From assembly GCA_028673005.1 (NCBI GenBank), contig CM054114.1, positions 16,245,516 through 16,309,515 of the forward strand: a DNA stretch of 64,000 nt, in the 5' to 3' direction. Positions within the stretch are counted from its first letter, which is position 1, and every line of letters starts with the position of its first letter. Positions 1-64,000 of this stretch are shown in pieces. Under the pieces are notes generated by a model, which was given only the letters and a program-made list of their open reading frames with translations, was not told the DNA's origin and did not search any database. The position numbers were made by a program, and so were the translations under genes. Source of the DNA: Tanypteryx hageni. Lineage: Eukaryota; Arthropoda; Insecta; Odonata; Petaluridae.

Positions 1-75
1 TAAAGGTTCTGATTAAATTGGAACAGTGCAGAGTTTTGTTTTACAAATATAGAACAATTAATAAATACATACAAC

Positions 76-84
76 CATATATAT

Positions 85-150
<66 letters not shown>

Positions 151-160
151 GTATATAGGG
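76..160. repeat. (TA)n microsatellite
   Basis: Nearly pure TA dinucleotide run with a few CA or GTA interruptions. Simple repeat with no coding content. Confidence 0.95.
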
Positions 161-400
161 TGTTTTGGTTATGCCTAAAGAAATTTACGATGGTTTACCA
201 GGAGAGCTTTAATGGCTGACTTTTTCAGGAAGAAGACTTTATTGGCATATCTATCATGACCCCTAAAGATTATTCCATACGACAAATAAGAATGAATCTT
301 GGCATAATATAACAATTTTAACATTTCAATATTGACAGTTTTGATTAATCTATTTAGCATAAAATTTACAGTAGATAATTTTTACTTTCTCCAATGGCAG
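160..400 (-). pseudogene. Non-LTR retrotransposon RT 3' fragment
   Basis: A minus-strand frame of about 60 residues contains HSYLSYGIIF followed by ANKVFFLKKSAIKAL. This resembles the segment after the reverse-transcriptase palm in jockey/CR1-like non-LTR elements (typically HSHLSYGIIxWG, then xxVFxLQKKAIR). Nothing upstream continues the polymerase domain, so it is a short truncated relic. The clade cannot be fixed from this length. Confidence 0.5.
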
Positions 401-829
401 TGCTTGTATGAAAGTTGGCAACGCTGGTCACCAAGGTCCACGTGTCTCCTCACCCCCAGCAGCTAACCAGTATATATACACACATTCAAGAAACAGTAAA
501 ATTGAATAAAAGACAGGGTATTGGATATTTAATTCATTTATTTATTCTTTCAGTGTGACAGAATTTCGCTGTCTTTCAGTCACATTAAATACAATCCACC
601 TCTCTGGCCAGGTAAGTTTAAGTATGGAGGCATTTCACACTAGATGTTTCTGAACCACAGGTGGCTAGAACTTAGGTAATGACTGCACTGTATGCTACCA
701 AAAACACAATTTTAAGTTTTTAACAAAAAGATATAAGTAAATTTAGCGAGGCTTGTTCAAGCATAGCAGCAACACTAACACATGGGCTGCTTGGAGATTC
801 TTTGAAATCATATTTAGAGCAGGCCATAG
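401..829. other. No gene seen
   Basis: AT-rich sequence with no exon-like frame or recognisable repeat, apart from possible 5' flank of the degenerate element that follows. Confidence 0.5.
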
Positions 830-3061
830 GCTTTAAGGAAGATGGACACGAAAGATGTAAGAAAGATCTATGAAAAGTGCAAATGTGGATGGTTCAGAAG
901 ATCAGTGGTATAAATACAGGGCAAAAAATATGTGGCAGATGTAGGAAAAACTATCAGAGATTCAAGAGCCATCAACACATTTCTCAGCTCCAAGTTCATC
1001 CAAAGATATTGGGAGTACAGAACTACAGTCATCTAGTTCACTGACTTCAGGAGATTACTCCGACACATTAGTAGCCCCGAATGTAGCTTTACATGCATTA
1101 AATGAGAATCTTACATCACTTGGTGAGTCACCAGTTAAAAAGAAGAGATTGCAAGAAAAACAATACCCTAAGAAAAAGTTTGATAAAGCTACTGAGGTAC
1201 TGAAAAATACTTAAGTATCCAGTCTGAAAACAGAAGATATGGCTTTTTGTGGGAAAAATCAAGAATCTGAAATTATAAGCCAACTAAGAGATAAATTTCA
1301 AAGTAGTCTCACAAATAATGAAAAGATTCAAATACTGACAGTTCTGCCGGAAAGCTGGAGAATTCGACGGATTGAAAATGAATTTGGAGCTTCAAACTAT
1401 TTAGTGAGAAAAGCAAAACAATTAGTAAAGGAATGTGGTACATTAGCAACCCATAATCCTAGACCTGGATGAATTCTGAGTGAGAATATCGTGACCCATG
1501 TGAGAGCTTTCTATAACAGTGATGACATAAGCCGCTGTTTGCCTGGGAAGAAGGATTTTGTTTCTATGAAGGAAAATAGAACCAGGGCTCATAAACAGAA
1601 GTGTTTGGTTTTAGGAAATCTTAAAGAGGTGTATAAATCATTTAAAGATAAGAATCCAGAGCTGAAAATAGGACTATGAAAGTTTTGTGAATTGCGTCCC
1701 AAGAACTGTGTTCTGGCTGGTGCAAGTGGTACCCATAGTGTGTGTATTTGCAGTATATATCAAAATGTTAAACTAATGTTGGAAGGTTCTAGGTTAAAAG
1801 AGTTGACATGTGATGAAGACTTTCCACTTAACAGTTACAAAGACTGTCTTTCTCAAATAATTTGTAATCCTCCACAGCCAATGTGTTACCTGTCATCGTG
1901 TGAGAGCTGCCCTGGTACATCTCATTTAACAGAATGCTTAGCTAATCTCTTTTATGTAAATGGAATTGATGAAATAACATGCAAAATATGGACATCTACA
2001 GATAGAACTACACTCCAAACAGTTATCACTTCTGTACAAGAATTTTTGGAAATCTTCGAGAAAAAATTACAAATCTCTTGCCGCATTCTTTCATAGCAGC
2101 CCAGCAGTCTCACTTTTTAACAGAATTGAAAGAGAAGCTTTTTGACAATGAATACATTATCATATGTGATTTTGCAGAGAATTATGCATTTGTTCTTCAG
2201 GATGAGGTGCAGGGGTTCCATTGGAACAATGCACAAGCCACAATTCATCCCTTTGTAGCTTATTACAGAAATCCTGAAACCTTTGCAATAGATCACATTT
2301 CTTTTGTTATAATATCAGAATGCCTTCGGCATGATACTGTCAGTGTGCATCTTTTCCAAAGCCATTTAATACAGTTTCTGACGTCCAATTTTAATAGAAC
2401 ACCTAATCATATTTATTACATTTCTGATGGCTCTGCAGCGCAATGTAAAAACCGGAAGAATTTTGTTAACCTATGTTACCATCATACAGATTTCAATGTC
2501 TCAGCAGAGTGGCATTTCTTCGCCACATCACACGGCAAAGGACCATGTGATGGAAAAGCAGGTACTGTCAAGAGAATTGCTGCCCGTGCTAGTTTGCAGT
2601 GTTCATACAACTTTCAGATCATGACACCAAGATAATTATTTGAATGGTGTTCAAAAAACATTACATTGTGTCACTTTCATTATCACACTAATATGGAATA
2701 TGATGAAGAGGATTCCCTCCTTCAAAAGCGTTTTGAAAACATTCGCACAATTGCAGGTACACAAAAGCTACACTGTGTTATGCCAGATAGCAATAGTACC
2801 TTTAAAGTGAAAGTCTTTTCAAATTCTCATGAAGTAAAAGAGGAATCACTGACGAAAAAGCAACATGAACCAGAGCTCACTGATACAACAGGGTTTGTTG
2901 CATGCATGTATGATGGTCACTGGTGGCTAGGATGTGTTTTGAATGTGAATGAAGATACAGATAAGGTTAAAATAAGCTTTCTACATCCTTATGGATGGCT
3001 ATTTAAGTTCTGTAAACCAATAAAATTTCCAAAAATATTCAACAGTTATTTTAACTGTTGA
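830..3061 (+). pseudogene. Degenerate copy of an uncharacterised transposase-like family
   Basis: One frame can be followed from about 1080 to about 2070. It then shifts by one frame near 2070-2078 and continues to 3061. In-frame stops lie at about 1470, 1677 and 2633, so the gene is dead. The order is: a cysteine-containing N-terminal stretch (about 830-1000), a helix-turn-helix-like segment SWRIRRIENEFGASNYLV (about 1353-1406), the motif RPKNCVLAGASGTHSVC, then a core with CDFAENYAF (about 2167), SDGSAAQC (about 2427) and HGKGPCDG (about 2530). A C-terminal patch with YDGHWWLG is Tudor/SH3-like. From memory, relatives are multi-copy, uncharacterised proteins in arthropod and cnidarian genomes. 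Spaced Asp residues suggest an RNase-H-like transposase, which is inference. The C-terminus appears truncated. Confidence 0.65.
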
Positions 3062-4974
3062 ATTTTTGCCGTTTTTTAACAGTTGTCTTAAAAATCATGT
3101 CTGATTGTATGAGCATTTTCACGAGTTTCCAGTTCTTTTTCAATGTGTAATAAGTTTTTCAGAGCAATCATGAATTTTTTGTCTTTTTAATCCAAATGTA
3201 ACAGTTCTTGCCATTCCATTTACTGCAACTGTTTTTCTTTTGTGAACAGACCAGTTTTCATCTCCTGGGTCTAAACAACTCTCCTTCATTCCATCTTATT
3301 TAATCTAGCCATGGATGCACTCCTTTTTGCTCTTGCACCCACGTTTGGAGGGGAGGGATTTTTTCCCTCATCCCTTTTTTGAAGACAACAGAAACAACAC
3401 ATGAAATATTACTTGTTTTTGTAATAATGAATCTTGTCGTTTATTGTTATTTTTTATTAAGTACAATTTGTATCATCACAATGTTCAATTTTCATAATGC
3501 AAATAAAAGAATACAACGAACTTAGTTTTTTCACTTTCTCAACACCAACTCCAGAAGCTTGTCCTGGCCACTATTTTAGGTATGTTGGACTTGGGGGATT
3601 TTTTATATAGGCACGGCTGCAAAATCCTCCCGTCCGCTCTCTGCTCTGTCACTTCCATTATAAAACTTCTCTGCTTCTATCACTCCCATAATCCTGGATA
3701 CTGGAAGCTCCAATTCTTCACCAACCACTATAAGCACATACTTTCTTCATTTCACCGGACTGCTTCCTCAGTAGTTGCACTGAAAACATTAATGCAGAAT
3801 ATATAAAATGAACATCTAGTTTGTTTAGCCAAAAACTTTTTAAATGTATCATTAGTTAAATAATACATTGCATTCACTGTATTTACCTAAATAACTTTTT
3901 CCCTCTTAAGTTTTTATAAATTCTTGCAATTTGCATAAATCAAAAAGATGACAACTTTTTTAAAATTGTAAGTATTAAGCTGAAATATTTTGTATCATGC
4001 AGAATAATCTCCTTGGTTGGATTTCAAAACTTTTTCAACAATAACCTGAGCTATCAAGTTGAAAAAGGGGGTTAAATATACAGCATCACAAATATTTAGT
4101 TGTACTTAAGCAAATTTCAGACTAAGTGATGATTAAATATTAAAAATGGATGTTTTCAAAACAAACGAGTGACTTCAAGAAAAAATATTATGGTTTCTTA
4201 GAAATACATTACTAGTACTTGTTCTTAAAATAAAACAAATTCTTATATCCAGGTAAAACAGTAAATGCACAAAATTTAACGATTTGAAATTAATTGACTG
4301 AATAAGTAGTAATTACATTTCCTGAATCAAGACTGCTGGCATTACAAGCTCTCCATTCACACAGTACATTGCCCCTCCGATGATTAAACCCTTTCATGGA
4401 CATTATTAATTTTAGGTAAAATCAGCAAAACAAATTATTCTTATTTAAATCTTTATCAATAATTATGAATCTCCCTGAATTTTAATATAAAAAATGTTTA
4501 GCATTTACAAAATACTTTTTTAAATAGCTATTTGGAGGATTTACAAATTGTAACGCATCCCTCACGGATATCGGGGGATTAGTGTATATTCCATTTTTAC
4601 GTATTGAAAATATTGATGGTTAAATATGTAAATACTTTGGCTAATTGCCAAATATATGACAAATTTATATGCTACTTATTGTATCATGTGATTAAAATTT
4701 AAAAATTTTCTGTAATTTTTGTTAGGTAGAAATCCTATTTCTAAACATCTACCAGTACAAGCAAAAATCTATATTGGAAAAATGTTCTCAAATGCTTTAA
4801 ATTCCAAAAAATACTTTTACATGAATAAATAAATAGATTGGAGACATTGGAATGCCATTTGACAAATTGCAAGTTTTGAATGAGAATATCACATACAACA
4901 ATCAAACTGATAAACACAACACAAAGTGGGAAGCTCATTTATTCTATTTTGTAACAAAAATCGATTACTCTCAC
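3062..4974. other. Intronic or intergenic AT-rich DNA
   Basis: AT-rich sequence with AATAAA-like signals near 3500. A plus frame of 74 codons at 3582-3806 has no recognisable domain and no convincing splice context. No host exon is supported here. Confidence 0.5.
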
Positions 4975-5008
4975 CGATATTCTTCCTCGGTATCAGCTCT
5001 GTGGTCGA

Positions 5009-5054
5009 CTAGATGTTTGTAATGTTCTCGTAAGAAACTCTTGGAGCAACTCTT
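5009..5054 (-). CDS. Probable terminal coding exon of the membrane-protein gene
   Basis: On the minus strand a good acceptor (pyrimidine-rich, ending TTTTCAG at 5055-5061) precedes the exon. The exon at 9902-10030 ends with two bases of a codon, so joining requires one base here. That phase reads RVAPRVSYENITNI and then TAG at 5009-5011, giving a short tyrosine-containing C-terminus. The acceptor and the phase match are what I see; that this is the last exon is inference. Alternative: in a different frame the exon stays open to a GTGAGA donor next to 4975 (KSCSKSFLREHYKHLV and onward), so an 80-nt internal exon in another phase or an alternative splice form is possible. Confidence 0.5.
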
Positions 5055-5572
5055 CTGAAAATATCAGATAAGAAATCGTGAGTCACAGGAAATTGTCAAG
5101 ACACAATGATATGAGTATGAATTAAATTTCTATACAACAGTTTCATTTGAAAAAGTTAACTAAATTCTCTGTAAATATAAAAAACAATGTTTCTGAGTTG
5201 CAAAGTTTAACAATAGTTTTCTGTCCAAAAAGCAGTACATAGATCTAGAAATTTTTGTAATACTTGTAAAATGTTGCAACTAGCATTATCGTTGTAACTC
5301 TTTTAAGTTTTTGCTACGATAACTGGAGTTACTTTGCTATCTGTAACACTTGTTTGTTAATAATTATAGTTAATGTGAACAGATGTCCTCACACATTTTT
5401 GTAATTTTGACTACGATTGATTATTCAACCAACAAAACAAAAACACACTGCCGTCAGCATGGTCAGAATATCACAGAAGCCATACTTGGAAGGAGCAACA
5501 ACAATACAAGAATTTAAAGATTTTGTATGACAATGTTTAAAAAAAATAAGTAAACTGGTAAGATGTTATCAT

Positions 5573-6501
5573 GAGTCGAGTGAATAAAAAATAAGCAAAT
5601 GCTTATGCTTAAGATTTCTCTCACTTTTTAAGCAAATGCTTAATTTGGAGTGAATAAGAAGAATAGCATTTGCTTTTGCTAGAAAGAATAAGCATTAGCT
5701 TATTTTTAGGAATTTTCTTAAGCATTTGCTTAAAATTGTGTGAATAAAACCGAGCTTTTGCTTAATGCTTTAAGCATATGCTTAAACTTTTTTAAGTGAA
5801 GTAAAGGGCTTGCTACAATATTTCTAAGTACTCTATTTTCATGATAATTAATCCTAAATACAAATACGGTAATTTATGGTGACACGAAAGGTTAAAAAAT
5901 ACGAGAAAAGTTTCAACAACCAACGGTTATAAAAATTTATATAATTTCTCTGAAAAAAATGTTAAGTACCAATATTTCAAATCTGTTACTCGGAGAATAT
6001 CAAGATAGAGGTGACGGGGGTACCATCTTCCAAACAGAAGATATAAATATTTTTAAGGTACTTAAGTGATCCCGGATTTCAAATAGGAGTCGGGGAAGAT
6101 CACCACGTACAATGTACAACTGTATGTAAGACAGAAAAATTTGTGGCATCCAAAATCACTATAAAGGCAAATGACAGGATAAAATTACAATAACTAATTG
6201 AATAAAAATACACCCATGATTTGTGATATTATCAAATTCAGTTATAAAAGAAATAGTTTTAAAAAATTATTAATTAACTTTTTAAAAAATATTACCCAAT
6301 ATATTTATGTTTTTAGTTTGAAATTCAACTACGTAAAACTTTAAATGCAAACAAAAACAAGTTGCAAAGAGCTTTCTTCCGTAAAATTTAAGCATTTGCT
6401 TAAAACTGAGTAGCAAACGCTTATAAGCAAAAGCAAACTTTTATTCACTCAATATGAAGCAAATGCTTTTAGCATTAGTTTAATTTTTATTCACTCGACC
6501 C
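5573..6501. mobile_element. MITE-like DNA transposon, 929 bp
   Basis: The left end reads GAGTCGAGTGAATAAAAA and the right end is its near-exact inverse (…TTTTTATTCACTCGACCC). Both are flanked by CAT, a 3-bp target-site duplication (5570-5572 and 6502-6504). The interior has no transposase frame. It is filled near both ends with variants of the palindromic word AAGCAAATGCTTA. Non-autonomous; a 3-bp duplication would suit a PIF/Harbinger-type element, but I cannot assign the superfamily. Confidence 0.7.
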
Positions 6502-6504
6502 CAT

Positions 6505-7462
6505 GAACATCAGAATTCATAGTAGAAATATTAAGTAATAAAGTCTTTGCTATTATGATTAGGAGCTTATACCATATCCAAATCTGTTGTCGACGACCTA
6601 ATTTTGTTTTGCACTACCAGGAACAAATGCAGCAGTGAATGATTTTTTCAACCATCAATGATATATGGACCAGAGAAAAAAAATTGGAATGTTTTACTGC
6701 AGGGGGTGTGATTAAAATAAATTTCGATATAAATGCTGTGATTTTTATAAATCTATAGAAAAATAATGATTTGTTAAAACAAGTTCCTAGTAATTATCAA
6801 TATGGAACAGCTTTGCAATCCCGGGTCCAGCCGTATTGTTGCTATTTTTGATCTTCTTTTGCCGTTTTTCGCGCGGTTAATAATGAAATATGTCAATTTT
6901 CTTTGTGTATTACATGGTTAAATAAATTGTTCCTTGAAATCTTTTTTAACCAAAACACCTTAACCAACCTACCCAACCCGTTGGAGCCGAGTACGATGTT
7001 GCTACGTATTGAAGATTGGGTGCGTCGCGTCTGCTTGCTGGTAAAACAAAAGATGGAAAATCGCAACGGCAACGGTGTACCCGTTATTCCAAATCTAAGC
7101 CATGAATATAACTAAATAATAAAGGAATTTAGTTATAAAAGTATCTTTTTTCTTATTTAAAAAATAAGTCCTCGAGATTTTGAAAATCTGGCTATCAACA
7201 AAATATATCATTACTTATAACGAATTTGTCCATAGAAAATTAATGCTATAATTTACGAAATGCTCTAAGGCTAAAATTTCAGCTCTAGGTAAAGGGAATA
7301 AATTTGCACGATTTAGAAATCAGTGCAATTCGACCATTAGGTAAAAGAATTCCATTCGAATCTTGTTCAAGTAAACTACACGTGATACATCGACACAGGT
7401 ATTAACGAACCTAAATAATAGTATCATTAATGAGGTAGGGCTCTACTTTGTGGAATTTACTC
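6505..7462. other. No gene seen
   Basis: AT-rich sequence. A more GC-balanced patch at 6950-7100 carries a 70-codon plus frame without recognisable domains or clear splice sites. Confidence 0.45.
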
Positions 7463-7591
7463 GAGATGAAAAGAAAAAACTTGGTCACTTCCACAAATTT
7501 ATTGAACACGACCGGTTTCACTACGATCGTAGCATCATCGGCCGTGTTCAATAAATTTGTGGAAGCGGCAAAGTTTTTTTCTTTTCATCTC
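7463..7591 (-). repeat. Near-perfect hairpin resembling a Penelope-like terminal repeat
   Basis: Arms of about 50 nt (GAGATGAAAAG … CTTTTCATCTC outermost) enclose a centre containing the palindrome CTACGATCGTAG. Read on the minus strand the centre gives GATGATG, a small stem, then GAAACCGGTC, and the outer stem GAACACG/CGTGTTC. This layout resembles the hammerhead-type terminal repeats of Penelope-like elements, but the first core strand is degenerate (CCGATGA instead of CTGATGA). A Penelope-like RT fragment lies on the same strand at 9310-9680. Confidence 0.55.
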
Positions 7592-7830
7592 TAAATAATA
7601 GTGTTTCCTTAATATTAGAAAACCTTAGCTTATGATACCATTAACATTATTGTCGAGAACATCTTTGTCCAATTAAGTCTTCAGGTTTCCATAACGTTAA
7701 GAGCTCTGCATCGAAAAAATAATACGAACTTGAGAGTAAAAACGAAAATTCTTACGGCAAGATTTATGCGATAATAGACATCCAATGCACCATACCGTGA
7801 ACTGACAAAATGAGATTTTCGCTTGTCTTG

Positions 7831-8240
7831 TTAATGCGCAGCTTTTGATTGTAAATAACTGAGTTTTCGCCTTTCAATCTCTAAAATTGCTTCATTGTAC
7901 TTTTCGTTCACACAACGTCTTTTTCGAGATTTTGGAACAGACACTGGTGTTGGTGAACTTGGAGGAAGTGTATCTTGCTCCGTTTCCTCGAAATGTATTT
8001 CTGAAGGTATGTTCTCCTCAGTAAATTCTGGGGTTGGTTCCTCCACCACCGCTGTTGCCAAATTGCCGGACGCTGCTCTGGGTTTCACAACATCCCTTAA
8101 AAATTGCATGATTTTAAAATGTGGCCACTTTGGATCGAAGGAAGAAACTCCCGCATCTCAAGAACGCGGTGGCTGAATTTTTCCCAGTTCAACAGAGAAC
8201 TGATCTCTCAAATATTTCCATTTTTTTCTCAATTGAATTT
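7831..8240 (-). pseudogene. MADF-like ORF1 of a PIF/Harbinger element
   Basis: The minus frame reads LRKKWKYLRDQF…, then an in-frame stop, then KWPHFKIMQFLRDVVKPR, an acidic Ser/Pro-rich linker and a basic RKRRCVNEKYNEAILEIERRKL tail. This is the usual plan of MADF-type DNA-binding partners: a KKW-x-LR helix, a WPxFxxMxFL helix and a basic C-terminal tail. It lies head to head with the transposase remnant that starts near 8370 on the other strand, the divergent two-gene arrangement seen in PIF/Harbinger elements. The stop codon makes it non-functional. Confidence 0.6.
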
Positions 8241-8369
8241 CTGAAAAATAAAGCAAGAATTATTCTAATTAATATTTATGAGGATAATATCAAATTTACT
8301 TAGTATCATTTAATGGTATTTGGTGGTCTTATACACACGTACTTACAACACAATGTGCTGTTTACATTT

Positions 8370-9210
8370 GTTTCAGATATCTAGCAACGGGATTATCATT
8401 CAGGGCTCTAGCATTCAGTTTCCGAATGGGAGCATCTACTGTGGGAAAAATTATTGTCGAAACCATTGTTGCATTATGGGAAGAATTACAACCCATACAC
8501 ATGCCAGTACCAAACAAGGACACTTTTAAACCAACGGCAGCGGATTTCGAAAGGATTTGGAATTTCCCACATGCAGTAGACAACATGTGCGTGTTCTTTG
8601 TCCGAAAAATTCGGGGTCAATGTTTTTTAATTATAAGAAATATTTCTCCATTGTCCTTCAAGCAGATGCTAATTATAAATTTATTACGGTGGACGTAGGG
8701 TGGTACGGTAAACAAAGTGACGGCGGTACGTTTCAATCATCAGATTTGTTCAAGTTATTAAATGAAAAGAAGCTGATTCTTCCGGACCCTGACTATCTAC
8801 CGGGAACCAATGTGACATCTCCGTACGCATTTCTGGGGGACGAAGCCTATCCTCTTTTGCCTTACCTGATGAAACCATTCGGAGGTAAGAACTTTACCAT
8901 GACAGAGGAGTGTTTTAACAAACGTTTGTCTAGGGCTAGAGAAACAATCGAATGAACCTTTGGAATATTATATTCTAAGTGGCGTATACTGTCAAAGGCC
9001 ATCGAAACCGACGTAGTCGTCGCTGATAATATTGTGAAGTGCATCTGTGTTTTACACAATACTGCCACAGCTGACTGATGTGTCCATTGAAAATGATAGA
9101 GGAGCAACTAATTGGCCAACAGCGGGAAGGCCAAGCAACGAAGCAAAAAATGTAAGGGACATTTTTGCGACCTACATGACGAAACATCCGCTAAAGTACT
9201 CCTAATATGA
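8370..9210 (+). pseudogene. PIF/Harbinger (DDE_4-type) transposase remnant
   Basis: Visible in order: YLATGLSFRALAFSFRMGAS (about 8378-8437), ASTVGKIIVETIVALWEEL, and KPTAADFERIWNFP. A frameshift with loss of sequence follows near 8570-8590, where the family carries its first catalytic Asp in a GSxDGKH block. The frame then continues with CPKNSGSMFFNYKKYFSIVL, a VDVGWYGKQSDGGTF block containing the second Asp, YAFLGDEAYPLLPYLMKP, and RARETIE followed by a stop (8953-8955) and TFGILYSKWRIL. The first catalytic motif is missing and there are several stops, so it is inactive. The family normally provides a cut-and-paste transposase that works with the MADF/Myb-like partner. Confidence 0.75.
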
Positions 9211-9309
9211 ATTCGAAAACTCATTAAGTTCTTTAACAATAAGAATTAGAGTAAAACTCCTTTAACCAAAAAAGGGGTATTAAGAAAACCCAATGCATTT
9301 CACCCAGTT

Positions 9310-9680
9310 TTGTGGCAATTTCTTTTATATGTTTTAGTTCCTTTTCATATCTATGTTTGTTGAGAGGTACATTGTAGAGTCTATGTACAAATTGGTGAAA
9401 AACCGCAGTTTTTTGGCTAGTGGGGTGAAAGGAGTTTTTGGGAATAAAATTATTGGTGTGTGTGGGTTTTTTAAAGATATCAAACTCTATTTGATGCATA
9501 TTGTTTATAATTAATAAGTCGAGGAAAGGCAAGGTATTGTTTTGTTGAATTTCGTATGTGAGCTTAATGGTTGGATATATGTCGTTGAGTTGGTCCACAA
9601 AGACATCTAGTTTCTGTTTATTTAGGTCAAATATTGCAAATATGCCATCTACATATCTGAACAGATATCTGGGAAGTAGT
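9310..9680 (-). pseudogene. Penelope-like element reverse-transcriptase fragment
   Basis: The minus frame starts RYVDGIFAIFDLNKQKLDVF, then NDIYPTIKLTYEIQ, LPFLDLLI, FDIFKKPTHTNNFIP, NSFHP and KHIKEIATKLG. This order is typical of the palm/thumb part of Penelope-like RTs (normally YVDDI, FT-E-E, LxFLDxxI, YRKPTxT, SxHP). The second catalytic Asp is replaced by Gly (YVDG), and both the N-terminal RT and the GIY-YIG endonuclease are absent. The match fades below about 9310, next to the PIF/Harbinger remnant, which may have inserted into it. Confidence 0.75.
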
Positions 9681-9901
9681 TAAATTTTTCTTTACAATTA
9701 TTTTCAAAAGAGGACATAAATAAAATTTCGAGGCATAAGGAGAATACTCCATAGTATTACAATAGCATGGAAACAAGAAAGATGATTACAATGAAAAAGG
9801 CATAGCAATTTAGACATTGAGGTTACCTTCAATTTTCAATAATCGGATTTTGCTATGTTGAATAAAGGGAAAAAATTAAGACAAGCCAATCCGATCCTCA
9901 C

Positions 9902-10030
9902 CCATAACTGCTGTAATCAGATTCGAGGGAAATGTGAGATGATGTTCCTTTGGACTTGACACCACCCATGCTGCTCCTCCTGTGGTTGGCCAATAATGTA
10001 TCCACCATGTCTTCTGATGTGTCACTATCA
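9902..10030 (-). CDS. Internal exon of the membrane-protein gene
   Basis: A clean acceptor (CTATCTTTCTAG, bases 10031-10042 complement) and donor (GG|GTGAGG) bound 129 nt. The frame reads DSDTSEDMVDTLLANH, then RRSSMGGVKSKGTSSHIS and LESDYSSYG. It takes one base from the previous exon and passes two on. This phase matches the exon ending at 10706 (AG + T = Ser) and the one at 5054. The composition (Ser/Asp/Glu clusters, a basic RRSS and a tyrosine-containing end) suits a phospho-regulated cytoplasmic tail. The two other frames are not protein-like. I do not recognise the family. Confidence 0.72.
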
Positions 10031-10705
10031 CTAGAAAGATAGAGAATATACCTCGACTAAATATTTTCACAAACCATTAAACTATGGAAGCATTTTTTTA
10101 TATTTCTTCATAGAAGTTTAGCACACCATTTCTAAAATTACATTTATTACAGTTAGCAAATAGAACCAACAGTTCATTACAATCTCAGTACAAAAATACC
10201 TCAAGAAATTTTTTTAAATAATAGACAAAAATCACATACCAATCATGCTACAATCAAGAGATTTAAATTTCTTTGATGAAGTTAGTTTTCAAGAGCAATA
10301 TAAGGTGTAATTAACTATATGTCACTGAAATATCTTCCAAATTACATTAAAACAAATGCATTGAAGCAATAAACTGAAATTAAAATTCTTTCCAAAGTAA
10401 AATAAACATAGTTCCTTATTTTACACATGCTGATCGTCATCATAAAATATTCCATAGAGAATAATCTCTATATGCTAAATAATGGAAATATTATTCGAAA
10501 CTTCTTAGGTAGCCAAATTTATATTAACTTAAATACTTATTGGACCCTTAAATATCTCTCAACGTACTGCCAGCTCTTGCACACAATATAATATCACATA
10601 GCATGATGCTACATGTTAATATGAACAAGATAAAAAGGTTTCTTGTAATTTAATCCAAGCACAAAACATCAAACAAATAAACTGATAACAAATTGCATCA
10701 CCCAC

Positions 10706-11046
10706 CTCTTCGACTCATCCTCCTCCCCTCCACTGCTCCCGCTCCCCAACTCTCCCCTCATGGCAGCCTGAAGGTCTCCCAGCCTCGCAAGTGCCGGATG
10801 TAAGTCAGCTGGCATTGTGGTCACTTCAGCCTCAGCCATCATGGCTCTCTGCTCTGCTTCTACCTTCCTCGCTCCAGCTTCTGCCTCCCGGGCAGCTGCA
10901 GTGGCAGCCTCTTCCCTTGCCTCCCTGGCTGCCCACTGCACGCAATGCAGTGATTCTTGTGCAGCCAGCTCACGCACCCTTGCTGCATTTGCCTTGGATG
11001 TTGCCTCCTTTAGACGTGTTAGAACAGCATTTACCACATGAAAGTC
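10706..11046 (-). CDS. Ala/Glu-rich helical exon of the membrane-protein gene
   Basis: The donor at the low end is GAAGAG|GTGGGT. The frame contains AARVRELAAQESLHC, QWAAREAREEAATAAAREAE, AGARKVEAEQRAMMAEAEV, and the acidic end SGGEEDESK. This is a charged, Ala-rich and probably coiled-coil segment, more GC-rich than its surroundings. The low end leaves two bases (AG) that combine with the first base of the 10030 exon. The upstream edge is uncertain: acceptors at 11047 or 11008 both keep phase 0. The open frame runs on to 11169, but DNA above about 11060 matches an interspersed repeat found at 44.2-44.5 kb, so I exclude it. An alternative origin is the C-terminal coil of a trihelix/MADF-type protein. 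Confidence 0.55.
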
Positions 11047-11059
11047 CTCAGGATTACAT

Positions 11060-11300
11060 ATTAACGAGTTATAGTTTCGGAGATAAAAATTCGAGAGTGC
11101 CCAATCTTTTGATACCGTTTCATACCTATTTTCCATAAAGAACGCTTTTGAAATCTCTGTGTATTCCATTTATGGAGTATAATTTTCCATCTTGTTTTTC
11201 ATTACGAGTCCAAAATCCATTCGTTTATGTATGCATGCTTTTACTCGCCATCATAGGTAAAAACAACATAATAACTAAATCTAATAAAAACCATTATAGA
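11060..11300. repeat. Interspersed repeat shared with 44228-44458 and 50270-50500
   Basis: The sequence around TATAGTTTCGG, then AACGCTTTTGAAATC and GTATTCCATTT, recurs diverged in both palindrome arms in corresponding order. The family is unknown and I see no coding content. Confidence 0.55.
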
Positions 11301-11501
11301 AAGCTCGTAAGAGTACAAGCTAAGTTAATGGTGGAAAGTAATTGGTGTTTGCAGGTAAGTTTACTACTGGCCTTGCTAAATCCTAGTATTGTGCCCAAGG
11401 TCTATTGAAATTTACGGGTCAGATCCGAGCATTCAAGAACAAGCCTTTAAAAATGCTTGTCTGAGGTATCTTCAATAGCCACAACTAGGTTTGAAAAATC
11501 A

Positions 11502-11536
11502 GATGCGCATTTTGGCTACAAAGCAACCTTCATCAG
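11502..11536 (-). ncRNA. Candidate hammerhead ribozyme core (Penelope-like type)
   Basis: The minus strand reads CTGATGA, then a stem GGTTGC-TTT-GTAGCC (with wobbles), then AAAA in place of the canonical GAAA, then a short helix ATG-CG-CAT and a C at the expected cleavage position. This is the hammerhead layout, and the order CTGATGAAGG…TTTGTAGCC is as I recall it from Penelope-like element terminal repeats. The G-to-A change in the core and a weak helix I in the flanks suggest an eroded, possibly inactive copy. Known: such ribozymes sit in the terminal repeats of Penelope-like elements. Confidence 0.6.
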
Positions 11537-11559
11537 TGGTAATTCACCAAAAATAGATG

Positions 11560-12890
11560 ATATCTATTATATGGAATCAGACTTTTATATACAGAAATCA
11601 GAATGATTGTATTATTTTATTTCAGTGGCTAATGCATATATATTTTATCTGCCAATTATATTGTAACAATTCCTTTTCCCGAAAGAATATATTTTAAACA
11701 AGATAAGAGAATAAAAATAACGAAAAGAGAAAAAGATTGGGCATTTTTCGTATCTTGAAATCGATACGTTTTCCTTAGTCCCTTTATTTTCTAGGCCTTT
11801 TCCACCTCGTTCACCCTCGGCACCTTATCTAATGAAATGTAATCACAAGGAAACAAGTTGAAGCCATATTTTTCCTCTGTTATCACACTTTTTGTGCCCC
11901 ATTTCAATCTCAGAAAATCTGAAACGTTGATAATACATCATTCATATAACATTTTATGATTTCAAGGTTGGGAATTGGATTATCAAAATATTTTTATCAC
12001 CTTTTCCAATTATTATTTTCTATTTTTCAGGTAATAGGTCCCAACAGTTTTTCAGGTCCTTTAAGATCATTCAGAAAGAATTGTTATCTCCACATATGTA
12101 TCTGTTTGCCATATCTATTACTTGTACTCTAATGAAGTGATAATTAGATCAGTTTCAATATTACAAAGTGAGCTAGAAAAAATCCAATTATTATCTTATT
12201 CGTAGCACCATTTGAGGTTATTATTTACGTTCGCTTCGGTCAAATAAAAACTTATTTCGAAATTTAATTTCAATCTAGGAATGATGTACAAAAGTTCAAT
12301 TTTCTTTGTAGTTAACGTGGGAATTGACACGTATTCTATCAATGATACCGATAAAGAAAATCGTGGTTGTGTTCGTTGCCTCATGCAATCTAAAGAAACC
12401 AGTTTGGATTGTTTCTTCCTGAGCCTATTTTCCAAAATCAGTGATTTTCAGTGACTCCATTAATTGCTTATGCCAATGAAACTCCCAACTCTGATTGCGT
12501 TAAACCACTGTTTCACAAACAATGTTTCTTTTATCCTTAAAATATATAACATCATTTACTTAGATTCTGAACATAAAAATGCATCAACACAAACACAATT
12601 ACAGACCCAGTAGCTGAAGATCTATTGGATAAGAGAATGCTACTTGTATCTCCGGTCATTCAGCCAATGAAGCTAGGTATATCAAACTAAAAACTTTCTT
12701 ATGTAATCATGTTTGGAAAGTATAAAACTGATTGATTCGTAAAAGTTGTCTGGTTTAATTAGCTATTTAATCCATTATATCATTTTGTACTGCAGGATAT
12801 AAACTCATGGCAATGTGATAACTAACCTCAAAAGGCTCCATCATAATTCTCCGAACCAATGACCTGGTAGGGCATCTTCATCATCCCCCC
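11560..12890. other. Intron-like AT-rich DNA, nothing recognised
   Basis: No exon-like frame, transposase motif or clear repeat seen. Confidence 0.5.
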
Positions 12891-12962
12891 TCCATATTGC
12901 CTCACACTCCCCAATCCCTTCTCTCACTCCCCTCTCTCCACTCCATCAAATTCCTCCTCTAC

Positions 12963-13394
12963 CTCCAACTCCCACCACCCCCATCCCCGAAAACTCCTCC
13001 ACACCCTCCTTCCCTCCACCCTCTCCACACCCTGCACACCATCCACACCCTCCACCACACCCACAACCCCATCCACAACCTCCACCCCATCCACACCCTC
13101 CACACCATCCACAACCTCCGCATCATCCACATGCTCCACATCCTCCACACCCTCCACCACATTCACATTCTCCACACCCTCCACACCAACCACCCCATCC
13201 ACAACCTCCACATCCTCCACACCCTCCACATTCTCCACATCTTCCACACCATCCACACCCTCCACATCGTCCACATCCACCACATCCTCCACACCCTCCT
13301 CATCCTCCACACCCTCCACACCCTCCACGTCCTTCACACCCTCCAACCCCTCCTCCTCTGCCACCTCCTCCCCAACCCTAGCTCTCTCCTGCAC
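12963..13394 (-). repeat. Minisatellite with a long open frame; possible exon
   Basis: Imperfect 9-bp units, (GTGGAGGGT)-like on the minus strand, run over about 13000-13370. The minus frame is open for 156 codons and encodes a Val-Glu-Asp/Gly tripeptide-type repeat (VEGVEDVEGVE and similar). A reasonable acceptor (TTATTTCAG) lies directly at 13395, and a GAG|GTAGAG donor at 12963 would give a 432-nt, phase 0-0 exon. That would fit between the exons at 26271 and 11046. An open frame is also what a 9-bp repeat produces by chance, so coding status is unproven. Confidence 0.4.
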
Positions 13395-13399
13395 CTGAA

Positions 13400-14260
13400 A
13401 TAAATGCCAGAATAAATCAATTAAGGAATGAATTGCTAAATATTAACTTCTTTTTAGATTCTGCAAAGCTCTATGAAAAATCAAAATTGTTAAACTAAAT
13501 ACTAATAAACATAACTCGGCACAATTCTCATTTCTTGTTCCTACTGTTCAGCCAGTAATGCTATATCAAACTACACCCACTTGACGCCCTTAATTGGTGC
13601 CAGGAAAATCAGGCGCTAACTGAAACAGCGCTATTCGGAACACGTACATCCATAACAAATGAAGTTTTTAATTCGTTCCTGAGATTCTGTTAATGGAAAT
13701 GAAAATGGTAATATTTTACAAATAATACACCAATGTATAATTTGTTAACCATATTACGTAACGTATAATAGGTCATAATTTGCATTGCAATTATATTTAA
13801 ATTGCACAATAAAACTTGAATATAAATGAAGATCATACTGCATTTTACGGAACTTATGTTGATCTCATGTGGGATATGAGCTTTAATGGGGTTAGAGCAG
13901 AATTTTCAAAGTATGAGCCGCAAAATGTTGAAAATGGGCCGCAAGGACCTTACCCACAAAACTTATAGTTCCTTGATGGGTAAAAGGTTATTACCAAATC
14001 AGTCGAATACCATCCTTACAAAATTTCCCACCCATTCCCGCTGTTAGAGCACTTGTCATTGTTCTACCCCTTTCTCAAAAACTGACCTACTGCAGCACCC
14101 TCGTGCAGCAAAGGAGCACCATCTGCTTCCTCACGAATTATTTTCCTGGAAAATGCAAAGCGTATTTTACGAAGTTTCATTCTCGATAATCTTATATCTG
14201 AGGATAAATTTTGTTGAAGTTATATTTCCGGAAACCTATCCTATTGTTAATTACAACTAA
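13400..14260. other. Intron-like DNA with a GGGCCGC-type element end
   Basis: Mostly featureless AT-rich DNA. Near 13890-13960 a patch reading GAGCCGCAAAA … GGGCCGCAAGGA resembles the inverse of a patch at 17050-17110 (GGGCCGCAG … AACCCCTG). They could be the two ends of one old hAT-like element. Confidence 0.35.
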
Positions 14261-14267
14261 TTCAAAA

Positions 14268-15560
14268 CGGAGAAATCTCCCAATAACCATAAAAATAATA
14301 AAAAGGAAAAACACACGCCGGTTGAGGAGAAATTACTCCACGCCAGGGACCTAGCACACGCTATCTCAGACACACTCCGGGTTAATGGGAAACTACTCCA
14401 TGCCAGAGACTTTTTCTCACACACGCACAAAACATAAAATAATTTAGTGAGCACATGAAACACTTTGATGACATCGATATTGACAATAACATGTCTGAAG
14501 AAACATTTACTAAACAAGAACCCAATCTCTTGAGCAAAGAATTTAACTTTTGTCTCCTTTACATAGAACCTTATTTAGATAATATTATAGGCATTGAATA
14601 ATCCATTAAAAACCTTGATGATACTACCATAAATCACGTAAGAGCTGCTTGAACAATACAACTGGAATATAATATAAAAAACAACACTACAAATCACCTT
14701 CCCAGTCCCGATTACAAACTCATCAAACTTTTAAAATTAAAAGACTTTTTATTTAAAAGCCGATAAAGGAAATTCCGTTGGCATCGTGTCATGAATCAGC
14801 AAGATTATTTTGATAAAGTTGAACAATTATTTGAAAACGGACCTTATTCACTTCTCAACAGAAATTCTTTTAATCAAATGATTTTTTCTACCAAGGACAC
14901 CATAAAAGAAAAAACTGCCTACAACTCAGAAGAGGTCTTACATTATAAGATTACGGTTTCAAATCCTACCATTTCAATGTCACATTGTTTACCTTAAGTT
15001 CACAAACCCGGAATTTCTGAGACCTATTGCTTCATATATTGATTTCCACACTTATCTCCTTTATAAATGGATAGTTGGCGAATTTAAAAACCTGAAGATT
15101 CATTGACACTGCCAAAAATGTAATACTTAGTGATTCCCAAGCGTTAGATTCTTTTGATGTCACGTCTCTCTTTCCTAGCATCCCAATAAATACTACACTT
15201 AGTTTTCTCGCTTCCCCCGACATCCATTGAATAAATTAACTCTTCTAAATTCTGCATGGGACAAACATTTTTCCTATTCTATAAAAACATTTACAAACAT
15301 CAGGATTGGGCAGCCATTGGGAATCAACTTTCACCTTTTGGCCAATTTATTCATGAACTTCTTTGAACAGAAACACAATTAGTTTCCAATAGGAACCCAG
15401 AGAGTGTGACTGCAGGAGTGTTAGGCCCCTGGCGCAGAGTAATTTCCCTTAAACCGGCGTGTGAGCAGTCCCTTTTTACTATTTTTATGGTTATTAGGAG
15501 GTTTCACCATTTTTCATTACTACCAATCTTTACTGCTTCTTTTTTACCCAAAACTCCTGC
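14268..15560 (+). mobile_element. Penelope-like element remnant with inverted terminal repeats
   Basis: A central plus-strand RT remnant (about 14780-15390) shows FTNPEFLRPIASYIDFHTYLL…K in one frame and DSFDVTSLFPSIPI in another. This is the Penelope-like order RPI…YLLAKF … SFDVTSLFxxIP, broken by frameshifts and stops. It is bracketed by copies of one repeat: inverted at 14268-14420 and direct at 15405-15560 (shared words CCCTGGCG, AGTAATTTC, ACCGGCGTGTG, TTTATGGTTATT). The inverted copy carries a second partial unit. A lone third copy lies at 22555-22680. Complex inverted or tandem terminal repeats are characteristic of Penelope-like elements. Confidence 0.65.
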
Positions 15561-15883
15561 ATTGCCTTTCTTTAGTTACGACTGTAAGGTGAAAGTCTTA
15601 AAATCAATTTTTTGGGATGTCATCAAACTAATACCATAGTAAGATTACTCGTGTGAATAGAGAAAGGAAAGTGATTTGTCAGTATATTTCTTTCCTTTGA
15701 TGACAAGAATAGAAAACTATCTGAAATCCATGTAATAATTCTTTATATTCTACCATATTTGCCAGATGATTTTTGCCATCATGTAATTTCCAACTCTACT
15801 TTGCAATAAGATAAACAGGATTGTTATTTTACTGGCGTAACTCATTTTCGAATAGCGTTGTATAAATACTTTTTCGATTAATA

Positions 15884-15884
<1 letters not shown>

Positions 15885-15950
<66 letters not shown>
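15885..15950. repeat. (TA)n microsatellite
   Basis: Pure TA run of about 60 bp. Confidence 0.95.
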
Positions 15951-15952
<2 letters not shown>

Positions 15953-17100
15953 ACCATAAGGATTATTTTATTATACAGAGTAGCTATCGATCATTTCAAT
16001 CTGCCTAGTAATATCAAGGCATTGAAAGAAATGTCTTGCATATTTGTGCGCTTCAGCTTTAAAATAATTTATTGGCGTAAATAGTGTGGTAATAAGGCAG
16101 TAAAATAGTTTTTAATTAATATCTAATGAGTTCCAAATAAAATCAGCGGAAATTCTATTTGAAAAGGAACTAATTATTAAGTTTTTCTGTTATTAAATTG
16201 CGCTCGCTTCTTGGATGATTCCATTTTCCAGTTTAATTATATTGTATTGTATGACATGCTGATTAATTTCTAGACTGGTTTCCAAAGGATTTGTTTTACC
16301 TAAAACTTTAAAATATCTTAAAATTGTGATATCGGAGCGAGATTTGTACTGTTCTAAGGGGAAAAGAATGTAAATTCTAATTCTTATCACAGAAATTTGG
16401 TAATTGATCATATTTTCTCGAAAGTCTACCAAAACGTACCGCTTTTGCATTTTAAATCGCATTTTATCGGATTGTTGCCATGGAGACGACTATTACCGAA
16501 CTCGGCTTGAGCATAGACGAGTGAACAAATGAATTATTTTCTTTTCCGCTCGACTACCATTCAGCAATGGACACTTAATCCATACATGTTAGAGTATAAA
16601 CAATAGCGTTAATTACATTAGTTTATTTAAAATAATACATGCAAAATACTACTATAATGTCAGAAAGAGATTTTGACATTGCTTTTAGTATTTTAAACCT
16701 GATAATACTCTATTAATTTGTTTTTGCAATTTTTCTCTATCATTGATAAACTATGAATTGCAAATGGTATTTATGCCATGGGAATTCCTTGGAATGACTA
16801 ACACATAGTGAAACATTTCCTGCCATTATAAGTAATCAATTAGGGATGTAAACTTTGGAAAACCAGCCTGCATTAGTCCTGGTTTCAGCTCTGTATTTCT
16901 GGTTTAAAAGCAGCGCATATATATTCTATGTGTGAAATGTTACTTTTGTACTCTATGTACGAAAGATTTAATTAATTTACGCTATTTTCTGTCGCAGGTT
17001 AACTAATTATTAATTTATATGTAGCAATTTATGAATACAAATTTTTGTGGGCCGCAACATATATGTTCATATTTTACAGGGCCGCAGAGAAAAAAGTTTC
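15951..17100. other. No gene seen
   Basis: AT-rich DNA. An 89-codon minus frame at 16193-16462 has no recognisable domain and no splice context. Confidence 0.45.
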
Positions 17101-17109
17101 AAAACCCCT

Positions 17110-17330
17110 GTGGTCTTGACAAATAAAAGAACGAGGAATGAGACCAAATACAGGAAGAATTCAAATATCTTGGTATTGCATTAAAAAAAACTGAACAACC
17201 GAATAGGGAGCAATAAACAAAAAATACAAAGCACGAAAGGAATGCAAACATATTTTAATTTAATGAGCGAAATGCTGGGACGAAGGCATGTGTCCTGAAA
17301 TTAAACATTTAATTTAACCTCAAGAGTTTA
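17110..17330 (+). pseudogene. Possible non-LTR RT fragment
   Basis: The plus frame reads QEEFKYLGIALKKTE, which resembles the FKYLG motif downstream of the non-LTR RT palm. It is short, isolated and followed by stops. Confidence 0.3.
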
Positions 17331-17744
17331 GATTTTCCCCTTTTTCTTCTCTGACTGCCGGTTATCAGTCATTATCTATTTTATTTAAAGGGAAAATATA
17401 TTTTAAATAAAGTTCACTCTATATTTTGACCTACATAAACAGCGACAAGTGCACACAGAACCAACCATCAAGCAACTGTAAATACTGATGTCTTGTGTGT
17501 TGTAAATGCTCAGTGGACATCACATATTACACCAGAAATTTTGAAGAGTGTTAATATGGAATGCGCGAGCGCAATTCAGATAAAGTTATTAAATTATTTA
17601 GTTAAAAGTCCCGGGATGTCGTTATTCGAAAATGTCGCATACTAGCTCAGTCCCGCGGTTGTTAGAGGCCCATGGTAACTCTGTCCCACGCACAGGCACT
17701 AGATTCATGGAATGAGACGTTTCGCCGCGAGATACGGTTCGCCG

Positions 17745-19232
17745 CCGTCGTTAATGAATTTTTAGTGTAATGGAAAGAATAGGCTGAATCGATTTCAAGG
17801 AAATTTGGTATATAGAATCTTCACATAAATACAGTAGGCGTTTGGATTTTGTGCCTAAACTATCCAGCAGAAGTGTATATTGCAACTTGAAACATTTGTT
17901 TTCATGATTCCGGAATAGATTAGCCGAACCAGTTTCAACTAAATTTGTTAAATATAATCTTCTAAAAAATAGGTGAATAAGTGTTATATGAAGACGGCAT
18001 CAAAGCAGCAGTGATGCCACTACTGCAAATTATTTTTTTTTGTTTTCATGAATTTATTTAGGTCTGGTCAAACGGATGCCACAGAAATTTTGTATGAAGG
18101 AGGTGCGCAACACATTAAAATGAAATCAAGACGTGTTTTATAGATATAAAATTCATGACTGCACATACAAGGAATAAAATTCTTTACGTTTTGCATAACT
18201 TTCAACGATATTTAATATTTATAGGATATAAATATATTCAAAACCATAGCGGCCATAACGGCATATTTGTTTCAGATCAGACATACGGGTGCGCCATAAT
18301 AACAAATTAAACTCTTAATGACGGTATTGAACGGAATTGGATTCTACGCATTCTCGTCCAAAGCCATGAATTTTATTAGTGCTTTTCGTCATTGCTGAAA
18401 AGCACTATTATCTAAGTGATGTCCGTCCGTCCGTACGCATATATCAGGGAAGAATCGGATAAATCGATTTCAACCAAATTTGGTACATAGAATACTGACA
18501 TAAATTAATGACCAAAATAACATGTTTGGGCCAACTCGACTAATCAGGGGTGCCACAATTGCAAAGTTATACATTTCGGTAGTTATGAATTTGGATGGAT
18601 TTAACTTAACCGATTACAAAGAAATTTTTTTTAAAGAGGCATGCAACATAATATGACAAATAAATATTTTTGTATAGTTATAGAAAACAGGGCTGCCATA
18701 ATACAAGGAACAAAATAATTTTCTTTTTACAGGTATTTGTGTTGAACTATCTACATCAATTTTAACCAAATTTAACATTTACAATAAAAACATATAAAAA
18801 ACATGTTAGCGTATTAAACTGAATAAGCCAAACAGGAGAGTCACAATTACAAATTAAACTCTTTCAATTATTAAAGATTTGAAAGTAATTGGCTAAAAGG
18901 ATTTCAATTAATTTTTTATATAAGATGTTTACAATATAACATAACGAAATCAAGAAAATTAAAGCGGAGCTCAAGAGCATGGCAACAACAATAAAAGGTT
19001 AAATAATATTTTTACACGTATTTCTAGTGAATTGACTTCATGGATTTTAACAAATTATGGAATATATAATCTTCATATAAATAAATAACCAAAATATTAT
19101 ATTTCAACCATGTCGACTAAACAGGGATACCACAATATCAAGGTAAGATTTTTTCTGTAAGTATGAATTTGGAAGGTATTGGCTAAACGGATCTCAATGA
19201 ACTTTCGTTTGTATGTTATGGTATGTTGTAAA

Positions 19233-19278
<46 letters not shown>

Positions 19279-19814
19279 TTAATTGAAATCCATTCAGCCA
19301 ATTCCTGCCAAATCCTTAATTACAGAAAGTTTAATTTGTAATTGTGGCACCTGTTTGGCTGATTCGGTTTAAATATGCTAATGTAGTTTTGTATATATGT
19401 GGATATTATAAATATTAAATTTGGTTGAAACTGATGCGGTCAGTTAAAGACAAATACGTGTAAAAGATTTTTTTATTCCTTGTATTGTGGCAGCCCTGCT
19501 CACTCTATCTATCCAAAAATCTTGATTTTGTTATTTGATGTTGCACGCCTCTTTAATACAGAATTTCGTTCAAATCGGTTTAGCCAATTCATTCGAAAGT
19601 TCGAATTACCGAAATGTTTAACTTTGCAATTGTGGCACCCATGCTTGGTCGATCCGGTCCAAATATGTCATTTTGGTCATGTACTTATGTGAAAATTCTA
19701 GGTACCAAATTTGGTTGAAATCGGTGCCAGTTCTTTCCTGATATACGCGCACGGACTGACGGACGGACATCCACGAAGATAATAGTGCTTTTCAGCAGTG
19801 ACGAAAAGCACTAA
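17745..19814. repeat. Fold-back type element built from degenerate ~150-bp units
   Basis: Units containing variants of ATTTCAACCAAATTTGGTA, CAAAATAACATGTTTGGGC and GTGCCACAATTGCAAAGTTA recur about every 130-200 bp in one orientation from 17765 to about 19200. They recur in the opposite orientation from about 19275 to 19760. The 18376-19814 section is bounded by matching inverted ends, TTAGTGCTTTTCGTCA…GAAAAGCACTA, each itself a small hairpin. A TA microsatellite (19234-19274) lies near the turn. No transposase is visible. Confidence 0.6.
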
Positions 19815-20280
19815 AATGGGGGAGGGAAAGTGAAGGTAAACGATGGGTGTAATAAACAAGGTAAAATTCTTATTGTGATTTTAAAAGTTAAATATATCTG
19901 ACTTCTTATTCTAATGGGTAACTCGTAATTAAATTTTTCTGTCAACTCATCATGACGTTATCTTTCAGTTATTTATGTTATTATGGTAGGAAGGAAGGAA
20001 TAAGGAATCTCGGCACGACAGTCGATCTAGCATATTCCTTCGAAGTGATCGTATCGGATATACCTTGTATTAAATCGGTGATATTAAGTTCTAACGGAAG
20101 ATCTATTTCTTCATATTATGCTTGTTCATAAATTTGGTCCCTATAAACCATGTTTCCGAGATCAAATATATCTTTAAGCCTACCAGTCATTAACAAGATT
20201 TTGAAGTAGGTACTTATCCTACATCCAAATAATTGAAAATTGCAATTTTACGCTTTCTTGCACAAATATCGAAAAAACAC
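19815..20280. other. No gene seen
   Basis: AT-rich spacer between two repeats; nothing recognised. Confidence 0.45.
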
Positions 20281-20345
20281 CTTGCGACGAAAGGTCATTC
20301 GCGGCGAAACGGCTGCGGCGAAACGGCCGCGGCGAAACGTCCTAG
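20281..20345. repeat. GGCGAAACG-type short repeats
   Basis: Tandem variants of CGCGGCGAAACGG and GGCGAAACGTCC. Similar words (GCGCCGAAA, TTTCGGCGC) recur at 34860-35030, 42050-42140 and their right-arm counterparts. Confidence 0.6.
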
Positions 20346-20379
20346 ACCCCTAGATTCGATGGAAATAAAAAGTAATCGA

Positions 20380-21010
20380 CAAGAGAAATTTATGTTTATA
20401 AATGGCACCCTCATTTTCGACCAATGCGAACTTGGAACTTTTAGCTAGCATGGATATTATTTTTGTTGGTGGCACATTTAAAAAGTCAGGTTTTTACTAT
20501 CCACGGCATACCTTTGGTATTTTTCTTGCTTCCTAATAAAGGCGGTGAGGCTTTTCAATATTTAATCTCCTAATGGTTTAAACTCCAGTTAAATTTATCA
20601 CCAAGTATAGTGTACACGGATTTCCAGAAAGCTACTTTTCTTACAGACAGAAAAATGGGAAGGAAACTTTAGTTTCGCGCTGGGATTGAGTTAGTATGTC
20701 CTTCCGAAAACCCTTGGACGGAGTTAGTATTTTTTTTTGACCGCTGCTGGATGGAATTAGTATGCACCGACCTCAAGTCCTTGGCCGTACGAATTAATCA
20801 TAACTTTTTAATGCATTTCTGATGAGAATGCATCTCTGTTTAACACTGTACGTAGTTTCTCGACTATGCACGTCTTTTAATCGGTTTTCTACGGCAAATA
20901 TTAACGAAGTTGATATTTTTTGCTCAAAGGTACCATCCCAGTGGGTTTGTTTCCCGCGGTTTCTGCCACATTTAAACGCTCTTATGTATCACGAGGCGAC
21001 ATGACACCAT
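20380..21010 (+). pseudogene. MULE-like transposase remnant
   Basis: Broken plus frames read FINGTLIFDQCELGTFS, then FVGGTFKKSGFYYPRHTFGIF, LPNKGGEAFQYLI and IVYTDFQKA. They follow the order of MULE-type transposases (DGTFK, then LLPNKxxETY, then DFExA), with Gly replacing the first catalytic Asp. Several stops and frameshifts interrupt it. The short GGCGAAACG repeats directly upstream may belong to the same element. Confidence 0.45.
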
Positions 21011-21255
21011 TTTGTTCTCATTACAACTACTATGAGTTTTAATTTCGTCCCGCTTGATTTTTGCGCTTGAAATAAAAAATATGTGACACTAAATTTTTGC
21101 ATTTAGCTGTTACAAAAGTAATAGATTTTAAAGATCAATGGTCAAGTTCAGCCAACTTATTACCGTATTTATCGCAACACTGCGTATGTTCCAGTTTACG
21201 TTCTGATGAGAGATCCCATGTGAATAGGGTGATCAGATGCTGATCGTCACAACCG

Positions 21256-23097
21256 GGACAATATGAGTTTTGAAGGAGAAAATCCGGGACATTAAAAAAA
21301 CACGGGACAATGGAAATTTCGCTATTTTTAGATTTTCTATATTTGAAATAAAGACGTCTAGAAAAGAGGAAATACATTTCTAATCACTTTAATAGCATTT
21401 TAATTTATATATTTCATGAATAATTTAAAAGTATTATAATAAAGTAGCCAAAGGTTTTTTCAGTCATATTTTAGAGTTCTTCTATCTGCCATAATTAAAT
21501 TTTGATTCTTTTTATCATCTCACAAAAATCTTACCAGGTCAAATGTAAGTTACATTTACATTTCCAAAATGCAATCGTTTGGCTTTACATAGAGAAGATT
21601 TCGTTTATCAAAGGGGAAAACAAGGGAGTCACAGTAAGATGCGTAAAGAAAATCTGCAGGAAGAGCATATCCATCGGAGCGGGACCATATTTGCTTGGTG
21701 GGAACTTGGAATAGATATTTTTCTGTCAGTAGCGTTGGCGTGGATATTGAAGTATCTAACATCTGTTACTGTTAGGGAAACGATACATTGCCATGAGACA
21801 ATCAGGCGACTTATATATTGTCTCAGGGAGCTTTGTCCGCGTGATTGGAGGGGAATTCGTCTCAAATTGGAGGTCCAGGACACATAGTTGAGATTGATGA
21901 GAGCGCTTTTGCCCATCGTAAATATAACCGTGGGCGACTGACTAGGACTAAATGGATAGTCGGAGGAATTGACAGGAGGACACGCAACACATTCCAATTC
22001 CTGGTTAAAAACAGGAATTCCAAACTGTGTTATTTTCCGATTCGTAGGCAAAGGATCGGTGCTCAAGACCGTGGCGAGGATACTCGGAGCTAGAAGCCTT
22101 GGGGTATCACCACCATAGAGTGAATCGCTCAAAGAATTTTGTGAATCCAGAAGACACCAGGACTCATACTAAAATACCGAGTGTTACTGGGTGGTGGTAA
22201 AGAGGGATATAAGGAGGAGGTCAGGTAGAAATAATTTCACCAGATTCTATGGAAGCATATTTCATAGAATACATGGAAAAAAAGAGGCATGCTACGAAGG
22301 TAGGGCTATTCTTTCATTTAATGGACGCTATTAAGTGTTTCTACCCGAATTAAGTACAGGTAGCTGAAATTATTTTATTGAATTATTTTGCTTGGCAAGG
22401 CTCCTTAAAAGCCGCTAGGTGATATTTGTATATAGTCCGTGTTAATTGTGCTCCGACAAGCATCATTTTAGAGCGGCCTAAGGGATTTATTTACGTAAAT
22501 GTAATTGATTTTGTGTGTGGGTGTGTGGGTGGGTGCGCGTGCGTGCGTGACATTGTGTGAGTGTTCGGTCCCTGGTGTGAAGTAATTTCCTCTATACCGG
22601 TGTGTATTTGTTTATTTAATTTTTAATTTTTATGGTTATAAGGAAGTTTCTCCTTTTTCCTTTTTTAATGTAGCTTTTTGTTTGCCATTCCGGCACTTTA
22701 TGAAACTGTGGAAAGAATATTTTCACAAATAAATGTTTAGTAGTCTGATGAACAAAATCGTCTGTATGTAAAACCAATCGATTGCATTTTGTTATGTAAA
22801 TTTAACTTACATTTGACTTGTTAAGACTTTTATGAGATGATAAAAATGGATCCAAATTTGATTAAGGCAGATAGAAGAACTCTAGAATATGACTGAAAAG
22901 CCTTTGGCTAATTTATTGTAATACTGTCAAATTATCCATGAAATATATTAATTAAATTGCTTTTAAATTATAAATAAAAATGTACCTCCTCTTTTCTAAA
23001 CGTTTTTATTTCAAATATAGAAAATCTAAAAATAGCAAAATATCCTATGTCCCGTTTTTTTTGTCCCGGATTTTCTGCTTCAAAACTCCTTTTGTCC
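21256..23097 (+). mobile_element. Merlin-like (IS1016-type) transposon with ~355-bp inverted repeats
   Basis: Inverted repeats occupy 21256-21613 and 22745-23097 (shared outer words GAGTTTTGAAG and AAAATCCGGGAC, and a long shared interior). Between them a plus-strand transposase remnant reads SIGAGTIFAWWELGIDIFLS, LIYCLRELCP, then IGGPGHIVEIDESAFAHRKY and NRGRLTRTKWIVGGIDR (21850-21990). Further on come VNRSKNFVNPEDTRTHT and FFHLMDAIKCFYP. The first Asp of the DDE/D triad (EIDES) is intact. The block with the second Asp is lost and the usual NxIExxW block is altered; at least three frame changes are needed. A solo Penelope-like terminal repeat lies inside at 22555-22680. Confidence 0.7.
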
Positions 23098-24199
23098 ATA
23101 TGGCAGAAATTACATTTTGTCTTTAAAAACACTCCCATTAAGAACACAAATCAATATATTATAATTGCAGTGAAGTTCCCCCTATCAGACCTTCAGTTAT
23201 TTCATAATTACAATAACCTTTCTTAACTTCACTAAAATATCATTTACATGGTTACCACCAAAGTTACTTGCAATGAGTAATGCCATTTTTTTTCATTGCT
23301 GTGAGTGGACATCAGTCTACTTAGTTTTATTCTGAAAATTTTAATAAAGATGAAACGCATGCATTCATTCGTAAACTTATCCAAGACCCCTAGTATGTGC
23401 TACACAGGAAAGGAAGTGAAATGCTCTTGCAACAGAGCTAAAAGAGATAATAGAAAGTAAAGCAGGGAGCTAAGCTATCAGTCTATGTAGCGCGCTATCC
23501 TCTAACACAGAGATTAAGCTTACAGGAGATTTGTAAACTGCCTTTGTTCCTGATGTTGAAATGCTATACGAGTCGAAAATGGTTACTTAAAATTTGACAA
23601 ATTTATGTTTTTATCTTCATGTTTTCAGTTATAGAACCCAGGAAATTTTACTCCCTAATGCATAAGATGGTAGTAGCTAGCAGGGATTCTAACATAATGA
23701 AATATTTTTTATCTTCAGGTTCGGTTAATATTATGATGCTCTGGTTTCATTCCCGTTCAGTTACTTTAGAAAACATACAAGTTCAGTTACTGTTTAAACC
23801 GGTTTAGTAGTGATTGTTTGTTTAAATAAACAGGCACTAACATCCATTCTTAAAATTTACCTATTCACCATAGGTTTCAACCATCTCTTAAGAAAAATAG
23901 TTATATGGAACATTAATTGCTAAAAAAAATGTTCAAGAAAACATATTACGGTCAAGTGATGAAACTCACACACAGAAATACAATATTGCAGTCGGTTACC
24001 AAAATTATATAATATAGGTAAATACTTTTAAATTACTGCAATAATGAATATATGCAAATTGTAAAAATAACTTAAACAATACCGCATTTACTTATGGAAT
24101 TGCCCCACTTTTTCACACAATATTTTTACACTAAAACAAGGCTGGGGCAAATGAGCAGTTTTCCCCTTTTGGTTTTTAGAACATTTCACTATCAACATA
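23098..24199. other. No gene seen
   Basis: AT-rich DNA. A 62-codon frame at 23619-23807 has no recognisable content. Confidence 0.45.
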
Positions 24200-25931
24200 C
24201 AGTAAAACCTCTTTATTTTGATCCCGAATAATTTGAAATTGCTTGTAATTCGAAGCTAAGAGCAGTCCCATGCCAACATCATAGGATTTTGCGTACCTTT
24301 TAGTACGGTTTATTCAAAATACGTTTGCAATGAAAGCGAAGATCTGGTCCAATGACTCGCGAACATTTCGTTTAATTCAAAACCTTTTCCCATATTGTGC
24401 GTTTAAGTGGAAATATACACTGCCCCCCTAACATGTAACTTCTTTTTACTTATTTAGTATTCAACGTGGAATAAAATTGCATATGATACAAATAAAGGAA
24501 TCACCATATCCTTGCATTACTAGACCTTTATTCCAGGTTCTCGGATTACTTCACGTATACTGCTTTATCGAAGATTTCTACATCTTCCTCGTAAATTTTT
24601 ATTAACCCACTCAAAAAATAAAAATAAAACTTTTTACCTTAGTAATATGAGCATGATCTTCAATGTTATTTTCACTATCAGTCTCTGAACTGACACTTTC
24701 TTCCGAATCACATTCAAGTAATATTTCAGTCTACTTTTCATCACCAGTTATTGCTTGCGTTTTTCTAATGACGCCATGATAAGTTTGACTCTTTTAATGT
24801 TAGAAATTAAACAAAAGTAACAACGGAAAATAATAAACGATAGCTGCTTCCGCACAACTTATGTTGTTCTCATGAAATGCTGAACCAAGCACTAGCCCAG
24901 ATCCGAAGACCATTCCTCCTTCCTTTCCATATAGCTCTCAAGTGTTGACGCATAAGGAAAAATATCTCAAGAGTGAGAGACACCACAAAACAGATAAACA
25001 GTGCCTGCATCCCCATATGATTTTAGCATGAAAGTTACAGAAATAACAAACAAAAGATATGTATTTTGCATCAACAGAATCTTTGCGCCAAATCTCGTTT
25101 TAAATGACACATCACGTATAGTTATTGGTATTGTGTACTACATTCGAGCAAATGCTTCACGGCATCGCCAGTGCTTCAATATGACGATGAAACATTTAGT
25201 GTAGATCTTCCAAACCATTAAGTAAGCTGGTTGTCACAAGGTCAAGTACTAGAAAATCTTTTAGCTTTGCGAAAACAAGTCACGAACTTTTTCGAAGAAC
25301 AGAATGAACCTTGTGAAATTTTGAAAAAAGATTTCTGCAGAAATGTTGCATTTTTGTGTGATTTAATGTCTAAAAAAATCATTTGCATACTTATCTACAA
25401 GGTAAAACTAAATCCTTATTAATATACTAGCAAATATGAAAAATTTAAATTTTTTGCATTAGATTAAAAAGTCATTATATTGTGTTAAAGCCTTCAAAGT
25501 TTTCAAAATATAAGTAAGTATGAAGAACTGAAATCTATATTTATTAAATTAAAAAGTCATTAAATTATGTTTGCGTCTTTATTATTTAAATTCTTTATTA
25601 TTTAAATTTAAATCGTTTTCCCAATCTTTTTAGCATGTATTTTCGGAATCTTGTAGCTGAGTACGTGCGGTTGAAAGTCTTTTATTTTAAACGTGGTGTA
25701 AAAGAGTAACTTGAAATATACATTGGGAAAATTTAAGTGTTCACTTCAGCTCTGTTCATGAATTCGCCTTGTGTACGAACTTGTAAGGTCAATAGTTTTG
25801 TAGCAGAACGGATAGATACGACTATATCATAAGAAATTTCGATTTTTTAAAAGTTCGTTTATTTCGAACCCGGATAATTTGAATTCGTATTTTTGTGGTC
25901 CCTTGAACTTAGATATAACGAGGTTTTAGTG
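24200..25931. mobile_element. pogo/Tigger-like element with a hAT fragment inside
   Basis: The left end CAGTAAAACCTC and right end GAGGTTTTAGTG are inverted and flanked by TA on both sides (24198-24199, 25932-25933), the target duplication of Tc1/mariner/pogo elements. Internal shared words include CCGAATAATTTGAA and CCGGATAATTTGAA. On the minus strand MASLEKRK… (24778) and an acidic stretch ECDSEESVSSETDSEN (about 24650-24720) may be the remnant N- and C-terminal parts of its own transposase. On the plus strand 25200-25380 reads SWLSQGQVLENLLALRKQV then FFEEQNEPCEIL and FLCDLMSK. That matches the hAT-type (GTF2IRD2/DUF4371-like) motif W-LS-G-xL, indicating a second element nested within. Confidence 0.6.
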
Positions 25932-26270
25932 TATCTTTTAAAATAGGGTTTTTAATATAGGTATGTTCTCAATTGAGTCAAGATAAATGACATTTTAAAA
26001 AAGGCAACTGTAACCTGAGTAGCAACAAATGCAAGTTCTGCCTGATTGTATTTTTGTTTCCCAATATTGCCAAATACTCTTTCCTGTTAATTCTAACAAC
26101 ATTTTGAAATTGATTCAGCAAAGATTCAACCTTAACATTTTCTTGAGATCCTACTAATATTGAAGCATTTATCTATCTTTGATTCTCATTAAATTTTATA
26201 GTAGCTGACTCAACCCTAATCTGAGCAGAAAATTTAATGCATTAGATATTTCAATAAAAATGGGATTTAC

Positions 26271-26327
26271 CAATTTCAGCGCCGTGGGTCCTGTGATGCC
26301 TGTTGTGCTTTCATCATAAAACCGGAC
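26271..26327 (-). CDS. 57-nt exon of the membrane-protein gene
   Basis: The acceptor TTTTTTCCCAG and donor TTG|GTAAAT bound exactly 19 codons, phase 0 on both sides, reading VRFYDESTTGITGPTALKL. It is more GC-rich than its flanks. The sequence looks like a cytoplasmic-tail segment with a possible phosphotyrosine or Ser/Thr site. It would follow the 26824-26856 exon about 0.5 kb upstream on the minus strand. Its right-arm counterpart would lie beyond 64000. Confidence 0.65.
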
Positions 26328-26558
26328 CTGGGAAAAAATATGGTAAAGTAAGGAAACTAGTAGAGGCATCTAAACATTATAAAAAATATAAATGGAAATT
26401 CAGCAGATAATTTTGATTTATATTTTCAATCTTGTAATGGGAGAACTAATTTTTTATTGTTGACTTTATAATTATGTATTTATTGTTTTATTATTAACTA
26501 TATATAGGCTTACCATATAGTCAGGGTGTCAGAGTGGGACGTCTTTTATAATATGTGT

Positions 26559-26577
26559 ATATATATATATATATATA
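26559..26577. repeat. Short (TA)n run
   Basis: Simple TA repeat of about 20 bp. Confidence 0.8.
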
Positions 26578-26823
26578 CATACACATTTTAATAGTTTCAC
26601 ATCAAAGAACCAAACCGGGACATTGGGAGAAGAAGGTGGAGGGCAGGGAGGTAGCAGTCAAAAACGAAAAGTTAAAATTGTCAATTAATGGGAAGTGCCA
26701 GTGATTTTATGCATAGAAATGTTTGGGATAAAAAGGATTTTCTTCTATGATTAGCACAGGCATCAGAATAAATTGAATGCAGAAACTTCAGTAGGAAAGC
26801 AATACTTTATTAAAGACACTCAC

Positions 26824-26856
26824 ATGTTTTTCAGCCGGTTGGCCTTGCACTCCAGC
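26824..26856 (-). CDS. 33-nt micro-exon of the membrane-protein gene
   Basis: The acceptor CTTATTCAG and strong donor CAT|GTGAGTG enclose 11 codons, phase 0-0: AGVQGQPAEKH. The exon and about 400 bp of flanking intron are homologous to the 32199-32255 exon and its flanks (shared words such as GGCATCAGA, GAATGCAGAA, ACACTCACATGTT and AAGAAAAGAACAAGA). The two micro-exons therefore arose by tandem duplication about 5.4 kb apart. Micro-exons this short are hard for annotation pipelines. Confidence 0.5.
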
Positions 26857-27469
26857 CTGAATAAGAAAAGAACAAGAGAACTTAATATCAATATGTAGTC
26901 ATGAAATGAAGTTTTTCAAAAAAATTACAAAAGACAAAGCTGAAAACCTATGCCTAATCCCAGAAAAAAATATCTTAAGGTGCATAAAATATTTCTTTTG
27001 CACAAGTGCTGAGTCACATAATTTCTTAATATGTACTTTAATTAGTGCATGAGTTGTTGGTGCATTCTGCAAGTGCTTGATACACTATATACAGAGAGTC
27101 TCAGACCTACGTAAGGGTTCAGTTAATAATTTATTGTACTAGTTTTCGGTACTTTGTAAACCTTTTCCGGGCAAGGTGAGCATTCCAGGCTCACTATGTT
27201 AGTCTTTCTCTATTTTCTCCTCGAAATTAGGAAGTACATTTCTATAAAATTTAGACTTCTATTATTTTTTCATACTCAACTATGTGCGATATCGTATATG
27301 TTTTTTTAAATTCTGAATTCTAGAAAAAAATAATAAATCTATAAGTTACGCTAATGGGCAACGTGAGCCTTGGAGTCTCCATCCAATTTCGATCTCCTTC
27401 CCTCTTTCTCTACATTTTAATATAATATACATATATTTGTTTTCGTCTTATGTACTGGATGAGTATCAA

Positions 27470-27830
27470 AAGGACCTTCGACGCCTGACAAATATGGTAT
27501 GAAAATCTGGTGGCTTTGTGACTCCAAAATTTTTACTCCTTGTATGGAATACCGTATTTAGGCAAATGAGAAAATAGGGCATATAATTTAGGATCATTTG
27601 TTGTTTAGTCACTGACAGAAATTTTCAGTGGAACTAATAGCAATATCACCTGCGATAATTATTTCACAGATCTTGAATTTGCAAAAAAACTTCTTTCAAA
27701 TGTGCTAACATTGGTAGGAACTGTCAGTAAAAATAAGAAATTCATCCCTTCAAAATTTATTCCGAACAAAGCACTATAAGAGGGTTCTTCACTTTTCGGA
27801 TTTACTAAATTATTATGGGGTACTAATGCT
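27470..27830 (+). pseudogene. piggyBac transposase fragment (left arm)
   Basis: The plus frame (with stops) reads ITCDNYFTDLEFAKKLL, LTLVGTVSKNKKFIP and SKFIPNKAL, then GSSLFGFTKLLW. This matches the piggyBac block xxDNFFTSxxLxxxLL … LTxxGTxRxNKxxxP. Only this catalytic-core fragment survives. Confidence 0.7.
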
Positions 27831-27889
27831 AGAAGTTTTTGCCAAATTTTAAAGTTGTAGTACTTCTAGAAGTGAAAAAATATTTTTCC

Positions 27890-28345
27890 AATTGTTTAAA
27901 TTTTAAACATTTTTAACGGCCGCTGCAATATGTTTATGGAGAGATTCATATGTTTATTTGTGCAAATGCACTACTCTGTAAATAACTTGAAAATTTCAGC
28001 ATCCTAGCTCATCCCGTAGTACCTAAACTGTTATCTATTTGTATAAACTTTAAGAATATTTAACTGCCAAATTAATTAAAATATCAAAATTTGTATAATC
28101 TTTATTTCGTTTTTTTACGAATTTTACTTATAAAAAAACTTTAAATTCCGTAGCGCATGCGGAAATACACAAACCTTGAAAATTTGTTTAAACAATTGCA
28201 AATTTTTAGCGGCCGCATTACTGCACTTTTTCAAGATTTTCGTTTTTTCTAGTCGGTTTTGCACAAAATGCCACCTATGAAAAAAATTTCGAATCTCCAG
28301 CTCATCTGGAAGTGCCTAAACATTAGTATCCTCCTCCTCTGTAAG
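27890..28345. repeat. Two diverged units with GCGGCCGC-like motif (left arm)
   Basis: Segments near 27890-28060 and 28175-28345 share AACGGCCGC/AGCGGCCGC and AGCTCATC…GTxCCTAAAC in the same order. The function is unknown. The mirror copy occupies about 62924-63379. Confidence 0.4.
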
Positions 28346-28350
28346 AAACG

Positions 28351-28560
28351 TCTATATATAATGATAAGTATGCGTTTACGGCGCGGGTGGCGCGGAACGA
28401 CGATTGGAAGCGAAGTTTCTAGTCTTTCTACAGTCGAAAAGCCCGCGAACACCGCGATGCGTACACTAATATAATAACCTGCGCAGTTGTGGCAACAAGA
28501 CAAAGTTGATCGACTGCAAGACGAGGTGATAACGACGGTGAGCATTTCAATATTATTGTT
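28351..28560 (+). promoter_or_regulatory. Possible promoter and 5' exon of the adjacent hAT element
   Basis: CTATATATAATG (about 28350) is followed by an unusually GC-rich stretch and, at 28538, GACG|GTGAGC, a donor-like site, about 150 bp before the BED-finger frame. This could be a TATA promoter and leader exon of the hAT element. The mirror copy is at 62709-62918. Confidence 0.3.
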
Positions 28561-28689
28561 ACTTTGCCTGTAGTTCTGAGTTGTTCGATGTGTGTTAAAA
28601 TTGTCTGATTATAGAATTTTATTTTATTGTATAAACGGGTGCAAATGGCAAGGAAATAAAGTGTACTTTTAAAGAGGCTTTGTAAAAGG

Positions 28690-30240
28690 AATATCCTTTT
28701 TTAAGAAGCGTCACAATCCATACGTAACATTCTGCACCCAATGCAATATTGAGATAAACGTTGCTCATTGTGGGAAATCTGACATCAGACTACATATGCA
28801 ATCAAAGAAACATCAGTTAGCTGTCAGCTTTGTAGCTTCCATTGCTTCAATTAAGAAATTTCTTACAGAAGATTATTCTGTTATAATGGAGCTTGTGGCA
28901 AATGAAGCGGTATCACAACTAAAACAATAATTGTTTCAGATTTTTAGATTGCACCTCTAAGATAATTTCCACATTGTTTGTAGATAAATTTTCATCATCA
29001 CGAGCAAAAAGCGAAGCAATTGTGAAAAACGTTATTACTCCAGAAACTCAAAAGAGGTTGCAACAGGAATTGGGTGAAACTTCGTGTTTCACCATTATGA
29101 TAGATTCATCTAACCACATAAAATACTGGAGTCAATGTGAAAGTTCTTGAACTTGACGTCCTGCAAGGTAAGACAATTAACCAATTGAATGATTATATTT
29201 CTCTGTTCTAAGTCACAGCAGACTTGTTGATAAGATTGTTGGCATATCAGCTGATAATACCAATACTAGCTTTGAAGTTGCAAAACGTACAGGTTCTAAG
29301 AATCTTTTCCGAAATCATCGGACAACTGTAGTAGAACATTGGTGGAGATGACACACATTTGCATTAAAATGCGTCTGATGTTCTTCCAGTTGATGTGGAA
29401 GTTGTTATTGTAAAAATATTCAGATTTGTTCATATTTACACGATACGAGTGGAGGCACTGAAATTATTTTGTGATTTTATCGACAAATTTTGTCGTATTT
29501 GAACACAAGATTTCTGTGACTGATGCCTACTCTTGAAAGAATACTAATAATGCTTCAACCGCTACGAGTTTATTTATTATCAGTTAAAATGCACCCGTTA
29601 ATCTTAAGAAATTTTTCTAAGATCCCAAATCAGTACTTTGGTTCTGATTCTTACACAATGTTGCCAATATTTTCCATGATGCTATTTCCAAAATGGAGGG
29701 GAAGCCGCATGTGAATTGTTGCGCCTGTATAAGAATTTGGACGAGAGAAAAATATCTAAGTTATTGCCGCCCAAAGTAAAAGAATTGGAGAAGAAATGTG
29801 CTAACGATGGTATTCATTCCAGCAATTCATCAAAATTTTTTAATGAACTGTGTGTCCTGAATTCGTATCTTAATAAGGACTTGCTAGACGAATGGGACAA
29901 GGAGAAAATATCTATAGATCAGAGATGGTTAAATGTACATACTTATAGATTTTTGTCATAAAAACATTATTATTCCAAACACAGAATATGTGCGAATTCG
30001 TCGTCTCTCTTCCAAGTACTAACGCTTCGATAGAGAGGTAATTTTTGCTTATTAAGAACTTTTGAGGATCGATGTCTATTGAAACCATAAAATATCTCCT
30101 GACAATCCAAATGAATTACAGCGAGACTTGCTAAGATATGTTTTAAAAAAATTAAGAACATTAAACAATTATTGAGTAAGCTGAATTCTTTCAACAAATA
30201 CGAGTGGAACAATATGCGATCAACTTCAGCAGTAGATGAA
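28690..30240 (+). pseudogene. hAT transposase with BED finger, degenerate (left arm)
   Basis: In order: FFKKRHNPYVTFCTQCNIEI and SDIRLHMQSKKHQLAV (a C-x2-C…H-x-H-type BED finger, about 28698-28820), then RAKSEAIVKNVITPETQKRL and CFTIMIDSSNH (29000-29110). After that come IVGISADNTNTSFE, ACELLRLYKNLDERKISKLL…WDKEKISIDQRWLNVH (29708-29940), and EFVVSLPSTNASIER (about 29995-30040). The last is the hATC dimerisation signature (LPxTNASxER). At least four frame changes and several stops make it inactive. Confidence 0.7.
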
Positions 30241-30249
30241 TGACAAAAT

Positions 30250-31334
30250 TAAAAACAAATATTGTATTAACTGGTTATATATAAATATTTTTTGCTGAAT
30301 TTTGTATTTTTTCATTTTATTCTTTTTAATAAAGGCGATTCGTTATATGTGATTTAATTTTTATACTTTTGTAGAAATTTTCATAAAAATAAATTCACGA
30401 ATAAGAAAAAATTATTTGTTTACCATGTGTCCCGAATTTTGGTTTGGAAGATATAGTCACCGTAGCAATACGTGCACAACAAGTATAAGCATGCTGCAAA
30501 AACTATGTAGTAGTTAATGTAGAAATAATGTTTGCAACGAACGCAGCATTAAAAGAATTTTCTGCTTCAACTGTAAAAAAGCGATAAAATAATTTCCATA
30601 TTGTTCAAAAAACTTATATTTTTGTAATATATTTTGTAGCAAAATATTTTAATTGCCATTTTATGTCTTTGGTAAATAAATGAATTATATTTGCTGAAAG
30701 TATTACTGCTCTTCAATCCTTCCAATGCATTGTAATCAACTGTGAGTCTCAGAGTTGGTAAAATAGCTTGCCCAGATAAGAGTTAAGCTCCTTCTGGAAA
30801 CATACTTGTTCAACACTTCCCACCGTTTTTTAGACGCAGAGGAGAAATTATAAAGCTCTTTCACCGCAGTAAAGAAACCAATTCTTTTGAAGTATATTTT
30901 TTGCACCGTTGTTCACAATTTAAAGAACGAGCACTACAGGGAATCTTGATTTGTGCATCTACATGTTTGATCCATTACCGCACCCTTGACCTCTCATATA
31001 TTTGGCTGATAATTTTACCTTATACGGCTCCTTTAATGACGAATCTGTTAATTCTACTCAAGTTGTATCTTGAATTGGAAAAAAACTAAGGAGACTTTCA
31101 TGGAATATCATTTCACATTCTCATTTAGAAGAAATACTACATTTTATTGTGCAACTGGGTAAGAAAGAGGAGAACCACCACAATAGGTATAGCGATTTTA
31201 AAAACACCGATTTGTATTTGTATACAGTACAGCAGCATAGCTAGAACGGCAGGGGCCCTCGGTAAAAGTCGCCACTTATACAATGTATAACTTTCTCCAG
31301 GATAAAATGGGGAGACATCATTTCACTTACTTGT
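30250..31334. other. No gene seen (left arm)
   Basis: AT-rich DNA following the hAT remnant. TGTCCCGAATTTTGG at about 30427 may belong to its 3' end. The mirror is 59935-61019. Confidence 0.4.
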
Positions 31335-31563
31335 TAGTCCGTAAATAACTATTATTGACCGGGTGGGATAGAATTCTAGGGATTGGATATATTTAGAGAA
31401 TATTCCTTGCGGCTTAGGAGTATTCTCTTAATCCATATCTATTTCGCCGTAGTATACAATAACGAAATAGATTTTGATTGTGTTTATTGCCATATTATAA
31501 TAATCACCATAAATTCTGGTCAATTTGTTGTGATATTTACGCATAAATGGTGAATTGCGGCAA
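31335..31563. repeat. Interspersed repeat B, copy 1 (left arm)
   Basis: A 229-bp sequence (GTAAATAACTATTATTGACC … GGTGAATTGCGGCAA) that recurs, diverged by several percent, at 40190-40416. It has its own mirror at 59706-59934. No coding content. Confidence 0.7.
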
Positions 31564-32198
31564 GTTGCACACTTGGTATGGAATAAATAATAAATATCGT
31601 AATTGACTCTCTGAAATGGGAATTAGGATATATTAAACAACTCGTAGAAGGCTGAATCCGCAGATACTGAAGTTAGACATTCCTGCACACCCCTTCCTTT
31701 GGCCAATTATGGAAGTGCTTCAATATATAACTGCTTTCTGATTGTTCGCTTTGTCGTGTGTCAGCCATTCTAAGAATAACATCAGTACCGAAATGCTGAC
31801 CATTTCTCTCTTATTTCCTATTTGATTAAAGGGGTGACTGCCTTCATCTGTCCATTCTAGCAATGGGACTGACAATAACGGCTTACAACTCGAAGGACAT
31901 AGAGCCCATAGCATATTTTTAAAGCTAAGCTTGTGCATTAAACGTCTTTATATTCATCCTGGAAAATAGCTAATGGCAAAACACTACTAATTTTTTTATT
32001 CCAATTTCAAAAAAATTAAATTAAGACTAATGTGACAATTTCGTGATCAGGCTTGACTACTATCAACGTAGCAATATTTTTTAAAATTTCTTTCTCTCAA
32101 AATAAAAGATTTTCTTTTATGATTGCAACCATAAAATGCATTCAGGCATCAGAGTAAATGGAATGCAGAAAAATCAGAACATCATGAAAAACACTCAC

Positions 32199-32255
32199 AT
32201 GTTGCTGTTCCCGTTTATGATGCTTCAAAATTCCCTTTGGAGATTTATCTTCATT
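32199..32255 (-). CDS. 57-nt exon of the membrane-protein gene (left arm)
   Basis: The acceptor TCTTTATCAG and donor CAT|GTGAGTG bound 19 codons, phase 0-0, reading NEDKSPKGILKHHKREQQH, a basic, hydrophilic juxtamembrane-type segment. The preceding transmembrane exon ends in phase 0 (GACCCT), so direct joining keeps frame. Its flanking intron is homologous to that of the 26824-26856 micro-exon, showing an exon duplication. Confidence 0.62.
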
Positions 32256-32479
32256 CTGATAAAGAAAAGAACAAGATGAGTTAACGTAATTATGTAGTTA
32301 TGAACTGAATTTGATGAAGATTCTCAATAAATTGACAATTTAATGAAACAAAGACTAAGCTCCAAACTTATGCATAATCTCCGAAAAAATGTTATTTTAC
32401 AGTTTCATAAAATTCATTGGCGCAAGTTAAATAACACTTCATCGTCGGTGCATTCATAAAAACAGAAACACCATATACA

Positions 32480-33584
32480 GACAATCCCCGACTTACGTTA
32501 GGGTTCGGTCGCGTAAACCCGTTTACATAGTCAATACATATTATTTGAGTCAAGTGGAGTCCATATATATAAGATAATAAATTGCGAGAGTCCTCGCTGA
32601 ATGTTTATCATCTTCCGCGAAATTACCGTCATGACTGATTGACACGTACGCACGCACCGCGAATCATCAAAGACGCAAACGGCAGTTTTACTTGGCTGTA
32701 AATTTGGGATTACAAAAATATTATGTACCGATATATATCATGTATCGTAACCTTAATATCAATATCAACGATACACTTGTAGGAATATATTGACATATAA
32801 AAAGACTGATAAGTACATTAAAATGGTCCTTCTGTTATCAGAATATATTAAATTACGTGAAATACGGGGTTTGGTGTGGAATTTTATCATTGAACTCGCG
32901 CTGTGTACGGCTTGTTCCTACCAAAGTCTAACATTTGAAAAAACTCTCAACACACTTCCCAAAACCATGGAGTGGCAGTAGTAGTTTATTTATCAAATAC
33001 AGAAAATATAAATAAATAACTGACAATTTGGAATCCGACGGCTGATCAGAGCTAAACATTTGGTGTAGTATTTGCCTGTTAGTTTTAAATTCGTTTACGA
33101 AGGCAACTTAAGCTACCAAAACCACCCGGTAGTAGGCTATCTTTTAGATTAATTGAAATATTTTTCAAATTGTTTCACAGCAAATATATGTTGAAATATA
33201 TTTTTCAGAATTTTATTAACACATCACTATAGTAAAATACAAATAGCCGAAATAAATTAATATAGCGTAACATGTCATACTATTTGCAACAATTACAGTG
33301 TCATTAAAATGTCAATCAGTCACACCATCTCGTCACAATCTTAACAAAGACCCTAATCTGTTTATCATCGGCAAATATGACTTATCAATGTAACTTGGAG
33401 GTAATTTAAGAAATACATAATAAATATTATTATTATTTAAGATCGTTAAAAGCTAAGAATGATGTAAAGAAAAATGCTTTGTCAAATCTGGCACAGTCAG
33501 GAAAAAATAAATAGTGAAATCTTGCCCAAAATTTTGTAGCACTGGAGACTGAAAAATCCCACAGCTCCTCACGTTCCTCACTTA
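32480..33584. other. Intron-like DNA, no gene seen (left arm)
   Basis: This begins with a patch (AATCCCCGACTTACGTTAGGG) similar to one near 27100, as part of the exon-intron duplication. The rest is AT-rich without recognisable features. The mirror is 57685-58789. Confidence 0.45.
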
Positions 33585-34850
33585 TCTACATCTGCATGTT
33601 ACCCTGCAATTCACCATTCTGGTGGATGGCAGAGGGTGCACTGCACCGAGGCACACCTAACAGTTATTACTCGCAGATTTATCTTGCCAGTTATGGTCTC
33701 GTATTGTTCTCGGAAAGAAGGAGCCTCTATAACGTTCCGTCCTACAATGGATCTCACGTATCTTATCGCCATGATCGTTTCTACCTATGTACGTTGGAGC
33801 CTCATTTACTGCCACTACATCTTCTGCTAGACATTCTGATCTGTATTTATTTAGGAGCCTTAACCTTGAGCACATTCTACTGCCTTCCAGAGGTCTCCAT
33901 TTTAAATGCTTCAATAATGATGTGACGCTCTCCATATGTTCGTACTTTTGTTTAACGAACCTGCCTGCTCTCCGCTGTACCCATTCTAACTTCATTTTAT
34001 AGTCCTCCTCATACGGATCCCATATAATGGAGGCATATTTCACCTTCGTTCTAATTAGTGAAAAATAACACGCTACGCGGTCTTTCTCTGTACTATTCCG
34101 CACTATTCTGCCTATAAAGGAGTTTCCTGTTAGCTGCACCTATAACACGATGAATGTGCATTCTCAACGAATGGTCACGACAAATAGTAACTCCTAAATA
34201 TTTTATATGTTCAGCTGCTTGAATATTCCTTGTATCGATTTTGTACTCGAAACCTAATTCTCTATTCTTACTTCTCCACAACAGTACTACTGCACATTTA
34301 CTGTATTTCATTTCAATGCTCCATTCCTTACACCATGCGGAAATGGCTTTTAAATCTTCCTACAGCGACTGATTGCCATCTCGGTTGATTATCTCCTTAA
34401 ACATATATGGCGGTGTCATCTGAGAAGAGTCTGATTTTACTACTACCACCGAAAAAATACCATTTACATAAATTAGGAATAGTAGAGGGCCCAATAAACT
34501 TCTCTGAGGAACACGTGACCCGACTTGAAAGGGGGACAAGTACATTCCATTAATGACCACTATCTGTTCTCTCTTCCTGAGGAAATCTCTCACCCAATTC
34601 GCAATTTTCGGGTTGATACAGTATTTTACGTGCTTCGCTATCAAATTCCGATGTGGGACCTTATCAAACGCCTTCCTGAAGTCAATTAAAATAGAATCGC
34701 CCTGGATATTTTTTTCTCCGCATCGCAATAAATCATTCACGAAAAACCGAGTTGAGTTTCACATAATCTACCTTTCCGGAATCCGTGTTTGTATATTTTT
34801 GTCTGATCAACCTCTTCATTTATTATAGCCATAGCTCCTTCCACGCCGAT
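33585..34850 (-). pseudogene. 5'-truncated CR1-like non-LTR retrotransposon (left arm)
   Basis: Minus-strand RT frames read HGFRKGRLCETQL, FVNDLLRCGE-like, DSILIDFRKAFDKVPHRNL (motif A), VPQRSLLGPLLFLIY (motif B, with Arg for the usual Gly), YLGVTICRDHSLRMHIH, and then YASIIWDPYEEDYK, LEWVQRRAGRFV and SFFPRTI. This order is typical of CR1-like elements. The 3' end near 33585 runs into CAGATGTAGAT, similar to their terminal repeats. The endonuclease half is missing, and there are frameshifts at about 34370 and 34100-34140. Confidence 0.75.
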
Positions 34851-34859
34851 CACACAAGG

Positions 34860-35030
34860 GAGGAGGAAAACCCGGCGCTGGCATTCGGAATGGGACTGTT
34901 CGGTGCAACCGTTTCGGCGCGAGGATCTTTTGGCAGGGAAACCTTTCGGCGCAGGGATCATTTGGCTCAGGGATCTTTCGGCGCGGGGACCTTTCAGCGC
35001 AGGAACACATTTTTTCTCTTTCCCGGGGTA
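34860..35030. repeat. TTTCGGCGC-type short tandem repeats (left arm)
   Basis: About six ~18-22-bp units of the form GGCGC(A/G)GGGA(T/C)C(A/T)TTTC. The mirror is 56454-56624. Related units occur in inverted orientation at 42050-42140 and 52588-52678. Confidence 0.65.
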
Positions 35031-36531
35031 ATACTCGAGCAAAATAGCAGAAAATATTGCTACATACTATACCTAAACTTGGTAGAATTCGACGTTTATT
35101 TTTGTTTTCATCGACGATTTAAATCGACGTTTATTTTTCCTAGAAAATTTAGACTAATATTGACGCTTAAAATTACAACTACTATAGGGTTGGTAATATT
35201 CGACATTCATTTTTCTAAAATATCGGCGTTAACTTTTCGTAAAAATTAGCGACCAATATCGACATTTACTTTCATACATTTTACTAGGCTTGGTAGTTTT
35301 AGAAGTTAATATTTCTTAAAACGCGATAACTACCTTTATTTTTTATTCCTAAAAATCAACGACGTACATCAACGTTTATTATTATACATGTAATTGAACA
35401 ATTTAGTTTTAGACCTTTATATTTTGGCTATAATAATCCAAGAGGTTGATTAGCAAGAAATACTCACAAACACCGACGTTTATAAGGATGTATTTCTTAA
35501 AAAGCGATATCTAATATCGATGATTATTTCAATACATTTCATCAATTGTAACCTAGAAAAGTGTTATAAATTGAATTGCTTCTAATTATGTTTAACTAAA
35601 AGTGTGTAAATAAAAATAAGGCTTATTTTATGCTGCTTTATTTGTTGTTATCTATATTTTGGCGAATGTATTGTTATTGACTTCGGCCACCACCCTGGAA
35701 CAGTTAACTTTTTGCAATAAATTATTCACGAAATCAAGATCATTATCGAGAAATTAACGCCGCATGAGTATAACGCACAACCTAATGTATGAATGAATAT
35801 TTTGATGAAAAGTATATCATTTTGTTGAGTAATAAACAACTATGAATGCGGAAAAACTCCAGAGTGCGTATATGGAACGATGCGCCTTCGGCAGTAATGC
35901 AAAAGAAACTAAGCACGATGGACACTCTCAGAAAGATTATATACATTTTATGACAGGGTGCTTTTGGAAATGCCCTACGATACTCATTTTTCAGTTCGGG
36001 AAAACCTTTCATTTTGCCTGTTGGAGGAGGTCGGCAGATAATTTCGCGCCGAGGACGCAATAGACGTCCCCCGACTTTTCGGTATATGAAGTCTAAAGTG
36101 CGTATGGCATATCGGATCTGGCCGGGGGAAAGAAAGATAACAATTAACCGATCATAATATTTTGTCCTCTACCCTTGGATTCCACGGTTGCTGAGTAGGT
36201 GCCCTTAAGACAGCAGTGACATAAGTAAGCGAAATTAGAAAACAAATTCCGAATGTTGTTTGGCCGTGGGTATGAAAAGTACAGACTGTCTCTACGGTTT
36301 TGGTTGTTTGGTGGTAAAATATGTTAAGTTTTAGAGCGGATAACAAAGTTTTAAAATCATGACGCATAAATTTCCTGGAAAATGTATTGGTGAATTCTAC
36401 ACTTATCGAAGACAGTTCATTTTCGTCGATTTAAATTTAAAAAAAATTAGATTTTCATCGATTTAAATCGTATCCTACCAAGCCCAACTGTATATTGGCT
36501 TCCTGTAGGTTAAAATATTAACGGAATATTT
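35031..36531. other. AT-rich repeat-derived DNA, no gene seen (left arm)
   Basis: It contains recurring phrases such as GACGTTTATTTTT and GGCTTGGTAG, and a patch GGCTTCCTGTAGGTTAAAA that recurs at about 41960. These are parts of one diverged repeat family running from 34860 to about 40000, into which the RTE element inserted. The frame at 35842-36063 has no recognisable domain. The mirror is 54953-56453. Confidence 0.45.
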
Positions 36532-36543
36532 CGTAATACTGAT

Positions 36544-39500
36544 CATCATCATCATCATGAGGTGTTCTGCCTCTAGGCAGGTCCCTGGCACCAGCGTTGT
36601 CTCCACTCATTTCTGTTCCTTGCCATTTCTTTCATTTCCTGATACCCTCCCCTTTCTTTCAGATCGTCAAACATTTTTATTCTTCTACGTCCCCTTTTCC
36701 TTTCCCCTTCTACTGATCCTTCCAACACCATCAATAGTAAACCTTCTCCTCTCAAGATATGCCCTAACCAGTTACTTTTCCTCCTCTGAATTGTTTCAAG
36801 TAATCTTCTCTTCTCATTCACCCTTGTTAGTATTGCTTCATTCCTTATCCTATCCGTCCACTTAACCTTCTCCATCCGCCTCCACACCCACATTTCAAAT
36901 GCCTCTAGTCTTTCTTTCTCTCTTTTCTTTAGCGTCCATGTTTCACACCCATAAAGCAATACACTCCAAACATAGCACTTCACAAGACGTTTCTTCAGAT
37001 TTAAATCCATTTTACCACATAGTACCCGTTTTTTCTTATTAAATGTTTCTTTTGCCATTGCTATTCTTGTTCTTATTTCTTTTTCACTTCTCCAGTCTTC
37101 ATTTAGCATGCTTCCCAAATATCTATACTGTTTTACTTGCTCTACTCTTCCATCCTTTATTGACACATTCATAATCTCTCTATCCCCTATTCTCATCACC
37201 TTTGTTTTCTTTATGTTCATTTTCATTCCATATTCCATCATCCTGTCTTCTAGCTTTGTAACCATTTCCTGAATATGCCTCGTTTCATCTGCCAAAATTA
37301 CCATGTCATCAGCAAACCTTATACAATTTATTATTCTACCCCCAATACTAATTCCTTTATCATTCCCTATTCCATTGTCAATCATTTCTTCAGCATATAT
37401 ATTGAACAGGGTTGGCGATAAGCAGCAACCTTGCCTTACTCCTCTTCCTAAATCATACCATTCGGTCTGTGCATCTTTTATCCTCATAGCTGCTTTCTGT
37501 TTCATATACAGCTCTTTAATTAACCTTCTATCTTTCCAGTCTACTTTTTTTGCTTTTAGTATTTCCATCAGTTTTTCCCAGTTCACTCGGTCGAATGCCT
37601 TCTCCATATCTATGAAGCACAGACTAATTCCTTTACCCCTTTCTATATATCTCTCTTCACTCATTCTTATCAATCCTATTGCATCTCTTGTACCTCTACT
37701 CTTTCTAAATCCAAACTGTTCCTCTGCAACATTTTCTTCCATTTTGCTAATTAGTCTCCTGTTCATAACCCTAAGTAGAACCTTTGCTGCATGTGTAATT
37801 AAACTGATTGTTCTGTGTTCACTGCATTTTCTTGTTCCTTGCTTTTTCGGAATTGGAATCATAATTGTTTTGACGAAATCCTCTGGCCACATCCCCTTGT
37901 CATAGATTGCATTACACAACTTCACTATTTCTTCCAGTCCTTCCTCATTAAGACACTTAAATAATTCTATCGGTATCTCATCTACCCCCATTGCCTTCCC
38001 ATTCTTCATATCCTTTATTGCTTGTAGCACCTCTATTTTCAATATCGAAACCCCTGTTTCGTCATTATTTATTTCATCCTGCTCTTCAATACGGAGATCC
38101 TTTGGTTTTTCATTTGATTTGTACAACTCCTCCATGTATTCTCTCCATCTATTAAGGACCTCCTCTTCCTTATATAGAACTTTATCTTCTTTACTTGCAA
38201 TCTCTTTCACACATGCACTTGTTCTCCGTCTATCCCACGTTACATTTTTTACTTTCTTATACATCAAGTCATACATTCCTTTTCTCTCTAGATCTTCTAT
38301 ATCTGAGCATTCCTCCTCTAGCCATTTCTCCCTTGCTTTTTGGGTTTCTCTTCTTAGTTCATTATTCAGTTTCCTGTATTTCCTTTTTCCATCTTCATCA
38401 GTCCTGCTTTTGTATTGCCTTCTTTCTTCCATCTTTTCTATCATTTCCTTTGTCACCCATGGCTTTTTTATTCTTTTTCCTTTGAAAAACCCAATAGCCT
38501 GTTCTGCTGTTTTCCTTATAGCCTTCTTTATCCTATTCCATGCTTCATCCACATTTTCCTCCGACACGTTTTCTCTTTTGATTGCCTGAGCTAATTTTTC
38601 TCCTATTCTTTCTTTTCCTACTGTGGCTATATTCTCTAAATCCCATTTCCTAACTATCTTAGCCTTCTTAACCTTCTTCAAGGCTAGTTTTATTTCGGCC
38701 ATGAGGAGCACATGATCACTGTCAATGTCTGCTCCTGGAAGTCCATATGCCTTTTTTACTCCATTTCTATATCTTTCTTCCACTAGAATATAATCTATTT
38801 GATATCTGGCTCCATCTCCTGGTGATTTCCACGTGTATAGCCTTCTCTTATGATTTTCAAACCAAGTATTTGATATAAACATCCTCTTCTCTTTACAGAA
38901 CTCAACAAGTCTTTCACCTCTTTCATTTCTTTTCCCTAGTCCAAATTTCCCTACTACTTGGTCTTCTCTTCCCTCTCCTACCACAGCGTTCCAATCGCCC
39001 ATCACTATCTTGAAACAGTTTTTACCTTCCTCCTCCATAATATTTTCTATCTTCTCGTATATTTCTTCAACAGCCTCATCTTCATGTTGGCTGGTCGGCA
39101 TATAAACTTGTATCAACAGTAGATCTTTCGGGTGCATTCCTATTCTAAGACCAATTGCTCTATCATTTACAAATACCACCCTCTGTACACAATTTGCTAT
39201 TTCCTTATTCAAAATTACCCCTACTCCATTCGTTCATCTAGTACCTCCTGAATAGTACACTGTGATGTCATCACTTTTTATTTCCCCTCTTCCTTCCCAT
39301 CTCATTTCACTTAAGCCAATCATATCCATTCTATTTATTTTCATCTCTTTCTTTAAATTTTCCAACTTCCCTGCTCGTAGGAGTGTTCTAACATTCCACG
39401 TGCCAATTCTCAACTTCTTTCCAGCATCCTTCCTTCCTTGTGTTAAACGGAACCTCTCGTGTTGTCCCCCCCGGAGATCCGAGCGGGGGACCATTTTGCC

Positions 39501-39775
39501 TCCGCAATATTTAACAAGAGAAGACTCCGTCATGATGCCTCTACATGGGATATATTGTGGCGGTGGTTTCCCATTGCCTTCCGCCTATATATTCAGCCGC
39601 CCCTAGCATGGGGAACAGACGCTGTTTGCAGCCGCCCCTAATATGGAGAACAGACGCTGCTGCCTTTTGGTCCGCGGGAGGTATTTTATTTCCCTCCTAC
39701 CCTACATATCTGTAGAGCATTCCCCTATCCGCCACCCGGGGACGCGCCCTCTAGAGGTTACAGGCTCCTCCGAGG
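36544..39775 (-). mobile_element. Full-length RTE-clade non-LTR retrotransposon, left arm only
   Basis: The 3.23-kb element on the minus strand is flanked by a perfect 12-bp duplication CGTAATACTGAT (36532-36543 and 39776-39787). Its 3' end is a short (ATG)n tail with a very short 3' UTR, as is usual in RTE elements. The 5' leader (39534-39775) has a tandem pair of ~30-bp units (CCGCCCCTAxxATGG…AACAGACGCTG). The right arm has the uninterrupted target at 54941-54952, so the insertion is younger than the separation of the arms. Confidence 0.92.
36573..39533 (-). pseudogene. RTE ORF: AP endonuclease plus reverse transcriptase, one nonsense codon
   Basis: A single frame of about 986 codons is interrupted only by TGA at 39234-39236. 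The endonuclease motifs are all visible: RIGTWNVRTL, SEMRW, MGDWNAVVGEG, YTWKSPGDGARYQIDYI and DSDHVLLMAE. The RT motifs follow: GVDEIPIELFK, FGFRKSRGTRDA, FIDMEKAFDRVNW (motif A), GVRQGCCLSPTLFNIY (motif B), FADDMVILAD (motif C with both Asp), KTKVMRIG and YRYLGSML. In the family this protein nicks the target and primes reverse transcription from the nick. Apart from the one stop nothing looks damaged, so this is a very recent copy. Large plus-strand frames here are antisense shadows. Confidence 0.9.
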
Positions 39776-39925
39776 CGTAATACTGATACCTACTGAAAAT
39801 TGCTTGTAGGTACACAACATCATCTTATGAGAATAATAACTGTTGGCGGGGGGAGGGAGGGAGAGATCGAAATAACTAACATTTATAGGGGAGATGAATG
39901 TCTATCGAATGGAAATTTCATAGTA

Positions 39926-40184
39926 AATGAGCAATATTTAACTACACTACGGAAATTAGTAAGGATTAGCGGTGGGAAGGTTATGGGGAAGATGGTCGAA
40001 ATTATTAATAATATTATTAATTAATATTAAATAAGCTTTGAATGAGGTTGAAAAGTAGGATTTGGTATGTTATACTGGTGTTAATAAAAGTAAGAACAAA
40101 GAATGAACCACTAAAACAAAAAATACAGACGAAGAACAAACGGAAAGGAAGAGCCACAAGTACAGTATGTGAATAACAGGAGCA
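39926..40184. repeat. Repeat A, copy 1 (left arm)
   Basis: A 259-bp unit beginning GAGCAATATTTAACTAC and ending AACAGGAGCA, repeated directly at 40415-40675. The mirror is 54544-54802. Confidence 0.8.
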
Positions 40185-40189
40185 CTTTT

Positions 40190-40416
40190 TAGTACGTAAA
40201 TAACTATTATTGACCGGGTGGGATAGAATTCTAGGGGTTGGATAAATTTAGAGAATATTCCTTGCGGCTTAGGAGTATTCTCTTAATCCATATTTATTTT
40301 GCCGTAGTATACAATAACCAAATAGATTATGATTGGGTTTATTGCCATGTTTAATAATCACCCTAAACTCTGGTAAATTTGTTGTGAAAATACGCATAAA
40401 TGGTAAATTGCGGCAA
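40190..40416. repeat. Repeat B, copy 2, between the two A units (left arm)
   Basis: A 227-bp relative of the 31335-31563 repeat, sitting between directly repeated A units. The mirror is 54312-54538. Confidence 0.75.
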
Positions 40417-40675
40417 TGAGCAATATTTAACTACACTACGGAAATTAGTAAGGATTAGCGGTGGGAAGGTTATGGGGAAGATGGTCGAAATTATTAATAA
40501 CATTATTAATTAATATTAAATAAGCATTGCATGAGGTTGCAAAGTTGGATGTGGTATGCTATACTGGTGTTAATAAAAGTGAGGACAAAGAATGAATCAC
40601 AAAAACAAAAAAAATACAAACGAAGAACGAACGGAAAGGAAGAGCCAAAAGTAGACTATGTGAGTAACAGGAGCA
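40415..40675. repeat. Repeat A, copy 2 (left arm)
   Basis: The second A unit, diverged from copy 1 at roughly one base in fifteen. The A-B-A layout is preserved in the right arm (54053-54802). Confidence 0.8.
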
Positions 40676-42049
40676 TCGAGAAAAACAGATCATATCGCAA
40701 GGAGAAAGCTTAGTGTTATGGTTTGCATCTCGATTACATCAAAGTAAATATCTGTTTATGAGGTCCTTACTTATAATTCAATGCGTAAAGCCAATTCAAT
40801 TTTTAATTTCCTTTTAAAAGTGCTGAGTTTTTTCCTAGCGTAATTAAAATTATCCATAGTTGATCCTTGGAAAAATAAGCTTATTCGCATTTATAAACCT
40901 ATTTTTACGCTACCTCAGCACGGATTCGAACTTGGTTTGTTAGAAAAATTAAATTCTTTTCTTTTACGAATGGTTTATCATTCGTTCAGAGATGTCACCG
41001 TAATCATAAGAAACTACGTTATATTGAAGAAGTATAGCATTTTTAGGTTTTGTCGTCACTTTGGAATTGCTATTTTCCTTCAAATATGTTTAGTTGGTTT
41101 TTTATTTGATTCTCTTCCTTTCATATAAAATAAAAATATTAAAACAAGGCATTCCAGTTATCTTGCAAAGATCCTGAGATATTCGCCAAATATGTCAACA
41201 GACTATATAGTATTAGCGTAAAGGTTAATCATAACAATCTCCATTGAGTTGAAGCTGAGAGTGTAAGAACTGAGCGTAAGGGAATTTAAATCTTATCTAC
41301 GGTTTTTCTATACATTGTATGTTAAGCGTACAATCGAATTTATTTAAGTAGTGCTTAAGATGGGACGGCATGAGGTGGTATGGCAAACCAGTCTTAATGA
41401 AAATGATCAGAAATCATGCAGATAGTTTTATAAGATCTGAAGATTAATGTATTGTTATTAAAAATATCATAAGCACAGAGAAATAATCTACCCTTAATCG
41501 TAAGTATTGTTATTTTGGTATATGAGCATTCATGCAAAGACGTTTCGTTTAACGATGATTTTTCTTAGAGCGAATTCAACAACTCCTTATGCACCAGTGA
41601 CCTTAAAACAAAATGCAGACGTTGTAAACGTCAAGTGTTTTCGGTCTGGTTTTTGAATTAACAGCTAACGATGTTTGAGAATAATAATATTAGTTTCAAT
41701 GTGATAAACTAAGAGAAATCATAATTTATTAATCAGGATTAATATTTTTATTCCTAATCGACAGTTACCGATGATTATTTATCTTCGTAGAATTCCAATT
41801 TAAAATTCGACATTTGTCGACGATTACGACAGACAGCCATATCGCCTATATGTGTTAACAATTTTTACCGCACTCCCCCCTCCTAACTTTATTATTTTCA
41901 TAAGACATTGTTGTGTACGTACATGAATTTCCAATATCAGTATTAAGAAATATTCCATTAATTTAAGATTTTTACCAAGAGGAAGCCAAGACATAATATG
42001 TAGTAACTTTGCTCTAGTTTTACCCAGGAAAACACAGAAAAATTGTGTT
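40676..42049. other. No gene seen (left arm)
   Basis: AT-rich DNA. The part from about 41700 on is a diverged, inverted copy of the repeat family around 36480-39900. The mirror is 52679-54052. Confidence 0.45.
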
Positions 42050-42140
42050 CCTTCGCCAAAAAGTCCCGCGCCGAAATGTCTCTCCGCCGAAAGATCTCCG
42101 AGACGAAACGATTACGTCGAACTTTTCTAAACCCGCCGGC
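42050..42140. repeat. GCGCCGAAA-type short repeats, inverted copy (left arm)
   Basis: Units such as CCGCGCCGAAATG, TCCGCCGAAAGATC and GAGACGAAACG, in the orientation opposite to 34860-35030. The mirror is 52588-52678. Confidence 0.6.
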
Positions 42141-42237
42141 ATTAGCCTACTCTTAATGAAAAGCACCAAGGCTGGGAACTTGGGTGTTACCACGAAGCAC
42201 GGCCTATATTGGTGGTAAAACTATTTACCAAACAAAT

Positions 42238-42440
42238 TAAGAGAGAGAGAGAGGGCAACGGCTTAACGTCCCTTCCAAAGGACGGAACATTGACTTTCCG
42301 CGGTCTCCCCAAACCACACTAACAGAGAGCCTTGGAAAAAAACTTACTTTCGCAAGATTCGTTCTAGCTACCCTTTCGAGCAGCAGGCGAGTAGCAGCCA
42401 ACGTCCTAAACACTACACCACCGACAACCTCCCGGAATCC
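42238..42440 (-). mobile_element. tRNA-derived SINE (left arm)
   Basis: On the minus strand: GGTGGTGTAGTGTTTAGGAC (box-A-like), then CTGCTACTCGCCTG, a degraded box B (AACGAATC), a body containing GGGACGTTAAGCCGTTG, and a (CT)n tail at 42240-42254. This is a tRNA head, a conserved tail motif and a simple-repeat end. Box B is mutated, so transcription is unlikely. Confidence 0.7.
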
Positions 42441-42677
42441 GTGCTTGTATCCGTTATGATATGAATGTAAAGTAAAATTTTGTAGCAGTAAGGGACATTT
42501 GCTCTTAATAAATGAATAGTTATTTGAACAAAAAAGGTTATTTTCTTAAAAACGAGCATTTCATATTCACTAGAGACGATTGGACATTTTTGTTATCAAC
42601 TGCATAAAATAACCTCTTAGAAGGGTTTGTAAGATAAGAGAAGTATGTAATTGCCAGTTTAGGCGTATTATACTTAC

Positions 42678-42817
42678 AGGGTCACCATCTTCCACACACC
42701 ACCTCCTCCCGGCGCAATAACGGTTGAAGCGTCCCCAGATCCACCACCCGATGAGGCAGCCGAAGAAAGAAATGACTACCGCAAGGGTGACGAATACGGG
42801 GATACGATCGCTAGACA
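42678..42817 (-). CDS. Transmembrane exon of the host membrane-protein gene (left arm)
   Basis: The acceptor TCTCTGCAG and donor CCT|GTAAGT bound 140 nt: two bases completing a codon, then 46 codons, ending in phase 0. The frame reads SSDRIPVFVTLAVVISFF, then GCLIGWWIWGRF and NRYCAGRRWCVEDGDP. A single hydrophobic helix of about 23 residues ends in WWIW and is followed by basic residues. By the positive-inside rule the C-terminal side is cytoplasmic. The exon is clearly more GC-rich than its AT-rich flanks, and the codon content looks selected. Upstream extracellular exons were not found and must lie towards the palindrome centre or outside the visible copies. The family is not recognised. 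Confidence 0.7.
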
Positions 42818-43059
42818 CTGCAGAGACATAAGAGAAACAATTTAAAATTCAACGTATGTCTACGGCTTATCTCATTATTTGACATTTTGAACTATTCATA
42901 GATTATAAAAAAATTATTTCTGAAAACTATCGTTTGTAATAACTCAGTAACTTACTTTGATTGATGTCTATTTCCTTACGGAGGTAAATTTTTTGATTGT
43001 TTCAAACTAATTGTAAGAAAGATGTTGTGGAAGATCAGATTATATAGTTTCCTGGTTCT

Positions 43060-43560
43060 GTATGCATTAATAGCCTGTCTTTGTACTGAGGTCGAAGGTT
43101 TCGAAAGATGAAGTCGATCTTCGACGGACACAGTTAACAGAAATATTGTCCTTGGAAACATATAGATAGGAAAAGATCCAAGTTCATGCAAATATCGGGA
43201 AAAGAAAAATACTCGAACGTAAGTATTGGCTTGGAAAGCCATCGGAATCAGTTTCAGACAGTAAAGTTGTACCTTGAAAGCATCATGACGAGAGAAGCAA
43301 AATGTACCGATAAAATTAGGACTAGAATAGCGAAAGCAAAGGCCACTCTTAGTAGAATATAGTATCTTCTACCAATGGGGAATATTAAGGAAGACGTCCG
43401 CAAGAAGAAGTTGATAAAATGAGAAGAATAGGAGGGAAGCATGATCAAAGGCGTGTGTTAGAAGGAAAAAGATGAAGGCAAATGTTTCAGCTGATGGAAA
43501 GAGAACTGTGAAGGCTCGATTAAGCCGGCGGAAAATAGGAGCGTGTGGATTATCAAGACA
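43060..43560 (+). pseudogene. RTE-like RT 3' fragment (left arm)
   Basis: The plus frames read TREAKCTDKIRTRIAKAKAT and then EDVRKKKLIK. This is the segment after the RT palm in RTE-type elements (compare SEKEIRTRIAMAKETF in the element at 36.6-39.5 kb). It is broken by stops. Antisense frames of up to 88 codons here are not genes. Confidence 0.5.
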
Positions 43561-43899
43561 GACTATGGTTATCGGCATTCCGATTCACTAACCACTATCC
43601 ATTTGAAATAGAAAACTTATGTTTCTTGGCTTTAGTGACGCAGTTCTTTCGTTAATTACAATGTGAACTAACCTTATATTTGGTTGAAATTCCACTTATC
43701 ACCTAAGCTAGGCTACGTTCCATGTTCTGAAATATACCAGATTTTCATTAATAATGTTGAAAAGCAATTGAAATTACCTTGTGCACACATTCTTAGTTTG
43801 GTTTTAAGTCGTTCATGAACAACAATGAACTATCCCGGAAGGGAGTGGTTGCCACAACGGCCAACAAAGGCGACGACACAAAAAATAAATCCTCCATTG

Positions 43900-44227
43900 T
43901 TTGATATAATCAATTTAGAAAAATATAAATTATAATGGCTTTGTCTAAGGTGATCTAATGTCTAACAACTGCTAAAGGATATATCAGAAGCGATGTCAAG
44001 GAAATATGGAATCTGTGATTTACCGATTTATTTTATAATCCGTAGGTAGTAATTAATAGAACAGTCGAAAATTAAATTATCTAAATCATACATAACTCTT
44101 TTGAGATGAGTAACATTAATATTTAAACTCACTTTCATTCCTTCGTCGTAAATTATTTATTTCTTATTACTTAGTGGGTGTATACGTAAAGAAGATAAAC
44201 GTACTTAATTAAGTTAAGAATAATACA
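43900..44227. other. No gene seen (left arm)
   Basis: AT-rich DNA between the candidate start exon counterpart and the shared interspersed repeat. The mirror is 50501-50828. Confidence 0.4.
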
Positions 44228-44459
44228 TTTTCTTTCATTCACAATGCTCGGTAGGCGCAGGAAAGAAAATAAAACGAATTTATATTAGGTCTTGTTTACT
44301 AAAGTTGCTACAAAGATTGTTTTCGTTGACAAAAATAAACAGGAAGAAAAATGGAATACGCAGAGTTTTAAAGATTTTCCTTATGGGAAATGCGTATAAA
44401 ACATATAGAGTTATTGGTTGTTACTTGAGTTTTTATTTCCGAAACTATAAGTCGTAATT

Positions 44460-44746
44460 ACATATATGGTCTCGCGAACTTTTTTGTGATGAATGTTATT
44501 CTCTATTCGAATAAATTTTTAAATTTATGTATACGTCATAGAATATATGTATTAGAGCAAGGGAGAGAAAATATGGTTTTTTTAATTGTTGTTTGCAGAT
44601 AGAAATGTAAATGTCGTAACGATCGATGCAAACAAAATTGTGATATTATGCTTGGGATTCTCCCGAATTTTTGTTTGATCTTTGATAGGAGAAGTTTGAG
44701 CTCCTAAAATAGAGCCTGAGTGTCTGTTAGTTGTTAACACTAGGAA
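44460..44746. other. No gene seen (left arm)
   Basis: AT-rich intronic or intergenic DNA. The mirror is 49982-50268. Confidence 0.4.
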
Positions 44747-45066
44747 AGAAAAATTATTTTATTAATATCTGGTATGTTTAAAAAAAACTCTGGTTCCTAT
44801 CTCTTCAAGTCTTCATACTTGTCATTTAGTGGCGTTTTTCCACACGCTTAGTGCAAAAATTATTTTATTAATTTCTGGTGTGTTAAAAAAAAACTCTGGT
44901 TCCTATCTCTTCTAATCTTCATACTTGTCATTCAGTGACGTTTATCCACACGCTTAGTGCAGAAATTATTTTATTAATATCTGGTGTGTTTTAAAAAAAA
45001 CTCTGGTTCCTATCTCTTCTAGTCTTCATACTTCAGTGGCGTTTATCCACATGCTTAGTGCAGACC
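44747..45066. repeat. Three ~105-bp tandem repeats (left arm)
   Basis: Units share AATTATTTTATTAAT, AAACTCTGGTTCCTATCTC and CCACACGCTTAGTGCA. The third is about 8 bp shorter. The mirror is 49662-49981. Confidence 0.85.
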
Positions 45067-45724
45067 TAAGTTCTTAATAATATTTTATGTATAGGTATCA
45101 AAAGTGCTACCACGCGCCCAGCAATGTAAGTATTTTTATTACATAACATGTTATACTGTAGTTGGTAAAGCATTATTTTCTGAACTTTATTGATTTGATT
45201 TATAAATTATATACAGTTACTACATGTACAAAATGTGAATCAACAAATAATTTTTCTGAATCTGATTCTAACTAGTGTTTCAATGTATGTACCTAAACTA
45301 AATTACTTTTGTCTTATTCATTTATTGATATTTTAAAATTGTCTTAAATTGTGCCATTGTTATTGTTATTATGTATACAATACATGTGCTACTTACTTTT
45401 TTACCTACTTAATGTTACCTTAAGGGTTTTTTAAATTTTTGATGACACAGTGAAGAAAAATAACTAGTCAGGAAAAAAGACATTTTATTTGAAGGGTAAC
45501 GTAAAATTGTTGTCATTAATGTTGCAATTTCCTATTTATCTTCCAACAATCATGAAGTAGCCATACATATGTTTACCTTTATGTTGCCTTTACGTTTTGT
45601 TATATTTTTTTGTTACTGGCACAGCAGAAATTATTATTTTTTTCAATGTTTTAAAATATATTTTTTAAGGCAAATATAAAATTTTGTTTTGTAAGCTTGA
45701 TCATTTTTAATAATAAAAACTCAC
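45067..45724. other. No gene seen (left arm)
   Basis: AT-rich DNA with scattered arm-to-arm base differences, including three within 60 bp around 45190. The mirror is 49004-49661. Confidence 0.45.
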
Positions 45725-46997
45725 TGGCCCAAAAACATGTATAATACGACAAAATTTGAGGAAAATGGCATGGTAGCAAATTTGCCACCACATGTCTGCC
45801 CGTGTCCGAAAATAGGGTGTGCTCGCTGTAGTGTTAAGACAAAGAATTATGTTCTTAATTTTTAAATCCCATTCCTTCAACATCACAGCAACAGCTAACA
45901 CTTAACGATACACTTGTAAGACAGAGTGAAAAAGAAAAAACCAGAAGGTGCAATTAACGATTTTATTCGTGCCATTTGCCATGCTGGATTGAGTCTAATA
46001 ACTTGTGATGGTCCAATAGGTAATTTTGTGAAAGAATATTGTCCTGCAACTAAAACTACGCCGAAATATGATTCGTTACTAAAAAAGTATTTGTCTGAAG
46101 TATTCAATCAACAATTTGCCAAAATAATAGAATCGATAAAGTACTATAAAATAAGCTTTATTATTGATAAAAGTCACATTGTTGTAGGACAACCAACTAT
46201 GAGCACATTGTTGACATATTACGATGAAGGTGGACAAGGAAAATCATTTTTTTTATTTAACGTTTCTTTTGTGACTAAGCCAAATAGCGTTACTATTGCC
46301 ACAGTTATAAGACGAACAATGGAAAAAATTGCTAAAAAGTGGTTAGATGTTCTTTGTATGGCAACCGACAGTGCTGAATAGATGAAAGCAATGGTTTCAA
46401 ATCTTAAAATTGGAGAAAATATGCCTAGTCTACTACATATTACAGACATTTCTCACTTAGTCCATGTTCCCGTAGACAAAGCTAACAATTGTCTGTCAAT
46501 GACTACTGCAAGAAAAATAGTCATTACGCTAGGGACTGTTTTTAAACATTCGCCGAACAATTTGGTAAATACTTAGCTTACCTTAGCATGGGAAAGTTTA
46601 GAAATTATTGGAGTAAAACTCCCTGCTGTCATACCTGTTCATTGCACCAGCTTTTTTGAAAGCTTAAAAATAATTATTGAAATTTGGTCTGGTATACATA
46701 AATATTTGAAAGATTCAGAAGTGGCTGAAAGTAAAAATATAATAGAAATCATTGAGATAATTGAATCTTTTTGGCAAAATGAATTATACGCTTTACTCTT
46801 ATATTAAAAAGAACAATTGACACCAATTATTAATTTACAAAAACAACTTGAAAGTGAAGCTAATTGACCATATTATCAAACTACAATTAAAGAGGCAAAT
46901 GGAACTCCCTTGGAAATCGCCAGAAACAGGTCAAGTCTTACACACCTTCTAAGAGGTGGACATGCTCTATTTTACGTATATTATCTGTAGGGTATGG
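45725..46997 (+). pseudogene. hAT transposase remnant at the inner end of the left arm
   Basis: A damaged zinc-finger-like start (TTKFEENGMVAN … CPCPKIGCARC, 45740-45830) and a stop precede an open stretch KKKPEGAINDFIRAICHAGL … SFIIDKSHIVVGQPTMSTLL … KWLDVLCMATDSAE (45926-46378). Then TAG, then MVSNLKIGENMPSLLHITDISHLVH (46391-46465) and LAWESLEIIGVKLPAV … FWQNELYAL, with further stops. The layout matches the hAT N-terminal and catalytic insert regions (DUF659-like). The C-terminal dimerisation part is not in the arm but occurs, inverted, in the spacer. Confidence 0.65.
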
Positions 46998-47000
46998 ATT

Positions 47001-47727
47001 TTTCGGGTTAAAAGGGTAAATACCGAGTTTTATTATTTTCCTTTTCATTCAAGTTAAAATCGGATATAAATAAGTTACAGATTTTTTGAGGTTTTAAAAA
47101 GAGTTCAATCTAGGGTAATTTTCGGGTTTTATTATTATATAATTCAGATAAAATTATTTTTAAATAAAAATCTTCTTTAAAAATTTAAAAGTTTTATTTA
47201 GCAATAATTTTTATGATTCACATACAATATCATTTCCATAACCAGTGTGTCTTCAGTAGTATTAATGCTTTCCAGTGTTTGCAAATGACACAAATGGGAA
47301 AATGAACGCTCGACATCACAGCTACCTGTGGGCATAGATAATAGTGTTAAGGGAAACTTAATTAGGATATCGGACTCCAGCATTAACCCAAAACCTAATA
47401 ATGTCCAAATCTTTGTTTAGAGGTGTTGCCTCTAATAAATAGGCAATAAGTTTGGATTAAATCTACTCATCCACATTATCATGTGCCCAAAAATTTGACG
47501 ATAGCACTTGTATCTGGATCATGCAGAGATTTCTTTAAAGGATCTATTATAGATGCCATTTTTCAAAAAGATTTGACAGATGTATTAAGATTTCTGTGTA
47601 TTGTAGCAACTTCCAAAAATTCTTTTATAACCACAATGATTTTAGGTGCAATAGATAATATTCTCATGGACTAAGTGAGAAATGTCTTTAATATGTATTA
47701 GACTAGGCATATTTTCTCCAAAGAAAG
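47001..47727 (-). other. Unique 727-bp palindrome spacer with hAT C-terminal fragment
   Basis: This is the only non-mirrored stretch of the palindrome centre. On the minus strand it begins (about 47720-47665) with a second, diverged copy of the GENMPSLxHI-DISHLVH segment found inside both arms. It ends with SMPTGSCDVERSFSHLC (about 47280-47340), the hATC dimerisation signature, and a stop at 47198-47200. The plus-strand frame at 47483-47674 is an antisense shadow. Below 47198 the spacer is AT-rich, perhaps element 3' flank. Confidence 0.7.
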
Positions 47728-47730
47728 AAT

Positions 47731-49003
47731 CCATACCCTACAGATAATATACGTAAAATAGAGCATGTCCACCTCTTAGAAGGTGTGTAAGACTTGACCT
47801 GTTTCTGGCGATTTCCAAGGGAGTTCCATTTGCCTCTTTAATTGTAGTTTGATAATATGGTCAATTAGCTTCACTTTCAAGTTGTTTTTGTAAATTAATA
47901 ATTGGTGTCAATTGTTCTTTTTAATATAAGAGTAAAGCGTATAATTCATTTTGCCAAAAAGATTCAATTATCTCAATGATTTCTATTATATTTTTACTTT
48001 CAGCCACTTCTGAATCTTTCAAATATTTATGTATACCAGACCAAATTTCAATAATTATTTTTAAGCTTTCAAAAAAGCTGGTGCAATGAACAGGTATGAC
48101 AGCAGGGAGTTTTACTCCAATAATTTCTAAACTTTCCCATGCTAAGGTAAGCTAAGTATTTACCAAATTGTTCGGCGAATGTTTAAAAACAGTCCCTAGC
48201 GTAATAACTATTTTTCTTGCAGTAGTCATTGACAGACAATTGTTAGCTTTGTCTACGGGAACATGGACTAAGTGAGAAATGTCTGTAATATGTAGTAGAC
48301 TAGGCATATTTTCTCCAATTTTAAGATTTGAAACCATTGCTTTCATCTATTCAGCACTGTCGGTTGCCATACAAAGAACATCTAACCACTTTTTAGCAAT
48401 TTTTTCCATTGTTCGTCTTATAACTGTGGCAATAGTAACGCTATTTGGCTTAGTCACAAAAGAAACGTTAAATAAAAAAAATGATTTTCCTTGTCCACCT
48501 TCATCGTAATATGTCAACAATGTGCTCATAGTTGGTTGTCCTACAACAATGTGACTTTTATCAATAATAAAGCTTATTTTATAGTACTTTATCGATTCTA
48601 TTATTTTGGCAAATTGTTGATTGAATACTTCAGACAAATACTTTTTTAGTAACGAATCATATTTCGGCGTAGTTTTAGTTGCAGGACAATATTCTTTTAC
48701 AAAATTACCTATTGGACCATCACAAGTTATTAGACTCAATCCAGCATGGCAAATGGCACGAATAAAATCATTAATTGCACCTTCTGGTTTTTTCTTTTTC
48801 ACTCTGTCTTACAAGTGTATCATTAAGTGTTAGCTGTTGCTGTGATGTTGAAGGAATGGGATTTAAAAATTAAGAACATAATTCTTTGTCTTAACACTAC
48901 AGCGAGCACAACCTATTTTCGGACACGGGCAGACATGTGGTGGCAAATTTGCTACCATGCCATTTTCCTCAAATTTTGTCGTATTATACATGTTTTTGGG
49001 CCA
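47731..49003 (-). pseudogene. hAT transposase remnant at the inner end of the right arm
   Basis: Mirror copy of 45725-46997 on the minus strand. Read towards lower coordinates it passes into the spacer, where a hAT C-terminus follows in the same orientation. The right copy plus the spacer therefore looks like the more original arrangement. Confidence 0.65.
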
Positions 49004-49661
49004 GTGAGTTTTTATTATTAAAAATGATCAAGCTTACAAAACAAAATTTTATATTTGCCTTAAAAAATATATTTTAAAACATTGAAAAAAATAATAATTT
49101 CTGCTGTGCCAGTAACAAAAAAATATAACAAAACGTAAAGGCAACATAAAGGTAAACATATGTATGGCTACTTCATGATTGTTGGAAGATAAATAGGAAA
49201 TTGCAACATTAATGACAACAATTTTACGTTACCCTTCAAATAAAATGTCTTTTTTCCTGACTAGTTATTTTTCTTCACTGTGTCATCAAAAATTTAAAAA
49301 ACCCTTAAGGTAACATTAAGTAGGTAAAAAAGTAAGTAGCACATGTATTGTATACATAATAACAATAACAATGGCACAATTTAAGACAATTTTAAAATAT
49401 CAATAAATGAATAAGACAAAAGTAATTTAGTTTAGGTACATACATTGGAACACTAGTTAGAATCAGATTCAGAAAAATTATTTGTTGATTCACATTTTGT
49501 ACATGCAGTAACTGTATATAATTTATAAATCAATTCAATAAAGTTAAGAAAATAATGCTTTACCAACTACAGTATAACATGTTATGTAATAAAAATACTT
49601 ACATTGCTGGGCGCGTGGTAGCACATTTGATACCTATACATAAAATATTATTAAGAACTTA

Positions 49662-49981
49662 GGTCTGCACTAAGCATGTGGATAAACGCCACTGAAGTAT
49701 GAAGACTAGAAGAGATAGGAACCAGAGTTTTTTTTAAAACACACCAGATATTAATAAAATAATTTCTGCACTAAGCGTGTGGATAAACGTCACTGAATGA
49801 CAAGTATGAAGATTAGAAGAGATAGGAACCAGAGTTTTTTTTTAACACACCAGAAATTAATAAAATAATTTTTGCACTAAGCGTGTGGAAAAACGCCACT
49901 AAATGACAAGTATGAAGACTTGAAGAGATAGGAACCAGAGTTTTTTTTAAACATACCAGATATTAATAAAATAATTTTTCT
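49662..49981. repeat. Three ~105-bp tandem repeats (right arm)
   Basis: Mirror copy of 44747-45066 with the same three-unit structure. Confidence 0.85.
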
Positions 49982-50830
49982 TTCCTAGTGTTAACAACTA
50001 ACAGACACTCAGGCTCTATTTTAGGAGCTCAAACTTCTCCTATCAAAGATCAAACAAAAATTCGGGAGAATCCCAAGCATAATATCACAATTTTGTTTGC
50101 ATCGATCGTTACGACATTTACATTTCTATCTGCAAACAACAATTAAAAAAACCATATTTTCTCTCCCTTGCTCTAATACATATATTCTATGACGTATACA
50201 TAAATTTAAAAATTTATTCGAATAGAGAATAACATTCATCACAAAAAAGTTCGCGAGACCATATATGTAATTACGACTTATAGTTTCGGAAATAAAAACT
50301 CAAGTAACAACCAATAACTCTATATGTTTTATACGCATTTCCCATAAGGAAAATCTTTAAAACTCTGCGTATTCCATTTTTCTTCCTGTTTATTTTTGTC
50401 AACGAAAACAATCTTTGTAGCAACTTTAGTAAACAAGACCTAATATAAATTCGTTTTATTTTCTTTCCTGCGCCTACCGAGCATTGTGAATGAAAGAAAA
50501 TGTATTATTCTTAACTTAATTAAGTACGTTTATCTTCTTTACGTATACACCCACTAAGTAATAAGAAATAAATAATTTACGACGAAGGAATGAAAGTGAG
50601 TTTAAATATTAATGTTACTCATCTCAAGAGAGTTATGTATGATTTAAATAATTTAATTTTCGACTGTTCTATTAATTACTACCTACGGATTATAAAATAA
50701 ATCGGTAAATCACAGATTCCATATTTCCTTGACATCGCTTCTGATATATCCTTTAGCAGTTGTTAGACATTAGATCACCTTAGACAAAGCCATTATAATT
50801 TATATTTTTCTAAATTGATTATATCAAACA

Positions 50831-50950
50831 ATGGAGGATTTATTTTTTGTGTCGTCGCCTTTGTTGGCCGTTGTGGCAACCACTCCCTTCCGGGATAGTT
50901 CATTGTTGTTCATGAACGACTTAAAACCAAACAAAGAATGTGTGCACAAG
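50831..50950 (+). CDS. Candidate start-codon exon (right arm)
   Basis: AAACAATGG opens a 40-codon frame (MEDLFFVSSPLLAVVATTPF, then RDSSLLFMND…CVHK) that ends exactly at a donor, CACAAG|GTAATT, in phase 0. It cannot join the transmembrane exon directly, because that exon needs one carried base, so another exon would have to intervene. In the left-arm counterpart (43778-43897) codon 35 is TAA. It is a possible first exon of the host gene or a chance frame; I see no signal peptide. Confidence 0.3.
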
Positions 50951-51167
50951 GTAATTTCAATTGCTTTTCAACATTATTAATGAAAATCTGGTATATTTCA
51001 GAACATGGAACGTAGCCTAGCTTAGGTGATAAGTGGAATTTCAACCAAATATAAGGTTAGTTCACATTGTAATTAACGAAAGAACTGCGTCACTAAAGCC
51101 AAGAAACATAAGTTTTCTATTTCAAATGGATAGTGGTTAGTGAATCGGAATGCCGATAACCATAGTC

Positions 51168-51668
51168 TGTCTTGATAATCCACACGCTCCTATTTTCCGC
51201 CGGCTTAATCGAGCCTTCACAGTTCTCTTTCCATCAGCTGAAACATTTGCCTTCATCTTTTTCCTTCTAACACACGCCTTTGATCATGCTTCCCTCCTAT
51301 TCTTCTCATTTTATCAACTTCTTCTTGCGGACGTCTTCCTTAATATTCCCCATTGGTAGAAGATACTATATTCTACTAAGAGTGGCCTTTGCTTTCGCTA
51401 TTCTAGTCCTAATTTTATCGGTACATTTTGCTTCTCTCGTCATGATGCTTTCAAGGTACAACTTTACTGTCTGAAACTGATTCCGATGGCTTTCCAAGCC
51501 AATACTTACGTTCGAGTATTTTTCTTTTCCCGATATTTGCATGAACTTGGATCTTTTCCTATCTATATGTTTCCAAGGACAATATTTCTGTTAACTGTGT
51601 CCGTCGAAGATCGACTTCATCTTTCGAAACCTTCGACCTCAGTACAAAGACAGGCTATTAATGCATAC
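51168..51668 (-). pseudogene. RTE-like RT 3' fragment (right arm)
   Basis: Mirror copy of 43060-43560. Confidence 0.5.
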
Positions 51669-51910
51669 AGAACCAGGAAACTATATAATCTGATCTTCCA
51701 CAACATCTTTCTTACAATTAGTTTGAAACAATCAAAAAATTTACCTCCGTAAGGAAATAGACATCAATCAAAGTAAGTTACTGAGTTATTACAAACGATA
51801 GTTTTCAGAAATAATTTTTTTATAATTTATGAATAGTTCAAAATGTCAAATAATGAGATAAGCCGTAGACATACGTTGAATTTTAAATTGTTTCTCTTAT
51901 GTCTCTGCAG

Positions 51911-52050
51911 TGTCTAGCGATCGTATCCCCGTATTCGTCACCCTTGCGGTAGTCATTTCTTTCTTCGGCTGCCTCATCGGGTGGTGGATCTGGGGACGCT
52001 TCAACCGTTATTGCGCCGGGAGGAGGTGGTGTGTGGAAGATGGTGACCCT
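51911..52050 (+). CDS. Transmembrane exon, second copy (right arm)
   Basis: Mirror copy of 42678-42817, with identical splice signals and identical protein. With 59014-59070 it forms a plus-strand copy of the gene running out of the window to the right. Confidence 0.7.
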
Positions 52051-52287
52051 GTAAGTATAATACGCCTAAACTGGCAATTACATACTTCTCTTATCTTACA
52101 AACCCTTCTAAGAGGTTATTTTATGCAGTTGATAACAAAAATGTCCAATCGTCTCTAGTGAATATGAAATGCTCGTTTTTAAGAAAATAACCTTTTTTGT
52201 TCAAATAACTATTCATTTATTAAGAGCAAATGTCCCTTACTGCTACAAAATTTTACTTTACATTCATATCATAACGGATACAAGCAC

Positions 52288-52490
52288 GGATTCCGGGAGG
52301 TTGTCGGTGGTGTAGTGTTTAGGACGTTGGCTGCTACTCGCCTGCTGCTCGAAAGGGTAGCTAGAACGAATCTTGCGAAAGTAAGTTTTTTTCCAAGGCT
52401 CTCTGTTAGTGTGGTTTGGGGAGACCGCGGAAAGTCAATGTTCCGTCCTTTGGAAGGGACGTTAAGCCGTTGCCCTCTCTCTCTCTCTTA
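52288..52490 (+). mobile_element. tRNA-derived SINE (right arm)
   Basis: Mirror copy of 42238-42440 with the same degraded box B and (CT)n tail. Confidence 0.7.
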
Positions 52491-55400
52491 ATTTGTTTGG
52501 TAAATAGTTTTACCACCAATATAGGCCGTGCTTCGTGGTAACACCCAAGTTCCCAGCCTTGGTGCTTTTCATTAAGAGTAGGCTAATGCCGGCGGGTTTA
52601 GAAAAGTTCGACGTAATCGTTTCGTCTCGGAGATCTTTCGGCGGAGAGACATTTCGGCGCGGGACTTTTTGGCGAAGGAACACAATTTTTCTGTGTTTTC
52701 CTGGGTAAAACTAGAGCAAAGTTACTACATATTATGTCTTGGCTTCCTGTTGGTAAAAATCTTAAATTAATGGAATATTTCTTAATACTGATATTGGAAA
52801 TTCATGTACGTACACAACAATGTCTTATGAAAATAATAAAGTTAGGAGGGGGGAGTGCGGTAAAAATTGTTAACACATATAGGCGATATGGCTGTCTGTC
52901 GTAATCGTCGACAAATGTCGAATTTTAAATTGGAATTCTACGAAGATAAATAATCATCGGTAACTGTCGATTAGGAATAAAAATATTAATCCTGATTAAT
53001 AAATTATGATTTCTCTTAGTTTATCACATTGAAACTAATATTATTATTCTCAAACATCGTTAGCTGTTAATTCAAAAACCAGACCGAAAACACTTGACGT
53101 TTACAACGTCTGCATTTTGTTTTAAGGTCACTGGTGCATAAGGAGTTGTTGAATTCGCTCTAAGAAAAATCATCGTTAAACGAAACGTCTTTGCATGAAT
53201 GCTCATATACCAAAATAACAATACTTACGATTAAGGGTAGATTATTTCTCTGTGCTTATGATATTTTTAATAAAAATACATTAATCTTCAGATCTTATAA
53301 AGCTATCTGCATGATTTCTGATCATTTTCATTAAGACTGGTTTGCCATACCACCTCATGCCGTCCCATCTTAAGCACTACTTAAATAAATTCGATTGTAC
53401 GCTTAACATACAATGTATAGAAAAACCGTAGATAAGATTTAAATTCCCTTACGCTCAGTTCTTACACTCTCAGCTTCAACTCAATGGAGATTGTTATGAT
53501 TAACCTTTACGCTAATACTATATAGTCTGTTGACATATTTGGCGAATATCTCAGGATCTTTGCAAGATAACTGGAATGCCTTGTTTTAATATTTTTATTT
53601 TATATGAAAGGAAGAGAATCAAATAAAAAACCAACTAAACATATTTGAAGGAAAATAGCAATTCCAAAGTGACGACAAAACCTAAAAATGCTATACTTCT
53701 TCAATATAACGTAGTTTCTTATGATTACGGTGACATCTCTGAACGAATGATAAACCATTCGTAAAAGAAAAGAATTTAATTTTTCTAACAAACCAAGTTC
53801 GAATCCGTGCTGAGGTAGCGTAAAAATAGGTTTATAAATGCGAATAAGCTTATTTTTCCAAGGATCAACTATGGATAATTTTAATTACGCTAGGAAAAAA
53901 CTCAGCACTTTTAAAAGGAAATTAAAAATTGAATTGGCTTTACGCATTGAATTATAAGTAAGGACCTCATAAACAGATATTTACTTTGATGTAATCGAGA
54001 TGCAAACCATAACACTAAGCTTTCTCCTTGCGATATGATCTGTTTTTCTCGATGCTCCTGTTACTCACATAGTCTACTTTTGGCTCTTCCTTTCCGTTCG
54101 TTCTTCGTTTGTATTTTTTTTGTTTTTGTGATTCATTCTTTGTCCTCACTTTTATTAACACCAGTATAGCATACCACATCCAACTTTGCAACCTCATGCA
54201 ATGCTTATTTAATATTAATTAATAATGTTATTAATAATTTCGACCATCTTCCCCATAACCTTCCCACCGCTAATCCTTACTAATTTCCGTAGTGTAGTTA
54301 AATATTGCTCATTGCCGCAATTTACCATTTATGCGTATTTTCACAACAAATTTACCAGAGTTTAGGGTGATTATTAAACATGGCAATAAACCCAATCATA
54401 ATCTATTTGGTTATTGTATACTACGGCAAAATAGATATGGATTAAGAGAATACTCCTAAGCCGCAAGGAATATTCTCTAAATTTATCCAACCCCTAGAAT
54501 TCTATCCCACCCGGTCAATAATAGTTATTTACGTACTAAAAAGTGCTCCTGTTATTCACATACTGTACTTGTGGCTCTTCCTTTCCGTTTGTTCTTCGTC
54601 TGTATTTTTTGTTTTAGTGGTTCATTCTTTGTTCTTACTTTTATTAACACCAGTATAACATACCAAATCCTACTTTTCAACCTCATGCAATGCTTATTTA
54701 ATATTAATTAATAATATTATTAATAATTTCGACCATCTTCCCCATAACCTTCCCACCGCTAATCCTTACTAATTTCCGTAGTGTAGTTAAATATTGCTCA
54801 TTTACTATGAAATTTCCATTCGATAGACATTCATCTCCCCTATAAATGTTAGTTATTTCGATCTCTCCCTCCCTCCCCCCGCCAACAGTTATTATTCTCA
54901 TAAGATGATGTTGTGTACCTACAAGCAATTTTCAGTAGGTATCAGTATTACGAAATATTCCGTTAATATTTTAACCTACAGGAAGCCAAGATATAGTTGG
55001 GCTTGGTAGGATACGATTTAAATCGATGAAAATCTAATTTTTTTTTAATTTAAATCGACGAAAATGAACTGTCTTCGATAAGTGTAGAATTCACCAATAC
55101 ATTTTCCAGGAAATTTATGCGTCATGATTTTAAAACTTTGTTATCCGCTCTAAAACTTAACATATTTTACCACCAAACAACCAAAACCGTAGAGACAGTC
55201 TGTACTTTTCATACCCACGGCCAAACAACATTCGGAATTTGTTTTCTAATTTCGCTTACTTATGTCACTGCTGTCTTAAGGGCACCTACTCAGCAACCGT
55301 GGAATCCAAGGGTAGAGGACAAAATATTATGATCGGTTAATTGTGATCTTTCTTTCCCCCGGCCAGATCCGATATGCCATACGCACTTTAGACTTCATTT

Positions 55401-56633
55401 ACCGAAAAGTCGGGGGACGTCTATTGCGTCCTCTGCGCGAAATTATCTGCCGACCTCCTCCAACAGGCAAAATGAAAGGTTTTCCCGAACTGAAAAATGA
55501 GTATCGTAGGGCATTTCCAAAAGCACCCTGTCATAAAATGTATATAATCTTTCTGAGAGTGTCCATCGTGCTTAGTTTCTTTTGCATTACTGCCGAAGGC
55601 GCATCGTTCCATATACGCACTCTGGAGTTTTTCCGCATTCATAGTTGTTTATTACTCAACAAAATGATATACTTTTCATCAAAATATTCATTCATACATT
55701 AGGTTGTGCGTTATACTCATGCGGCGTTAATTTCTCGATAATGATCTTGATTTCGTGAATAATTTATTGCAAAAAGTTAACTGTTCCAGGGTGGTGGCCG
55801 AAGTCAATAACAATACATTCGCCAAAATATAGATAACAACAAATAAAGCAGCATAAAATAAGCCTTATTTTTATTTACACACTTTTAGTTAAACATAATT
55901 AGAAGCAATTCAATTTATAACACTTTTCTAGGTTACAATTGATGAAATGTATTGAAATAATCATCGATATTAGATATCGCTTTTTAAGAAATACATCCTT
56001 ATAAACGTCGGTGTATGTGAGTATTTCTTGCTAATCAACCTCTTGGATTATTATAGCCAAAATATAAAGGTCTAAAACTAAAATGTTCAATTACATGTAT
56101 AATAATAAACGTTGATGTACGTCGTTGATTTTTAGGAATAAAAAATAATGGTAGTTATCGCGTTTTAAGAAATATTAACTTCTAAAACTACCAAGCCTAG
56201 TAAAATGTATGAAAGTAAATGTCGATATTGGTCGCTAATTTTTACGAAAAGTTAACGCCGATATTTTAGAAAAATAAATGTCGAATATTACCAACCCTAT
56301 AGTAGTTGTAATTTTAAGCGTCAATATTAGTCTAAATTTTCTAGGAAAAATAAACTTCGATTTAAATCGTCGATGAAAACAAAAATAAACGTCGAATTCT
56401 ACCAAGTTTAGGTATAGTATGTAGCAATATTTTCTGCTATTTTGCTCGAGTATTACCCCGGGAAAGAGAAAAAATGTGTTCCTGCGCTGAAAGGTCCCCG
56501 CGCGGAAAGATCCCTGAGCCAAATGATCCCTGCGCCGAAAGGTTTCCCTGCCAAAAGATCCTCGCGCCGAAACGGTTGCACCGAACAGTCCCATTCCGAA
56601 TGCCAGCGCCGGGTTTTCCTCCTCCCTTGTGTG

Positions 56634-57684
56634 ATCGGCGTGGAAGGAGCTATGGCTATAATAAATGAAGAGGTTGATCAGACAAAAATATACAAACACG
56701 GATTCCGGAAAGGTAGATTATGTGAAACTCAACTCGGTTTTTCGTGAATGATTTATTGCGATGCGGAGAAAAAAATATCCAGGGCGATTCTATTTTAATT
56801 GACTTCAGGAAGGCGTTTGATAAGGTCCCACATCGGAATTTGATAGCGAAGCACGTAAAATACTGTATCAACCCGAAAATTGCGAATTGGGTGAGAGATT
56901 TCCTCAGGAAGAGAGAACAGATAGTGGTCATTAATGGAATGTACTTGTCCCCCTTTCAAGTCGGGTCACGTGTTCCTCAGAGAAGTTTATTGGGCCCTCT
57001 ACTATTCCTAATTTATGTAAATGGTATTTTTTCGGTGGTAGTAGTAAAATCAGACTCTTCTCAGATGACACCGCCATATATGTTTAAGGAGATAATCAAC
57101 CGAGATGGCAATCAGTCGCTGTAGGAAGATTTAAAAGCCATTTCCGCATGGTGTAAGGAATGGAGCATTGAAATGAAATACAGTAAATGTGCAGTAGTAC
57201 TGTTGTGGAGAAGTAAGAATAGAGAATTAGGTTTCGAGTACAAAATCGATACAAGGAATATTCAAGCAGCTGAACATATAAAATATTTAGGAGTTACTAT
57301 TTGTCGTGACCATTCGTTGAGAATGCACATTCATCGTGTTATAGGTGCAGCTAACAGGAAACTCCTTTATAGGCAGAATAGTGCGGAATAGTACAGAGAA
57401 AGACCGCGTAGCTCCTAAATAAATACAGATCAGAATGTCTAGCAGAAGATGTAGTGGCAGTAATTGAGGCTCCAACGTACATAGGTAGAAACGATCATGG
57501 CGATAAGATACGTGAGATCCATTGTAGGACGGAACGTTATAGAGGCTCCTTCTTTCCGAGAACAATACGAGACCATAACTGGCAAGATAAATCTGCGAGT
57601 AATAACTGTTAGGTGTGCCTCGGTGCAGTGCACCCTCTGCCATCCACCAGAATGGTGAATTGCAGGGTAACATGCAGATGTAGA
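56634..57684 (+). pseudogene. 5'-truncated CR1-like retrotransposon (right arm, 215 bp shorter)
   Basis: Mirror copy of 33585-34850. It has lost 215 bp between 57411 and 57412 (left-arm 33858-34072), removing the WDPYEEDYK … WRPLE portion. A 2-bp microhomology (GC) at the junction fits end-joining repair. Confidence 0.75.
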
Positions 57685-59013
57685 TAAGTGAGGAACGTGA
57701 GGAGCTGTGGGATTTTTCAGTCTCCAGTGCTACAAAATTTTGGGCAAGATTTCACTATTTATTTTTTCCTGACTGTGCCAGATTTGACAAAGCATTTTTC
57801 TTTACATCATTCTTAGCTTTTAACGATCTTAAATAATAATAATATTTATTATGTATTTCTTAAATTACCTCCAAGTTACATTGATAAGTCATATTTGCCG
57901 ATGATAAACAGATTAGGGTCTTTGTTAAGATTGTGACGAGATGGTGTGACTGATTGACATTTTAATGACACTGTAATTGTTGCAAATAGTATGACATGTT
58001 ACGCTATATTAATTTATTTCGGCTATTTGTATTTTACTATAGTGATGTGTTAATAAAATTCTGAAAAATATATTTCAACATATATTTGCTGTGAAACAAT
58101 TTGAAAAATATTTCAATTAATCTAAAAGATAGCCTACTACCGGGTGGTTTTGGTAGCTTAAGTTGCCTTCGTAAACGAATTTAAAACTAACAGGCAAATA
58201 CTACACCAAATGTTTAGCTCTGATCAGCCGTCGGATTCCAAATTGTCAGTTATTTATTTATATTTTCTGTATTTGATAAATAAACTACTACTGCCACTCC
58301 ATGGTTTTGGGAAGTGTGTTGAGAGTTTTTTCAAATGTTAGACTTTGGTAGGAACAAGCCGTACACAGCGCGAGTTCAATGATAAAATTCCACACCAAAC
58401 CCCGTATTTCACGTAATTTAATATATTCTGATAACAGAAGGACCATTTTAATGTACTTATCAGTCTTTTTATATGTCAATATATTCCTACAAGTGTATCG
58501 TTGATATTGATATTAAGGTTACGATACATGATATATATCGGTACATAATATTTTTGTAATCCCAAATTTACAGCCAAGTAAAACTGCCGTTTGCGTCTTT
58601 GATGATTCGCGGTGCGTGCGTACGTGTCAATCAGTCATGACGGTAATTTCGCGGAAGATGATAAACATTCAGCGAGGACTCTCGCAATTTATTATCTTAT
58701 ATATATGGACTCCACTTGACTCAAATAATATGTATTGACTATGTAAACGGGTTTACGCGACCGAACCCTAACGTAAGTCGGGGATTGTCTGTATATGGTG
58801 TTTCTGTTTTTATGAATGCACCGACGATGAAGTGTTATTTAACTTGCGCCAATGAATTTTATGAAACTGTAAAATAACATTTTTTCGGAGATTATGCATA
58901 AGTTTGGAGCTTAGTCTTTGTTTCATTAAATTGTCAATTTATTGAGAATCTTCATCAAATTCAGTTCATAACTACATAATTACGTTAACTCATCTTGTTC
59001 TTTTCTTTATCAG

Positions 59014-59070
59014 AATGAAGATAAATCTCCAAAGGGAATTTTGAAGCATCATAAACGGGAACAGCAACAT
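59014..59070 (+). CDS. 57-nt exon, second copy (right arm)
   Basis: Mirror copy of 32199-32255 with identical splice sites and identical coding sequence. It follows the right-arm transmembrane exon by 7 kb in the same orientation, so the right arm keeps the gene order intact. Confidence 0.62.
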
Positions 59071-61028
59071 GTGAGTGTTTTTCATGATGTTCTGATTTTT
59101 CTGCATTCCATTTACTCGGATGCCTGAATGCATTTTATGGTTGCAATCATAAAAGAAAATCTTTTATTTTGAGAGAAAGAAATTTTAAAAAATATTGCTA
59201 CGTTGATAGTAGTCAAGCCTGATCACGAAATTGTCACATTAGTCTTAATTTAATTTTTTTGAAATTGGAATAAAAAAATTAGTAGTGTTTTGCCATTAGC
59301 TATTTTCCAGGATGAATATAAAGACGTTTAATGCACAAGCTTAGCTTTAAAAATATGCTATGGGCTCTATGTCCTTCGAGTTGTAAGCCGTTATTGTCAG
59401 TCCCATTGCTAGAATGGACAGATGAAGGCAGTCACCCCTTTAATCAAATAGGAAATAAGAGAGAAATGGTCAGCATTTCGGTACTGATGTTATTCTTAGA
59501 ATGGCTGACACACGACAAAGCGAACAATCAGAAAGCAGTTATATATTGAAGCACTTCCATAATTGGCCAAAGGAAGGGGTGTGCAGGAATGTCTAACTTC
59601 AGTATCTGCGGATTCAGCCTTCTACGAGTTGTTTAATATATCCTAATTCCCATTTCAGAGAGTCAATTACGATATTTATTATTTATTCCATACCAAGTGT
59701 GCAACTTGCCGCAATTCACCATTTATGCGTAAATATCACAACAAATTGACCAGAATTTATGGTGATTATTATAATATGGCAATAAACACAATCAAAATCT
59801 ATTTCGTTATTGTATACTACGGCGAAATAGATATGGATTAAGAGAATACTCCTAAGCCGCAAGGAATATTCTCTAAATATATCCAATCCCTAGAATTCTA
59901 TCCCACCCGGTCAATAATAGTTATTTACGGACTAACAAGTAAGTGAAATGATGTCTCCCCATTTTATCCTGGAGAAAGTTATACATTGTATAAGTGGCGA
60001 CTTTTACCGAGGGCCCCTGCCGTTCTAGCTATGCTGCTGTACTGTATACAAATACAAATCGGTGTTTTTAAAATCGCTATACCTATTGTGGTGGTTCTCC
60101 TCTTTCTTACCCAGTTGCACAATAAAATGTAGTATTTCTTCTAAATGAGAATGTGAAATGATATTCCATGAAAGTCTCCTTAGTTTTTTTCCAATTCAAG
60201 ATACAACTTGAGTAGAATTAACAGATTCGTCATTAAAGGAGCCGTATAAGGTAAAATTATCAGCCAAATATATGAGAGGTCAAGGGTGCGGTAATGGATC
60301 AAACATGTAGATGCACAAATCAAGATTCCCTGTAGTGCTCGTTCTTTAAATTGTGAACAACGGTGCAAAAAATATACTTCAAAAGAATTGGTTTCTTTAC
60401 TGCGGTGAAAGAGCTTTATAATTTCTCCTCTGCGTCTAAAAAACGGTGGGAAGTGTTGAACAAGTATGTTTCCAGAAGGAGCTTAACTCTTATCTGGGCA
60501 AGCTATTTTACCAACTCTGAGACTCACAGTTGATTACAATGCATTGGAAGGATTGAAGAGCAGTAATACTTTCAGCAAATATAATTCATTTATTTACCAA
60601 AGACATAAAATGGCAATTAAAATATTTTGCTACAAAATATATTACAAAAATATAAGTTTTTTGAACAATATGGAAATTATTTTATCGCTTTTTTACAGTT
60701 GAAGCAGAAAATTCTTTTAATGCTGCGTTCGTTGCAAACATTATTTCTACATTAACTACTACATAGTTTTTGCAGCATGCTTATACTTGTTGTGCACGTA
60801 TTGCTACGGTGACTATATCTTCCAAACCAAAATTCGGGACACATGGTAAACAAATAATTTTTTCTTATTCGTGAATTTATTTTTATGAAAATTTCTACAA
60901 AAGTATAAAAATTAAATCACATATAACGAATCGCCTTTATTAAAAAGAATAAAATGAAAAAATACAAAATTCAGCAAAAAATATTTATATATAACCAGTT
61001 AATACAATATTTGTTTTTAATTTTGTCA

Positions 61029-62579
61029 TTCATCTACTGCTGAAGTTGATCGCATATTGTTCCACTCGTATTTGTTGAAAGAATTCAGCTTACTCAATAA
61101 TTGTTTAATGTTCTTAATTTTTTTAAAACATATCTTAGCAAGTCTCGCTGTAATTCATTTGGATTGTCAGGAGATATTTTATGGTTTCAATAGACATCGA
61201 TCCTCAAAAGTTCTTAATAAGCAAAAATTACCTCTCTATCGAAGCGTTAGTACTTGGAAGAGAGACGACGAATTCGCACATATTCTGTGTTTGGAATAAT
61301 AATGTTTTTATGACAAAAATCTATAAGTATGTACATTTAACCATCTCTGATCTATAGATATTTTCTCCTTGTCCCATTCGTCTAGCAAGTCCTTATTAAG
61401 ATACGAATTAAGGACACACAGTTCATTAAAAAATTTTGATGAATTGCTGGAATGAATACCATCGTTAGCACATTTCTTCTCCAATTCTTTTACTTTGGGC
61501 GGCAATAACTTAGATATTTTTCTCTCGTCCAAATTCTTATACAGGCGCAACAATTCACATGCGGCTTCCCCTCCATTTTGGAAATAGCATCATGGAAAAT
61601 ATTGGCAACATTGTGTAAGAATCAGAACCAAAGTACTGATTTGGGATCTTAGAAAAATTTCTTAAGATTAACGGGTGCATTTTAACTGATAATAAATAAA
61701 CTCGTAGCGGTTGAAGCATTATTAGTATTCTTTCAAGAGTAGGCATCAGTCACAGAAATCTTGTGTTCAAATACGACAAAATTTGTCGATAAAATCACAA
61801 AATAATTTCAGTGCCTCCACTCGTATCGTGTAAATATGAACAAATCTGAATATTTTTACAATAACAACTTCCACATCAACTGGAAGAACATCAGACGCAT
61901 TTTAATGCAAATGTGTGTCATCTCCACCAATGTTCTACTACAGTTGTCCGATGATTTCGGAAAAGATTCTTAGAACCTGTACGTTTTGCAACTTCAAAGC
62001 TAGTATTGGTATTATCAGCTGATATGCCAACAATCTTATCAACAAGTCTGCTGTGACTTAGAACAGAGAAATATAATCATTCAATTGGTTAATTGTCTTA
62101 CCTTGCAGGACGTCAAGTTCAAGAACTTTCACATTGACTCCAGTATTTTATGTGGTTAGATGAATCTATCATAATGGTGAAACACGAAGTTTCACCCAAT
62201 TCCTGTTGCAACCTCTTTTGAGTTTCTGGAGTAATAACGTTTTTCACAATTGCTTCGCTTTTTGCTCGTGATGATGAAAATTTATCTACAAACAATGTGG
62301 AAATTATCTTAGAGGTGCAATCTAAAAATCTGAAACAATTATTGTTTTAGTTGTGATACCGCTTCATTTGCCACAAGCTCCATTATAACAGAATAATCTT
62401 CTGTAAGAAATTTCTTAATTGAAGCAATGGAAGCTACAAAGCTGACAGCTAACTGATGTTTCTTTGATTGCATATGTAGTCTGATGTCAGATTTCCCACA
62501 ATGAGCAACGTTTATCTCAATATTGCATTGGGTGCAGAATGTTACGTATGGATTGTGACGCTTCTTAAAAAAGGATATT
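61029..62579 (-). pseudogene. hAT transposase with BED finger, degenerate (right arm)
   Basis: Mirror copy of 28690-30240 with the same disabling breaks, so the decay predates the split of the two arms. Confidence 0.7.
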
Positions 62580-63438
62580 CCTTTTACAAAGCCTCTTTAA
62601 AAGTACACTTTATTTCCTTGCCATTTGCACCCGTTTATACAATAAAATAAAATTCTATAATCAGACAATTTTAACACACATCGAACAACTCAGAACTACA
62701 GGCAAAGTAACAATAATATTGAAATGCTCACCGTCGTTATCACCTCGTCTTGCAGTCGATCAACTTTGTCTTGTTGCCACAACTGCGCAGGTTATTATAT
62801 TAGTGTACGCATCGCGGTGTTCACGGGCTTTTCGACTGTAGAAAGACTAGAAACTTCGCTTCCAATCGTCGTTCCGCGCCACCCGCGCCGTAAACGCATA
62901 CTTATCATTATATATAGACGTTTCTTACAGAGGAGGAGGATACTAATGTTTAGGCACTTCCAGATGAGCTGGAGATTCGAAATTTTTTTCATAGGTGGCA
63001 TTTTGTGCAAAACCGACTAGAAAAAACGAAAATCTTGAAAAAGTGCAGTAATGCGGCCGCTAAAAATTTGCAATTGTTTAAACAAATTTTCAAGGTTTGT
63101 GTATTTCCGCATGCGCTACGGAATTTAAAGTTTTTTTATAAGTAAAATTCGTAAAAAAACGAAATAAAGATTATACAAATTTTGATATTTTAATTAGTTT
63201 GGCAGTTAAATATTCTTAAAGTTTATACAAATAGATAACAGTTTAGGTACTACGGGATGAGCTAGGATGCTGAAATTTTCAAGTTATTTACAGAGTAGTG
63301 CATTTGCACAAATAAACATATGAATCTCTCCATAAACATATTGCAGCGGCCGTTAAAAATGTTTAAAATTTAAACAATTGGAAAAATATTTTTTCACTTC
63401 TAGAAGTACTACAACTTTAAAATTTGGCAAAAACTTCT

Positions 63439-63799
63439 AGCATTAGTACCCCATAATAATTTAGTAAATCCGAAAAGTGAAGAACCCTCTTATAGTGCTT
63501 TGTTCGGAATAAATTTTGAAGGGATGAATTTCTTATTTTTACTGACAGTTCCTACCAATGTTAGCACATTTGAAAGAAGTTTTTTTGCAAATTCAAGATC
63601 TGTGAAATAATTATCGCAGGTGATATTGCTATTAGTTCCACTGAAAATTTCTGTCAGTGACTAAACAACAAATGATCCTAAATTATATTCCCTATTTTCT
63701 CATTTGCCTAAATACGGTATTCCATACAAGGAATATAAATTTTGGAGTCACAAAGCCACCAGATTTTCATACCATATTTGTCAGGCTTCGAAGGTTCTT
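63439..63799 (-). pseudogene. piggyBac transposase fragment (right arm)
   Basis: Mirror copy of 27470-27830, with the same reading and the same breaks. Confidence 0.7.
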
Positions 63800-64000
63800 T
63801 TGATACTCATCCAGTACATAAGATGAAAACAAATATATGTATATTATATTAAAATGTAGAGAAAGAGGGAAGGAGATCGAAATTGGATGGAGACTCCAAG
63901 GCTCACGTTGCCCATTAGCGTAACTTATAGATTTATTATTTTTTCTAGAATTCAGAATTTAAAAAAACATATACGATATCGCACATAGTTGAGTATGAAA

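Follow-up and report, generated by a model that had tools for sequence, protein, structure and literature searches.

Human fold-back inverted duplications, as described by Hermetz et al. 2014 (PMC3907307), carry spacers of 766-70,466 bp, and inverted microhomology of 2-8 bp was found at 13 of the 21 junctions sequenced in that report. In the model of inverted amplification set out in PMC10766186, sequenced junctions are considered to reflect later rearrangement and may miss the first event. We analyzed a stretch of DNA of 64,000 nucleotides (contig C3:16245516-16309515), the whole of which is referred to as the window, and searched the 1.678-Gb genome of 1022 contigs to which it belongs. The window lies in a genuine large amplified palindrome array, which was formed by known kinds of process.

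The palindrome in the window and its array

A self-comparison confirmed the preliminary description of the window as a giant palindrome, and the three mirror sums given there (94728, 91484, and 91269) all held. The sum of 94728 applied to 39776-47003 with 21 mismatches in 7,228, that of 91484 to 34072-36543 with 12 mismatches in 2,472, and that of 91269 to about 27330-33858, where a 1-bp indel changes the sum to 91268 for 27268-27329; the 6,591-column block having the sums 91269 and 91268 contained 11 mismatches in addition to this indel. The left inner arm (27172-47003, plus strand) and the right inner arm (47725-64000, minus strand, running on to the window-equivalent 64096, C3 16309611, 96 bp beyond the window) differed by substitutions at 45 of 16,387 sites in the three blocks (0.27% over 16.4 kb), being more than 99% identical around an unduplicated spacer. 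Chance is ruled out as the source of 16 kb of inverted near-identity. The spacer between the arms was confirmed, but its length was 721 bp (47004-47724, no strand assigned) rather than the 727 bp described, because position 47001 is a mismatch within the arm. It represents a centre of the type designated A and is probably the remnant of a fold-back loop. Position 27269, described as the start of the palindrome, merely mirrors the last base of the window, and the inner arm ends at 27172, the edge of the low-divergence block.

The 215 bp at 33859-34073 (plus strand), associated with a 2-bp GC microhomology, have no counterpart in the right arm and are retained in another copy of the arm (L005), indicating a deletion in this right arm. 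The left arm alone contains an insert of 3.2 kb, located as previously proposed at a retrotransposon target site. This non-LTR retrotransposon (36544-39775, minus strand), which we take to belong to the RTE clade, has an 886-aa open frame with a reverse transcriptase match and a weak endonuclease match, and is bounded by a perfect 12-bp target-site duplication (CGTAATACTGAT; 36532-36543 and 39776-39787), the site being empty in the right arm. Its protein has at least 120 relatives, 44-62% identical, all with a reverse transcriptase domain and most with an endonuclease domain among the matches listed. The length from the spacer to the probe at 29.8 kb was 16.7 kb in the left arm of the window versus 4.6-13.5 kb in 16 other arms, and the insert therefore looks private to the window's left arm, barring a masking deletion, and also looks young. 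As for other coding content, a 166-aa frame (10672-11169) matches a hypothetical protein of Ladona fulva (74% over 93 aa), which as a single match suggests an odonate host, and a search for protein relatives of the arm frame at 45920-46378 found none. Pfam analysis of 18 entries, which represent part of all frames and include two frames twice and four from contig C6, gave transposon domains as the clear matches, and nothing was found by an Rfam scan at gathering scores or by a tRNA scan.

An amplified locus had been suggested as a possible setting for such a palindrome, and the window palindrome is, judging from probe searches of the assembly, one of about 14 in an array at 15.66-17.85 Mb of contig C3. 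The spacer is present there as nine near-identical full copies and one partial copy (15.94-17.85 Mb). Each probe search scored the best 40 candidates, and the counts for the arm probes are lower bounds. At 15.66-17.85 Mb, the probe from 29.8-30.8 kb gave at least 24 full and at least 3 partial copies, and that from 24-25 kb at least 26 places, five of which are split or shortened matches, with weaker matches elsewhere on contig C3 excluded from the count. The probe from 10.5-11.5 kb, which covers the 166-aa frame, gave at least 32 full copies (16 per strand, one just 96% identical) and one partial copy, the full copies on contig C3 being all within 15.66-17.82 Mb. When the three arm probes and the spacer were laid out, the map + + + spacer - - - recurred. 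Probes were found at both sides of the centre in 13 palindromes, the palindrome at 17.85 Mb had a right arm detected near the centre only, and a lone arm was present near 15.78 Mb. The 24-kb probe was absent from the right arms of the window and of the palindrome at 15.69 Mb, the latter having a partial spacer match, and the left arm at 16.01 Mb lacked the 29.8-kb probe. No spacer match was found in four palindromes (16.01, 16.86, 17.16, and 17.59 Mb), and five further copies of the 10.5-kb probe could be assigned to no palindrome (near 16.04, 16.35, 16.54, and 17.35 Mb, and one of two near 17.12 Mb).

Unfolded relatives and probable remodelling of the centre

Contig C6 contains a segment that is 96-99% alike and collinear over ~42 kb, with the segment P, which corresponds to the spacer, at 27.103 Mb and the arm probes at 27.125, 27.131, and 27.145 Mb. 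Other pieces of P on this contig are found at three near places (91-94%) and dispersed ones (83-85%). The contig also has further pieces of the 24-kb probe, at 75-95%, and two half copies of the 10.5-kb probe, one at 91% and the other, located 25 kb off in the opposite orientation, at 94%. Two of the four near places with P, at 27.10 and 24.81 Mb, were read over 6 kb. The two (L029 and L030) are at a distance of about 1.5% and 6.5%, respectively, from the contig C3 arms and share the order U - P - 16 bp - reverse arm; no palindrome is present in the 6 kb read at either. Dispersed copies of P (82-87%) are, moreover, found on many contigs. A mobile element as the origin of the centre was considered and not established, the frames of the C6 copy giving a weak DUF4371 match alone (E 0.055).

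The founder junction, at which the arm runs into P (46930-46932, plus strand), is present, with up to 2 mismatches, in all nine spacer-bearing centres of contig C3 and absent from both C6 loci read. Compared with the C6 order, the single-copy spacer is edged by a 2-bp inverted microhomology (GT, 46930-46931), and the loop is about 750 bp. An inverted duplication, one of the origins raised in the preliminary description, gains support here, as the centre junction represents a fold-back duplication relative to the two non-palindromic relatives. A single fold-back at the U/P boundary would explain the arm-into-P junction in one step.

The nine centres fall into type A (one), type B (two), type C (five), and type C with a large left-arm deletion (one). 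Common to all nine, again with up to 2 mismatches at the junction, is a deletion of ~480 bp after P with CA microhomology, whose residue is a 57-bp reverse-complemented piece of the arm (46466-46410) at the spacer end (47665-47721, minus strand); in the four near C6 relatives, the 57-bp piece is located ~470-480 bp past P, the spacing expected without the deletion. In type C (L004, L006-L008, and L047), the right arm starts with the arm copy of this inverted match (46410-46466, plus strand), and L005 is type C additionally without about 34466-46556 of the left arm. Both type B centres, at C3 15.94 and 16.10 Mb, contain CAAAGATTTGGACATTATTAGGTTT, which reproduces 25 bp of the spacer (47391-47415, minus strand as source) exactly in reverse, with 3-bp microhomology on each side (CAA and TTT at the switch points), and then re-enter the arm at 46140. 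This backward copy is a template-switch signature. Type A, found in the window, re-enters the arm at 47003, preceded by a few filler bases. The spacers of A and the two type B centres (B1 and B2) showed no differences in 662-663 sites, and the C-type spacers differed from them by 3-6, consistent with C preceding A and B. The order of B before A is weak because the two types have in common only CCAAAGA and the identical spacers; on the whole, we infer that the centres changed from C to B and then to A.

The explanation we consider probable is that a break and fold-back generated a palindrome, which was then amplified to about 14 copies and modified by centre remodelling and gene conversion. A segment with the order now found on contig C6 would have broken at U/P on contig C3. 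After folding back by ~750 bp, the broken end would have annealed to the arm via the 2 bp (GT), so that outward copying would have produced a palindrome with the loop P as its spacer. Multiplication of this palindrome would have given the head-to-head array, in which the centre would have stayed prone to rearrangement: the deletion of about 480 bp would have led to type C, a double template switch copying 25 bp backwards from the spacer to type B, and renewed extension of the right arm, as far as 47003, to type A. The spacer was probably lost in the four copies having no match to it, and patchy arm-to-arm gene conversion would keep the arms alike. The break followed by fold-back is the physical route that we infer, and there are points on the other side. 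Microhomologies of 2-3 bp can be chance, the loop of ~750 bp is slightly below the published fold-back spacer range (766-70,466 bp), and the C6 copy could be rearranged instead of ancestral and is not strictly single-copy. Among the centres examined, there was no founder centre predating the ~480-bp deletion, and a path of two steps, in which P was first inverted and a fold-back came second, is therefore an alternative.

It is also possible, if rather doubtful, that the palindrome centre acts as a self-renewing break site, at which repeated fold-back and template switching within one stretch of a few hundred bases would both remodel the centre and feed array growth, on chromosomes that are holocentric, if odonate, and on which inverted dimers may be better tolerated than on monocentric chromosomes. 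Odonate chromosomes are described as having no typical centromere (PMC9784284).

In another route, ODIRA, a strand switch at a replication fork, not a broken end, would have made the first inverted copies, and the present spacers would all be secondary. According to PMC10766186, unstable palindromic junctions later gain larger spacers via end joining, BIR/MMBIR, or recombination, and the series of centres on contig C3 resembles such secondary change. However, the first loop proposed here, of ~750 bp, is far above the 40-80 bp of the yeast loops, though enlargement after rearrangement is expected by the authors of that report, and we regard ODIRA as unlikely to have founded the array.

Outer arms and patchy divergence

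We examined the window together with 200 kb of flanking DNA (264 kb). The low-divergence inner block ends at C3 16272687/16309611, which correspond to 27172 in the window and to the mirror of this position, 64096, and the outer arms reach C3 16202596/16374504 as the outermost mirror match of at least 800 bp. The left arm thus extends to ~90 kb and the right arm to ~81 kb, with gaps and for the most part at ~1.1% divergence; the earlier estimate of at least ~20 kb per arm holds as a minimum but underestimates the whole palindrome. Outside 27172/64096, the right arm mirrors window 823-16019 and, past a gap, C3 16202596-16220355. The left outer arm in the window (823-16019, plus strand; mirror at C3 16309607-16324678, outside the window) showed a substitution divergence of 1.11% (167/15,050). 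The overall outer divergence was 354/32,924 (1.08%), with each of five blocks at 1.00-1.15%, where mirror matches below 800 bp and those in the internally duplicated C3 16220-16245 kb, including a 7.7-kb match of 94.7% identity, were left out of the count.

Between the inner and outer left arms lies a stretch of 11.15 kb (16020-27171, plus strand) that has no right-arm counterpart in this palindrome, the right arm linking the mirrors of 27172 and 16019 via a 5-bp microhomology, CCTTG. A transposon insertion was considered for this stretch, which is flanked by 5-bp direct copies, yet was set aside on its ends and its distribution among arms: inspection of the ends by eye found no TG...CA and no matching terminal repeats, and a probe inside the stretch matches both arms in 11 palindromes.

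A single young re-fold, in which fresh copying of the left arm generated the entire inner right arm (47725-64096) and CCTTG then connected it to the old arm, would account for the divergence of 0.27% and the loss of 11 kb together. In its favor, divergence steps from 0.27% to about 1.1% at this junction (45/16,387 versus 354/32,924, p 2.8e-24), the CCTTG junction occurs only once in the genome in a search allowing up to 2 mismatches, and in palindromes B1 and B2, the sequence fetched at 27172 runs on unbroken in all four arms. However, 8 of the 45 inner differences were located in the 409 bp beside the 11-kb heterology (2.0%, CI 0.8-3.8%) versus 37/15,978 elsewhere (p 1.3e-5, with the 409-bp cut set after the sites were seen). 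The piece at the junction may thus be as old as the outer arm, and the low-divergence tract begins inside it. The remaining inner block is also uneven (9/1,071 at 45070-46140). Because the 409 bp are as diverged as the outer arm, this re-fold, formerly our working model, was demoted to a rival, and we now find it quite improbable. The CCTTG junction itself looks old, and homogenization seems to have halted near the 11-kb heterology.

Patchy gene conversion between arms, as included in the break and fold-back explanation, is consistent with the distribution of the differences. Those in the inner block of the window palindrome were clumped (dispersion 2.4, p 0.0016), and those in the 15-kb outer block were even (dispersion 1.14, p 0.25). 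Within B1, the left and right arms differed at 2 of 3,206 sites near the centre, 24 of 2,058 sites at 27.2-29.2 kb, and 3 of 2,322 sites at 24.9-27.2 kb, ranging from 0.06% to 1.2% in one palindrome (Fisher p 1.9e-8 and 7e-6). Furthermore, we constructed a tree of the 14 arms of 7 of the about 14 palindromes and two C6 rows, the left arm of palindrome C1 being without part of the aligned stretch. Both arms of the same palindrome paired in six of the seven palindromes (support: B1, 94; B2, 100; C1, 95; C2, 62; palindrome C3, 98; A, 93), the exception being palindrome C5, and the backbone support was low. The arms paired within palindromes although the centre junctions show common descent. Taken together, the patchy identity and the pairing suggest that the arms have been homogenized by patchy arm-to-arm gene conversion, which had been proposed as a means of keeping them alike.

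An assembly artefact, namely the head-to-head joining of two haplotypes or of a chimeric fold-back read, could be suspected from the divergence of 0.27% with one insertion and one deletion, as expected of two haplotypes, but is most improbable, as the derived junctions are shared by nine centres whose spacers and arms differ, the outer arms are ~1.1% different, and the B1 and B2 arm pieces at model-computed places matched in 4 of 4 cases.

Comparison with known systems

This locus extends large multi-copy palindromes to a probable odonate; our literature search found no such palindromes reported for dragonflies or damselflies among the matches listed, which is not proof of absence. Within one genome, the founder junction is accompanied by three states of the centre, by apparent losses of the spacer, and by relatives that are not palindromic, and the sequence of events and the rate of centre remodelling relative to gene conversion are therefore directly measurable.

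Like the human fold-back inverted duplications described in PMC3907307, the palindromes have an unduplicated spacer between inverted copies and a 2-bp inverted microhomology at the junction, and template insertions during synthesis are proposed in that report for complex junctions. Unlike the human cases described there, those on contig C3 are interstitial in a chromosome-size contig and amplified about 14-fold, and no adjoining terminal deletion was seen. They also differ from mammalian sex-chromosome palindromes, as presented by Jackson et al. 2021 (PMC8981503), in that no host gene was recognized in the few frames scanned here, the outer arms are only about 98.9% alike by substitutions, and the host is likely an insect. 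The palindromes of the willow W chromosome, according to PMC7023750, are likewise consecutive, with ~20-kb stretches conserved among arms and evidence for gene conversion; two palindromes with sex-region genes are described there, in contrast to about 14 with no gene recognized in the frames scanned here. Yeast ODIRA, as outlined in PMC10766186, involves loops of 40-80 bp and yields a triplication, against ~750 bp for the proposed first loop on contig C3, and yeast and human ODIRA are similar to the present array in that palindromic junctions are remodelled later by end joining or template switching. Each process is thus known elsewhere, and the unusual part of this locus is its legible series of centre states.

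Coding frames and repeats of the arms

A 166-aa frame with a Met start lies on the minus strand at window 10672-11169 and matches a hypothetical protein of Ladona fulva, and its probe detected at least 32 full copies within the array of about 14 large palindromes (C3 15.66-17.85 Mb, on the contig of the window). DDE transposase pieces, which we take to be Harbinger-like, were found at window 8288-8952 (DDE_Tnp_4, E 6.9e-17; HTH_Tnp_4, E 6e-4, under its own cut-off), and a strand-skewed 9-bp minisatellite, CCTCCACAC, occupies window 12996-13353 with about 40 units, and several of its frames are open. Frames matching those of the transposase pieces, and others matching those of the minisatellite, were also present in the right outer arm, which lies beyond the window. 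Nearer the centre, a 106-bp tandem repeat occurs at window 44749-45062 and 49666-49979, and its unit count appears to differ between the arms of the array.

Palindrome centres and retrotransposon copies

At the C3 palindromes near 16.01, 16.86, 17.16, and 17.59 Mb, the arm probes flank the centre on both sides and no spacer match was found among the matches listed, as if the four centres had been lost by deletion. A second copy of the left-arm non-LTR retrotransposon (window 36544-39775, minus strand), located about 100 kb off at C3:16178782-16182011, was 98.85% like it, suggesting that the family is recently active.

Related loci on other contigs

On contig C6 (27.145-27.171 Mb), the collinear relative of the array matches the 10.5-kb arm probe, and half of that probe recurs at 94% in the opposite orientation at a distance of 25 kb; C6 itself may thus contain a small inverted duplication. 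On contig C4 (28.48-30.01 Mb), the matches listed for window 29812-30462 include at least nine places with a similarity of about 79%, every one of them on the plus strand, and these are perhaps another array, of the direct-repeat type.
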